A stretch of 64,000 nucleotides of DNA from Panopea generosa. Its lineage: Eukaryota; Mollusca; Bivalvia; Adapedonta; Hiatellidae. Where the stretch lies: the NCBI GenBank assembly GCA_029582155.1, contig CM055894.1, forward strand, positions 33,594,632 through 33,658,631. Reading direction: 5' to 3'. The notes below the pieces were generated by a model, which saw only the letters and a program-made list of their open reading frames with translations, ran no database searches and had not been told where the DNA came from. The position numbers and the translations under genes were made by a program. Of the stretch, positions 1-64,000 are shown in pieces; position 1 is the first letter of the stretch; every line of letters starts with the position of its first letter.

Positions 1-853
1 TTTACCAAACCATAATTAGCTTAATTACTAATCTTGGTTTACATTATCTGCAAAGGATATCAGAAAGCATGTTCTATATTACTGACTGAGAGGCAGACAA
101 TGTGAGGTTTATCAGACCATGAGTAGCTTAATAACCGACCTGGGTCTACATTATCCGCTAATGGTATCGGAAAGCATGTTCTATATTACTGACTGAGAGA
201 CAATGTGAGATTGATCAGAACATGAGTAGCTTAATTACAGATTTGGGTCTACAATATCTGCAAATTGTATCGGAAAGCATGTTCTATATAACTGAGAGAC
301 AAACAATGTGAGGTTCATCAGACCATGAGTAGCTTAATAACTGATCTTGGTCTACGCCATCTGCAAATAGTATGGAAAAGCATGTTCTATATAACTGACA
401 GAGAGATAAACAATGTGAGGTTCATCAGACCATGAGTAACTTAATTACTGACACTTGGTCTACATTATCTGGAAATGGTATCGGAAAGCATGTTCTATAT
501 TACTGACTGAGAGACAAACAATGTGAGGTTCATCAGACCATGAGTAGCTTTATTACTGATCTAGGTCTACATTATCTGCAAATGGTATCGGAAAGTATGT
601 TCTATATTACTGACTGAGAGACAATGTGAGGCTTATCAAACCATGAGTAGCTTAATTACTGACCTGTGTCTACATTATCTGCAAATGGTATCGGAAAGCA
701 TGTTCCATATTACTGACTGAGAGACAAACAATTTGAGGTTGATCAGACCATGAGTAGCTTAATTACTGACCTGGTTCGACATTATCTGCTAATGGTATCA
801 GAAAGCATGTTCTATATTACTGACTGAGAGACAAACAATGTGAGGTTGATCAG
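1..853. repeat. Satellite array, monomer about 105 bp
   Basis: At least eight head-to-tail copies of a monomer run off the left edge of the window. The anchor AGCATGTTCTATAT recurs near 66, 173, 276, 379, 487, 594 (one change), 697 and 804, giving spacings of 103-108 bp. The length alternates because some monomers read GAGAGACAAACAATG and others lack the four bases AAAC. The copies are only modestly diverged, so the array was homogenised fairly recently. No reading frame or transposon terminus is visible in the monomer. Confidence 0.93.
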
Positions 854-1024
854 GTTCTATAGTCATGCTATAGCCACTTCAACTTTAGAATTAAAATTAA
901 CAAAAACTGATTGATAAAACAAGAAAAGGAAGCAAAACTTTCAAACATTTCTATGATCTATATAATCACTACCAAAATTTTTATCGACAGTTGAATGTAA
1001 AGTATTTTAAATTGTATCCGAAAG

Positions 1025-1053
1025 TTAGGTCGATCTAAAAAAAATCGACCTAA
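1025..1053. repeat. Perfect 10-bp inverted repeat (hairpin)
   Basis: TTAGGTCGAT at 1025-1034 is followed, after a 9-base A-rich loop, by its exact complement ATCGACCTAA at 1044-1053. It lies just left of the AT microsatellite and LINE tail. It could be the end of a small foldback element or a chance hairpin; no second copy was noticed. Confidence 0.7.
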
Positions 1054-1113
1054 GAATTGCGTTGACCCAAGTACGCAAATTAACTTTTTTATATCGACCA
1101 AAGGGCTGAAAAG

Positions 1114-1118
<5 letters not shown>

Positions 1119-1164
<46 letters not shown>
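1119..1164. repeat. (AT)n microsatellite
   Basis: About 23 uninterrupted AT dinucleotides. The Ile-Tyr open frame across it on the minus strand is an artefact of the repeat. Confidence 0.97.
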
Positions 1165-1167
<3 letters not shown>

Positions 1168-1208
1168 TGTATATTACAACTTGACTGATACATATATGTG
1201 TACATTTT

Positions 1209-1303
1209 TTAGGGATTGCCCACACCGACCCTCACAGACCTATTACGGGGTGATTAAATTGATCACTTTTCAGTGATTGAAATTAAAAAAATATATATAT
1301 ATA
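1209..1303 (+). mobile_element. 3' UTR/tail remnant of a LINE
   Basis: The piece carries CCTATTACGGGGTGATTAA and then GTGATTGAAATTAAAAAA before an AT run. The same tail motif occurs in the opposite orientation at about 16,885-16,975 and 49,705-49,790, where it forms the 3' end of Tx1/L1-like LINE fragments. Only the tail is present here, so this is a very short 5'-truncated insertion or an old remnant. Confidence 0.6.
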
Positions 1304-2387
1304 TACATTAAATTATGCTAAATATTGCATTTAGAAAATCAAGTATACAAAAACTATCCACATGTATATACATTTTATAAAATATTAAAAAGATATTCAA
1401 AAGATAATAGGAACTATAGCAATAGCAAAATACAACAAACGGCAAATGTGACAAATTACAACTGATTTAAGGACAGCATACTGGTTGTAGATTTAGAGTG
1501 TTAAGAACGTTTCCTCTTTTACACTTAAACGTCTTTTTTTACATTACACATTGTGACAATACTTTGTCAACACTGAAGAGTAAACTTGTATATGTAACAA
1601 ACAAATAGTGTGAGTATTTTTATATTCTAAACAAATTAAAAGGTAATGGTTTTAATATATAATAATAAAATATATAAACATAGTCTTAAATCTAAAACTA
1701 TAAACACTTATGCTTCAGCAATTTGTATATGTCGCAAAATCGCCTACATGTTTATTTCTATATTAGTTTAGTTTGCTTATTTGATGTCTTTTATTTGACA
1801 ATCCCTAATCCCCAGTACATAAAAATGCAATACCAACTTTTGTGAGAATACTCAGTACATTGGCAATTATCTAGGTCACTTTATTACAAACAATACTGAA
1901 ATTTGGCTTACTTATTCTAAGTGTCTCAACAAATAAATCTGTGGATTCAAAAGTTTCATAACATAGCAATAATAGAGGGCGAAATTGAGTAACACCGTTG
2001 AAAAAATGCAAAGATTGTCAGTGAATCGTCTCAGTGAATCGCATTTTTCATAATTCCAGCATACTTTTAAGGTATTTCACGTGTTGTAGAGCATTTAAAG
2101 TAGTTTATAGATCACATTAATCGTTTTATGTTTCAAAAAATAACAGTAGATAGTTGGGTTCGAAATTATCTTGTTGATAAAAATCATTTGGAATTTTGGA
2201 AAAAAATCGTATTATTTCGAACTTTTTTGATGTGTGCGTGATTGGACATTCTTTACACGTGCGTAAAAGCCAGAAAAATGAATTTAATCCTATAAACGAA
2301 AAATATAATCTTAGTTATTAATGAAATAACATTTTTCACACTTAAACAATCAAACTGTAATCAAACAATTTTAATCTTATTTTATAC

Positions 2388-2393
2388 TTTATT
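2388..2393 (-). terminator. Possible poly(A) signal AATAAA
   Basis: AATAAA read on the minus strand lies about 65 bases past the stop of the candidate terminal exon at 2456-2526, with GT-rich sequence after it. In AT-rich DNA this hexamer is common by chance, so it only adds weak support to that exon. Confidence 0.15.
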
Positions 2394-2455
2394 TGCGAGT
2401 CGAGTTTGTGATATCGTTCGGCGACGTCTGGCGTGAGCGGCCAACAATCTGTTGC

Positions 2456-2526
2456 TTACCCTACTCCCCCGTGTGTGTTTTCGAGCATGATAGTGCCATA
2501 TTTGATAACAGGAATACCGTCAAATT
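2456..2526 (-). CDS. Candidate terminal exon (speculative)
   Basis: On the minus strand a TTTATAG acceptor-like end is followed by 2 nt plus 22 codons and TAA. The entry phase (phase 1) matches the exit phase of the mini-exon cassettes upstream at 4523-61460. The reading begins FDGIPVIKYG and ends THGGVG, with codon use that looks more protein-like and less AT-rich than the surroundings. An AATAAA follows. Against it: the open stretch is short enough to arise by chance, a plus-strand frame of 82 codons overlaps it, the TAA also lies inside a GTAAGC donor-like string, and there is no homology I recognise. Confidence 0.15.
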
Positions 2527-3138
2527 CTATAAAATATTCTTATCTTCGTCTTCGTTTCCCAACAAACCCGTTTCAATGCTTGTAAAGTGCTGCTTTATTT
2601 TTCACGGTATACATTGCACTGTTTGTTTTATCCTTATCTGAAACGACAATGAAATCTGTATCAAGTGTTGATATCTATTCAAACCAAATTCAGTTGAAAA
2701 AAACCCACAAATATTACAATAACTAAAAATATAATCGTTATAATAAATGAAATTCATTTTTCACAATTAATCGATCAAACTGTAATCATATTATTTTAAC
2801 CTTCTTTTATACGTTTTTTGCATTAATAGTTACATGAATTGTACTTTAATTTTGCGAAACCACATTGCATCAGAAAGACAATCATTTAATTTCTACCTAG
2901 TCAATGTGATTTTTGTTGATTATATTTAATTCAAACATATTTGAACTAGGAAATTATTGATAAAAGTTAACGAAAAAGATAGAAATAATCATAGTCGTCA
3001 AATAAAGCATTAAATAAAATATCTATACATGGTATAGATTAACCATGGATGACGAGTTGACACGAGCAATGGACTTTCTTTAATGGACTCGTTTTATTTT
3101 ATTTTACACTTTAATTATCTAATCCTTCCCCCAAACCT

Positions 3139-3185
<47 letters not shown>

Positions 3186-3749
3186 TGTGATATATCGAAA
3201 TAACGCAAAAAATAAAGATAAGAACGTATATATGATTAACTATTTTATTTTTGCAATATTTATGTCAATGTTTTTGAATTCATACCGTATGCACAATATA
3301 ATATTTAACAAACAACAATGGTATTACACCAATGATTGTACTTTTTTATGATCAGCTTTGTATATACCAAGTTTAAAATATACTCTAACGCATGAAATAT
3401 CTATAATTTTTAGTGTTAGTTTCCCCGTGAGAAATGGTTTTAATTAAAAAAAAATGTCAATTTAAATTTAAAAAGTCTACTAGATAGTATTTTTTCATTA
3501 TATTCTGAAGCTTTTCTATAATGACAAATAAATACAAATCATACCTAAAACAAAGAGTAAATAAAAAAAACATTAAACACAAACATATTGTATATACAGA
3601 GAAATTATTTAAGGAATGGCAAACTATTTATTTTTTAATTATATCATTAAAGGCATGAATTTTATTTGTTAACAGTTCACGAAATATTAATACATTTTTA
3701 TTTTAGTTATTTATATGTTTTATATAATAACTCAATTATATCAACAATT
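2527..3749. other. AT-rich DNA without recognised gene
   Basis: No open frame, RNA gene or transposon end is supported. A compound microsatellite at 3143-3185 is the only clear structure. Confidence 0.55.
3143..3185. repeat. Compound (TA)n(GA)n microsatellite
   Basis: About 14 TA units run directly into about 7-8 GA units. Confidence 0.95.
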
Positions 3750-4522
3750 TACTGCTTCACATTTATCTGATAAAAGTATACATGTAAAGTGTGTTGCGTC
3801 CTTTAGTTTAGGTTTAACAAATAAGACCGACACCAGTTGAAAATTGAAGCAATTCTATTGGTTGTCAAATGAAGTTTAAGTTTAATTTATTTCTATGAAG
3901 TTATTTTATTTCGTACGACCTCTTCCAACGATACAATACAATGTTATCACTTTAGCTTGGATACAACATGTCTCATCAAAATAAATGTTATATAGTTATT
4001 TTTATAATGTACCACATTCGATGCATTATTTTTGTGTAAGTAGTGTAGCTATATATTACATATATAAATACATATGCACTGTATGCGTGATACTTGATTG
4101 ATGTTTACATGACCTAACGTCAGTTATATAGACATTCACGTAAAGTTACAGTATTGCCTTTTGTTTTAAAAGAATAAAATTATAAAATATATATGGTGAA
4201 CTAACAACATAATATTCATCATGTATGCGAATACAATTCAATTATACACTGTAAATTATACACTGTCAATATACGAGTGTATATGGCTGTAATATCATGT
4301 ACGTAAGTGTTGTCGCAAGTGGTATTCATTTCAAACAATTCATTTGGCTTTGCAATAATATTACCATGAATATATATGCAATATGAATGCAAGGAAAAAA
4401 ACATTGACCATTATTCAGATGTCTGATAATTCGTTTAACCATGTCTGAATCAGATATACAGACACACTGTCAAGAAAGCATAGCCGCATATGGACGTGAC
4501 AAAATAATTCTTAATAAATTAC

Positions 4523-4618
4523 TGTTGTTACTCTCATGTCGAATATCTTCAATCTCTGCATGCACTCCTAAACTCGTTAAACGCGTATTTGGTTCATCCG
4601 TAGGTTCATCCGTAGGGT
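4523..4618 (-). CDS. Mini-exon cassette 1 (96 nt, phase 1-1)
   Basis: Minus-strand cassette following TTTATTTCTCAG and followed by GTAATT. It reads 2 nt, 31 codons, 1 nt, open throughout, as PTDEPTDEPNTRL near its start and IEDIRHESNN at its end. A 12-nt in-frame duplication produces PTDE twice. The end resembles the RRESDN end of cassettes 3 and 6, which suggests common descent. The donor has lost the usual G at +5 and may be weak. No known family is recognised; the low-complexity, charged, short module would suit an extracellular or disordered repeat, but that is a guess. Confidence 0.4.
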
Positions 4619-7467
4619 CTGAGAAATAAATATACTACAATATGAACGGTTATAAGAGCAATATCATGTAAAATAGACAAATATACAAACCTACATATAC
4701 TCGCACAAGGACAAAATTAAATTGATGTTAACGTCAAAATGACTAGTTAATAATACTTTAAACTAAGGTGATATAGATTCAACAAACAACATATATCATG
4801 GATTAACAATAGAAATTACGAGCGAACGATTGTGGATCCTAGAACCAAACACTCATTCAGTTTCTGAGTCTTATGATACCTTATGACATAACCCCAAAAA
4901 TGTGTAGATTCTAGTAATTATTTTTGAGCTTCTAAATTGAATTAGATAAAAATGTACATTAAATCCAAATATATAAAATATTTGAATACTACGTAGTGCA
5001 ATGAATGATAGAGGCCACTAAGCACATTTTAATTACAAGTTTAAAAAACTGTCAATTAAAAATTGTTCCACTTTAAACCATTAACATTCGAGCAAAGGAG
5101 TGGATATAATAGCTCAAATTATGATGTATGGAAGTAATCTAAATAATGATTCTAAACACTTTGCATGCATAGTACATACTAATGATAAGTAATAACTCAA
5201 TCACACGAAACAGCATTTTTCTGTGTGTATGAGTAATAGTCACTAAACTTTAGAAACGTCTTTTCGGAACTGTACCTCTCGTTGTTTTGTACATAATCCT
5301 GATGTTGTATAAGAATTTAATGAATATATTTATGTTGCTTAACCGCACTCCAATATTTGAAATTATGTAATAGCATTTGCTGGAATAGACATGGAAACAT
5401 ATCTTAGCCTAAATCAAGTATTCTGATGTTACCAAGCAAGCATTGTTGTAGTAATGGTGGCTGATGTGATGCGTGATCAGTTCGTGTCGAAGGCTTGTCT
5501 GTTTCTGTTTTATGTATAGTATTTGTCCTGAAAAACCTTAAGGGTTCTGCATCGTCACCATTTAAGAGAGTGTTGCCAAACGATGATGTGGACAATGAAA
5601 CCAGTGCCAAATACCTAATGCATCACGTATGAAGTGTTACTGTCCATCACTAGTTTTGACGCGTTCTTTATCAACGGTACACAACTACCTGTTGGAAAAT
5701 GTATTTTTAAAAATGATTTTCTGCAATAGTTTCTTATTACAAGGAAATATTCTCTAAGTGATTGATTTCGCTAACTGTATGTGTATATAATCATTTGGAG
5801 CGCACAGAGATTTGTGTATCGCACTGTAAAGCAACCGCTGATAATTAGCACTGAATCTTGCTGTTGTATGGCAGTTTGAATGTGTTAATACCTGTACAAT
5901 ACACACATTTTTACTTCATCATGATGAATGGTTACATCAACTATTCCAATATAATGACATTGAATCGTCTCACCCACCTGTTGTGTGTTAGGGGCCAGTA
6001 GCCATTCCCGAGGAAAGCTTATTATAATCAACGAATCCAGCGCAAGCAATTCGCTGATTTATAACATTATGCAAAATAAAGACAGATACACACCGACATA
6101 TGTACACCCGAGGTCACAGATAATGCATGAGTATTGTGTGTGGCATCAGCGAGAGACACAAGACAGATAGGTGGACATATAGACATATACGGATAGGAAG
6201 CCAGACGATAAACGCCGATAGACGCCGAGATCGAGCCGCTTATAACACCCATCTTCATACAGAACAAGTACTACGTATAACTGTAACTATTTATCAAATT
6301 AATTTTATCTAACGCCACGATAACTACATCAATCATATCTGTATATAACTAAGGTGATACAGATTACAAAATCAACACATCTCGTTGATTAACGATCGAA
6401 ATCACAACCGAACGATTGTGGATCCGAGTTGTCTGCCTGCAAACGCTACTGTCTATGTTTACATACTTATAGTTTTTAGATGGACATTTAAACAATATCA
6501 CAATGTGTGTGTACGCCTTGTAGTATGAAAAAAAAAAAATTATTGCAGTGATAATTGTTGTAATGCGTTTTTATTAACGGCACCAAACATCCTGTTGGAA
6601 TTCGTATTTTAATAATAACTTTCTGCAACAGTTTCTGATTTCCAGGAAAAACTCTTAAAGCAATTGATTTAGCTTACTCTATGGGTATATAATCATTTGG
6701 AGCGCACATAGATGTTAAGTTAATGATAAGCACTGGATCGTGCTGTTGTATGGCAATTTGGCAGTTTGAATGTGTTAATACCTGCACAATACACACATTT
6801 TCACTTCATCATGGTTAATGGTTACATCAACTATTCCAATGTTATAACCTTCAATCGTCTCACCCAACTCTTGTGTGTTTTGGGTCAGTAGCCATTCCCG
6901 AGGAAGTCTTATTATGATAAGTGACTCAAGTGAAAGCAAATTAAAAAAAAGATAAAGCTGTTTTTTAATAAATACAAAAAATGGCTACTGAACAAATTGT
7001 TTTTTTTTGGTCTACGTCAAGCACCGATCGTAAACTTTATTATTGAAAAATGATAATTATTATGTAATATATGCACCTTCTTTAAACGAATCAATATGAG
7101 TTCAATCAGACAATGCCAGCCAAAAGGTCAGTTCTAAACATAAAATACTTTTCTTTTATATGATAAGTCAATATTAATGCTATATACAATTTTGAGACAC
7201 ACTTCTAAATGTAGAAAAAATAGACATATTCAGATATCTGATAATTTGTTTATCTATATCTGAATCAGATATACATATACACAGTCAAACATGCAGACGG
7301 GCCATGACTATATATGTTATATGAATGTAGGGAAACAGACATTGGCCATTATTCAGATATCTGATGATTCGTTTAACTATGCCTGTATGAGATATGCAGA
7401 CACACCGCCAGAAATCATAGGCACAGGTGGGCGTGATTATTTGACAAAATAATTATTAATAACTTAC
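4619..7467. other. Duplicated host blocks, intron-like
   Basis: Contains two copies of the recurrent host block described at 20990-21380 (about 5630-6030 and 6545-6925) and other segments seen again at 47.4-49.0 kb. Frames over this interval are broken by stops or by indels when copies are compared, so I read it as noncoding, probably intronic if the cassettes are exons. Confidence 0.5.
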
Positions 7468-7539
7468 TTTTGCATCTCTCTTCTGGAGATCGTATGGTAT
7501 CTTTTATAGACGGGAAACTCAGTGATTGATCCACAGGCT
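7468..7539 (-). CDS. Mini-exon cassette 2 (72 nt, phase 1-1)
   Basis: Minus-strand cassette after TTTTTATTGCTTAG and before a perfect GTAAGT. The phase-1 reading is PVDQSLSFPSIKDTIRSPEE followed by RCK. It is the duplicate partner of cassette 11 at 51,460. The two differ at only three bases, and each change replaces an amino acid (P to L, C to G, K to N). The module differs completely in sequence from the NEAN-type cassettes although the flanking DNA belongs to the same repeat family. Confidence 0.5.
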
Positions 7540-9349
7540 CTAAGCAATAAAAATACGGCAATATAAACGGTTATTAGAGCAACATCATGTAAAATAGACA
7601 TAGATACGAACCGACATACTTTGCCGCAAGCGCATAATTCAGTTTGTTTTAGCGCCAAAAAGACAAAGATATTTGAATTGATTACAACGCCACAATGATT
7701 AATTAATAATGCCTTTAACTAAGGTAATATAGTTGCAAATACAACACATATCATTGATTAACGGTCAAAATTACGACCAAAACATTGTTGATTCTAGAAC
7801 CAAACACTCATTCAGTATCATATGATACCTTATGACTTCATTAATGCACTATTATTATAGTATCAAGGACTGTTTATGTATGTATGCGTTGGTGCATGTG
7901 ATATCAATGATATTTTCCCCAATACAGTCTGCTTTGCAACAGTATCCCCATAGTATGAAGCATAAACAGTTATGTATGTAGTATTAATAGTAATGTATGT
8001 AGTTTGAATAGTTCCATTTTCAGTCGAATGGTGACGTGTTAAAATCGCGGCGGCTCGTCTTTTTTTACATATTAGGGTGAACAATTCCAAAAACAGCAAC
8101 ATCGCTAGACTAAACAAAGCTGATCTACTTTTACTGCATACATGTCTCTATCGATGTACAACTTAGATATGAGTCCCATTTAATCAGGATTGTGCTGATG
8201 CCATAACAAAGCAAGTGCAAATAATGATAGAGGTCTTAGTACCGAATGAATTGAAAGCACAGTTGCGGCAAACAAACAGTGAATATGACACAATTATTAT
8301 GAACTTCATATAATGGAAGAATAATCTTCATTGAAGAATGTTTTTGATCGATTTAAAAATATAAATTGAAAATATATTTTGTTTAGACACAGTCAGATAT
8401 TTATTCCGATGGTTGAACTACTGTGATGTTTCGAATACCCTGATTAATGGTTACACTATGTCGACTAGGGGTGTCATTGTGGCATGTTTTTATGCTATAG
8501 ATAACTTCAGGTGATTAGCCATGCACATTCACAAGTTTACAAAGAATATCAATTAAAAATTGTTCCACTCTAAACCAGTCACACTTGAACAAAGAAGTGG
8601 GATGGCTAACTTAAATCATGATATACGAAGGCAGACTTAATAATGATTCTGAACACTTTGCATGACTAGTACAAACTAGTAATGAGAAATAACTCAATCA
8701 CATGAAACAACATTTGTTCTGTGTGTATCAGTTTCGGTCATCGAACTACTCGGAATCATGTTTACGGATTAGTACCTCTTTGCACTTGTACCTGTACTTG
8801 ATGTTGTATATGAATTTCATGAATATATGTGTGTTGCTTTACCTGCTCGCCAATGTATTAAATTATGAAAAAGCACTTACACGAGTGCATTTACTGAAAT
8901 AGGTAAGGAAATATAGCTTAGTCTAAATTATGTATTCTGATGTTACCAAGCAATCATTGTTGCAGTAATGGTTGTTAATCTGATGTGAGTTCAGTTCGTG
9001 TCAGAAGCTTGTCTGTTTAATGTTATGTAATTGTCCAAGAACCCTTAATGTACTGCATCGTCACCATATACGAGAGTTTTGACAAACGATACTATGGACA
9101 ATAAAACCAGTGTCATATAGCCTAATGCATCACTTGTGAAATGTTATTTTTCAATCACTAGTTTTGACACGGTGTATATTAACGGTACAAAACTTCCTGT
9201 TAGAAGATATATTTTAAAAACTGACTCAAAGCGATTGGATTAGCTAACTTTGTTTATATAATTATTTGGAGCGCAAAAGGATTTGTATATTGCACTGTTA
9301 AGTAACCGATATTTAAATAATTAGCACTGAATCTTGCTGTTGTATGGCA
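7540..9349. other. Duplicated host blocks, intron-like
   Basis: Matches 51,532-53,380 nearly throughout. It includes the blocks also seen at 38.1-38.5, 39.2-39.8 and 58.1-59.3 kb. A plus-strand stretch 8732-8902 looks like an exon (TATCAG before, GTAAGG after), but its copies are 171, 172, 172 and 169 nt long, so it is not kept in frame. Confidence 0.5.
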
Positions 9350-9359
9350 GTTGGAATGT

Positions 9360-10405
9360 TGTGTTTTTTGTGTGTTTTTTTTTTTCAGCTTCTAAATAGT
9401 AACTCATTTATTCACCTCGTAAATGAGTGTGTTGTGGGTCGAGGAGGAACATTACACCGCAAACTTTACTACAATATCAACATATTAATCAATGGTGACT
9501 CGCACACAACACTCTCATTCTCAATCAATTTTGTATATTTCGACTATATAATAAATATCGTACATATGTATTTGTATTGTCTGTGTTTATGTATTACTGA
9601 ATGTCATTAACACAATAATAAAAAGAAAGGAGGGAAAGTAAATGTGTTTCTGGTAAACTTGGGAAAGAGGGGGTAGATTTGGAAGGCGCATATGAGGCTA
9701 GTGCATTTGTAACATCACTAATTCAAGGAATTGGAATCAATGTATCGGTTGTAATATACATAGCATAGTACAAGTCTACCAAAATTCATTAAATATTAAT
9801 TGTAAGTTTTGCAAGTGACCAATGTTGGCCAAATGTTTCTATAGTCATATTTTTTAGTGCAATTTTATTATTTATTGTGTATAAATTTGATATACTATTT
9901 TTGAAATCTTGTATCCTTAAGTTCTTACATGAGTATATATATCTTTTCATTTCAAGAATAAAGATATTTTTGGCCTGCGATTTACTTCCTGTGAAACCAA
10001 AAATGAAATCCATATACATATTCTCTGATAGTAGTAATGTATTTATTTCAGTTTTCAATTATTGTGTTTTGTAACATTCCCAAAAGATATGTTGAAGAGT
10101 TTCTAATGTTAATCCACAAAAGGTGCACAAAGCATTATATTTTATTTTTATTTGTGTAAGATAAGAATTTGTCGGCAAAATTCTATGTATTAGTCTTGCT
10201 TGTTAACACTGCAGGTATGAATATTTTGTTGTTTTAAAGGGCATTTTATGAATTGCTTTCCATTCATTATCTGTTAAGTTACATATTCATTCCATTTTCT
10301 CTGACTCGTTAATGTATAATTATTACAATTAAATATGTTGTATAATTGTTTTGATCCTTTCTCATTTTTTTTTTACAATAATGTTCATGTATGTTGGTAT
10401 ATATG
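9360..10405 (-). mobile_element. 5'-truncated Tx1/L1-like LINE fragment
   Basis: Minus-strand insertion into a host block. GTTGGAATGT occurs at 9350-9359 and again at 10,406-10,415, a likely 10-bp target-site duplication, while unoccupied copies of the block read straight through. An A-rich tail lies at the 9,360 end. The coding remnant (9789-10,058, minus) gives INTLLLSENM and SKSQAKNIFILEMKRYIYSC, which is the C-terminal part of Tx1/L1-type ORF2 past the reverse transcriptase. The sister copy at 53,391-54,398 retains the zinc-knuckle-like part (CTFCG, then LQHIFWEC). Confidence 0.75.
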
Positions 10406-10415
10406 GTTGGAATGT

Positions 10416-11590
10416 GTTAATACCTGTACAATACGCATAATTTTACTTCACCATGGCGAATGGTTACATCAACTATTCCAATGTAATGACTTTGAAACGT
10501 CTTGCCCAACTGTTGTATTTTTTGGGGACAACAGCCATTCCCGAGGAAGTCTTATTAAAATCTATGACTCCAGTAAAAGCAAATACATGTAGCTATTTTA
10601 TAATATATACAAGAAAGGCTGCTTAACATAACCTTTTTTCCGTTTAACGTAAAACACCAATACTAAACTATATTATTGAAAATAATATTTACCTGTCAAT
10701 TGATTATATATTCATTTTGTAATACAGGCATTGTCTTTAGTAAACGAATCAATAGGACAATGCTAGTCAATGGGTCAGTTCTAAACACAACATAGCCATT
10801 CAAACATCTTGTAGCATTAGTAAAGATGAATATCTGTCGATACTTTTCTAAAATATTCTTAATCAATATAAATACTATATATGTACATAATTTTGCATTT
10901 GAAATATATATATGCACCCTAACTTTTAGACGTACTCTTAAATGTAGGGAAATATACATTGACCATTATTCAGATGTCTGATATTTGTTTAAAGACGATT
11001 GCTATAGTTGTTGTCATATTTTTCCTATGGATAGAAGTTAAAGAAACTTTCGAGTATTTAAGTTTAATGTATGTTAAATATCAGAAATAATAAAACACAT
11101 GTTACCGTAACTACCTTTTGGTATCACCTCCTCATATATATATCCGTTCTCGACATTTGGCAAACACAATTAATGTAGATTTAACAAGCAATGCAAAAAC
11201 AATATTTAAAATTGTTTAAATCTAGTATTTTATTAAAACTAATACACAGATGCATTCATATAATAAAAATTGTCATGGAAATGGTAATTATAAGCTTAAA
11301 TAAAACTGTATAGTGTTTTTAAAAACAAAATCATTTCGGCAGTGTCAATTGTTTTTCAATTTTGCAATAAAATATAGCGTTTTTTTAATAGTTTGATATA
11401 GTGTATAGATAAAATGTCCTTAAAACCTCACAAAATACCCTCTAATACCTAATCTATTGGCAATCAATATAAAAAAATACATGTTACCGCGAAATTTGAG
11501 ACAAAATAGCTCCCAAAGTATACCATCATTAAATAAACTGCATTTGCAAAATTAACGCTTTTATACTAAATATGCATATTTGTATATACA
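10416..11590. other. Host block, noncoding
   Basis: Continues the host block interrupted by the LINE (GTGTTAATACCTGTACAATAC and onward). It is shared with 21,230-22,330, 42,580-43,740 and 54,400-55,085. Similarity to those copies ends at about 11,590, a duplication or insertion breakpoint. Confidence 0.55.
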
Positions 11591-12112
11591 GTACGGGAAC
11601 CGTTTTATTACCGAGTTTTTACGTTTCAACACCGTCTCAACCACGTTTGTGATGCGTTATTCGTTTGGAAATTAACGGTTTACGGTGCTTATGCACATGC
11701 GCACCGTTTATCCATTTCTATTCTGCGCATGCGCAGCGTTTGAGCAGCTAGTGTGTACAAATTTAAAACCAAACATGAAACTTTGAAAGAACATGTGTTT
11801 TAATTAATGACATCAATTTGCAATCACGCGACTACCGATGCGTATCGCAACATGGGGTAATTTCGGATAGATATGTCAACATAGTTTGTGTTGCGAGTTT
11901 TCGTTATAATGCTGTGTAAACATCACAGGATTAGAGAGGCGTGTCGAAAGCATCAGGATGAAAGGTGTGAATACGTTGATATCGCAAATTAACTTGATTA
12001 AAATACAAATTATAAGTAGATATATATCTTTTAGAAAACTGAAATATTGATTTTATAAGCGTATTTTTAATATACTTGAAATGTTGCGCTTTCCCATAAC
12101 ATGTCATGAATA
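11591..12112. promoter_or_regulatory. Unique, GC-richer stretch with NRF-1-like palindrome
   Basis: After the host block ends, the sequence becomes locally GC- and CpG-rich (about 11,600-11,760). It contains TGCGCATGCGCA at 11,724-11,735, an exact match to the palindromic NRF-1 consensus, with a half-match (ATGCACATGCGCACC) just before it. It lies about 400 bp upstream of the Tx1/L1-like endonuclease frame and could be that element's 5' UTR promoter or an unrelated CpG-rich promoter. Confidence 0.3.
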
Positions 12113-12130
12113 TTGTCATCTAACACAAAA

Positions 12131-12880
12131 ATGAATATTAAACTATGCTCAACGAACGTCCGAGGAATTGATAACAAAATAAAAAGGGAACAAGTGTTTA
12201 CTTGGCTCAAATCCCATTCATTTAATATGTGTATTTTACAACAAACCCATGCAACACCTAAACATGTCGATAGCTGGGAAAAAAGAATGGGGTGGTGATA
12301 TATATGTAAGTGGAAATATCAGTAATAAAGAGGGTGTATCTATTCTTATTAATCCAAACTTCACTTTTGAATTAATTTCGTATACTAATATAGTTGTTGG
12401 CCGTTAACAAGCAGTACACATACAAGTTGACGAAAGAAATATCATAATAATAAATATTTACGGTTCAAATGTCGATGATCCATCGGTGATAAAAAAATAG
12501 ACAATTTCATATTAGAAAACGAAGAACACGATTTTATTATAGGTGGTGATTTTAATATTATACTAGATGTTGAGTTAGATAAAAAGAATGATCGTGCCAA
12601 TACTCATTACAAATGTAGAAGTAAGTTAACGACTTTAATTGACACATACTCTCTATCTGATATTTGGAGACAGCAGCATCCATAAAAGCGTCAATAAACA
12701 TGGCATTCAAATACTTCACCACCGATCTATTGTCGATTAGATTATTTTCTTATTTCGAATAATATTTCAAATTGTATAACATCTAGTGGCATAAAAACTA
12801 GTTATAAATCAGATCATTCCATTATTACAGTTTATATTGACCTAGTACGTAAACCTAAAGGACCTGAATATTTAAATTAA
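12131..12880 (+). pseudogene. AP-type endonuclease domain, broken
   Basis: The frame opens with MNIKLCSTNVRGIDNKIKRE and contains the Gln-x-Thr-His strand (ILQQTHAT). It then passes into other frames with a Gly-Gly-Asp-Phe-Asn motif near 12,545 and a Ser-Asp-His-Ser motif near 12,815, the standard catalytic landmarks of L1/Tx1-type apurinic endonucleases that nick target DNA. Stops and frameshifts interrupt it at several points, e.g. after residue 61 and near 12,410 and 12,500. Confidence 0.75.
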
Positions 12881-13223
12881 ACAATAGCCTTTTATTACAA
12901 ACAGATTACCAAGAAATAATTTGAAAAAACATTACTGAGATAGCTACAATAAATAATGAAGCAACCCCAAATGTTCTTTGGGATATCTTTAAAGGTTTTA
13001 TTAGAGATGAAACCATTAAATATGCTTCCAAAAAAAAAAGCAGAATTTAAAAATGAAAAACAACTATATTTAGACATTGAAAAAATTGAATAAAAAATTG
13101 GAAATAATTGTAATCAAAACGAAAATTAATTAAAACAAGAATTGAATCAAAAGAAAAAATAGCTTAACAATATAAAGGAAACAAAACTTAACGGAATTAT
13201 CTGAAGATCAAAGTCAGAAAAAG

Positions 13224-14200
13224 TTGAATATAATGAAAAAAAAATCAAAATACTTTTCAAGTCTTGAAAAAAAAAAAAAATCAGAAGCTAAAATCATATC
13301 TAGGTTAAATGTAAATGGACAAAGTATTATGAATACAAATGCTATTTTAAATGCTCAGAAATTATTTTATACAAAATTATACACTAAAAAGGATACAAGC
13401 TACCCTTATATTAACTTTTTTAACCAATCCATGCCAAAGTGGAATGAAATTGAAAAGCAAAAATGTGAAGGTTCTTTAACAGAATATGAATGTGCATGTG
13501 CCTTAAAAGAAATGAAAAATTGTAAAAGTCCTGGTTCAGATGGTATTACAACTGAATTTTATAAACTATTTTGGAATGATATAAAACCTTTTCTTATCAA
13601 CTCTTTGAATTATTCTTTTAATCACGGTCAATTAAATGAAATGCAAAAAAAAAAGTTATATTACACTATTACCTAAAACAGGAAAAGATACAGCACATCT
13701 AGATAACTGGAGACCAATTAGTCTCCTTAATACAGATTATAAAATTGCAAACAAAGCCATTGCAAACAGAGTCAATTTAATTTCTATAATAAGTAATAGT
13801 CAAACTGGATGTATTAAAGGAAGGTATACTGGTGAAAATATAAGGCTCTTATTTGCAATTTTGGATTATGTAGAGGAAGAAAATATACCAGCACTATTAT
13901 TTTTCTCTGATTTTGAAAAAGCTTTCGGTAGCCTAAACAATACCTTTACAATTGGTGTTTTAAAACACCTTAACTTTGGCAACACTTTGATTAGAAGGTT
14001 AGAATTTTTTTATAAAGAAGCCAAAAGTAGTGTCATAAATAATGGTCATGCAACTGATTTTTTCCCTATACAAAAAAGTGTTCGACAAGGCTGTCCACTA
14101 TCATCTTATCTCTTTATTATATGCATTATTGAGTTGTTGTCGTTTGAAATTGTAAATACCAAAAATATTAAAGGCATACAGATGGAATATACTTGATTCG
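13224..14200 (+). pseudogene. Reverse transcriptase domain, active site deleted
   Basis: Two overlapping frames (13,224-13,676 and 13,636-14,196), joined across an A-run frameshift near 13,650, cover the finger and palm blocks: SPGSDGITTEFYKLFW, then WRPISLLNTDYKI, SQTGCIKGRY, FFSDFEKAFGSL (palm aspartate) and VRQGCPLSSYLF. The block that should hold the Tyr-x-Asp-Asp catalytic pair is absent: at about 14,190 the frame passes from GIQMEYT directly to sequence normally found after it (SYVSGLKLNPSKY in another frame). The domain cannot be active. Confidence 0.85.
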
Positions 14201-15823
14201 TTTAGTTATGTATCTGGGTTAAAACTCAACCCCTCAAAATATAACATATTAAAAGCCAGTTCATTGAAAAATACACGTATAAAATACTCCAGAGAAAAGA
14301 ATTTATGTTTGTCATCAGATAAGGCAAAACCATTGGGAATGTTTTTAGTACACAAAAACAAGATATTTTTAAACTTAATTTGGCTCCTAAAATAGAAGAA
14401 TTAAAAAAACTGTATTAAACGCTGGCAGCATAGAAAAAATAACACTACTTGGTAAAATTACAGTGCTAAACACGTTTGCTCTCCCAAAACTAATTTACCT
14501 TTTAACAGTTTTACCAAACCCTTCAAAAGACACAATAAAACAGCTAATCGAATATATGTATATATGTATATTGAACAATAAACCGAGTAAAATAAAACGA
14601 TCTACACTTATATGACAATTTGAGAAGGGGGGACTAAAAATGCTAGACTTGGAAAAATTCATATTTTCTCTTAAAGCAAGTTGGATCAAGCAAATTACGA
14701 ACAATAGCACAGGCTTATGGAAAAACATATATCTAAATAAATTAAAACATTATGGTGGTAACCTAATTTTTAAATGTGATATAAATTGTACTGATATAAA
14801 TAACTTATTTCCAAAAAACGCTTTTTTTCAAAATATTTTAACTGTATGGAGGAAAATATGTAAAGATGATAAGTCTGAAAATATAAGTAAATGTGTTATA
14901 AGGAATAATTCGAATTTGAAAATAAGCAACAAAACAGTTTTTTTACAAAGGATGGTTTGACAAAGGGGTAAAATATATTGAACATATATATGATTATAGA
15001 TTGAAAAAGTTTTACACTTTTGACTACTTTTCATACTTATATGATATACCAAGAACAGATTATCTTAAATATTTATCACTGATATCGTGTATTCCAAAAC
15101 ACTTTAAAGCCTAACTAAAAGACGAACAAACAAATAACCAAATTGTTATACAATCTCTTCTATATAGAATGAAACAGTCTAAACATGTTAATAAAGTGTT
15201 ATACAATTATCAAATTCATAAGGAACCTACCAACATAAACACTCAACAACAATTATGGGGAAAAGAATTTTAAGATGCAATTATTGACTGGAAACATGTG
15301 TATAGTATACCATCAAAATGTGTTATTTCCACTAAACTTCGCAATTTTCAATTAAATATATAATGAGAAAAGTTGCAGCAAATAAAAAGTTATTGAAATT
15401 CAAATAGTTCATTCAGAACTATGTGATTGTTATGCTATGGGAACAGAAACCGTTAACCATTTATGTTGGGAATGTGTTCATACACAATCTTTCTGATCAA
15501 GTTTACAAACTCTTTTGCGTAAATTTCTCATTGATGTGTCATTTAATTTATTTAACACAACTTTAGGATATTCAGCCAATAATACAAATAAGGCTGTGAT
15601 CAATTTTATAATAATATCAGTAAAACATTATATTTTCTTAAACAAATGTAGAAACAACATTCCTAATGCCATTGGATACAAGTTATCTGTATTTAAATGT
15701 ATTGAAATTGAAAAAAAAAGTATTGCCTTTAGAAATGACAAACTGCATTTACATAATGAAAAATGGAGATATTTTATCGATTTACATTTTATTAAAATCA
15801 TTTTGATATATTTATGTTGTTAA
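14201..15823 (+). pseudogene. C-terminal region of the Tx1/L1-like ORF2
   Basis: Remnants downstream of the reverse transcriptase in mixed frames. They include 14,640-14,960 (MLDLEKFIFSLKASWIKQIT) and 15,515-15,823. A Cys/His stretch near 15,450-15,490 (VNHLCWEC) corresponds to the knuckle seen in the other Tx1-like fragments (LQHIFWEC at 54.2 kb). Many stops are present. Confidence 0.65.
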
Positions 15824-15919
15824 AGGGATGAAGCAAACATATTTTATTTATAATATTGTATTGCATTGCACTTCTTTACATGCATGGCTGCTGGCTGTCC
15901 CCACTTTTCTCTGTGTCTG

Positions 15920-16005
15920 TCCACCTCTGTTTCTCTCTCTCTCTCTCTTTATATCTCTATCTTTCTCTATCTTCATTTATATCTACTCTCTCTCTTTATT
16001 TTTTT
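15920..16005. repeat. Pyrimidine-rich (TC)n stretch
   Basis: Interrupted TCTCTC runs in the 3' UTR region of the decayed LINE. The Ser/Leu-rich open frames across it are low-complexity artefacts. Confidence 0.8.
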
Positions 16006-16105
16006 CACACTACAAAGACATTTTATTTTGGTTCATTAAAAAATCCATCTAAATGCAGTATGTGAAAATGTAAATAAATGGGTTACCATAATAATGGTAA
16101 CTGAA

Positions 16106-16839
16106 AATTAAAAAGAAAGAAAGAATTGAATGTACTGTTATAACATGTTGATTAATCTACCATGAAACTGTTAGATGGTAAGAATTGAATGCACTGTTAT
16201 CATATATTGGCAAAAAATACCATGAAATTGATAGAAGGTAAGTAATAGACGCCACGTCATTACACATGTGTCCGCTACGTTAACGACGAGTAGACGTGAC
16301 AGGAAGTCAGCTGGTGGTAGTACAGTCATAAGGACAGCAACCCACATATTCGTCATATGGGTGACGTGACGGTCCTGACGTCGGAATACGGTCGACAGTC
16401 GGTACGAGGCAACGAACGCCGAAAGACGCAACGATCGAGTTGCTAGCATCTATTTATAACTGTAACTATTCATCAAATTAATGTTATTTCAACGCAACGA
16501 TAACTATATGATGTATATTACTAAGGTGATATAGATTGAACAAATAACACTTATCATTGATTAACTATCCAAATAACGAACAAAGATTTTATATGAAAAT
16601 TTATACAATATAACAATGTGTGTACACTTTGAAATATAAGTTTTAATAAAATAATGCAACGTTACGTGAATAAATGAACTCGTTAATACACATATTACGT
16701 ATAGTCTATGTGTAGAAAAAAGAGTAAACCGTTATTAACATTTTCCTCTTTGTATTTTATGGCAGAATCTGAGCAAAATCTGATCAAAATACAATAATGG
16801 TTATTTATGCTACAGCTAAGTATATTCGAATTGAAAATA
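16106..16839. other. Imperfect local repeats and host block
   Basis: Begins with two copies of a piece of about 55-60 bp (GAATTGAATGTACTGTTATAA / GAATTGAATGCACTGTTATCA, written as two variants). From about 16,450 it returns to the common host block. The part at 16,246-16,450 is unusually CpG-rich and is listed separately. No gene is recognised. Confidence 0.5.
16246..16450. promoter_or_regulatory. CpG-rich stretch with CRE-like half sites
   Basis: Several ACGTCA/TGACG half sites (near 16,254, 16,293, 16,361 and 16,376, the last as TGACGTCG) in about 130 bp. It occupies the position where other copies of the host block have ordinary AT-rich sequence, and can be loosely aligned to them at its right end (GCCG...ATCGAG). 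A minus-strand frame of 92 codons spans it but its homologues in other copies do not keep the frame. Confidence 0.3.
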
Positions 16840-18044
16840 TTTATTAATTTATATATATATATATATATATAAATATATTTGTTTTTAATTTCAACCACAA
16901 ACAGGTGGTCCATTAATCACCCCGTAATAGGTGTATTAGGGTTGAGGTGGGCCATCCATCTATACACCTTACAAAATTACATTATATGGCGTAGAAATAA
17001 TTTTTACAGTAATAATGTTTTATAACATTATTTTCGCTTTTTTTACAATTCATAACTAAATAGTTTTTTTCTTCTCTCTTCTTACTGCATTTATGTTTTC
17101 CCTTGAAAGCAATGTTTCTAAAAATTATTACAGATGTTTTTATCTCAGAAATTTAGAAAAAAAATCAATTCTTTCTGACACCATGCAAACTGGAGAGAAA
17201 GGATTTTTTATATACAATGTCTCTACATGTGATATATATAACAAACAAGAGAAACAAACAAACAAGTTTGTCCGGAATATTAAAACACATTTCCATACCA
17301 TCATGATGGTTTAAAATTTGTTTGTTTCATTGTTTAGTGAAGCTAAAATTGAGAAGGTGTAAATAGAAAAAAATTACATGTTATTGACATTATATTGTTA
17401 TAGCACAAAAAAACATTGTTTTAAAATGGACATCAGAAATAAAAAAGGAAGGGCCTCACAGACAATCGTATTAAAATACATATGTATATAATATTATTTA
17501 CTCAGCCAATTCATTGTAACAATAGCCCACATAATAATTTTTGTCAATAAAGTAGAATGTTGGTACAACTAGAGAGTTTCAGAAATTATGCTTTTGTAAT
17601 GTTTCCAAATTTTTGTTCAAGTGCAAATCTTTCAGTTTAGTTTAAAGGCTGCATATTTTTCAATTTTGTTAACTGATTTCAAGTTATTTATAAAATTGGC
17701 ATTAGATTGTTCTACCTTTTAAGTTTTTGATAGAATATGTGGCATTATCCCAGTATAATTTTTTTCATTTTGTATCAAATCTTAATTATTATTCCCTATA
17801 ATTATCTCTGAAACCGACCTATTAGTTATTACATTAGTACATATATGTTTGATGGAAATTGATAAGTTTGTTCAAAAAGTCTCTGATATTTCACAATCAT
17901 AGAAAATATGTTTAATGGTTTCTAAATTTATCACAAAAACTACAATTTTCAGAGTTGGAAATGTTCTTTTCTTTAAGAAAATAATTTGTTCCTAACATTT
18001 TGTGGTTAATACTGTACTGGAACCATTGTAATTATGTATCTTAG
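16840..18044 (-). mobile_element. Tx1/L1-like LINE 3' fragment (copy 1)
   Basis: Minus-strand insertion in a host block. TTGAAAATA at 16,831-16,839 is repeated at 18,045-18,053, a likely target-site duplication; the uninterrupted block is seen at about 24,500-24,560. The right part encodes, with breaks, sequence such as NCSFCD and HIFYDCE, the Cys/His knuckle region of Tx1/L1-type ORF2. The left end carries the CCTATTACGGGGTGATTAA-type tail followed by AT repeats. The same insertion is present at 49,681-50,813, so it predates that duplication. Confidence 0.7.
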
Positions 18045-18220
18045 TTGAAAATAGATATGGATTTCTATCAACAATATTCACTAAAACGAAAATGGCTCAC
18101 ATGTCTATCTTTAGTGGTATTCTACTTACATGATTTTCGAATCGAAAGGAACAAGAATATTCATTCGGGTATATCCCTATCCATTCTGTAATCTACTCAG
18201 ATGTTCTGAATTCAGAGTGT

Positions 18221-18400
18221 TCTCCGTGGCCGAGTGGTATAGGGCGCCGTCTCAAGATCACTTATCTCTCACCGTTAAAGTTCGAGAACCGCTCGCTTCC
18301 AAAACTTTAAGTGAGAAAGTGTTCCAGTTATTTACGGAAGGACGTGTTCCTACCCCTATTAACTCTGAAGTCTTTATCCACTAATAAAACTAGTTATGCC
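18221..18400 (+). mobile_element. tRNA-Leu-like SINE relic (copy 1)
   Basis: Starts with CCGTGGCCGAGTGGTATAGG, close to the 5' half of a tRNA-Leu (D arm, then CGCCGTCTCAAG with a CAA anticodon-like triplet), and has a B-box-like AAGTTCGAGAAC. The second half does not fold as a tRNA and is followed by a body ending in ACTAATAAAACT. Copies in the same host block lie at 24,703, 33,641 and (partial) 50,991, so one insertion has been duplicated with the block. Confidence 0.6.
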
Positions 18401-18895
18401 ATATATAAACGCAAATTCAATTTTACACCTCTCCATACGATTAGGTCACATTGGTTTGACATCGTTAATATATATTCCAATTAGTCTGTATGAGTAAGGT
18501 TATAGTTAATAGATGTTTAAAAATCTAAACCATTGTGTAAATTATCAACAATCGCTTAATTATTAACAACTATCGCTCCACCCACTGACCACGTGACGAT
18601 GTCTTTTAATATAAACCATAAATTTAGTCAATAAAATGTATTGTATACTTAGATATCGTCAGTTTATCAACACATATTCAGAAACACATATCTCTGTCTC
18701 GAGTGATATATTACGCCTTTAATTGTACACTGTCAGTATACGAGAGTATATTGCTGTAATATTAAAAATATGTATATACTTAAGTGTTGTCGCAGGTGAT
18801 AACATTTATTTCCCCACAATTCATTCAGCTTTGCGATCATGTAGACATAACTATATATGTAATATGAACGTAGGGAAACAGACATTGGCAATTAT

Positions 18896-18907
18896 TCAGA
18901 TATCTGA
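18896..18907. promoter_or_regulatory. Perfect 12-bp palindrome TCAGATATCTGA
   Basis: Lies downstream (minus strand) of cassette 3. The same palindrome is found near 7226, 7352 and 25,411, and a one-base variant TCAGATGTCTGA near 4406, 10,965, 21,795, 37,510, 43,141, 48,922 and 59,535. It may be a self-complementary RNA element in the intron or only a conserved part of the repeat. Confidence 0.35.
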
Positions 18908-19011
18908 TGATTCGTTTAACTATGCCTGTATGAGATATGCAGACACACTACCAAGAAAGCATAGCGGCAGATGGGCGTGAAAATCTGAAAAAATAATTCT
19001 AAATAACTTAC

Positions 19012-19101
19012 TGTTGTCACTCTCTCGTCGAAAAAGTTGATGTCGACATTTTTTTTTCGCTCCTTTACGTATGAAACGCCAATATAATTTATCCGGATGC
19101 T
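19012..19101 (-). CDS. Mini-exon cassette 3 (90 nt, phase 1-1)
   Basis: Minus-strand cassette after TATTTATTTCTCAG and before GTAAGT. Open in phase 1 as HPDKLYWRFIRKGAKKKCRH, then QLFRRESDN. It is the duplicate partner of cassette 6 (25,530). I count 11 base differences between the two in 90 nt, against 9 in the 245 nt on the acceptor side. Eight of the nine altered codons change the amino acid. The module is strongly basic. No family is recognised. Confidence 0.5.
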
Positions 19102-19880
19102 CTGAGAAATAAATATACGACAATATAAACGGTTATAAGAGCAACATCATGTAAAATAGAGACAGGTACGCACCGACATATACTTGCACAAGGACACAGA
19201 TATTTAAATTTATTTTAACGTAACAATAACTAATTAATAATACCTTTAACTAAGGTGATATAGATGCAACATACAACACATATCATTGATTAACGATATA
19301 AATTACGACCGAACGATTGTGAATCCTAAAACAAAACACTCATTCACTCTCTGAGTCATATGATACCTGATGATGTAACTAAAAAAATGTTGTTGTTTTT
19401 TTTAGCTTCTAAGTTTAATTAGATAAAGTTGTACACTAAGTCCAATTGTATAAAATATGTGAATATTACGTAGTGCAAAGATTGTTACAATATTGGTGGT
19501 TTATCTGATGTATGTTCTGTTCGTGTCGGAAGATTGCCAGTTTTATGTTAAGTAATTATCCAAGAACCCTAAAGGTTCTGCATCCTCACCAAATAAGAGA
19601 GTTTTGACGAACGATACTGTGGACAATGAAACCAGTGTCAAATAGTCTAAAGCATCACTTATGAAGTGTTATTTTCCAATCACTAGTTTTGACATATTCT
19701 TTATTTACGGTACAAATCTTCCTGTTGGAAGATATATTTTAAATATGACTTTCTGCAATAGATTCTGATTTCCAGGAAATATTCTCTAAGCGATTGATTT
19801 AGCAAACTTAATGTGTATATAAATTTGGAGCACAGACAGAGTTGTTTATCGCACTGTAAATCAACCGATATTTACATATA
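19102..19880. other. Host block, intron-like
   Basis: Nearly identical to 25,620-26,390 and similar to many other blocks. Nothing coding is supported. Confidence 0.5.
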
Positions 19881-20737
19881 AAAGAGTAAGTTTGTGTTTA
19901 GTTCGACGCGTTTCAAGACTTTCCCATCCTACTTCAGAATTCAAGTTATTGATAGATATAATATTTGTAACTCCAGCTGTTATTCGTGCAGCTTCATACT
20001 GTATTTTATCAAGTTCATATTTTTCATAATTTGTACAATTATCCCAAATAACATTGGCATATTCCAATAAGGGTCTTATAAATGACATGTAGATTGTTTC
20101 TAGTGATTTTCTATCTAACTGAAATTTTAGTTTTCTCATAATATTTATTCTAGACCAAGCTTTATTCTTAATATAGTCAATATGAGTGTGCCAGCTGTAG
20201 TTATTTGATAAGAATACTCCTAGATGTTTGTGAGATGACACATCTATAATTTGTTGGTTCTGCATAAAAAGTGGGGGGTGAATTGGTTGAGTGCATTTGC
20301 AAGTTACATGCATTGATTCTGTTTTGGATGGATTAAAAGTAACCAGCCATTTATTTGACCATTCAAATATTGTTTTTATGTCAGAATTTAATGTCTGTGC
20401 TGCATTAACACTATCATTATTATGATTAATTATAAAGTAAAGGCTTGTATCATCGGCAAAAAGTCGTAAGTTGGAGTGAATATCAGATACTATGTCATTT
20501 ATATAAACTAAAAACAGAAGAGGACCTAATAACACTGGCTTTAATTGGTATCCAATTATACCTCGCGCCTGGAATGACAACACATTGGCGTCTGTCTTTA
20601 AGGTAGACAGTTAAAAGATTCAAAAGTTGACAAGATATACCAGCTGCTTTCAGTTTAGCCTACAACCCTTTGTGCCAAACTCTATCAAAGACGTTACTTA
20701 TATAAAAAAAATACAACTCTGACCTCTTTGCCATCAT
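19881..20737 (-). mobile_element. CR1/L2/jockey-group LINE fragment (copy 1)
   Basis: Minus-strand fragment holding the C-terminal half of a reverse transcriptase. It shares its right-hand truncation (GACCTCTTTGCCATCAT, then host CAAAGAAGTGGG) with the fragment at 39,879-41,780, so both derive from one insertion that was later duplicated with its surroundings. Its left part is missing: at 19,881 it is fused to an unrelated host block through a short ATA/AAA overlap. Confidence 0.85.
19918..20583 (-). pseudogene. Reverse transcriptase, C-terminal half
   Basis: Open for over 220 codons with GPLLFLVYINDIVSDI, then LRLFADDTSLYFII (the catalytic FADD block), HLGVFLSNNYSW and YMSFIRPLLEYANVIWDNCT, ending in ARITAGVTNIISINN and TRRTKHKLTLLY before the fusion point. 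This is the palm-thumb part of LINE polymerases that synthesise cDNA at the nicked target. The N-terminal RT blocks and the endonuclease are absent and about 15-20 bases around the VPQGS block are lost, so it is non-functional. Close in sequence to the copy at 40.6-41.8 kb. Confidence 0.85.
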
Positions 20738-22640
20738 CAAAGAAGTGGGATGACTAACTTAAATTATGATATATGAAAGCAAACTGAATAATGATTATGA
20801 ACACTTTGCATGCATAGTTCAAACTAGTAATTAGAAATAACTCAATCACATGAAACTGTATTTGTTCCGTGTGTATCAGTATCCCTAAACGTACTGCATC
20901 GTCACCATATAAGATAGTTTTGAAAAACGATAATGTGACAATGAAACCAGTGTCATATAGCCTAATGCATCATTTATGAAGTGTTATTTTCCAATTACTA
21001 GTTTTGACACGTTCTATATTAACGGTACAAAACTTCCTGTTGGAAGATATATTCTAAAAAATGACTTTCTGCAATAGTTTCTGATTTTCAGGAAATATTC
21101 TCAAAGCGATTGGTTTCGCTAACTTTATGTGTATACAATTATTTTGAGCGCAAAAGAATTTGTTTATTGCACTGTAAAGCAACTGATATTTAATAATTAG
21201 CACTGAATCTTGCTGTTGTATGGCAGTTTGAATTTGTTAATACCTGTACATTACGCATATGTTTACTTCACCGTGATGAATGGTTACATCAACTATTCCA
21301 ATGTAATGACTTTGAAACGTCTCACCCAACTGTTGTGTTATTTTAGGTCAAAAGCCATTCCTGAGAAAGTCTTATTAAAATCTATGACTCCAGTAAAAGC
21401 AAATACATGTAGCTATTTTGTAATATAAACAAGCTGCTTAACGTAACCTTTTTTTCCGTTTGACGTAAAGCACCAATACTATATTATTGAAAATAATATT
21501 TACCTGTCAATTATTTATATTTTCATTTTGTAATAAATGCACTTTCTTAAGTAAACGAATCAATAAGACATATGACTCAGACAATGCAAGTCAATGGTTC
21601 AGTTTTAAACAAAGAAAAGACATTCAAATATCTTGTAGCATTTGTAAAGATGAATATCTGTCGATTTTTTTCTTTAATATGCTTAATCAATATAGATACT
21701 ATATATGTACAGAATTTTGCATTTTAAATAAAAATGCACCATAACTTTTAGACATACTCTTAAAGGTAGGGAAATATACATTGACTATTATTCAGATGTC
21801 TGATAATTTGTTTAAAGACAATTGCTATAGCTTTTGTCATATTTTTCCTAAGGATAGAATCTCATGAAACTTTCCAGTATTTAAGTTTAATGTATGTTCA
21901 TTAAAGATCAGAAGAAAAAAACACATGTTACCGTACAGACCTTTTGGTAGTACCTCCCCATAAATATACCCGATCTCGACATTTGGCGAACAAATGTAGA
22001 TTTAACAAGCAATGTAAAACCAATATTCAAAAATTGTATAAATCTAGTATTTTATTAACACTAATACACAGATGCACACATGTAATAATGATTGTCATGT
22101 AAATGGCAAATATAAGCTTGAATTTAACTGTTTAGGTTTTTTAAAACAAAATCATTTCGGCAGAGTGTCACTTGTTTTTCAATTTTGCAGTAAAATATAG
22201 AGTTTTTTTTAATATTTTGATATAGTGTATGCATAAAATTTCCTTAAAACCTCACAGAATATCCTCTGATACGTATTCTAATTACAGTCAATATATAAAA
22301 AAAATGTTACTGCAGTTGCAAAAATAACGCTTTTATACTAAATGAGCATATTTGTATAAATATTAATATTTCTATTATATTTTATATTTAGGTTAAATTG
22401 TTATAAACAATTATTTCATACCAGAATGCATATCTAATATATTGGACATAAAATAAGAGACCAATTTGAGGTGTATCCGTAATGAGAGTGGCATCCGAAA
22501 TAGGGTCAATAATATCCTACGGTGACACTGGCTGATCTCGACAAAATTGCTTCCCTTTTTGGGCGGAACTGGAGCGCATAAAAAACTATAGCAATTGCCT
22601 CAGCTATATCTGAATCAGATATGCAAATACACCGTCAAGC
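20738..22640. repeat. Segmental duplicate (partner about 41781-44060)
   Basis: Direct repeat of about 41,781-44,060, continuing the homology that begins inside the LINE at 19,881/40,916. Most of it aligns with few changes. It includes the recurrent block at 20,990-21,380 and ends shortly before cassette 4; the partner ends before cassette 9. Confidence 0.88.
20990..21380 (+). repeat. Recurrent host block, reference copy
   Basis: A block of about 400 bp running from CCAATTACTAGTTTTGACAC to CATTCCTGAGAAAGTCTTAT (variants between copies). Other copies, all in the same orientation, start near 5630, 6545, 9150, 19665, 23345, 26170, 26390, 36850, 42325, 47375, 48170, 53140, 60530 and 63840. Each sits a fixed order away from a cassette. 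Some copies hold an open plus-strand frame (21,210-21,428, 42,559-42,792) or a minus-strand one (60,442-60,723), but neither frame survives across the family. Its function is unknown; it may be intron of an amplified gene. Confidence 0.85.
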
Positions 22641-22695
22641 ATTCATGTCCGCAGATGGACGTGACAATCAGACACAATAATTTTAAATAAAATAC

Positions 22696-22767
22696 TGATT
22701 TCATTCCTTTGTTGAATGTCTTCATTCGCTTCATTTGTTAAAGGACGACGTTCTAAATTCAACAAAT
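22696..22767 (-). CDS. Mini-exon cassette 4 (72 nt, phase 1-1)
   Basis: Minus-strand cassette after TATTTGTTACTCAG; the donor reads GTATTT and is probably weak. Open in phase 1 as LLNLERRPLTNEANEDIQQR, then NEI. A NEAN-type module with Leu instead of the usual Glu at the fourth codon, a change shared with cassette 5 next to it. The two arose by a local tandem duplication of about 207 bp. Confidence 0.4.
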
Positions 22768-22902
22768 CTGAGTAACAAATATAAATAATATAAACGGTTA
22801 TAAGAGCAATATCATGTCAAATAGAGACAGATACACACAGAAATATGTTCACACAAGGACATAGATAGTGCATGGAGAGTATTATGTGATGCATCAAAAT
22901 AC
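22768..22902. other. Spacer between tandem cassettes 4 and 5
   Basis: 135 bp repeating the acceptor-side intron sequence of cassette 4, ending in ATGTGATGCATCAAAATAC. The junction of the local duplication lies within it. Confidence 0.6.
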
Positions 22903-22974
22903 TGATTTCATTCCTGTGTTGAATGTCTTCATTCGCTTCATTTGTTAAAGGACGACGTTCTAAATTGAACAAAT
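22903..22974 (-). CDS. Mini-exon cassette 5 (72 nt, phase 1-1)
   Basis: Minus-strand cassette after CTCAG with GTATTT as donor, like cassette 4. Open in phase 1 as LFNLERRPLTNEANEDIQHR, then NEI. It differs from cassette 4 by two replacements (L to F, Q to H), so it is a very recent copy that has still stayed open. Confidence 0.4.
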
Positions 22975-24536
22975 CTGAGTTACAAATAAAAAACAATATA
23001 AACGGTTACAAGAGCAACATCATGTCAAATAGAGACAGATACACACCCATATAAGAATACACAAGGACAAAGATAGTTCATAGTGAGTATTATGTGATGC
23101 ATCAGGAAGAGATACAAAACAAACAAGTAGATAGACGTATAGACATGTGCGGATAAACAGTCAGATATGAAACGCCGATAGACACTTCGATTGAGACGCT
23201 AACAACATACCTATGTATACAGAAACCAGTACTATGTATAACTGTTACTATTGATCAAATTAATTTTCTTTCAACGCCACGATAGTTTTTATTTGAAAAT
23301 TTATACAATATAACAATGTACGTGTACGCCTTGTATTATAAAACAAATATTGCAGTGTTAAAATAAATTACTTTTTGCAATATTCTCTCAGCGATTGATT
23401 TAGATAACTTCATTTGGAGCGCATAGAAATGTGTTTACCGCTCTGTAAATCAAACGATGTTTGATAATTAGCACTGAATCTTGCTGTTGTATGGCAGATG
23501 AAAGTTGTTATAACCAGTACAGTACACACATTTTTACTTCATCATGGTAAATGGTTACAATAACAATTCCAATGTAATGTCCTTGAATAGTCTCACCCAA
23601 CAGTTGTGTTTTTGTGGTAAATAGCCATTCCCGAGGAAGTCTTATTATAATCAATGACCCCAGTGAAAGTTTTATAATATATAAAAGAACGGCTGCTTGG
23701 CATTATATTTTTCCGTTTTACGTAAAGCAACAATACTAAACTAAAGTATTGAAAATGATATTTACCTTTCAATTAATTAGATAACCTAAAATATGTTGAA
23801 AATGGCGTTAAACCCCATTAAAAAATTAACTTCAGAAACTTGGAAATGAAAACTGCTTCACATAAAAAGGCACACTTTCATCAATAGGGTTTGTCGATGT
23901 GCATTGAAAAGTAAAGTATTTGTCATTTTGTTAATTATTTCTGTAGTAACAGATTATATACAGAATATGAAAACTTCTTAGTAAAGACACTACTACAACA
24001 CTAGGTTGATAAATTTTCATAACGTTATTTTGAACAATTTTGGAGTAATGCACCTGAAACAAATGTTGGCTATTGGTTCCATGATAATAGAAAAATATTG
24101 AAGTGGACTACATCATAGCAAAATGCAATACTTAACATTTCGAATGACATCTGTGCACTTTTTTGTGAAATTATCATGGACAGATTATAAATTATGACAA
24201 TTTTGTAATTTTGTATATTTGTTTTAATCTATGGTTTCAGAAAATACTTAAAATGACCCCATAGTAATATGCACTACTAGAACACGAGGTTAACATGTGC
24301 ACAATGTTTTGTGACGCTACCTTGAACAATATTGTTTTAATAAACTAATATAGTGTTACGTGATTACATGAACTCGTTAATAAACATATTACGTATAGTC
24401 TGTGTAGAAGATAGAGTATACTCACCACCATTACTAATTTCCTTCTTGTTATTTTCCACGTCTGATTCGTCGGCAGTATCTGAGCAAAATATATTTATGG
24501 TTACTTCGACTAAATATTTTGGAATTAAAGTTATTT
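22975..24536. other. Host blocks, noncoding
   Basis: Includes a copy of the recurrent block (23,345-23,660) and a segment at 23,790-24,290 that returns at 33,840-34,060. No gene is supported. Confidence 0.5.
23790..24030. repeat. Duplicated block (partner 33836-34060)
   Basis: Direct repeat of 33,836-34,060 beginning at AAATATGTTGAAAATGGCG / AAATATATTGAAAACGCCG. Moderately diverged, no frame conserved. Confidence 0.75.
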
Positions 24537-24702
24537 ATTGATTGCATTCAACGGTATTCACTGAAACGAAAATTGCTCACACGTCTATCTTCATATGGTA
24601 TTTTACCTACATGATTTTAAAATTAAAAGGAACAAGCATATGTAGTCGGCTATATTCCTAGCCATTCTGTATTGATACTCAGATGTTCTGAGTTCAGAGT
24701 GT

Positions 24703-24880
24703 CGTTCGTGGCCAAGTGGTATGAAGCGCCGTCTCAAGATCACTTACCTCTCACCACTTAAGTTCGAGAAAGGCTCACTCCAAGAACTAAGTGAGAAAGT
24801 GTGCCATTTACTTGCGGAAGGACAAGGTTTCTACCCATATAAACGCTGAAGTATTTATCCACTAATAAAACTAAATATGT
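24703..24880 (+). mobile_element. tRNA-Leu-like SINE relic (copy 2)
   Basis: Same relic as at 18,221, here reading CGTGGCCAAGTGGTATGAAG at the start, followed by CGCCGTCTCAAG. More decayed in the A box. It lies in the duplicate host block. Confidence 0.55.
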
Positions 24881-25529
24881 CATATATCGCTTCCATTTTT
24901 ACACCACTCCATAAGATAAGGTTACATGGGTATGCCATCGTTAATCTATATTCCAATTAGTGTGTATGAGTAAGGTGAACGTTAGGGGATATTTAAACAT
25001 GTAAACTATTGTGTACGAGTAAGGTGATAGTTAGGGGATATTTAAACATGTAAACCACTGTGTAAATTGACCTGACGCTAGAACGACTATCGCTCCACCC
25101 ACTGACCACGTGACGGTTTTTTATGATATATACAATAAAATAAATCAATAAAATGTATTGTTTACTTAGATATCGTCAGTTTATCAACACATATTCAGAA
25201 ACACACATCTCAGTCTCGAGTGATATATTACGCCTTTAATTGTACACTGTCAGTATACGAGAGTATATGGCTGTAATATTAAAAATATGTATATACTTAA
25301 GTGTTGTCGAAGGTGATAGCATTCATTTCCCCACAATTCATTCAGCTTTGCGATCATGTAGCCATAAAAATATATCTAATATGAATGTAGGGAAACTGAC
25401 ATTGGTCATTATTCAGATATCTGATGATTTGTTTAACTATGCCTGTATGATATATGAAGACACACTGCGAAGAAAGCATAGCGGCAGATGGGCGTGACAA
25501 TCTGAAAAAAATAATTCTAAATAACTTAC

Positions 25530-25619
25530 TGTTGTCACTCTCTCGTCGAAAAAGTTGATGTCGAAAAAGTTTATTAGCTCCTTTAGGTATGGAATGCCAA
25601 TCAAATTTATCCGGATGCT
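25530..25619 (-). CDS. Mini-exon cassette 6 (90 nt, phase 1-1)
   Basis: Minus-strand cassette after TTTATTTCTCAG and before GTAAGT. Open in phase 1 as HPDKFDWHSIPKGANKLFRH, then QLFRRESDN. Partner of cassette 3; the changes cluster in the middle (LYWRFIRKGAKKKC against FDWHSIPKGANKLF) while the ends are identical. This is the best single case for accelerated cassette change. Confidence 0.5.
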
Positions 25620-26726
25620 CTGAGAAATAAATATACGACAATATAAACGGTTATAAGAGCAACATCATGTAAAATAGAGACAGGTACGCACCGACATATA
25701 CTCGCACAAGGACACATATATTTAAATTTATTTTAACGTTACAATAACTAATTAATTATACCTTTAACTAAGGTGATATATGTGCAACATACAACACATA
25801 TCATTGATTAACGGTATAAATTACGACCGAACGATTGTGGATCCTATAACAAAACACTCATTCAGTCTCTGAGTCATATGATACCTGATGATGTAACCAT
25901 GTAGTTTTTTTTAGCTTCTAAATTTAATTAGATAAGTTGTTCACTAAGTCCAATTGTATAAAATATGTGAATATTACGTAGTGCAAAGATTGTTACAATA
26001 TTGGTGGTTTATCTAATGTATGTTCTGTTCGTGTCGGAAGATTGCCAGTTTTATGTTAAGTAATTATCCAAGAACCCTAAAGGTTCTGCATCCTCACCAA
26101 ATAAGAGAGTTTTGACGAACGATACTGTGGACAATGAAACCAGTGTCAAATAGTCTAAAGCATCACTTATGAAGTGTTATTTTCCAATCACTAGTTTTGA
26201 CATATTCTTTATTTACGGTACAAATCTTCCTGTTGGAAGATATATTTTAAATATGACTTTCTGCAATAGATTCTGATTTCCAGGAAATATTCTCTAAGCG
26301 ATTGATTTAGCAAACTTAATGTGTATATAAATTTGGAGCACAGACAGAGTTGTTTATCGCACTGTAAATCAACCGATATTTACATATAATAGTTTCTGAC
26401 GTCCATTAAATATTCTCTGAGCGATTGATTCAGCTAACTTGATGTGTATATAATCATTTGAAGCGCATAAAGATTTGTTTACCGCGCTGTAAAGCAATCG
26501 ATATTTAATAATTAGCACTAAATCTTGCTGTTGTATGGCAATTGAAATTTGTTAATACCTGTACAATACACTTATTTTTACTTCGTCGCGGTAAATGGTT
26601 ACATCAACTATTCCAATGTAATGACCTTGTTTAATTATATCTGAATCTTATATGCCAATAAACAGTCAAGTATGCAAGCCTGCAGATAGGTTTAACAATC
26701 AGAAACAAAATTTTTTGATAACTTAC
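25620..26726. other. Host blocks, intron-like
   Basis: Two overlapping copies of the recurrent block lie back to back (26,170-26,390 and 26,390-26,630). Nothing coding is supported. Confidence 0.5.
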
Positions 26727-26783
26727 CTGGCTTAAGAAGATTCAATGTATTTGTTCGAGGAATACTTTCTTCATTCAACCGAT
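26727..26783 (-). CDS. Mini-exon cassette 7 (57 nt, phase 1-1)
   Basis: Minus-strand cassette after TATTTATTACTCAG and before the best donor in the set, CCAG|GTAAGT. Open in phase 1 as RLNEESIPRTNTLNLLKP. It begins like the NEAN modules (RLNEE) but the second half is different and 15 nt shorter, still a multiple of three. It ends with G rather than A, so a joined next codon would begin with G. Confidence 0.45.
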
Positions 26784-27456
26784 CTGAGTAATAAATATAA
26801 AACAATATCAACGGGTATAAGAGCAACATCATGTAAAATAGAGACAGAAAGCAACTGGCATGTGTTCACACAAGGACACAGATGATACATGGTGAGTATT
26901 ATGTTGAGCATCAGGAAGAGATTCAAGGGAGACAGTTACACATATAGACATGTGCGGACTGGCAGCCATACGATAAACGCCGATAGACGCGACAATCGAG
27001 CCGCTAGCAACACACATACAGAAACATGTTCTATGTATAACTGTAACTATTCATCAAATTAATTATATTTCAAAGTCAGATTACACATAAAACATATAAT
27101 TGATTAACGATATAAATAACGACAGGACGATTGTGTATCCGATGTGTCTGCCTGCAAACATTACCGTCTATATATACATACTTAAATGTTTTTAGATGGA
27201 AATTGATACAGCATAACAATGTGTGTTCGCCTGAAATATTTATTTTAATAAACTAATGCAGCGTTACGTGAAAAAATGATCTCGTTTATAAACATATTAC
27301 GTATATTCTGTGTGTAGAAAATAGAGTAAACAATCATAACTATTTTCCTCGTTGTATTTTATGACAGAATCTGTGCAATATAAAGTAATGTTTTTTTTTG
27401 TCCTACGAATAAATATATTAGAATTGAACATATCTATTGATTCCTTCCAACAGTAT
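26784..27456. other. Host block up to the I/Nimb insertion
   Basis: Ordinary host-block sequence leading to the target site CAGTATTTATTGAAACGAA. No gene. Confidence 0.55.
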
Positions 27457-27469
27457 TTATTGAAACGAA
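27457..27469 (+). repeat. Target-site duplication, left copy
   Basis: TTATTGAAACGAA next to the ATTC tail of the I/Nimb-type element. The A-rich 3' part suits target-primed reverse transcription. Confidence 0.9.
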
Positions 27470-27711
27470 TGAATGAATGAATGGTGTTTTACGGCACGTC
27501 GACACATAAATAGGTCATTTTGTGCGCGCAAAGATTAATGAATGTGATGACCAAAATAATTATATTAAATAAATATGGTTAAAATTTATTAAAGCTATTT
27601 ACAAATAAATAAATGAAATTATTTACAAATAAATAAATAAATGAAAACATCAATTAAATACAGGGAAATCAACGATATACTAAATCATTTAACCCGTCAA
27701 CGGGTTTAAAA
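27470..27711 (-). mobile_element. 3' UTR and tail of the I/Nimb-type LINE
   Basis: Minus-strand noncoding tail with TTTATTTATTTATT-rich repeats near 27,600-27,650 and a terminal conserved piece GTGCCGTAAAACACC then ATTC repeats. The short terminal repeat in place of poly(A) is typical of the I/Nimb group and probably serves as the recognition site for the element's own reverse transcriptase. Confidence 0.8.
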
Positions 27712-30700
27712 CTAAAAATGTTTAATCAGTTTAACCTCTTTTAAAAAGGCAAATATACTGGTTACATTAACTTTATCAAAAAGCTCTCTCATACTATTAA
27801 CCCTGTAGTACTTCGCTCTCATTGGAGCAAAGTCAACACAGTCGATAAGTATATGCTTAACAGTAAGCGGTGCAAAACAGGGCACACACTCTTGGACAGC
27901 TTCACGCTTTAAAAGATATGAATGGGTACAGCGGGTATGCCCTATTCTGCACCGAGCTAAAATAACTTCTTCTCGACGAATAATCCTATTGCTAGGATGC
28001 CATTCGCCAAGTTTTGGTTTGATATAATGTAACTTATTATGTATGGCAAGATCCCAAGAGGACTGCCATGAACTAAAAATATACTTATTAATATTAGATT
28101 TAAAATCTGTAAAAGGTAGTTTAAAAAATGAAATATTCAAGCTTAAGGCCGCTTTTGCAGCCTTATCAGCTTTATCATTTCCACTTATTCCTGTATGACC
28201 AGGAAGCCAGCAGAGAACAATAGTATTTTCTTTATATAGTATATTGTATTTATTTAAAAGTTGAAGAACAAGAGGATTATCATCTTTCATGCCGTCTATA
28301 GCTTGAAGAGATGAAAGTGAATCAGAAAATATAATAAACTGTTCTTTATCAGATTCATTAATGTAGTTAAATGCCAAATCAATGGCTTTAAGTTCAGCTG
28401 AAAAGATGGAGGCTACGTTTGGTAAACGGCTCTTTGAGATGTGCTGCCCCGTAACAGCAGCTGCAGCCACGGTACCTCCATCTTTAGAACCATCTGTATA
28501 TATTTGACAATAACGATTGTAAGACAATTTGACTTCATTAAACTTACTTTGGAAGATAGTGGAGTCTGTTTCAGATTTTTTGTCTTTACAAAGTTCAAAA
28601 ATGATTTTTGGCTTTTCCAAAGTCCATGGTGGTATTTGTGAGACTTTGTACTTAGCAATTAAATTAAGATCAATATTGGCTTCAGTGAGTTTTGGTTTGA
28701 TCCGGAGACAAAAAGTTCGAATAGCTTTAGGTATTTTATCAAATAGAGTTTCATAATAGGGGTCAAAAGTAATATTAAAAGCAGGATTAGATGGATTTGA
28801 ATGAAGTTTAATGGCATATTGAAGAGCCAGTTTGTCACGTCTTAAATACAATGATGGTTCATTTGCCTCTACATAAAGACTGTCGGCTGGGGACGTACGA
28901 AAGGCACCAAGGGCGAGTCGTAGTCCTTGGTTGTATATAGGATCAAGCATGGCTAAGTAAGACTTGCGAGCTGATCCATATACAATAGAGCCGTAGTCCA
29001 ATTTTGATCTGATTAGAGATCTGTAAAGTCTAAGTAAAACTTTACGATCTGCACCCCAATTAGTATTGGCAACAACTTTTAATAAATTTAGTGCTTTATT
29101 ACACTTTGTCTTAAGATATTTAAGATGAGGAATAAAAGTAAGATTACGGTAAAAAATAAGACCTAAAAATTTTGTTTCGTCAACAACAGGTATAGGTGTC
29201 CCATCTAACATTAGATTGGGATCATCGTGATGTTTACGTAGTTGACAAAAATGCATACAATTTGTTTTAGACTTAGAAAATTTAAAACCGTTTTCATCAG
29301 ACCAAGTCTGAAGTTTATTAAGGCATTGCTGTAGTTGCCTTTCAATAGTTTTCATATTTTTTGAACGGTAACAAATTACAAAATCGTCAACATATAAAGA
29401 GCAATCCACACCAGGACAATTAATTGTCTTAACAATATTATTAATTTTAATATTAAAAAGTGTGACAGACAGAATACTGCCTTGTGGGACGCCCATCTCC
29501 TGTTTGTGAACATCGGAGAGGGTTGTTCACATTCGGACTTGAAACTGTCTATCATCTAAAAAGTTTAAAATAAATGAAGCTAAACGGCCACGAAGGCCCA
29601 TATTATGAAGATCATTCATAATGCCATACTTCCACGTGGTGTCGTAGGCTTTCTCCAAGTCAAAAAATACAGCGACTAAATGTTCTTTCTTTATGAAAGC
29701 CTCCCGAACAGACGATTCAAATCTAACTAAATGGTCTGTAGTGCCCCTTTGGCGTCGGAATCCACTTTGATACTTAGTAATTAAGTTGTTGGATTCCATG
29801 AACCAAACGAGGCGACCATTAATCATACGTTCCATAGTTTTACAAACACAACTTGTCAAAGCAATTGGACGGTAATTAACTGGATCCGTGTTATCTTTCC
29901 CAGGTTTGGATACCGGAATAACGATAGCTTCCCTCCAAGACTCGGGGAAGTTTCCAGTCACCCAAACAGAGTTTAATATATCAAGTAGAATTAATAAGGA
30001 CGCTTCGGGTAAATGTTTTAAAAGTTGATAATGGATATCATCAGGACCAGCTGATGTATCATGTGCCTTCTTTAAGGAATTTTTCAATTCACTCAAAGAG
30101 AACTTCTTATTATATTTTTCTGAATTATTTGATTTAAAGTTTAGTTTCTGTTTTTCAGTCTGATGTTTATGTTTTAAAAATTTTGGATTGCAATTAGTGG
30201 TAGATGAATTTTTTTAAAAAAGTATCTGCCAAAGTATTAACGATGTCTTTGGCAGATGTGGCAGTATTATTTTCAGTTTTTAAATGGTTAACGCAACCTG
30301 GAGTACCCTTACCGTTGATTTTTCGGACCATGTCCCACGCCTTCTAAAGGGAAGTACGAGAATTAAGCCTAGAGACGTAAACTCTCCAGGACTTTCTCTT
30401 ACTCTCCTTAAGAGTACGTCTTGCTTTTGCACGAAACACTTTATAATTGTCTAAATTGTGTTGTGTAGGTCGTAAATTAAATTGACTTAAAGCTTTTTTA
30501 CGATCCTTGACTGCATTCTTGCAGTCAGCATCATACCATGGTTTTTGAGGGCGTTTTTGGATTTGTCGAGGTTTTTCTGCTATACTGTATAATATTGATG
30601 AAAACTGACGAGCAGGGTCATCCATATTGTTAAATAAATCAGGCTTTAACTGTTCTTCGCAGAGAGATTGAAACATAGGCCAATCTGCTTTGCAAAGTTT

Positions 30701-31399
30701 CCATCGTTGATTTCTATCGAGAAGTGGAGGTCCGATATTTGTAAGAAATATTGGATAATGGTCACTCCCGCAGAGGTCGTCACCAACACTCCATGAAAGG
30801 TCTAACAAAAGTGATGGCTCACAAACTGATAAATCGATGGAAGTTTTCGATCCTGAAGCAGGATGTAAATATGTATGAGATTTATAATCATTATAAAGAC
30901 ATAGGTTATTTTGATTTAAAAAAGATTCAACTTTATTACCTTTATCATTAATGTCTTTACAACCCCATATGTAATTGTGGGCATTAAAATCCCCCAAAAG
31001 CATAAAAGGTGATGGTAATTGTGCAATGAGTTGATCGAGATCCTTCGGATCAAGGGTTGCACTTGGTGGTAAATATAAAGAGCAAATTGTAATAACTCTA
31101 TGCATTGTAACACTAACTGCAACTGCTTGCAGATTAGTGTCCAATGCAAGAGTGCTGTGCGGGACGTTTCTATTGACAAGAATAGACACGCCACCAGTTG
31201 CTTTTTCACCTGTATCACAGATTGTATTATATAAAGAATACTGTTTAAAAGTAGTTTTATCATTTGACTGCAAAAAAGTTTCTTGAAGACAAAATGCAAT
31301 AGGGTTATGTTCATTTAAAAGTAAACTAATCTCATCATAATTTGGTTTTAAACCTCGACAATTCCATTGTATTATTTTATTTAAATTTGAATCGTTCAT
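27712..31399 (-). pseudogene. ORF2: endonuclease-RT-RNase H, three lesions
   Basis: Endonuclease (from 31,399): IIQWNCRG at about residues 9-16, Gln39-Glu40-Thr, GDFNAHN at about 136-142 and SDHYPI near 215. RT: YRPIALTSCVCKTMER, SGFRRQRGTTDHL, VFFDLEKAYDTTW (palm Asp), MGVPQGSILS and CSLYVDDFVICY (catalytic Asp pair). RNase H: YTDGSKDGG, FSAELKAID, FSDSLSSLQAI and WLPGHTGISGNDKADKAA, i.e. all D-E-D-D-type residues present. A C-terminal Cys/His region (CRIGHTRCTH, CVPC, HILIDC) follows. Lesions: in-frame TAG at 30,344-30,346, one extra base in an A run near 30,210-30,216, and in-frame TGA at 29,524-29,526. All catalytic motifs otherwise look intact. The ATG overlaps the ORF1 stop as ATGA. Confidence 0.93.
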
Positions 31400-33048
31400 T
31401 TAGGTGGAATAATAGGTGCCAAAGGGGCTTTAGTTTTTACGACCTTGGTAGAATCCGATGGTGCTTCATCGGTCTCCATATCAAGGTGTGAAAATTTGTT
31501 GTGCAACCGTACAGGGCCATCTGGTTCTTCAGGTTGTCTCCCCGTGACACACAATTTGGCAGAGGCCATATTTATTTTTCCAGCCCTACGTGGCGAAACC
31601 GAACTCTTGGTGTTACCAGAGCTCGATGGTTTTGGGGAGTTCGGGACATTCCCCGAGCTCTCCGGTTTTGAGGAACTCGAGACATTCCCCGAGTTCTCCG
31701 GTTTTGAAGAACTCGGAACTTTCCCCGAGTTCGTAGATTTCTGATCAGAAACAGATTTAATATTTTTCTTATTGTTTTTAAGATTAGGTTTTGGTTGTAT
31801 AAGAGGTTTTAATACCAATGTAGAGGTCTGAGTCTCAGATGAGATCTTGGAATTACCAGGCATAGAATTAGTATATGGCATTGGTTTATCATTTAGCCAG
31901 GTGATATCAGTTTGTATCTCAATACACCTTGTTACTTTTTTCTCTACATTTCTACTCACTTCCGCATATGATTTGCCTGAAGGAGCAGATGGAGATTGTA
32001 TGTTAACAAGGCGTCTTGCTTCTGGAAATGATATTTTTTTCTCCAGCTTAATCCGTTGGACCTCGCGTTCAATTTTCCATTTTGGACATTCTCTAGAGAA
32101 AGCCCCGTGTTTCCCGTTGCAATTAACGCAACAGGCGGGTTTAGTGCACGACGAGAAGTCTGTGTGTCCCGCTTCACCGCATCGGGCACACACCGCGTCT
32201 CGTCTACATCTCTCTCGATGATGTCCAAACTGTTGACAGTTAAAACAACGAAGAGGATTTGGAATGTACATGTCAACAGGTAAAGACAGATAACCGATCT
32301 TTATAGTTTTGGGAAGAATTGGGTTGTTAAATGTCAGTATAAATGTGTTGGTAGGTTTAACAATGCCATTTTTCTCAGTAGTGATCCTGGTAACCTCTGA
32401 AACTCCCTGCGATTTCAGATTTACACTCATTTCCTCAGCAGTACACTGTTCCAGTTCCCTGGAACGAATGACGCCTTTGGAGGTATTGAGTGTAACATGA
32501 GGACGGATCTCTACCGGTATATCCACAAATCGTTTTACTGATAGTAAATTGTCCGAGTGTGATTTTTTTAAGCATTCAATGAGGATTTTATCTGATTTTA
32601 TTTTCTTCACCTCCCGCGGCTCACCGGCAAAACAAAGTATTGCCTTGTGAATCGCAAAAGGTGAAAGTTTTGTTACTGGTCTATTAGCATCAGTTGAAGT
32701 AATGGTCAAGAATCGAGGCCAGTTCACGGTATGTTTATCATCATCTGATTCAGTCCCAACAGAATCGTGTCGAGCACGCTTGTGTAAAGACTGAGCAGGT
32801 ATAGGTCGGTTAGTATTGTTTTGGTGTGTTGGTTTTGAAGCCATAATGAGTTTGTGTTTGGTTCGATGTCCACGTTTCTCACCCGCCTCGGAGCCCAACA
32901 AGGGGACACATGCTGTAGATATCCGACAGACATGATGCCAAGAATACGTGAACAATAAACTCCAGCAAAGTAATACATTAGATCCCGCATACCACCTGAT
33001 GGATGTAAATTCAAGTCCCAACAAGACAAGAACCGCACCAACATCCAT
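31396..33048 (-). CDS. ORF1 (gag-like nucleic-acid-binding protein)
   Basis: Open for 550 codons. The first 68 codons look like 5' UTR (hydrophobic, Cys-rich, unlike gag), and I favour the ATG at 32,844 (MASKPTHQNN), giving 482 residues. Three Cys/His knuckles lie at about residues 268-321 of the long form: CFNCQQFGHHRERC, CARCGEAGHTDFSSC and CVNCNGKHGAFSREC. They are expected to bind the element's RNA and form the RNP used for target-primed reverse transcription. The C-terminal third is Ser/Pro/Lys-rich with a 12-residue tandem repeat. The reading frame has no lesion, unlike ORF2. Downstream ORF2 starts within the stop (ATGA), pointing to termination-coupled reinitiation. Confidence 0.92.
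   Translation of the reverse strand: MDVGAVLVLLGLEFTSIRWYAGSNVLLCWSLLFTYSWHHVCRISTACVPLLGSEAGEKRGHRTKHKLIMASKPTHQNNTNRPIPAQSLHKRARHDSVGTESDDDKHTVNWPRFLTITSTDANRPVTKLSPFAIHKAILCFAGEPREVKKIKSDKILIECLKKSHSDNLLSVKRFVDIPVEIRPHVTLNTSKGVIRSRELEQCTAEEMSVNLKSQGVSEVTRITTEKNGIVKPTNTFILTFNNPILPKTIKIGYLSLPVDMYIPNPLRCFNCQQFGHHRERCRRDAVCARCGEAGHTDFSSCTKPACCVNCNGKHGAFSRECPKWKIEREVQRIKLEKKISFPEARRLVNIQSPSAPSGKSYAEVSRNVEKKVTRCIEIQTDITWLNDKPMPYTNSMPGNSKISSETQTSTLVLKPLIQPKPNLKNNKKNIKSVSDQKSTNSGKVPSSSKPENSGNVSSSSKPESSGNVPNSPKPSSSGNTKSSVSPRRAGKINMASAKLCVTGRQPEEPDGPVRLHNKFSHLDMETDEAPSDSTKVVKTKAPLAPIIPPK
31618..31740 (-). repeat. 36-bp minisatellite within ORF1
   Basis: About three and a half units of 36 bp encode variants of SGNVPSSSKPES. 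The length keeps frame. This likely lengthens a flexible linker between the knuckles and the C-terminus, and copy number probably varies between element copies. Confidence 0.8.
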
Positions 33049-33495
33049 CTAAAATGGCATACGTATAACCATATAGCATTTCACTTTACAAGATTAGCCC
33101 ATAAACCATGATAGTTTTCAAGGATTTGAGAGTAAGATTACTAATATATATATTCATAGAAAATAAATAAAGACAAGTAAATGAGAATGGAAAAAATCAA
33201 TGGGGATGAAATAATGGAGAAAGGATGATACATGATAAAATATAATCCAAGAAAAATATCATGACAGACCGATTGATCAAGACCGGGCCCATCCGACCTC
33301 CCGTCTTGACTTGAAATCCGGACCAAAGTGGTGTGTTGCGTCGTAGACTCCTGCGGCGCTCAACCACCAGGACTCCTTCATCCAACCGCACGGGTCGCCA
33401 CCCACGGTCAACAGGTGGGTTCCTTTTCGGGGAGGATCTTACCCCTCTGCTTGGAACGAGCAGTCGGTAAATTCTAATCCCTACCGACAGGGGGC
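32845..33495 (-). promoter_or_regulatory. 5' UTR of the I/Nimb-type LINE
   Basis: The last 250 bases (33,250-33,495) are clearly GC-richer than the host DNA and begin CCCCCTGTCGGTAGGGATTA on the minus strand at the junction. This is where an internal RNA polymerase II promoter would be expected for a full-length I-type element. No TATA-like motif is needed or obvious. Confidence 0.55.
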
Positions 33496-33508
33496 TTATT
33501 GAAACGAA
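33496..33508 (+). repeat. Target-site duplication, right copy
   Basis: TTATTGAAACGAA next to the 5' end of the element, identical to 27,457-27,469. Confidence 0.9.
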
Positions 33509-33640
33509 AGGGACATATAGGTCTATCTTCATATGGTATTTTTACTAACATAAATTTCAGATAGAAAGGAACAAGATCATGTAGTCGGCACTATCCCTAG
33601 CCATTCCGTAACTTACTCAGATGTTCTGAGTTCAATGTGT
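33509..33640. other. Host block to the right of the I/Nimb element
   Basis: Continues the interrupted block (GGACATATAGGTCTATCTTC), matching 24,570-24,700. Confidence 0.7.
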
Positions 33641-33825
33641 CCACCGTGGCCGAGTGGTATAAGGCGCCGTCTCAAGAGCACTTACCCCTCACCGCTTAGG
33701 TTCGATAAACGCTCACTCCGAAAACTTTTAGTGAGAAAATGTGCCCGTTACATACAAAAGGACGGTGCTCCTACTCAGATTCATTCTGAAGTCTTCATCC
33801 ACTTATAAAACTGGATATGCCATAA
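33641..33825 (+). mobile_element. tRNA-Leu-like SINE relic (copy 3)
   Basis: Best-preserved copy of the relic: CACCGTGGCCGAGTGGTATA, CGCCGTCTCAAGAGC, and AGGTTCGATAAAC as B box. It ends in ACTTATAAAACTGG. Its 5' half matches tRNA-Leu (CAA) closely but the 3' half does not complete a cloverleaf, so it is not a tRNA gene. Confidence 0.6.
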
Positions 33826-36800
33826 ACAACCAAAAATATATTGAAAACGCCGTTTAATCCCATTAAAAAATAGGTTCAGATACTTGAAAATGAAAACTAT
33901 GCTCAGAAAAAGGCAAGCTTTTATCAATAAGATTTATCGATGTGCATCGGAAAATAAAGTATTCGTCATTGCGTTAATTATTTCTGTAGTAACAGATTAT
34001 ATACTGATGATTAAAACTCCTAAGTAAAGACACTATCACAACACTAGGTTGATTTTTTATACAGACATATATGTTATTGAAAACTCCCTTATACCTAAGA
34101 TTCTATGGATCTATTGAACATTCGAAGTATTTCCCAAAAATACGAGTATTACATTGTAACTTGATAGCACCGAAGATTCATCTCTAAACAAAAGCAGCGT
34201 TCGTCTTCATTTCGTGAATTTAAATGCAATAAAGTTATCAGGTAAAAAGTATCTAAATGGACACTTTTCCTCCGTTTTTACACCGCTCCATACGATTAGG
34301 TCACGTGTGTTTTCCATCGTGATTATATATTCAAATTAGTCTGTATGGGTTAGGTGATAGATAGTGCATTGTTTAAAATGTAAATCATTGTGAAAATTGA
34401 CTTAACTTGACACCGACTTTCTCTCCGTGCACTGGCCACGTAATAGTGTTTTATAACATACGCAATAAATCATGTCAATAAAATGTATTGTTTACTTAGA
34501 TATCGTCAGTTTATCTTAAAAAAAAATCTAAGGACAATTGCGTCGCTGGAACCAATTTTGGTAAGATTATCTGCGTATTTAATTGGCAGGTCGTCTCAGA
34601 TCAAATGGCACGTAGGTAATCATGCCCGACGAAATCGCATGTTCGTGCTTTGCGTGGTATTGCATCAATATCACCAGCAGACTGTTACTCTAATACTTGA
34701 TAATGTCGGCCAGACACTCATTAGGTAAACAGCAGAAAGTGTGTGTTTAATTCAATCCATTATATATATTACACAGAAAAACTGTACTTTATATTTTATT
34801 ATTGTAGAAATTATCGTTTTCGATATAACATATATGAAATTCATATAACTTCGTATAACTAATATTAGTTTGGTTTAAATTGACATTTCATTTTTATCAA
34901 ACATTCGGAACCAATCAAATTCTATAAATAGCGTGTTTAATTTGTAATTTCTATACCAGATCGATGACATAGAAGATAAGTTTCAAATATCTCAACTTTG
35001 CATTAATGCCTACACGGACGTAAAATATCTACAATAAATTCCAAATAAAGAACACCCGTTAACAGTTACTTATGTTTTTGATAAACAGCAGAACATAATT
35101 ATATTTCATTAAACATTTTCTACACAGTTTATAATATTGCCACGTGTGAACTCAATATTAGGTAATACAAAATGATACTGCAACTGAACTAAATTGCATG
35201 TTTGCGATCACTGTTTATATAAGTTCAATTCGTTTAATGCATCATATATTCACAAGAGAAACGTTCACTGACATAATATTTACTAAAGACAAAATCTCTT
35301 TGGCTGAATCCTGTGCCACATGCATGCAAAACATGACAACGCATATTTATATCAACATTTTGTACAATTGGAGCTCTACAAAAATACTGAGAACGAAATT
35401 GGTCATTTGAAGTTATTATGAGACTATCCTAAAATAAACATGAACGTGAAGTAAACATTCTTTTGTAGAATCGTTTTGTCTGTTTGACAACACTTTTTCA
35501 TTGAAGCCTCGGAAACTTTATTTCAGATGACACTTTTCTACAAATGTTGCTGAACAAAAACAAAAACAATCAGTTCTATACGAGTATAGCGATTATTTCC
35601 CCTGTGACATACATTTTTAGGTTTCTTTAGAATTGAGATACTGATAATCGTTTGATTCGCATTGTTGTGTCTACTCAAACTATTACATCGTGTACCAAAA
35701 TGAATGAAAACTGATGCCGTGTATATAACTTATTTACATATTCAAATAAGTCATATATAATCAAATATATATAATTGTATATATATATGGAGATAACTTT
35801 TTGTGAATAAACAATATATAAATGTACAGACTACGGCGAATGCGCCTAGCTAAAATGCAAACCATAGATACACTATCCATGCAACACATCTGGACGAGGT
35901 GGACAAATTTACATACATGAACTGATAGCTTTATATGAGTGAAAACGATAGGGAATTTCATATATTTCTAAATTTTTGGCTAATCTATGAAAGTAATTTA
36001 TCATCTCAGTTATCCTCCAAAGCACAATTACGGCACGTAGAAACGGTGAAAGTGACACTAGAATAATGAACTTCATATAATTGACGAATGATCTTAATTG
36101 TTTACTAAAGAATGTATTTTATTTATTATCTAAGACACAATCATGCATTTATTCCGATGGTTGAACTATTGCAATAGTGTCTAATACAAAGATTAGCGGC
36201 GACATGATGTCGACTAAGGGTAGAATGGTGGCATGTTTGTATACTAAAGATAACTTCAGAAGATTACCCATGCAGCTGGCAACGTGAACATGCTTCTAAA
36301 AGCACATTCACAAGTGTTTACAAAGAATATAAATTAAAAATTGTTCAATTTTAAACAAGTCACACTTAAGCAATGAAATCGGATGACTTACTCAAATTAT
36401 GATACATGGAAGCAGACTAAATAATGATTCTGAACACTTTGCATGCATAGTACATACAAGTGGTCAGTTAAAACTCAACAACATTTGTTTTTTGTGTTTA
36501 TGAGTTTCGGTCATCGAACTACTTGGAATCATATTTACGGAATTGTACCTCTTTGCAATTTGTACCTATTCCTGAAGATGAATATGCATTTAATGAATAT
36601 ATTTGTATTGCTGTAGCTGCACTCCGATGTTTTACTGTATGTAGCACTTACATGAGTGCACTTACTGGATTAGGCAAGGAAATCATTGTTGCAGTAATGG
36701 TGGTTTATCTGATGTGTGTTGGTGTCAGAAGCCTGTCTGTTTTATGTTCAACAATTGTCCAAAAACCCTAGGAACTGCATCGTCACCTTATAAGAGAGTT

Positions 36801-37634
36801 TTTTTACGAACGAAACTATGTACTTATATAGTCTAATGCATCACTTATGAAGTGTTATTTTCCAAACACTAGTCTTGACACATTCTTTATTAACGGTACA
36901 AAACTACCTGTTGGAAATATATTTTTAAATATGAATGTCTGCAATAGTTTCTGATTTCAAGGAACTATTCTCAAAACGACTGCTTTAGCTGACTTTATGT
37001 GTATATAATTATTTGGAGCTCCAAAATATTTGATTATTGCACTGTAAAGCAACCGATGTTTGATAATTAGCACTGAATCTTGCTGTTGTATGGCAGTTAG
37101 AATTTGTTAAAACTTGTACAATACACACATTTTTACTTCACCATGGTTAATGGTTACATCAACTATTCCAGTGTAATGACTTTGAAACGTCTTACCAAAT
37201 TGTTATGTTTTTAGGGTCAAAGACATTCCCTATGAAGTCTTATTAAAATTTATGATTCCAGTAAAAGAAAATACATGTAGCTGTATACTCAATTTTGTTA
37301 TTAAATGGTCAATAGGTCAGTTCTGAACATAAAATGTACATTCAAATATCTTGTAGTATTTATAAAGATAAATATCCGTCGATACTTTTCTTTAATATGC
37401 TTAATCATTATATATACTATATTAATGTACAGAATATTGCATTGAAAAACATATGCACCATAATTTTTAGACGTACTCTTCAATGTAAGGAAATAGATAT
37501 TGACCATTGCTCAGGTGTCTGAAAATTTGTTTATCTATATCTGAATAAGATATGCAAACACACAGTCAATCGTGCATGCCCGCATATTGGTGTGACAATC
37601 AGACACAAATATTTTTAATATTTTAATAACTTAC
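33826..37634. other. Host blocks and unique AT-rich DNA
   Basis: 33,836-34,060 repeats 23,790-24,030; 34,260-34,515 repeats the block before cassettes 3 and 6 but then diverges. 34,520-34,735 is a slightly GC-richer unique piece with no supported gene. 34,740-36,000 shows nothing I can name. 36,000-37,300 returns to host blocks, including the recurrent block at 36,850-37,250. Confidence 0.5.
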
Positions 37635-37706
37635 TGATTTCATTCTTTTGTTGAATGTCTTCATTCGCTTCATTTGTTAAACGACGACGTTCTTCAGGCA
37701 AACCAT
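37635..37706 (-). CDS. Mini-exon cassette 8 (72 nt, phase 1-1)
   Basis: Minus-strand cassette after TATTTATTACTCAG and before GTAAGT. Open in phase 1 as GLPEERRRLTNEANEDIQQK, then NEI. This copy alone also has an open upstream extension (a Met-initiated hydrophobic run, MMLILQPLILFCIYYS), because a TAA present in the other copies reads CAA here. It could therefore act as a first exon with a signal-peptide-like start, but the change looks derived and may be accidental. Confidence 0.48.
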
Positions 37707-39878
37707 CTGAGTAATAAATACAAAATAATATCAACGGTTGTAAGATCAACATCATGTAAAGTAGAGACAGGTGCACACCAACACAAGGACACAGATAGTT
37801 CATGGAGACCATAACGTTCGGCATCAGGAAGATATGCAAGACAGAGAGGGAAATAGACAGAAAGACATGTGCGGATTGGCAGCAGGACATAAAACGCCGA
37901 TAGACGCCGATAACACACATATATACAAAGACAAATTACTAATGCCTTTTAATAAGGTGATATAGATGCAACTAACCACACATATCATTGATTAATGATC
38001 AAAATTACGACCGAAACATTGCTATTCCTAGAACCAAACACTCTTTCAGTCCCATATGATACATTATGACTTCATTAATGCACTGCTATTATAGAATTAA
38101 AGACTGTATTATGTATAATTTATGTATGCGTTGGTGCATGTGATATCATTGGAATTCCCCCAATAAATTCTGCTTTGCAACAGTATCCCCATAATTATAT
38201 ATGTAGTATAAACAGTTATGTATGAGTATTAATGGTTATGTAATTTATGTAGTATAAATACTTCCGTTTTCAGTCGTCTGGTGACGAGTTAATATCGCTG
38301 TGATCCGTCGTTTTTTACATAAGTATGCGTTGGTGCATATGATATCATTGATTTATTTTCAATTAATTCTGCAACAATATCCCCATAGTTATGTATTTGG
38401 TATATTAAATAGTTCCGGTTTTTAGTCGACTGGTGTCGTGTTATTGTCTCTGTAACCCGTCTATATTACATATCGGGTGAAACATTCCAAAAACAGCAAC
38501 AAATCGCCAGTTTCCGGAACAAATAAAATAAATACAATTATATATATTATAGTTCTGTACTACTCTAGTTATTGTTATATTTGGACTAGTGTGTCCATAA
38601 TACACCACGGAATATGTAGTTATTCTTTTGAGCATCTTAGAAATATAATATTACACTAAGTCGTACGGTAATAAATATGTGAAATTTACGTAGTTCGAAA
38701 CATTGGAATGTAGCAAACCTAAATGAATAAAAGGTCTGTACTTTAAAACAATTGTTATATACACAGATTTTTTTGTGAAAAGTCTCTAAAACAGTTAAAA
38801 ATATCGGATTTTTCTGTAATATCTAAATAGGAGTTGTATTTGTATTAAAGCGCTATACCAAAACTTCATGGTTTTGTTTGTACAAGTGTTTTTGTTGTTA
38901 ACCAATAAATGTGTAGTTATTCTTTAGCTTCTAAATTAAATTATAATAAATTGGACACTAAGTACAATTGTATAAAATATGTGAATATTACGCAGGTCAA
39001 AAACAATTTTTGTAAGATAACGGAAAGGCAATAATTACACCATATGATCAATTGGAATCCGCTTCAATATAGAATAAAAAATATACCAATTGAGTATCAC
39101 ATATACATATATATATCGGTACTAAATTTCCGTTGTCCAACGTTGACCTTTATTCGAATGTTTCCATTAAAATTATTTGGTATTTAACAATGGATAATTT
39201 AGCAGATTAAACAAAGCTGGACTGCTTTTAACGCATACATGTTTCTATCGATGTACAACTCAGATATAAATCCAATTTAATCAGGATCTTGCTGATGCCA
39301 TTACAAAGCAAGTGCAAAGAATGATATAGGTCTTAGTACTTAATGAATCTAACATGTTTAGCTGTATAATAACTAAAGGCAAATGTACAGAGAAAAACGG
39401 CAAAGTAAAACAATCAGATTTCAATATACATAGTCGTAATTAACATAATTGTACATATTGTAATATAAATATAATCGCAGTCAACTTTTTAGAAGAAGTC
39501 ATTTTCAAAAGCACAGTTGCAGCAAACAAACAGTGAATATGAAACAAATATCATAAACTTCATATAGTTGATGAATAATCTTCATTGTTCACGGGAGAAT
39601 GTCTTTGATTGATTTAAAAATATAAATTGAAAATATATTTTGTTTAGACACAGTCAGATATTTATTCCGATGGTTGAACGACCGTGATATTTTCAATACC
39701 AAGATTAACAGTAACACTATGTCGACAAGGGGTATAATTGTGGCATGTTTTTATGCTATAGATAACTTCAGATGATTACCCATGCTATTTGCCACGCTAT
39801 TATGCTTCCAAAAGTACATTCACAAGTTTACAAAGAATATAAATTTAAAATTGTTCCACTCTAAACAAGTCACACTTG
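37707..39878. other. Host blocks, noncoding
   Basis: 38,090-38,480 contains two tandem copies of a block also present at 7840-8110, 51,820-52,080 and 58,080-58,320. 39,220-39,878 repeats 8130-8590. No gene is supported. Confidence 0.5.
38110..38480. repeat. Local tandem duplication in a host block
   Basis: GCGTTGGTGCATGTGATATC recurs near 38,128 and 38,326 (second with one change), each followed by CAACAGTATCCCCATA-like and CGACTGGTG-like segments. Other copies of the block have the unit once. Confidence 0.7.
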
Positions 39879-40559
39879 GTTTAAACATATTTATTCATTC
39901 AAATGTACATATATACATATAAGTTTAGGTATAAATATGGATTAGAACGGAAGATAAAATCTTATAAAGTTCTTTTCCATGACATATATCAATTGTGAAC
40001 AAATTTGGCAGATTATCAACAATTTGATTTATGCTCTTACCATTACGAATATAACATAGTTCAAAGTATATTTAATAAAAATGTTTAACATACTTTTAGG
40101 AATATTGTTTCTGATATATTTAAGAAACTTAGACAATGAAGTGAGTAATTAGAAAAAAAAGAAAGGTGATTTAAATGATTAAAGTAATGGATAATTATTT
40201 GAATTCACATACTAATAACGGTTAACATTTTTGGACAAGTTCTGAACGGCATGGACACAAATGTGAGACGTGCTGACCTCACCACGTACATAGAAATAGC
40301 CTTGTTATTTCTTCAGACTTACTTACATGTTCAGGAGAAACGATTAGTGGATAAACTGTATTTGTGAACTGCTTCAAATATTTGAACATTATTGTCATAA
40401 GAGAGTTGTAGTTCACCAAAAAGAAGTATATTTTAAGAAACTGTACATAACTCACTGACTGATGTCATGAGTGGAATGCGTTGATGCTAGTAAAGGTGAC
40501 AATTGAGAAAGAAGTGAACTGAACTTTCTATTTGCCCACATGTACACAGGGGGGAGTCT

Positions 40560-41780
40560 TCAATGTGTTTAAGAAATAGATGTTGTTTAAGTGCACTACA
40601 ACTCGTTTTGAGGCGGGCATGTAATAATTGGCATTGCCTTGTACCTATGTAAAATAATTTAGGTTCTTTTGGTTCGTTATTTTCGAGTTTATGTTTAAAA
40701 GCATTCAGAGAAGAGGCTTGTCTTGTTTCAAGTGGGAGAGTGTTCCAGTCACGGACAACGGAAGGAATAAAGGAATTTTAGTACAGAGCTGTTCTTGAAG
40801 AAGTAATTTGAATATTATTATTATTTCTGAGGTTGTACGTGGAACTTGCATTTGTAAGAGAAAGGAACTAATGAACATAGATATGGTGGGACCATTCTGT
40901 GGATCATTTTATAAAAAAGAGTAAGTTTGTGTTTAGTTCGACGAGTTTCAAGACTTTCCCATCCTACTTCAGAATTCAGGTTATTGATAGATATAAGTTT
41001 TGTAACTCCAGCTGTCATTCGTGCAGCTTCATACTGTATTTTATCCAGTTCATATTTTTCATAATTTGTACAATTATCCCAAATAACATTGGCATATTCC
41101 AATAAGGGTCTTATAAATTACATGTATATTGTTTCTTGTGATTTTCTATCTAACTGAAATTTTAGTTTTCTCATAATATTTATTCTAGACCAAGCTTTAT
41201 TCTTAATATAGTCAATATGAAAGTGCCAGCTGCAGTTATTTGATAAAAATACTCCTAGATATTTGTGAGATGACACATCTATAATTTGTTGGTTCTGCAA
41301 AAAAAGGTGGGGGTGGGGGAGGGGGGGGGGGGTGAATGGGTTGACGATGTTTTGGATGGATTAGAAGTAACCAGCCATTTATTTGACCATTTAGATATTT
41401 TATTTATGTCAGAATTTAATGTTTGTGCAGCATTAACAATATCATTAGTATGATTAATTATAAAGTAAAGGCTTGTATCATCGGCAAAAAGTCGTATGTT
41501 GGAGTGAATATCAGATACTATGTCATTTTTATCAACTAAAAACAGAAGAGGACCTAATATAGATCCCTGGGGTGAACACTAACTTTAATTGGTCTACAAT
41601 TAGACCTCGCGCCTGGAATGACAACACATCGGCGTCTGTCTTTAAGGTAGTCAGTTAAAAGATTAAAAAGTTGACAAGATATACCAGCTGCTTTCAATTT
41701 AGCCAATAACCTTTTGTGCCAAACTCTATCAAAGGCTTTACTTATATAAAAACATACAACTCTGACCTCTTTGCCATCGT
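40560..41780 (-). pseudogene. Reverse transcriptase, C-terminal two-thirds
   Basis: In order on the minus strand and in more than one frame: VVCFYISKAFDRVWHKRLLA (palm Asp block, changed context), a PQGSILGPLLFLV block after a frameshift near 41,570, RLFADDTSLYFII (about 41,480-41,510), HKYLGVFLSNN, then 40,821-41,102 with LEYANVIWDNCTNYEKYELD and MIHRMVPPYLCSLVPF. Further down, RDWNTLP and LCTCGQIESSVHFFLNC remnants are visible. A long G run at 41,306-41,332 and several stops break it. Compared with copy 1 it retains more of both ends. Confidence 0.82.
41306..41332 (+). repeat. G-rich run with quadruplex potential
   Basis: Runs of 2, 5, 5 and 12 G separated by single T or A, on the plus strand, inside the dead RT frame. 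The sister LINE at about 20,270 has only a single run of six G, so this is a local expansion. Confidence 0.9.
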
Positions 41781-44060
41781 CAAAGAAGTGGGATGACTTA
41801 CTTAAATTTTGATATATGAAAGCAAACTTAATGATAATTCTGAACACTTTGCATGCACAGTTCAAACTAGTAATTAGAAATAACTCAATCACATGAAACT
41901 TTATTTGTTCCGTGTGTATCAGTTTCCGTCATGGAACTCCTCGGAATCATGTTTACGGAATAGTACCTCCTTGCGCTTTGTACCTGTACATGATGTTATA
42001 TATGAATTAAATGATTATATTTGTGTTGCTTTACATGCACTCCAATTTTTTTTATTATGTAAAAGCACTTACACAAGTGCATTTACTGGAATAGGCATGG
42101 AAATATAGCTAAGCCTAAATTATTTATTTTGGTGTAACCAAGCAAGCATTGTTACAGTAATGTGGTTTATCTGATGTGTGTTCAGTTTGTGTTAGAAGCT
42201 TGTCTGTATTTAGTTAAGTAATTGTCCAAGAACCCTAAAGGTACTGCATCGTCATCAAATAAGATTTTGAAAAACGATAATGTGGACAATTAAACCAGTG
42301 TCAAATAGCCTAATGCGTCACTTATGAAGTGTAATTTTCCAATTACTAGTTTTGACACGTTCTATATTAATGGTACAAAACTTCCTGTTGGAAGATATAT
42401 TTAAAAAAAATGACTTTCTGCAATAGTTTCTGATTTCCAGGAAATATTCTCAAAGCGATTGGTTTCGCTAACTTTATGTGTATACAATTATTTGGAGCGC
42501 AAAATAATTTGTTTATTGCACTGTAAAGTAACCGATATTTAATAATTAGCACTGAATCTTGCTGTTGTATGGCAGTTTGAATTTGTTAATACCTGTACAT
42601 TATGCATATGTTTACTTCACCGTGATGAATAGTTACATCAACTATTCCAATGTAATGACTTTGAAACGTCTCACCCAACTGTTGTTTTTTAGGTCAAAAG
42701 CCATTACCGAGGAAGTCTTATTAAAATCTATGACTCCAGTAAAAGCAAATACATGTAGCTATATTGTAATATATACAAGCTGCTTAACGTAACTTTTTTT
42801 CGTTTAACGTAAAGCACCAATACTAAACTATATTATTGAAAGTAATATTTACCTGTCAATTGATTATATATTCATGTTGTAATAAATGCACTTTCTTAAG
42901 TAAACGATTCAATAAGACATTTGACTCAGACAATGCAAGTCAATGAATCAGTTCTAAACAAAAAATGCCATTCAAATATCTTGTAGCAGTTGTAAAGATG
43001 AATATCTGTCGATTTTTTTTATTTAATATGCTTAATCAATATAGATACTATATATGTACAGGATTTTGCATTTTAAATAAAAATGCACCATAACTTTTAG
43101 ACATACTCTTAAAGGTAGGGAAATATACATTGACTATTATTCAGATGTCTGATAATTTGTTTAAAGATGATTGCTATAGTTTTTGTCATATTTTTCTTAC
43201 GGATAGAATCTCATGAAACTTTCCAGTAATTAAGTTAATGTATGTTCATTAAAGATCAGAAGAAAAAAACACATGCTACCGTACAGACCTTTTGGTAGTA
43301 CCTCCCCATAAATATACCCGATCTCGACATTTGGCGAACAAATGTAGATTTAACAAGCGATGTAAAACCAATATTCAAAATTGTATAAATCTAGTATTTT
43401 ATTAACACTAATACACAGATGCATACATGTAATAATGATTGTCATGTAAATGGTAAATATAAGCTTGAATTTAACTGTTTAGGTTTATTAAAAACAAAAT
43501 CATTTCGGCAGAGTGTCATTTGTTTTTCAATTTTGCAGTAAAATATAGAGTTTTTTTTAATATTTTGATATAGTGTATGCATAAAATTTCCTTAAAACCT
43601 CACAAATTATCCTCTGATACGTATTCTAATGACAATCAATATAAAAATTAAATGTTACCGCGTTATTGGAGACAAAAAAGCTCCCAAAGTATGCCATCAT
43701 TAAATAAACTGCAGTTGCAAAAATAACGCTTTTATACTAAATGAGCATATTTGTATAACTATTAAGATTTCTATTATATCTTATATTAGGTTAAATTTCT
43801 ATGAAGAATTATTTCATACCAGAATGTATATTTAATATATTGAACATAATATAAGAGACCAATTTCAGATGTATCCGTAATGAGAGTGTCATCCGAAATA
43901 GGGTCAGTTGTAGTATAATACCATGTAGTGACACTGGCTGATCTCGACAACATTGCTTTCCATTGTGCGCGGAACTGGAGCGCATAAAAAACTATAGCAA
44001 TTGCCTTAACTATATCTGAATCAGATATGCAAATACACCATCAAGTATGCATGCCCGCAG
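41781..44060. repeat. Segmental duplicate (partner 20738-22640)
   Basis: Direct repeat of the host DNA right of LINE copy 1. It ends at the region leading to cassette 9. Coding frames in it (41,893-42,108; 42,559-42,792) are not kept across all copies of the family. Confidence 0.88.
44013..44027. promoter_or_regulatory. TATCTGAATCAGATA near-palindrome beside cassette
   Basis: A 15-base imperfect palindrome (arms TATCTGA/TCAGATA around one base) about 75 nt past the donor of cassette 9. Equivalents stand near 4444, 7256, 22,613, 37,540, 48,953, 55,343 and, with one change, 59,568 and 61,342, mostly 40-90 nt from a cassette donor. It could be an intronic RNA pairing element or a protein-binding dyad; the spacing may also only reflect shared descent. 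Confidence 0.35.
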
Positions 44061-44101
44061 ATTGATGTGACAATCAGACACACTAAGTTTAAATAACTTA
44101 C

Positions 44102-44173
44102 TGATTTCATTCCTTTGTTGAATGTTTTCGTTCGCTTCATTTGTTAAAGGACGACGTTCTTCATTCAACAACT
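44102..44173 (-). CDS. Mini-exon cassette 9 (72 nt, phase 1-1)
   Basis: Minus-strand cassette after TATTTGTTTCTCAG and before GTAAGT. Open in phase 1 as LLNEERRPLTNEANENIQQR, then NEI: close to the consensus of the NEAN class. Starts with AG, so the codon completed across the junction would be Lys if the preceding exon ends in A. Confidence 0.5.
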
Positions 44174-44635
44174 CTGAGAAACAAATATAAAACAGTATAA
44201 ACGGTCATAAGAACATCATCATGTCAAATAGAGACATATACGCACCGGCATGTGTTCACACAAGGACACAGACAATACATGGTGAACATTATGTAGGACA
44301 GAAAGCAAGACAGACATGTAGCTATACATATAGATATGTGCGGATTGGCAGCAAGACATGAAACGCCGATAGTCGCCGAGATCGAGCCGCTAACAATACA
44401 CATTTACATACAGAAACAAGTACTACGTGTAACTGTAACTATTTGTCTAATTAATTTTATTTCAGGGTCACGATAACTACATCAATACTATATGCGTGAT
44501 AATGTGATACATATCATGTCCACGAATTGATCCAACTTTACATAGAAACAAACTTCAAATCTGTAAAAATAAAATTGTTATATTCATTTATGGTATGGGA
44601 CCTAGGAAAAGTGTCAACAATGGTAGTCTTGCTGA
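44174..44635. other. Host block, intron-like
   Basis: Acceptor-side intron-like sequence of cassette 9, ending where a SINE is found. No gene. Confidence 0.5.
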
Positions 44636-44639
44636 TAGT

Positions 44640-44815
44640 GTGGAGCGTGTGGTACAGTGGTAGAGCACCGAACCCATGGTCGGAGGGTCGTGGGTTCGAT
44701 CCTCCGCCACGGCTATGTGTGGTGTCCTTGAGCAAGACACTTTTCCGCATATGCTTAGTACTGGTTCTAACCAGGAACACTTCGAGCGTGATTTGCCCAA
44801 ATTGTAAGAACTTAA
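44640..44815 (+). mobile_element. tRNA-derived SINE with V-domain-like core
   Basis: 5' half resembles a tRNA with A box GTGTGGTACAGTGGTAGAGC and B box GGGTTCGATCC. It is followed by GTGTCCTTGAGCAAGACAC, which resembles the core of V-domain SINEs known from vertebrates and invertebrates. It is a single copy in the window, in a different family from the tRNA-Leu-like relics. The tail is unclear and runs into a LINE remnant of the same orientation. Confidence 0.7.
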
Positions 44816-44879
44816 AACTAAACTGCTGATATGTCTTTATCAAATGTAGAAAATAGAAATAAGCAATTACGTCTTAACC

Positions 44880-45144
44880 ATTTGATTTAAATTGTAAATG
44901 ACAAGTGTCCTTCAAATATGAAAGAGAATTTCGTTTTTGTTAAAGACGTGCACTCTTATTCTTCTAGGGCAGATTGATATAATTTTAGTGTACCCAGATA
45001 CTATGGGAAAGAGAATGTAACCTCCTTTTACAGTGCAATCAATGATTGGAATGCATTGACTGCTGACATTAAAAAAAATAAGAAAATTAGTCACTTTAAA
45101 GGTTCTGTCGAGACCCATTTATTTGACAGAGCTAGGATATTATA
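44880..45144 (+). pseudogene. LINE ORF2 C-terminus remnant
   Basis: A frame with RYYGKENVTSFYSAINDWNA, then KKISHFKGSVETHLFDRARIL and a stop. The pattern Trp-Asn-Leu-Pro-like followed by FK...V..HLF is the usual C-terminus of CR1/L2/Rex1-group polyproteins. Upstream part is missing or scrambled; the 3' UTR probably continues to about 45,650. Confidence 0.65.
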
Positions 45145-45659
45145 GTTTATTTATTGCAGTTGTTGATTAGATATGCTCAATGTTTTTAATTTTAACATTT
45201 TTATACAAAATTTGTGATAAAAATATTTTATTTGTAAACAGCAAATATATTATGGAAACATTCCATGTGGTGGCTTCCGAATTCCAAAGTCTTTAACTTT
45301 ATATTATGTTTATTTAATTTAATTGCAATTTTGTAATGCATACTCTTAGTAAGTATTGTACCAAGAACCTCTTTGGAAATAAGTTTTCTGGCTTTATGGG
45401 CAATCCAAGAATATTACACACTATTATGTATGTCCAATGTTGAATTAATTGAACACCCCTTTAAGACTTGCCATTTATTTCATTAAAGTTACCATAGTTT
45501 TCTATAGAATATTTTATTGTGATAGATCATTAACTTTTTTACACTGGATTTTGCCAAAACAGTGGTATATAATTGCATTCTGTGATACTTTTTATTTAAT
45601 AAGTTACTTAATACTTAAATGATTTTATGTAATATGGTTTATAGTTACATGTATATCTA
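45145..45659. other. Probable LINE 3' UTR and AT-rich DNA
   Basis: No frame or repeat copy recognised. It lies between the LINE C-terminus and the start of segmental duplicate B. Confidence 0.4.
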
Positions 45660-46499
45660 CAATTTACTGCTTCACATTTATCTGATAAAAGTATACATGT
45701 AAAGTGTGTTGCGTCCTTTAGTTTAGGTTGCTGGAAGGAACGTCAAAGCCGGTTCGTCACGACATCAAAACCCGTTAACAATTGTGATGTGTTGATCAAT
45801 ATAAACATAAATGTCGTCAACGGTTGATTTATTCAACGTACGACCACAGCTAAAATGAAGGCTCTTGCGTACGAGTTCATGGGAAAATAAACGCAAATAT
45901 TCCATATGGTATTTGAAGGAGTTACATCAAATTATAATATATTAACAGCATACAGTAGTTATATACAATAAATGTAATTGTATTAGTTGCATTGAATTAG
46001 GCTATGTACTGATTTTTACCTATGTGTTTCTTTTTTAATAGTAGCCGAAAACAAAACTACCTAACCTTTGTAACACAATTAATGGAATTTTATTGGATAC
46101 ATCACTTCTTTAAACATAGGTATTATGTTGTTATTAATTTTGATTTAAGATAATAATAAGATTTGGTATTAAGGGTATTAAGTGTGTCAATAAATAGTCA
46201 TGTACCATATATGTCAATTAAACATAACGTTCAACAACCAAGTTTCGTTTAATTCACACTGACGTTAGATAGTTGCTGTAATTATCATTATATAAATAAT
46301 ACACATTGTATCTGGTTAGGACGTAAGTGCATATACATGTCCAATGGTCCCTCCTGACATAACTCTAACATCTAGCAGTTTTGCTATTGTAGTCAATGAC
46401 ACCAATTCTCGACAGTATCAAAGTGGTTGTTGACACCCGGACAAAGTACTAGTTATTGTTCATTGCAGTAAACATTTGATAATCAAGAAACAAATTAGA

Positions 46500-46810
46500 G
46501 CGACGTTGGTTTCTTAACTGTTATTTTCTTTACTAAATAGAAACTAACTGGCGTGTTAAACGTCATTTGAATGTCAGTTTATGTAACTCTTGGCGGAGCT
46601 TCGATAAAGGCTGTGATGATTGACGTTTGCAAAACTAATACGTTGCTATGGTTGTTTTTAATAATATCTCGTGCGGGATTTGTCGTTTGTACATGACTCG
46701 TTCAGAATTTAATCAAGGGCGGAGTGTGAGCAATGTCATTCACGCATGCACAGTGATGGCTGTATACTTAATTCTAAGAATGAACGTCTTCACAACTAAA
46801 TTATTTTGTA
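46500..46810. other. Noncoding stretch retained only in copy B
   Basis: Part of the 1.09 kb missing from copy A. It is somewhat richer in CpG and TGACG-like words (e.g. GATTGACGTTTGC near 46,618). No open frame of note. Confidence 0.4.
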
Positions 46811-46815
46811 TGCTG

Positions 46816-49028
46816 TTTTAACAAATAAGACCGACACCATTTGAAAATTGAAGCGATTCTATTGGTTGTCAAAGGAAGTTTAAGTTTAATTTAATTCTAT
46901 GAAGTTATTTTATTTCGTATGACCTCTTCCAACGATACAATATAATGTTATCACTTTAGCTTGGATACAACATGTCTCATCAAAATAAATGTCATATAGT
47001 TATTACTATAATGTACCACATTCAATGCATTATTTTTGTGTAAGCAGTGTAGCCATATGTTACATATATGATTACATATTGCGCTGTATGCGTGATACTT
47101 GATTGATGTTTACGTGACCTAATGTCAGTTACATAGACATTCACGTAAAGTTGCAGTATTGCCTTTTGTTTTAAAAGAATAAAATCATAAAATATATATG
47201 GTGAAATAACAACATAATATTCATCATGTATGTGAATACAGCGAGCGTCTGTATAATCAGTTATGATTGTGTGTGAGCATTTAGACGAACGTAATATCCT
47301 GTAATCAAACACATATTCAGTATCGTATGATATCTGACGACTTCAATTATACACTGTAAATTATACAATGTATACTGAGTGATTTATTTAGTTAACTGTA
47401 TGTGTATATAATCATTTGGAGCGCACAGAGATATGTTTATCGCACTGTAAAGCAACCGATGATAATTAGGACTGAATCTTGCTGTTCTATGGCAGTTTGT
47501 ATGTGTTAATACCTGTACAATACACCCATATTTACTTCAGCATGGTGAATGGTTACATCAACTATTTTAATGTAATGACATTGAATCGTCTCACTCAACT
47601 GTTGTGTGTTAGGGGCCAGTAGCCATTCCCGCGGAAATCTTATTATAATCAACGAATCCAGCGAAAGCTATTCGCTGATTTATAACATTATGCAAAATAG
47701 AGACAGATACACACCGACATATGTACACACGAGGACACAGATAATGCATGAGTATTGTGTGTGGCATCAGTAAGAGACACAAGACAGATAGGTGGACATA
47801 TAAACATATACTGATAGGAATCCAGACGATAAACGCCGATAGACGCCGAGATCGAGCCGCTAAAATCACCCATCTCCATACAGAACAAGTATTACGTATA
47901 ACTGTAACTATTTATCAAATTAATTTTATCTAACGCCTCGATAACTACATCAATAATATATGTATATAACTAGGGTGATACAGATTACAAAATCAACACA
48001 TCTCATTGATTAACGATCGAAATCACAACCGAACGATTGTGGATCAGATGTATCTGCCTGCAAACGCTACCGTCTATGTTTACATACTTATAGTTGTTTA
48101 TAGATGGACATTTAAACAATATCACAATGTGTGTACGCCTTGTAGTATGATAAAAAACAAATATTGCAGTGATAATTTCCAATCACCAGTTTTGATGTGG
48201 TTCTATTAACGACACAAAACTTTCTGTTGGATTTCGTATTTTAAAAATAGCTTTATACAACAGTTTTTGATTTCCAGGAAATACTCTTAAAGCAATAGAT
48301 TTAGGATACTCTATGGGTATATAATCATTTGGAGCGCACATAGATGTTAAGTTATTGATAAGCACTGAATCGTTCTTTGTATGGCAATTTGAATGTGTTA
48401 ATACCTGTACAATACACACATTTTTACTTCATCATGGTAAAATGTTTACATTAACTATTCCAATGTTATAAACTTGAATCGTCTCACCAAACTCTTGTGT
48501 GTTTTGGGTCAGTAGCCATTCCCGAGGAAGTCTTATTATGAAAAGTGACTCCAGTGAAAGCAAATAGCTGTTGTATAATAAATACAATAATGGCTACTGA
48601 ACAAATTGTTTTTTGTTTTTTTTAGTTTACGTCAAGCACCGATCCTAAACTAAATTATTGAAAATGATATTTATTATGTAATATATGCACTTTCTTTAGT
48701 AAACAAATCAATAGGATTTCGACTCAGACAATACCAGTCAAAAGGTCAGTTCTATGCATAAAATATACATTAAAACATCTAATGACATTTGTAAAGATGA
48801 ACATTCATCGATACTTTTCTTTTATATGTTAAGTCAATATTAATGCTTTAAACAATTTTGCAATTAAAATACATCTGCACCGTAACTTTGAGACATACTT
48901 CTAAATGTAGAAAAATAGACATCAGATGTCTGATAATTTGTTTATCTATATCTGAATCAGATATACAGATACACAATCAAGCATACAGACGGGCGTGACA
49001 ATCAGACACAGTAATTTTAATAACTTAC
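46816..49028. other. Host blocks, noncoding
   Basis: Matches 3830-4230 and 5745-7290 of copy A, with recurrent blocks at 47,375-47,645 and 48,170-48,540. At about 47,640-47,700 the cassette expected by layout is missing: host block joins directly to acceptor-side intron sequence. Confidence 0.5.
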
Positions 49029-49100
49029 TCATTTCTGGCCATTGTCGAATTTCTCTATCCGCTTCACTTGGACAAGGAATATGTACTTCATTCAACGAAT
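49029..49100 (-). CDS. Mini-exon cassette 10 (72 nt, phase 1-1)
   Basis: Minus-strand cassette after ATATTTGTTACTCAG and before GTAAGT. Open in phase 1 as SLNEVHIPCPSEADREIRQW, then PEM. It keeps the spacing of the NEAN class (LNE...EA...IxQ) but differs at more than half of the residues, including two Pro and one Cys. Missing from copy A of the long duplicate. Confidence 0.5.
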
Positions 49101-49680
49101 CTGAGTAACAAATATTGAACAATATAAACATTTATAAGACGACATCATGTATAATACAGACAAATATGCACCGACATATAGACATGTGCAGATAGGTAAC
49201 AAGATATGGAACACCGATAGTCGCTAACAACTGTTTATAACTGTTACTATTCATCAAAAATATATCTATTTCAACGCTATGATAACTGTATCATGTTCTT
49301 AACTAAGGTGTTATTGATTAAACAAACAACACATATCATTGATTAACGATCCAATTACGACCAAACGATTGTGGATCCGATGTGTCTGTCTGAAAACACT
49401 ACCGTCTATATATACATGCTTAAAGATTTAAGATGGAATTTTTTACAATATAACAATGCGTGTACATTTAGAAATATAACTTTTAATAAACATACAACGT
49501 TACGTGAATAAATTAACTCGATTATATACATATTACGTATAGTATATATGTTCAAAAAAAGAGTAAACCAGCATTACTAATTTCCTCTTTGTATTTCATG
49601 ACAGAATCTGAGCAAAATCTGAGAAAAATACATTAATAGTTATTTATACTACAACTAAATATATTCGAATTGAAAAACTT
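49101..49680. other. Host block, intron-like
   Basis: Acceptor-side sequence of cassette 10 leading to the Tx1-like fragment. No gene. Confidence 0.5.
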
Positions 49681-50813
49681 TATTTATTGATTTGTTTGTT
49701 ATAAGTTTTCTTAATTTCAACCACCAAAAGGTTATCAATTTAACCACCCCGTAGGTGTATAGGTGTAGGTGTATAAGGGTTGTGGTTGGCCATCTCTCTA
49801 TACACCTTACAGAATTACATCATATGGCATAGATATAATTTTTAAAGTAATAATGTATAATAACATTCCTCCTTTAATTCAACAATTCATAACTAATTAG
49901 TGTTTTTTCTACTCTCATTATGCTGCATGTATGTTTTCCTTTGGAAACAATATTTCTAAAAATGATTACAGATATCTTTATCTCAGAAAATTTTTTTTTT
50001 CAATTCTTTCTGTCACCATGCACACTGGAGAGAGAGGATCTTTTTATATACATTATCTCAACAGATAATATTTGTAACAAACAAACGAAACAAATAAACA
50101 AGGTTTTCCGAAAATTTAAAACACATTTTCATACCCTCATGATGATTTAAAATGTGTTTGTTTCATTGCTTAATGAAGCTAAAATTGAGGAGGTGTAGGT
50201 AGAAAAATTGACTTGTTATTTACATTATATTGTTATAAGCACAAAAAACATTGTTTTACATCGGCAACAGAAGAAAAAAGGAAGGGCATCACAGACACTC
50301 GTATAAATATATACTAATAATATGTATATATATCTACAAATGTATATACTTACTCAAACAATTCATTGTAACAAAAGTACACATCATTTTTTTTGTCAAT
50401 ATAGTAGAATGTTGGTACAACTAGAGAGTTTTAGAAATTATGCTGATGTTATGATTCCACAATTCAAACAATTGGCACAATATTGTTCTACCTTTATTGG
50501 TGTTGATAGAATATGTGGTATTATCCCAGTATCAAAATTGTATTTAGTATTAAATCATAATTATTATTCCCTATTATTATATCTGAAACCGACCAATTTG
50601 TTATTACATTAGTACATTTATTTTTGATGAAAATTTATCAGTTTGTCCAAAAAATCTCTTATATTTCACAATCATAGAAAATATGTTTAATGGTTTCTAC
50701 AGATTTATCACAAAAACTACAATTTTGGAAATGTTCATTTCTTTAAGTGAATAAATTGTTCCTCAAATTATGTGGTTAATTCTGTACTGGAATCATTGTG
50801 ATTATGTATCTTG
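49681..50813 (-). mobile_element. Tx1/L1-like LINE 3' fragment (copy 2)
   Basis: Same insertion as 16,840-18,044, in the same host block and orientation, with similar tail (GGGGTGGTTAAATTGATAAC-type on the minus strand) and knuckle-region remnants near 50,650-50,740. The tail region contains an extra short tandem (GTAGGTGTATAGGTGTAGGTG). Coding frames are broken. Confidence 0.7.
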
Positions 50814-50990
50814 GCTGAAAATAGTTATTGATTTCTTTCAACAATATTCACTGAACGAAAATGGCTCACATGTCTATTTTCAGTGGTATTCTACTTATTT
50901 GATTTTCAAATCGAAAGGAACAAGAATATAAATTCAGTTATATCCCTATCCATTCTGTAATCTACTCTGATGTTCTGAATTCAGACTTTC

Positions 50991-51030
50991 TCCGTGGTAT
51001 TAAGCGCCGTCTCAAGTTAACTTATCGCGC
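50991..51030 (+). mobile_element. tRNA-Leu-like SINE relic (partial)
   Basis: Only TCCGTGGTATTAAGCGCCGT and a few more bases remain; the A box has an internal deletion and the rest of the SINE has been removed at a junction with TTAACTTATCG. Confidence 0.5.
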
Positions 51031-51459
51031 CAACCACTGGCCACGTGACGGTGTTTTATAATATATACAACAATCAAGTCAATAAAATGTATTGTTTACT
51101 TAGATATCGTCAGTTTATCAACACATATTCAGAAACACATATCTCAGTCTCGTGTGATATATTACGCCTTTATTTGTACACTGTCAGTATACGAGAGTAT
51201 ATGGCTGTAATATTAAAAACATGTATATATTTAAGTATTGTCGCAGGTGATAACATTCACTCCAACAATTCATTCGGCGTTGCGATCATGTAGCAATGAA
51301 TATATATGTTATATAAATGTAGAGAAACAGACATTGGCCGATATTCAAATATCTGATGATTCGTTTAACTATGCCTGTATGAGATATGCAGACACACCGC
51401 CAGAAACCATAGGCACAGGTTGGCGTGATTATCTGACAAAATAATTATTAATTACTTAC
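51031..51459. other. Host block, noncoding
   Basis: Repeats 18,590-19,010 and 25,100-25,520. The plus-strand frame kept in those two copies is broken here (51,045-51,293 and 51,238-51,444 are in different frames). Confidence 0.55.
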
Positions 51460-51531
51460 TGTTGCCTCTCTCTTCTAGAGATCGTATGGTATCTTTTATA
51501 GACGGGAAACTCAGTGATTGATCCACAGGCT
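51460..51531 (-). CDS. Mini-exon cassette 11 (72 nt, phase 1-1)
   Basis: Minus-strand cassette after TATTTTTGTTGCTCAG and before GTAAGT. Open in phase 1 as PVDQSLSFPSIKDTIRSLEE, then RGN. Partner of cassette 2, with three replacements and no synonymous change. The flanks of this pair are more diverged than the cassette itself, which favours retained function. Confidence 0.5.
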
Positions 51532-53380
51532 CTGAGCAACAAAAATACGACAATATAAACGGTTATAAGAGCAACATCATGTAAAATAGACACAGATACG
51601 AATCGACATATACACGCACAAGGACATAATTCAATTTGTGTTAACGCCACAATGACTTATTAATAATGCCTTTAACTAAGGTGATATAGTTATAGCAAAT
51701 ACAACACATATCATTGATTAACGGTCAAAATTACGACCAAAACATTGTTGATTCTAGAATCAAACACTCATTCAGTCTCATATGATACCTTATGACTTCA
51801 TTAATGCACTATTATTATAGTTTCAAGGACTGTATTATGTATGTATGTGTTGGTGCATGTGATATCAATGATGTTTTCCCCAGTACAGTCTGCTTTGCAA
51901 CAGTATCCCCATAGTTATATATAAAGCATAAACAGTTATGTATGTAGTATTAGTAGTTATGTATGTAGTATGGATAGTTCCGTTTTCAGTCGACTGGTGA
52001 CGTGTTAAAATCGCTGTGGATCGTCTTTTTTTTACATATTAGGGTGAACAATTCCAAAAACAGCAACACATCGCTAGAATAAACAAAGCTGGACTACTTT
52101 TACTGCATACATGTTTCTATCGATGTACAACTTATATATGAGTCCCATTTAATCAGGATTTTGCTAATGCCATAACAAAGCAAGTGCAAATAATGATAGA
52201 GGTCTTAGTACCGAATGAATCGAAAGCACAGTTGCGGCAAACAAACAGTGAATATAACACAATTATTATGAACTTCATATAATGGAAGAATAATCTTCAT
52301 TGAAGAATGAGTTTGATCGATTTAAAAATATAAATTGCAAATATATTTTGTTTAGACACAAGTCAGATATTTATTCCGATGGTTGAACTACTGTGATGTT
52401 TCGAATACCCTGATTAATGGTAACACTATGTCGACTAGGGGTGTAATTGTGGCATGTTTTTATGCTATATGTAACTTCAGGTGATTACCGATGCTAATTG
52501 CCACGCTATTATGTTTCCAAAAGCACATTCACAAGTGTACAAAGAATATCAATTAAAATTGTTCCTCTCTAAACCAGTCACACTTGAACAAAGAAGTGGG
52601 TTGGCTAACTTAAATCATGATATACGAAGGCAGATTTAATAATGATTCTGAACACTTTGCATGCATAATTCTAACTAGTAATGAGAAATAACTCAATCAC
52701 ATGAAACATTTGTTCTGTGTGTATCAGTTTCGGTCATCGAACTACTCGGAATCATGTTTACGGAATGGTACCTCTTTGCACGTGTACCTGTACTTGATGT
52801 TGTATATGAATTTCATGAATATATTTGTGCTGCTTTACTTGCTCTCCAATATATTAAATTATGAAAAAAGCACTTACACGAGTGCATTTACTGAAATAGG
52901 CAAGGAAATATAGCTTAGTCTAAATTATGTACTCTGATGTTACCAAGCAATCATTGTTGCAGTAATGGTGGTTGATCTGATGTGAGTTCAGTTCGTGTCA
53001 GAAGATTGTCTGTTTTATGTTATGTAATTGTCCAAGAACCCTTAATGTACTGCATCATCACCATATAAGAGAGTTTTGACAAACGATACTATGGACAATT
53101 AAACCAGTGTCATATAGCCTAATGCATCACTTGTGAAATGTTATTTTCCAATCACTAGTTTTGATACGGTCTATATTAACGGTACAAAACTTCCTGTTAG
53201 AAGATATATTTTATAAACTGACTTTCTGATATAGTTTCTGATTTCCAGGAAGTATACTCAAACGATTGGATTAGCTAACTTTGTGTATATAATTATTTGG
53301 AGCGCAAAATGATTTGTATATTGCACTGTTAAGCAACCGATATTTAAATAATTAGCACTAAATCTTGCTGTTGTATGGCA
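51532..53380. other. Host blocks, intron-like
   Basis: Counterpart of 7540-9350. No gene supported. Confidence 0.5.
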
Positions 53381-53390
53381 GTTGGAATGT

Positions 53391-54398
53391 TGTTTTTTTT
53401 GTGTGTTTTTTTCAGCTTCCAAATGGTAACTCATTTATTCACCTCGTCAATGAAGGTGTTGTGGGTCGAGGAGGAACATCCTACCGCACACTTTACAATA
53501 TCAACATATTAATCAATGGTGACTCGCACACAACACTCTCATTCTCAATCAATTTAGTATATTTCGACTATATAATAAATATCGTACATATGTATTTGTA
53601 TTATCTTTGTGTATGTATTACTGAATGTCATTTACACAATAATAAAAAGAAAGGAGGAAAAGTAAATGTTTTTTCTTGTAAACTTTGGAGAGTGGGGGTG
53701 GACTTGGAAGGTGCATATGAGGCTAGTGCATTTGTAACATCACTAATTCAAGGAATTGGAATGTATCGTGAGTAATATACATAGCATAGTACAAGGCTAC
53801 CAAAATTCATTAAATATTAATTGTAAGTTTTGCAAGTGACCAATGATGGTCAAATGTTTCTATAGTCATATTTTTTAGTGCAATTTTATTCTTTATTGTG
53901 TATAAATTTGATATACATTTTTTGAAATCTTGTATCCTTTAGTTCCTATTTAGATTCTTGCATGAGTATATATATCTTTTTATTTCAAGAATCAGGATAT
54001 TTTTGGCTTGCGATTTACTTCCTGCAAAACCAAAAATAAAATTATTTTCATTGAACTCCACATATATATTCTCTGATAATAGTAATGTATTTATTTCAGT
54101 TATCAATTCTTGTGTTTTGTTACATTCCCAAAAGATATGTTGAAGAGTTTCTAATGTTAATCCACAAAAGGTGCACAAAGCATAATATTTTATTTTTATT
54201 TGTGTAAGATAAGAATTTGTTGGCAAAATTCTATGTATTAGTATTGCTTGTTAACACTGTAGGTATGAATATTTTGTTGTTTTAAAGGGCATTTCATGAA
54301 ATGCTTTCCATTCATTATCTGTTACGTTAAATATTACATTCCATTTTCTCTGACTCGTTGGTGTATAACTATTACAATTAAATATGATGTAAAATTGT
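53391..54398 (-). mobile_element. Tx1/L1-like LINE fragment (duplicate)
   Basis: Same insertion as 9360-10,405, with A-rich tail after GTTGGAATGT at 53,381. The minus-strand frame 53,939-54,226 is better kept here: MPTNSYLTQIKIKYYALC, then CTFCGLTLETLQHIFWEC and SKSQAKNILILEIKRYIYSC. The right side is lost: at 54,398 the element joins host sequence that in copy A lies about 540 bp further on, so the second target-site copy has been deleted. Confidence 0.78.
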
Positions 54399-55426
54399 AC
54401 ATAATTTTGCATTTGACATATATATGCACCATAACTTTTAGACGTACTCTTAAATGTAGGGAAATATACATTGACCATTATTCCGATGTCTGATATTTGT
54501 TTAAAGACGATTGCTGTAGTTGTTGTCATATTTTTACTATGGATAGAAGTTTATGAAACTTTCGAGTATTTAAGTTTAATAAGAGAAATAAAAAAAAACA
54601 CATGTTACCGTAACTACCTTTTGGTATCACCTCCTCATATACATATCCGTTCTCGACATTTGGCGAACAAAATTAATGTAGATTTAACAAGCAATGCAAA
54701 AACAATATTCAAAATTGTTTAAGTCTAATATTTTATTAATACTAATACACAGATGCATTCATATAATAAAAATTGTCATGGAAATGGTAATTATAAGCTT
54801 AAATAAAACTGTATAGGGTTTTTAAAAACAAAATCATTTCGGCAGTGTCAATTGTTTTTTAATTTTCCAATAAAATATAGCGTTGTTTTAATATTTTGAT
54901 ATAGTGTATAAATAAAATGTCTTTAAAACCTCACAAAATACCCTCTAATACCTATTCTAATGGCAATCAATATAAAAAAAATACATGTTACCGCGTAATT
55001 TGAGACAAATTAGCTCCCAAAGTATGCCATCATTAAATAAACTGCAATTACAAAATTAACGCTTTTATACTTAATGTGAATATTTATATATATATTATTA
55101 TTTCTATTATATTTTATATTTAGGTTAAATTGCTACAATTATTTCACACCAGAATGCATTTTTAATATATTGAACATAGTATAAGAGACCAATTTTAGGT
55201 GTGCTCGTAATGAGATAGTCATCCGAAATAGGGTCAGTTGTAGAATAAAATCATGTTGTGACACTGGCTGATCTCAACATTGCTTTCCATTGTGCGCGGA
55301 ACTGGAGCGCATGAAAAACAATAGCTATTACCTTAACTATATCTGAATCAGATATGAAAATACACCATCAATCATGCATGCCCGCAGATTGATGTGACAA
55401 TCAGACATAATAGTTTTAAATACATA
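54399..55426. other. Host block, noncoding
   Basis: Repeats 10,875-11,590, 21,720-22,640 and 43,075-44,060. It leads to cassette 12. Confidence 0.55.
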
Positions 55427-55498
55427 TGATTTCATTCCTTTGTTGAATGTCTTCATTTGCTTCATTTGTTAAAAGACGACGTTCTTCATTCAACAAAT
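55427..55498 (-). CDS. Mini-exon cassette 12 (72 nt), donor lost
   Basis: Minus-strand cassette after TATTTCTTACTCAG. Open in phase 1 as LLNEERRLLTNEANEDIQQR, then NEI, but followed by TATGTA where other copies have GTAAGT. Without a donor it would be skipped or read into the intron, so I regard it as a recently silenced copy. Confidence 0.35.
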
Positions 55499-56064
55499 CT
55501 GAGTAAGAAATATAAAACAATATAAACGGTTATCAGTGCAATCATGTCAAATAGAGACAGATACGCACCGGCATGTGTTCACACAAGGACACAGATAATG
55601 CATGGTGAGCAATATTTTGGGCATCTGGAAGAGATAAAAGACAGACAGATGGACATATAGACATGTACTGAAAGACAACCAGACATGAAACGGCAATAGA
55701 CACCACGACCGAGCCGCTAACAGCATTCATATACATACAGAACCAAGTACTATGTGTAACTATTTATCAAATTAATTTTATTTCAACGCCACGATAAGTA
55801 CTTCAAAACTATATGCATATAACTAAGGTGAAACAGATTAAAGAGGCCTCGCCTATACATGTTATGTCCACAAAATGATCCAAACGTACATAGTCTGAAA
55901 AAAACCTATGTAAATTGAAGAAATCGATGCGATTTTCTACAACACGTATTACTTTATAGACATAAGTGTTTAAAAAGGTCGTCTTTAAACAATTGAATTC
56001 GTGATTGATTTTAGAAATCCGAAGATTTATAATTGTCAAGTGACATGAAAAATGAAGTGTCTAT
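55499..56064. other. Host block then unique DNA
   Basis: Host block to about 55,850, followed by sequence not repeated in the window. No gene. Confidence 0.45.
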
Positions 56065-56187
56065 CGGCCCGACGGTCGTGCCCATTATGTTTTTTATCCG
56101 CACAAGAGTCGTGCCCATTATCGTCCTAATCCGCAAGACAGTCGTATCCATTATTTGCCCTTATCCGCACGACGGTTATACCGATAT
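56065..56187 (+). repeat. 33-bp minisatellite (about 3.7 units)
   Basis: GTCGTGCCCATTAT-like anchors at 56,075, 56,108, 56,141 and, decayed, 56,174 give an exact 33-base period. In one plus-strand frame (56,033-56,254) this reads as an 11-residue repeat (TVVPIMFFIR, TRVVPIIVLIR, KTVVSIICPYP). It is GC-richer than its surroundings and lies just before a LINE reverse transcriptase remnant of the same orientation. Confidence 0.8.
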
Positions 56188-56329
56188 AGTTTCTTATTGG
56201 CAGGACAGGTGTTCGACAAGGGAAGTAAGTCACGACAGATATCAAGGGGTGTAAGCATATATCCGGGCCTTTTCAAGCATTTTAGAAATTAGGTTGAGAT
56301 TGATAGGATCTGACACTCGTCATTGTGAG

Positions 56330-57115
56330 AATTTCTTAGTTTACAACAGTTTATTGTATGAATTACAGTTAGGTTATAGGAATTCATATTCTACTGATAT
56401 TTGCCTTGCCCACTAAGTGAACCATATTAGAAACAATTGTGCCAAAGGACTTTATACAGACATGGTTATGTTAGATTTACAAAAAGTCTTTATTACAGTT
56501 GGTCATCATATTTTATGTGGTAAACTAAAGTTAATGGGTATTAAAAAATACTGATTGGCTCATGTCTTATTTAACAGGAAGAAAACAAACAGTTCGCGTT
56601 AACAATGTAACAATTCAGAGTATAAATCTGTAACATGAGGAGTTCCACAGGGTAGCATCATAGGAATACTTCTGTTTTTATGCTATGACATGATTATTAG
56701 CATTGACGTAAACTAATTTTGTATGCTGATGACAGCGCAATTCTTATAGCTCATAACGATTATAGTGTCATTTCTTCGAAACTTGGAAGTGTGTTAGAGT
56801 CTTGCTCATCTTGGCTAGTAGATAATAAGCTGTCCATATATTTTGGTAAAACTGAGTATGTTATTTTTGACGCAAAACGTAAATTAAAGCAAGTTAAGGA
56901 TTTTATAATTGTTTGCAATGGACATATTTTTGAGTCCACACAGTCTGTGAAATATCTTTATCTTGCTATTGGATATATTTTGTCAGGTAAAACTATTGTA
57001 AACAGCATTGTGAGTAAGGTAAATTCACGTCTTAAATGTGTGTATAGATAAGCAAGGTTCTTAGATTTTAAAACTAGATATATTGATGTTTTGCTCTGAT
57101 TCAATGTCATTTAGC
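56330..57115 (+). mobile_element. CR1/L2/Rex1-group LINE RT fragment
   Basis: Plus-strand RT remnant: LGYRNSYSTDICLAH, then DMVMLDLQKVFITVGHHILC (palm block), GVPQGSII near 56,640, MYADDSAILIAHNDYS at 56,719 onward (catalytic Asp pair retained) and SVKYLYLAIGYILSG. It ends in RFLDFKTR-like and LIQCHF-like remnants around 57,050-57,115. Several stops and frameshifts are present and no 3' tail is recognised. Confidence 0.82.
56719..57051 (+). pseudogene. RT palm/thumb open segment
   Basis: The longest unbroken piece of the RT remnant (110 codons), starting at the Tyr-Ala-Asp-Asp block and containing SSWLVDNKLSIYFGKTEYVI, a typical segment after the active site. It is not closely related to the RT at 20 or 41 kb, so it comes from a different family. 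Confidence 0.8.
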
Positions 57116-59641
57116 TATTAATGTTTGTCTTTGTACCCGAGCTTAAACATATTGCACGCAATGAAATTTAATTACCCACATGGATTTCTGTTTAACGACA
57201 CGAACACAATTATTTACAATAATTATCCTATTAAACAAAAAAACAATGATATTACACCTATGCTTAAACTATTTATTTTTAAATCGTTTTATTAACGGCA
57301 TGTAATTTATTTATCACAAGTTAACGGAATGTGAACAAATATACATGTAAGACGAGCAAAGCAATAACACTTCCCTAGTAACATGTAAGTTCATAGTTCA
57401 TGAGCATTCAACACAAAAATGCACCCGGTTAACACCACAAGGTACTGTTTCATATTTGTCTTACACAAGTATACATGTTACATCCTTTAGTTTAAGTTGA
57501 TGGAAAGAACGTCAAAGTCTTTTCTTCACGACATTACAATTATGACTGTAAATGTACTTAGTCTTGTATTAAGATCATTACTAGTGTTGCTGTATGGTTT
57601 TCATTTGCATCTCAGTATTAGGTATATTGTCGTTAAACTATAGAAGTTAGCATTGTTACTTCAATCAGTCGCCACACCAACAGCAGTGTAACTGTTTTAA
57701 TATATTCATTATCAACGGGTATACTGTAACTTTGTGGCAGTATTGTTGTACTGCATTACTGTTACTTGAAAACCTTATTCAACAAAATGTAACCAAGACT
57801 GATAGCAGATAACCCGCCATGCCCACAAATACGCACGTGTGCAATGTATGAGTGATACTTGATTGACGATAAGTAACTAACGTTAGTTCCAAAGACATTC
57901 ACCTAAAGTTAGAGTATTGCCTATAGTTGTAAAAGGATAACTTGATCACCGGAAGGCACATATGTGCATGCAGCGAGTATTTTTGAAATTCCGTAATGTT
58001 TGTATGTGAGCCTTAAAACGAAAGTAATATCCTGAAACCAAACAACTCATTCAGTCTCGTGTAATACGACATCATTTATACACTATTATTTGAGTATCAA
58101 GGGCTATATTATGGACAATGTAAGTATGCGTTGGTGCATGTGATATCATTGATTTATTTTCAATAAATACTGCAACAGTATCCACACAGTTATGTATGAA
58201 GTATATTATAAAGTTACGTTTTTAGTCGACTGGTACGACAATAATCTCTGTAGCTGTCTTTATTACATATTGGGTGAAACATTCCCAAAACAGCAACAAA
58301 TCGACATTTTTCGGAACAATTTTTTTGAAAAAAATATAAAGTTATATACTACCCTGTACATGTAAGGTATTAAAATGTGAATATTACTTAGTTCGAAAAA
58401 AAAGTTAATCAAAAAATGTAAAGGGAGTGTAGCAAACCTAAATGAATAGAAGATCCGTCACTTGGGAACAATTGGTATATACATACAGACCATTTCATGA
58501 CAAACAGTATTAATACATTGTGTTAACACTTTTATGAAATTTCGATTGAAAAGTAAAATACTTGACATTGGAATATTTTAAAATGACTTTTATTTGTATC
58601 AAAGCTTTACACCAACTCTTTATTGTTATGCGAGTACAATTGTGTCGATGTTAAACCAATATATATGTACTTTTTGTTAGCTTCTTAATTGGATTAAATT
58701 AGAATAGCACACTAAGTCTAAATGTATGAAATATGTGAATGTTACGTACTTCGAATTATTGTTAAATACATGTAACGGAAAGGTAACAATGACCCAAGGT
58801 GAATAATTGTACTCTGCTTTAATTTAAAATATAAAACATACTTATTGAATATCACATGCAAATCAATACTGAATTTCTTTTGTTAAGCGTGGACCATTGT
58901 TTAAATGTTTCCAATATAAAATCATTAGATAATTTAAAAATTTGATAATTTAGCAGACAGAACAAAGCTGGGCTGCTAAAAATACATATTAGCATATGTT
59001 TCTATTGATGTACAGCTGAGATATCACCACAGTCCCATTTAATTAGGATCTTGCTAATGTCATTACAATGCAAGTGCAAAGAATGATAAAGGTCTTAGTA
59101 CCACATGAATCTAACATGTTAAGTTGTATAACAGCTGAAGGCAAAGGAAGTGGTAAAATAGAAAGAAAAAAAATTTGCTTTTCATATATTTCTAAACTGT
59201 TGGCTAATTTATGGAAGTAATTTACCACCTCAGGCTCGACAACGTTGCAGAAATAGCCGCATACATTTGAAACATAATCGCAGAAAACTTTGTGGAAGAA
59301 AGGCAATTTCTTTAATAAACAAATCAATATGATATTGACTCAGACAATGCCAGTCAAAATGTCAGTTCTAAACAAAAACTAAACATTCAAACATATGTTG
59401 GCATTTGTAAAAATGAACATGCGTCGATATTTTTCTTTAATATGCTAAATCAAAATATAAAAGTACAGAATTTTGCAATTAAAATACATATACACAGTAA
59501 CTTTGAGGCATGAGAAAAATAGACATTGACTATGATGTCTAATAATATATTTCAATTTATCTGAATCATATATGCTGATACACAGCATGCATGCCCATAG
59601 ATGGGCATGACAACCAGACATCATAATTTTAAATAACTTAC
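57116..59641. other. Diverged host blocks
   Basis: 57,470-58,060 is a diverged third copy of the 45.7-47.3 kb block; 58,080-58,320 and 58,960-59,290 repeat other host blocks. No gene supported; the minus frame 59,043-59,327 is not kept in other copies. Confidence 0.5.
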
Positions 59642-61070
59642 TTGTTCTAATCTTTTGTTCAATGTCTTTATTCGCTTCATTTGTAAAAGACTTACGTCCT
59701 TCATCCAACCGATCTGAGAAATATATATAAAGAACTAACAACGGTTATAAGAGCAACATCATGTAAACTAATGACAGAGAAACACTGACATATGTAAACA
59801 CAAGGTCAAAGATAATGCACCGTAACTGTGAGATATACTCTAAAATGTAGGGAAACAGACATTGACCATTATTCAGTTGTCTGATAATTTGTTCAACTAT
59901 TTGTTTAACTTTATCTAAATCAGATATGGAAATACACAGTCAAGCATGCATACCCGCAGATGGACGTAACAATACACAATATTTAAATCAACGAATCTGA
60001 CAAATACATATAAAACAATATAATCGGTTATAAGAGCACCATTATGCAACATAGAGGCAGATACACACCGACATATGTATATACAAAAACACATATAATG
60101 CATGGAGAGCATGGTGTGTGGTATCAGGAAGAGTAACAAGACAAACAGGTAGACTTAGAGACATGTGCAAATAGACTGCCAGACATGAAACGCTGATAAA
60201 CGCCGAGATCGAATCACTATCAACACACATATACATACAGAAACAAGTGCTATGTATAACTGTAACTATTTATCAAATTTATTTAATTTTAACGCCATGA
60301 TAAGTACATCAATATCATATGTATATAAATAGGGTAATACAGATTGCACAAACAACACATATTGATTAACGATCAGAATTACGACCGAACAATGATTATT
60401 GTGGATCCGCTATGTCTATCTGCAAACGCTACCGTCTATGTTTACGTACTTAAAGTTTGTAAATGGCCATTTAAACAATATAACAATGTGTGTGTACGCC
60501 ATGTAATATAGAAACAAATATTGCAGTGATATTCTCCAATCACTAGTTTTGATTCTTTATTACGGTAAACAATTTCCTGTTGGAGTTCGTATTTTAAAAA
60601 AAATACTTTCTGCAATAGTTTCTTATTTCCAGGAAATACTCTCAAAGCGATTGATTTAGCTAACTCTTTGTGTATAAAATCATTTGGAGCGCACAGAGAT
60701 TTGTTTATCGCACTGCACTGCAACCGATGTTTAGCACTGAATCTTGCTGTTGTATAGCAATAAGGCAGTTACCTGTACAATACACAAATGTTTACTTCAT
60801 CATGGTAATTGATTACATCAACTATTCCAATGAAATGACCTTGAATCGTCTCACCATCTGTTTTGAGGGTCAGAAGCCATTACCGAAGAAGTCTTATTAT
60901 AATAATTGGCTCCAGTGAAAGCAAATACAAGTTTTATAATATATACAAGACGGGCTGCTTAACATAATTTTTTTTCCGTTTTACGTAAAGCACCAATACT
61001 AAACTATAGTATTGAAAATAATATTTACCTTTCAATAAATTATACAATCATTATGTAATGCATGCACTTT
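59310..61070. repeat. Tandem host unit of about 1.76 kb
   Basis: The segment CTCAGACAATGCCAGTCAAAA-like at about 59,340 returns at about 61,095, with the same order of parts in between: palindrome, cassette, acceptor-side intron, GATTAACGATC-like motif, recurrent block. The next unit is interrupted by the 165-bp array at 61,958 and continues at 63,823. This is the clearest view of the basic amplified unit. Confidence 0.75.
59642..59713 (-). CDS. Mini-exon cassette 13 (72 nt, phase 1-1)
   Basis: Minus-strand cassette after TATATATATTTCTCAG and before GTAAGT. Open in phase 1 as RLDEGRKSFTNEANKDIEQK, then IRT. Compared with cassette 14 in the next unit it differs at 12 bases in ten codons, and all ten altered codons change the residue. 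Confidence 0.5.
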
Positions 61071-61388
61071 CTTTAGTAAGCTAATCAATGGTACATTGAC
61101 TCAGCCAATGTCATTCAAAAGTTCAGTTCTAAACATAACATATACATTCAAAGATCTTATGGCATTTGTAAGCATGAACATACATCAAAACTTGTCTTTA
61201 ATATGCAAAATCTATATCTTGCTATATAAATGTGGAACTTTGCAATCAAATTATATATGCACCGTATTATGAGACATACTCTTCAATACAGAGAAAAAGA
61301 CATTGATCATTATTTAGATGTCTGATGATTTGTTTAACTATATCTGAATCATATATACAAGTACACAGCACAAGTTTAAATAACTTAC
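59714..61388. other. Host unit, intron-like
   Basis: Contains a second acceptor-side intron copy at about 60,000-60,240 whose cassette has been deleted down to a few bases (CAACGAATCTGAC at about 59,990). The minus frame 60,442-60,723 lies in the recurrent block and is not conserved. Confidence 0.5.
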
Positions 61389-61460
61389 TGCTTCCAATCT
61401 CTTGTCCAATGTCTTTATTCGCTTCATTTATAAAAGGCATACGTTCTTCATCCCACATAT
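61389..61460 (-). CDS. Mini-exon cassette 14 (72 nt, phase 1-1)
   Basis: Minus-strand cassette after ATATTTCTTTCTAAG and before GTAAGT. Open in phase 1 as MWDEERMPFINEANKDIGQE, then IGS. The most upstream cassette seen for a gene read right to left; further members may lie beyond the window. Confidence 0.5.
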
Positions 61461-61957
61461 CTTAGAAAGAAATATAAAAGAACACTATGAACGGTTATAA
61501 GAGCAACATAATGTAAACAAGAGACAGATAACACTAACATATTTATACACAAGGACACACATAATGCATGGTGAACAGTATATGGGGCATCAGGAAGAGA
61601 TACAAGACAGACGGGTAGACATATACATGTACGTGTAGGCAACCTGACATGAAACGCCGATAGACGTCACGATCGAGCCGCTGACAACACATATACACAT
61701 GAAAACAAAAGTATGTAAAAGTGTAAATGTTTATCAATTTTTTTTTTAATACATCAATAATATAAGTATAAAAGTAAGGTGATACAGATTTAACAAACAA
61801 CACATCTCATTGAATAACGATCGAAATTACGACCTGTGTGGATCAGATGTGTATGCTTGCAAACGCTACCGTCTATATAAATATACTAACAGTTTTTAGA
61901 TGGAAATTTATACAATATAATAATGTGTGTGTACGTCTTTTTATATAAAAAATAAAT
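61461..61957. other. Host unit, intron-like
   Basis: Acceptor-side sequence of cassette 14 up to the satellite insertion. The frame 61,543-61,803 is a shadow in this intron-like part. Confidence 0.5.
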
Positions 61958-63822
61958 GTCACTGGTTAGTGTCGCATGCACGTTTAAGGACGGACTTGAA
62001 ATCTCTAACAGAATCAAAGTGTTGTCATACATACTAAAAATGTGACATTAACCTTTGATGTACGGGTATAGGTCTTACTTATGACACGTCGTCATGTCAT
62101 CTTGATAAAATGAGCCAAGTTAAAGACAAAGTCACAGATCAGACACGAAATATCAAACTAATTGAAATTGTGATCTTAACCTTATAGGAAAGGTTCTGGG
62201 TCTTACATGCAACACTTAATTATGTCATGTTGATCAACTGAGCCAAGTGGTTTTAAAATTTATCCATAGACAAAGTTACAGACCAGACAAGAAATATCAA
62301 ATTGACTGAAAGTGTTGCCAAACAAAGTAAAATTGTGACCTTAACCATTAAAGTGGGAGTCTGGGTATTAAGTGCAACACTTTGTTATGTTATTTTAATC
62401 ATTTGTAGCAAGTATTTATAAAATCCATCTTTGCATGACAAAGTCACTGGCCGGACATGAAATCTCACAGACTCAAAGTGTTGTCAAACAAACTCAAACT
62501 GTAACCATGATCTTTGAGGTACACATGTGGGTCTTACACGTGACACATCATGTCATGCTGATGAAGTGTTTATAAAATTGATCCATAGGTTACAATGTAA
62601 CAGACCGAAAACAAAACCTCAATCAGACTTAAAATGTCACCAGTCATCAAACAAAATTAAATTGTGAACTTGACCTTTCGAGTGGAAATCTGGGTGTAAC
62701 GGGCGACAAACCCTCATGTTATATTGCTCATTTGTAGTTAGTATTAACAAAATCCATCTATGCATGACAAGATTACAAGCCAGACACGAAATCTCAAACA
62801 GACTGAAAGTGTGATCAAACAAACTCAAAGTGTGACCTTGACCTTTGAGGTAATCAAGTGGGTTTGATCATGCTGATCATTTGCAGCAAGTATTTAAAAA
62901 TCCAACTATACATGACAAAGTTACAGGTCCGACACGAAATCTAACACAGACTCAAATTGTTGTCAAACAAACTCAAATTGTGATCTTCACCTTTGAGGTA
63001 CAGGTGTGGGTCTTACTCGCTACACGTCGTCATGTTATGTTGATCATTTGTATCATTTGTACATAGTATTTACAAACTCCGTCTATGCATGAAAAAGTTA
63101 CAGGCCAGACACGAAATCTCAAACAGACTGAAAGTGTTGTTAAACAAACTGAAAGTGTGAAGTTGACCTTTGAGGTACGGGCATGGGTCTTACTGGCGAC
63201 ACGTCGTCATGTTATGTTGATCATTTGTAGCAATCATTTATAAAATCCATCTATGTATGACAAAGTTACATGTCAGACACGAAATCTCACACATACTCAA
63301 AGTGTTGTCAATCAAACTCAAATTGTGACCTTGACCTTTTATGTACAGGTGAGGGTCTTACTTGCAACACGTCGATATGTTATGTTGATCATTTGTAGCT
63401 AGTATTAACAAAATCCATCTATGCATGACAAAGTTACAGGCCAGGTTTTGTCAAACAAACTAAAATCGTGACCTTGACCTTTTATGTACAGGTGTGGATC
63501 TTACTCGCAACACGTCGTCATGTTATGTTGACATTTGTAGCAAGTACCATTAAAATTCATTTATGCATGACAAAAGTTCAGGCCGGACACGAAATCTCAC
63601 ACAGTCTCAAAGTTTTGTAACACAAACTCAAATTGTGACCTTGACCTTTGTGGTACGGGAGTTGGTCTTACTCGCAACACGTCGTCATGTTATGTTGATC
63701 ATTTGTAGCAAGTATCAACAAAATCCATCTATGCACAAAAAAGTGACAGGCCGGCCACAACATACCGGACGGAAGGACGGACTGACGCTTCGATTACTAT
63801 ATGTCACCCCATTTTTTTTAGG
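61958..63822. repeat. Array of about 11 monomers of about 165 bp (pearl/Helentron-like)
   Basis: Key word GTGACCTTGACCTTTGAGG (or variants) recurs near 62,043, 62,168, 62,336, 62,501, 62,665, 62,833, 62,981, 63,158, 63,326, 63,469 and 63,636; most spacings are 164-168 bp. Each monomer also has GACACGAAATCTCA-like and AACACGTCGTCATGTTATG-like segments. It ends with GGACGGAAGGACGGACTGAC and CACCCCATTTTTTTTAGGGG, then host sequence. The host block reads AAAAAATAAAT | AATATTGCAGTG once the array is removed. A tandem core of this length with a GGAC-rich end and CCCC/GGGG fold resembles pearl-type nonautonomous elements of bivalves, now often grouped with Helentrons. The small frames in it are not coding. 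Confidence 0.85.
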
Positions 63823-64000
63823 GGAAATAAAAATATTGCAGTGTTATTTTCTAATGACTAATTTTGACGCGTTCTTTATTAACGGTACACAACTTCCTGC
63901 TGGAAAATGTATTTTTGAAAATGACTTTCTGCAATAGTCCTTATTTCCAGGATATGTTCTCTAAGCAATTGCCTAGATAAATTCATGTACAAACATTCAT
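63823..64000. other. Host unit, continuing past the window
   Basis: Resumes the recurrent block (TATTGCAGTGTTATTTTCTA and onward), matching 60,520-60,700. Confidence 0.7.

Follow-up and report, generated by a model that had tools for sequence, protein, structure and literature searches.

Small symmetric exon cassettes in a Panopea generosa locus that seem to belong to a very large gene

The window considered here, a 64,000-nucleotide stretch of the 1.47-Gb Panopea generosa genome, contains on its minus strand fourteen short segments with the appearance of exons, which fall into A, B and C types (Table 1). A sequence-only reading had placed them at these positions and on this strand, and a direct check of the sequence bore this out for all fourteen. 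Moreover, as had been claimed, every segment follows a T-rich stretch and an AG, all have lengths of 57, 72, 90 or 96 nt, each a multiple of three, frame +2 is open in all of them while neither of the other frames is, and ten of the 14 are followed by GTAAGT. The other four have the A/B/C donors listed in Table 1, and a GT donor is kept in 13 of the 14 cassettes. At 55427 the usual donor has been lost and the GTATTT situated 3 nt further on would preserve the frame, this cassette being scored as intact in the counts via its 75-nt form. None of the 182 ordered joins of the fourteen exons creates a stop at the junction. The earlier reading had not included the broken copy at about 59983-60092, the relics at 6063-6120 and 47684-47741, the D cassette at 24426-24479 or the continuation outside the window.

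Table 1. Cassettes, relics and related features of the window (window coordinates)
Position	Strand	Feature	Length (nt)	Sequence	Donor or remark
4523..4618	-	B-type cassette	96	PTDEPTDEPNTRLTSLGVHAEIEDIRHESNN	GTAATT
6063..6120	-	flank-only cassette relic			
7468..7539	-	C-type cassette	72	PVDQSLSFPSIKDTIRSPEERCK	
16655..16848	-	degenerate D-type relative			no consensus donor found
19012..19101	-	B-type cassette	90	HPDKLYWRFIRKGAKKKCRHQLFRRESDN	
22696..22767	-	A-type cassette	72		GTATTT; close tandem copy of 22903..22974
22903..22974	-	A-type cassette	72		GTATTT
24426..24479	-	D-type cassette	54	TADESDVENNKKEISNG	GTGAGT
25530..25619	-	B-type cassette	90	HPDKFDWHSIPKGANKLFRHQLFRRESDN	
25620..25720	-	conserved upstream intron	~100		example of those 5' of A/B/C cassettes
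26727..26783	-	A-type cassette	57	RLNEESIPRTNTLNLLKP	
27257..27456	-	degenerate D-type relative			no consensus donor found
37635..37706	-	A-type cassette	72	GLPEERRRLTNEANEDIQQKNEI	
44102..44173	-	A-type cassette	72	LLNEERRPLTNEANENIQQRNEI	
47684..47741	-	flank-only cassette relic			
49029..49100	-	A-type cassette	72	SLNEVHIPCPSEADREIRQWPEM	
49493..49697	-	degenerate D-type relative			no consensus donor found
51460..51531	-	C-type cassette	72	PVDQSLSFPSIKDTIRSLEERGN	
55427..55498	-	A-type cassette	72		TATGTA; alternative GTATTT makes 75 nt
59642..59713	-	A-type cassette	72	RLDEGRKSFTNEANKDIEQKIRT	
59983..60092	-	relic cassette			upstream intron and acceptor retained; donor and most of exon lost
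61389..61460	-	A-type cassette	72	MWDEERMPFINEANKDIGQEIGS	

Scanning for conserved AG...GT segments recovered the same set. When a length divisible by three was required, eleven of the fourteen cassettes, plus a fragment nested within one of them, occupied the top 12 of 24 rows; with no length rule, over 264 kb, the 17 best minus-strand rows were all A/B/C cassettes of 72-96 nt, every length a multiple of three, and the best rival row was a 25-nt segment. The 44 intact A/B/C cassettes are charged in composition and contain proline, with E, N, R, L, P and D as the commonest residues and cysteine at 0.6%. The conserved upstream intron of about 100 nt probably represents a branch site and pyrimidine tract. 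The stretch lying upstream of exons 26727 and 37635 could be taken as signal-like, but this was rejected: most other copies carry a TAA there, and it is better read in the same way.

A second family, composed of D (54 nt) and E (33 nt) exons of 11-18 codons, is interleaved with the A/B/C cassettes. Frame +2 is open in four D and two E exons, frame 0 being open in them too, and among the rows passing the support threshold the D exons appear in frame +2 only. The phase 1-1 A/B/C cassettes (about 19-32 codons), which make up one related family, and the D/E cassettes lie on one strand across at least 150 kb; the array goes on upstream, on the same strand, for at least about 96 kb, to near the end of the 264 kb examined. 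In addition, related copies occur at many sites on C1 and C10, with genome matches that are lower bounds: at least 51 to the B query, at least 42 to the A query and at least 48 to the E query, at least 22 of the latter being almost complete in length, at 79% or more.

Among the 60 copies having both flanks, exon length is a multiple of three in 52, and 49 are also open. The lengths fall into nine size classes, B-type exons measuring mostly 84-96 nt, and 29 of the 37 copies that differ from 72 nt still have lengths divisible by three. The flanks behave differently, as the sequence-only reading had maintained: of 57 net indels other than zero, only 6 are divisible by three (0/17 upstream, 6/40 downstream). 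That reading was to be judged by whether cassettes carry frameshifts as often as their flanks, and tested on paralogues they do not. These counts omit 15 further matches with no usable second flank, some of them plainly broken, an omission which favours the coding reading. In fact, 16 of the 60 copies are not fully intact, owing to lost donors, stops or deletions, and a looser count over all 75 matches gives 30, of which nine are flank-only. In the flank control, where 72-column alignment windows were taken in six frames (1128, 1398, 1194 and 1434 tests), no window was intact in 90% or more of the copies. The best control windows reached 10/13 upstream and 11/13 downstream for all types, and 7/8 and 6/8 for A alone, as against 14/14 for the exons, figures which are contrasts and not probabilities because the copies share duplications.

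Regarding the protein sequence, pN/pS was 1.25 over 18 sister pairs, indistinguishable from 1 (p = 0.44), so that the amino acids give no support for either purifying or positive selection. Older exon pairs often diverge more than their introns: of 46 comparisons between blocks, whose rows are not independent, 28 showed greater divergence in exons than in flanks (p < 0.05) and none showed significantly less. Among the pairs duplicated most recently, exons and flanks show no difference in divergence. An ungapped flank figure of 179/1368 was set aside as inflated by misaligned pairs.

Some 66% of the window is matched by a copy on the same strand at another place within it, and multi-exon blocks recur, the cassette order at 154-135 kb being largely that at 61-37 kb. 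In the tree, A splits from B/C at 100/100 and C is nested within B. The proposal of a large gene or gene family growing by cassette duplication is therefore well supported, by the copied fraction, the recurring blocks, the many genomic sites and a frame which is kept while the flanks drift. On these grounds, the segments are probably (about 75%) coding mini-exons of a large micro-exon-type gene family that grows by block duplication. This locus apparently contains a portion of a very large gene, not previously described and assembled from numerous tiny exons that can replace one another, whose protein pieces seem to change fast while the reading frame is mostly kept.

Other explanations have to be weighed against this one. 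The exons could be former ones, most arrays including the present one being relics now carried along by segmental duplication; the copies that are not fully intact, the relics within the window, the near equality of pN and pS and the equal divergence of exons and flanks in recent pairs are all in line with such decay. Nevertheless, 49 of 60 copies with an open frame and a length divisible by three, set against 6 of 57 among flank indels, together with the GT donors retained in the window, make it improbable. That the segments are a non-coding conserved or transposon-borne element merely resembling an exon is highly improbable: the upstream intron is more alike among copies than the exons are, but the lengths preserve the frame, Rfam gave no match at gathering scores, and all window copies lie on one strand inside segmental duplications, the single inverted HSP pair of the window being outside the cassettes.

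The organization of the coding sequence is a further matter. Several genes of ordinary size arranged as a tandem family, each carrying a share of the cassettes, are a somewhat unlikely alternative to one giant gene. In its favour, the D or E cassettes that recur at about 163, 103, 84 and 24 kb (window coordinates) could mark 5' starts and E-like copies are present at no fewer than about 22 places genome-wide. Against it, only 1.05 kb separates the B cassette at 25530 from the D cassette at 24426, which leaves little room for gene ends, and no convincing first or last exon is conserved between window blocks: a paralogue-based scan of the window yielded 24 minus-strand and 13 plus-strand candidates, none convincing, the best being 17-33 codons long and supported by two or three copies. 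A search for signal-like rows gave 24, from which three candidate signal-peptide exons were picked upstream of the next E cassette (window coordinates -30460..-30391, -36687..-36609 and -71285..-71237); none could be linked to an array. As for the product, elastin is built from small symmetric phase-1 cassettes separated by long introns, and the likeness of the present exons to that design, with their charged, proline-containing composition, would suit a long structural matrix protein instead of a diversity-generating secreted family. However, elastin is hydrophobic and the commonest residues here do not form a hydrophobic repeat, while the exon bodies of older pairs exceed their flanks in divergence in the 28 comparisons mentioned, so that a matrix protein appears rather unlikely.

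By their sequences, the cassettes multiply through duplication of single exons and of multi-exon blocks, the reading frame and splice signals are preserved in most copies, and amino acids change about as fast as silent sites. Splicing of the cassettes is predicted to give a long, charged and probably disordered repeat protein. Because the introns lie after the first codon base, gain, loss, skipping or joining of cassettes stays in frame, and in this way changes in copy number and alternative splicing can give protein variants with no frameshift. That the protein is secreted, and that it acts in the extracellular matrix or where the animal meets other organisms, is a guess drawn from the phase-1 structure and the rapid change. 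It may be speculated, with the odds clearly against it, that some twenty giant genes from the two symmetric mini-exon families constitute an exon-level diversity system, in which block duplication and cassette skipping produce a large repertoire of disordered, secreted proteins that change rapidly, in an animal lineage from which such genes have not been described. Exons so tiny, far apart and lacking known homologues mean that genes of such design would escape standard annotation. If they are expressed, the micro-exon gene plan of schistosomes and aphids would occur elsewhere at a much larger scale, and the dozens of paralogous cassettes within a single genome would allow the gain and loss of exons, the constraint on frame and the fast change of the protein to be measured directly.

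Several known systems share part of this design. Dscam-type arrays consist of homologous exons of similar length, as does the present one. Regarding docking and selector pairs of the Dscam kind, no inverted complement of the cassettes or near flanks was found in the window, and a docking site could be short or lie outside it. Schistosome micro-exon genes (MEGs) are described, in the available parts of two papers (PMC10526429, PMC4350168), as having numerous short exons, whose lengths are for the most part divisible by three and whose symmetry permits alternative splicing, separated by long introns, with dN/dS exceeding 1 over portions of some members. Compared by described design, the short exons divisible by three are found here too, in the A/B/C copies counted above as well as in D and E. 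MEG exons are given as 3-81 bp (also as 6-81), most often 15 bp, the longest protein having 189 residues (PMC10526429, available parts), whereas the present exons, spread over at least 150 kb, range from 33 to 96 nt with 72 nt the usual length, and most of the B-type exceed the MEG range. According to PMC4350168 (available parts), MEGs occur in platyhelminths only. In the case of the aphid bicycle and megacycle genes, the accessible portions of PMC9168663 describe many small internal exons, nearly all starting at codon position 2, with rapid divergence, and a megacycle gene whose micro-exons number more than 100. Internal exons also start at codon position 2 here (14/14, plus the four D and two E exons that are open in frame 0 as well), but the low cysteine content gives no sign of a CYC-type motif, as judged from its description in those portions. 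Literature matches for such gene designs, as far as their available text goes, comprised flatworm micro-exon genes (schistosomes, and a tapeworm paper using the term) and aphid bicycle genes, with no mollusc gene among the matches listed, which is not proof of absence.

The 350-residue conceptual splice of the fourteen cassettes had no match at E <= 10 among 7998 scored candidates, a result that says little, since the protein database seems to contain no spliced animal proteins, to judge from the lack of animal species among 120 listed matches to a retroelement query. Ferritin matches in the PDB were discarded as chance-level (best E 0.59), and a Pfam match (E 0.9) lay below threshold. No tRNA was found. 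Intron and exon DNA patterns had no matches in a collection of viral contigs, nor two intron patterns in one of genome contigs, both collections being without animal genomes by description. Towards lower coordinates, the cassette at 4523..4618 is the last of the A/B/C types before a stretch of about 84 kb in which none was found, and the ORFs of at least 85 codons in that stretch resemble, by eye, low-complexity repeats and some retroelement fragments.

The finding is confirmed and proves more extensive than first described: the mini-exon arrays are giant and form a family. All 14 minus-strand segments proposed by the sequence-only reading were recovered in place, each preceded by a T-rich stretch and AG, each of a length divisible by three (3n) and each open in the frame starting after 2 nt (frame +2), no other frame being open in all 14; as had been claimed, GTAAGT directly follows ten of them. 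The donor is GTAATT in cassette 4523 (cassettes are named by start coordinate) and GTATTT in 22696 and 22903, while in 55427 TATGTA stands at that position and the donor is lost. The last base of the exon is A in 13 cassettes and G in one, and joining the 14 exons in any of the 182 ordered pairs creates no stop at the junction. The cassettes form three related types (see the table), with a mean pairwise identity of 76% in the upstream 110 nt, 61% in the exons and 66% in the downstream 150 nt. An intron element of 28 bases recurs 12 times (up to 3 mismatches), always on the minus strand, against an expectation of 0, and its TATAAC together with the T-rich tract after it suggests a branch site and pyrimidine tract. 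The downstream-intron profile also weakly matches the upstream intron of several cassettes (e.g. 55544-55617, E 3.9e-5), hinting at direct repeats flanking the exon.

Cassette types, second-family exons and relics (window coordinates, also where negative or above 64 kb)
Feature	Position	Strand	Length	Sequence or state
Type A			mostly 72 nt; 57 nt at 26727	LLNEERRPLTNEANEDIQQRNEI-like
Type B			90-96 nt in window	HPDK... or PTDEPTDEP...
Type C			72 nt	PVDQSLSFPSIKD...
D exon in window	24426-24479	minus	54 nt	TADESDVENNKKEISNG
E exon	163426-163458		33 nt	
E exon	-78064..-78032		33 nt	
Degenerate D relative	16655-16848			without consensus donor
Degenerate D relative	27257-27456			without consensus donor
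Degenerate D relative	49493-49697			without consensus donor
Broken cassette	59983-60092	minus		
Flank-only relic	6063-6120	minus		
Flank-only relic	47684-47741	minus		

When minus-strand AG...GT segments of 3n length were compared with their counterparts in the window's duplicated blocks, the top 12 of the 24 passing rows comprised 11 of the 14 cassettes and a nested piece of 49029, with 22903, 26727 and 55427 below the pass level. In a second scan, covering the window plus 100 kb on each side (264 kb) and with no 3n requirement, the first 17 rows were all A, B or C cassettes of 72-96 nt, 3n in length and open in frame +2, the next row being a 25-nt segment. In the aligned flanking introns, in none of the six frames did a window of 72 columns stay intact in at least 90% of copies (1128, 1398, 1194 and 1434 control tests), the best reaching 10/13, 11/13, 7/8 and 6/8 intact copies; since copies share history, these scan and control figures are contrasts, not probabilities.

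Copies were drawn from the 264 kb and from 27 of the 30 loci of the genome search, those inside the 264 kb (L001, L003 and L019) being excluded. A looser count of the 75 upstream-flank matches gave 45 intact and 30 not, nine of the latter being flank-only. The downstream flank was also usable in 60, a stricter set which leans towards intact copies, because the 15 dropped include plainly broken ones (e.g. 59983, 152624, 95294, 96325 and 96643). Exon length is 3n in 52 of these 60 copies, with nine 3n size classes (48, 57, 72, 75, 84, 87, 90, 93 and 96 nt), and in 29 of the 37 copies of lengths other than 72 nt; 49 of the 60 combine 3n length with an open frame and 44 show all signals, including 55427 with a shifted donor. 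For four of the eight non-3n copies (70, 76, 88 and 94 nt), the length looks like an error of the script, which seems to have chosen an adjacent, incorrect splice site. In contrast, net indels divisible by three were found in none of the 17 copies with a non-zero value in the upstream 100 nt and in six of 40 in the downstream 90 nt. Frameshifts are less frequent in the cassettes than in the flanks, in the kind of comparison that the sequence-only reading had proposed for close relatives and that was made here among paralogues; the constraint on frame in the mini-exon arrays is clear.

As regards amino-acid change, pN exceeded pS in 27 of 30 window pairs, each with about 12-17 silent sites and with copies shared between pairs. 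In 18 disjoint sister pairs from the larger set of copies, pN was 0.076 and pS 0.061 (ratio 1.25, p = 0.44); these pairs give no indication that the amino acids are under purifying selection, nor do they prove positive selection. Exon divergence did not differ from flank divergence in recent duplicate pairs. Among 46 block comparisons, which share copies and hence are not independent, the exon was more divergent than the flank at p < 0.05 in 28, mostly between types or older copies, and significantly less divergent in none. Taken together, the reading frame is mostly kept, and the protein is free, or driven, to change its sequence.

Within the window, about 66% of the sequence is also found elsewhere on the same strand; there is a single inverted HSP pair. 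Cassette order at 154-135 kb is largely that at 61-37 kb, with one B replacing a C and one A, and therefore multi-exon blocks have been copied; duplication has affected single cassettes, as in the close pair 22696/22903, as well as blocks. At 7301/7302 the breakpoint falls within homologous intron flank, which we read as what unequal exchange would leave. In a tree of 44 intact copies, A separates from B/C at 100/100, and C falls, on a long branch, within B.

On the high side (upstream for the minus strand), A and B cassettes extend to about 160 kb, close to the limit of the 264 kb, with intact ones to 154 kb; on the low side, the stretch from 4523 down to about -79.9 kb yielded no A, B or C cassette. 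The 264-kb scan also gave a second, interleaved family of D exons (54 nt, n=4) and E exons (33 nt). Both are open in frame 0 as well as frame +2; D passed the support threshold in frame +2 only and E in both, so that E may have either phase. In the genome (1.474 Gb, 39 contigs), the B-, A- and E-type queries gave at least 51, 42 and 48 matches, lower bounds since 40 candidates were scored of 158, 142 and 52, respectively. Those listed lie on C1, the contig on which the window spans 33594632-33658631, at 18.5, 25.4-27.7 and 32.6-36.6 Mb (both strands), with one at 0.93 Mb, and otherwise on C10 at 56.3-56.6 Mb, further places being possible because only part of the candidates was scored. Among the 48 listed E matches are 22 that span almost the full query with at least 79% identity, and we take this as a rough estimate of the number of array units.

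Spliced in phase, the exons would encode a long charged protein; the commonest cassette residues are E, N, R, L, P and D, with 0.6% cysteine, and candidate signal-peptide exons are predicted upstream of the next E cassette. The common phase would preserve the frame when cassettes are gained, lost or skipped. The array family, a candidate gene family, would work like a micro-exon gene. Short symmetric exons and fast change are common to the present cassettes and both schistosome micro-exon genes (PMC10526429, PMC4350168) and aphid bicycle/megacycle genes (PMC9168663), bicycle exons beginning at the same codon position as the cassettes. The arrays differ from these systems in exon sizes and scale and have no apparent CYC-type motif, and we do not assign the family to either kind.

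The A+T content of the window is 68%, and retroelements of the endonuclease-RT-RNase H kind are present; together with some repeat motifs, these traits weakly suggest a bivalve mollusc. A minus-strand LINE at 27712-33048, between cassettes 26727 and 37635, contains a 550-aa ORF1-like frame with no Pfam match, an endonuclease frame at 30344-31399 and a reverse transcriptase-RNase H frame broken by a stop. A minisatellite-like repeat at about -65.7 to -63.8 kb (L047), NGGRGGNSxCRDIIG-like in one frame, had an exon-like score but looks like a tandem repeat. A tandem repeat of about 107 bp at 9-853, with 8 copies in the window, extends below its start to about -1.9 kb, and tandem repeats of 143-310 bp with GACCTTGACCTTT-like units occupy 62728-63752. 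Finally, a duplicated block at 111247-113247 and 126907-128907 (L035 and L037) carries four AG...GT segments of 78 nt that resemble one another, are open in frame 0 and ASASNGNVSEPIPSLKEEKHNHTNSN-like, and may or may not be exons.
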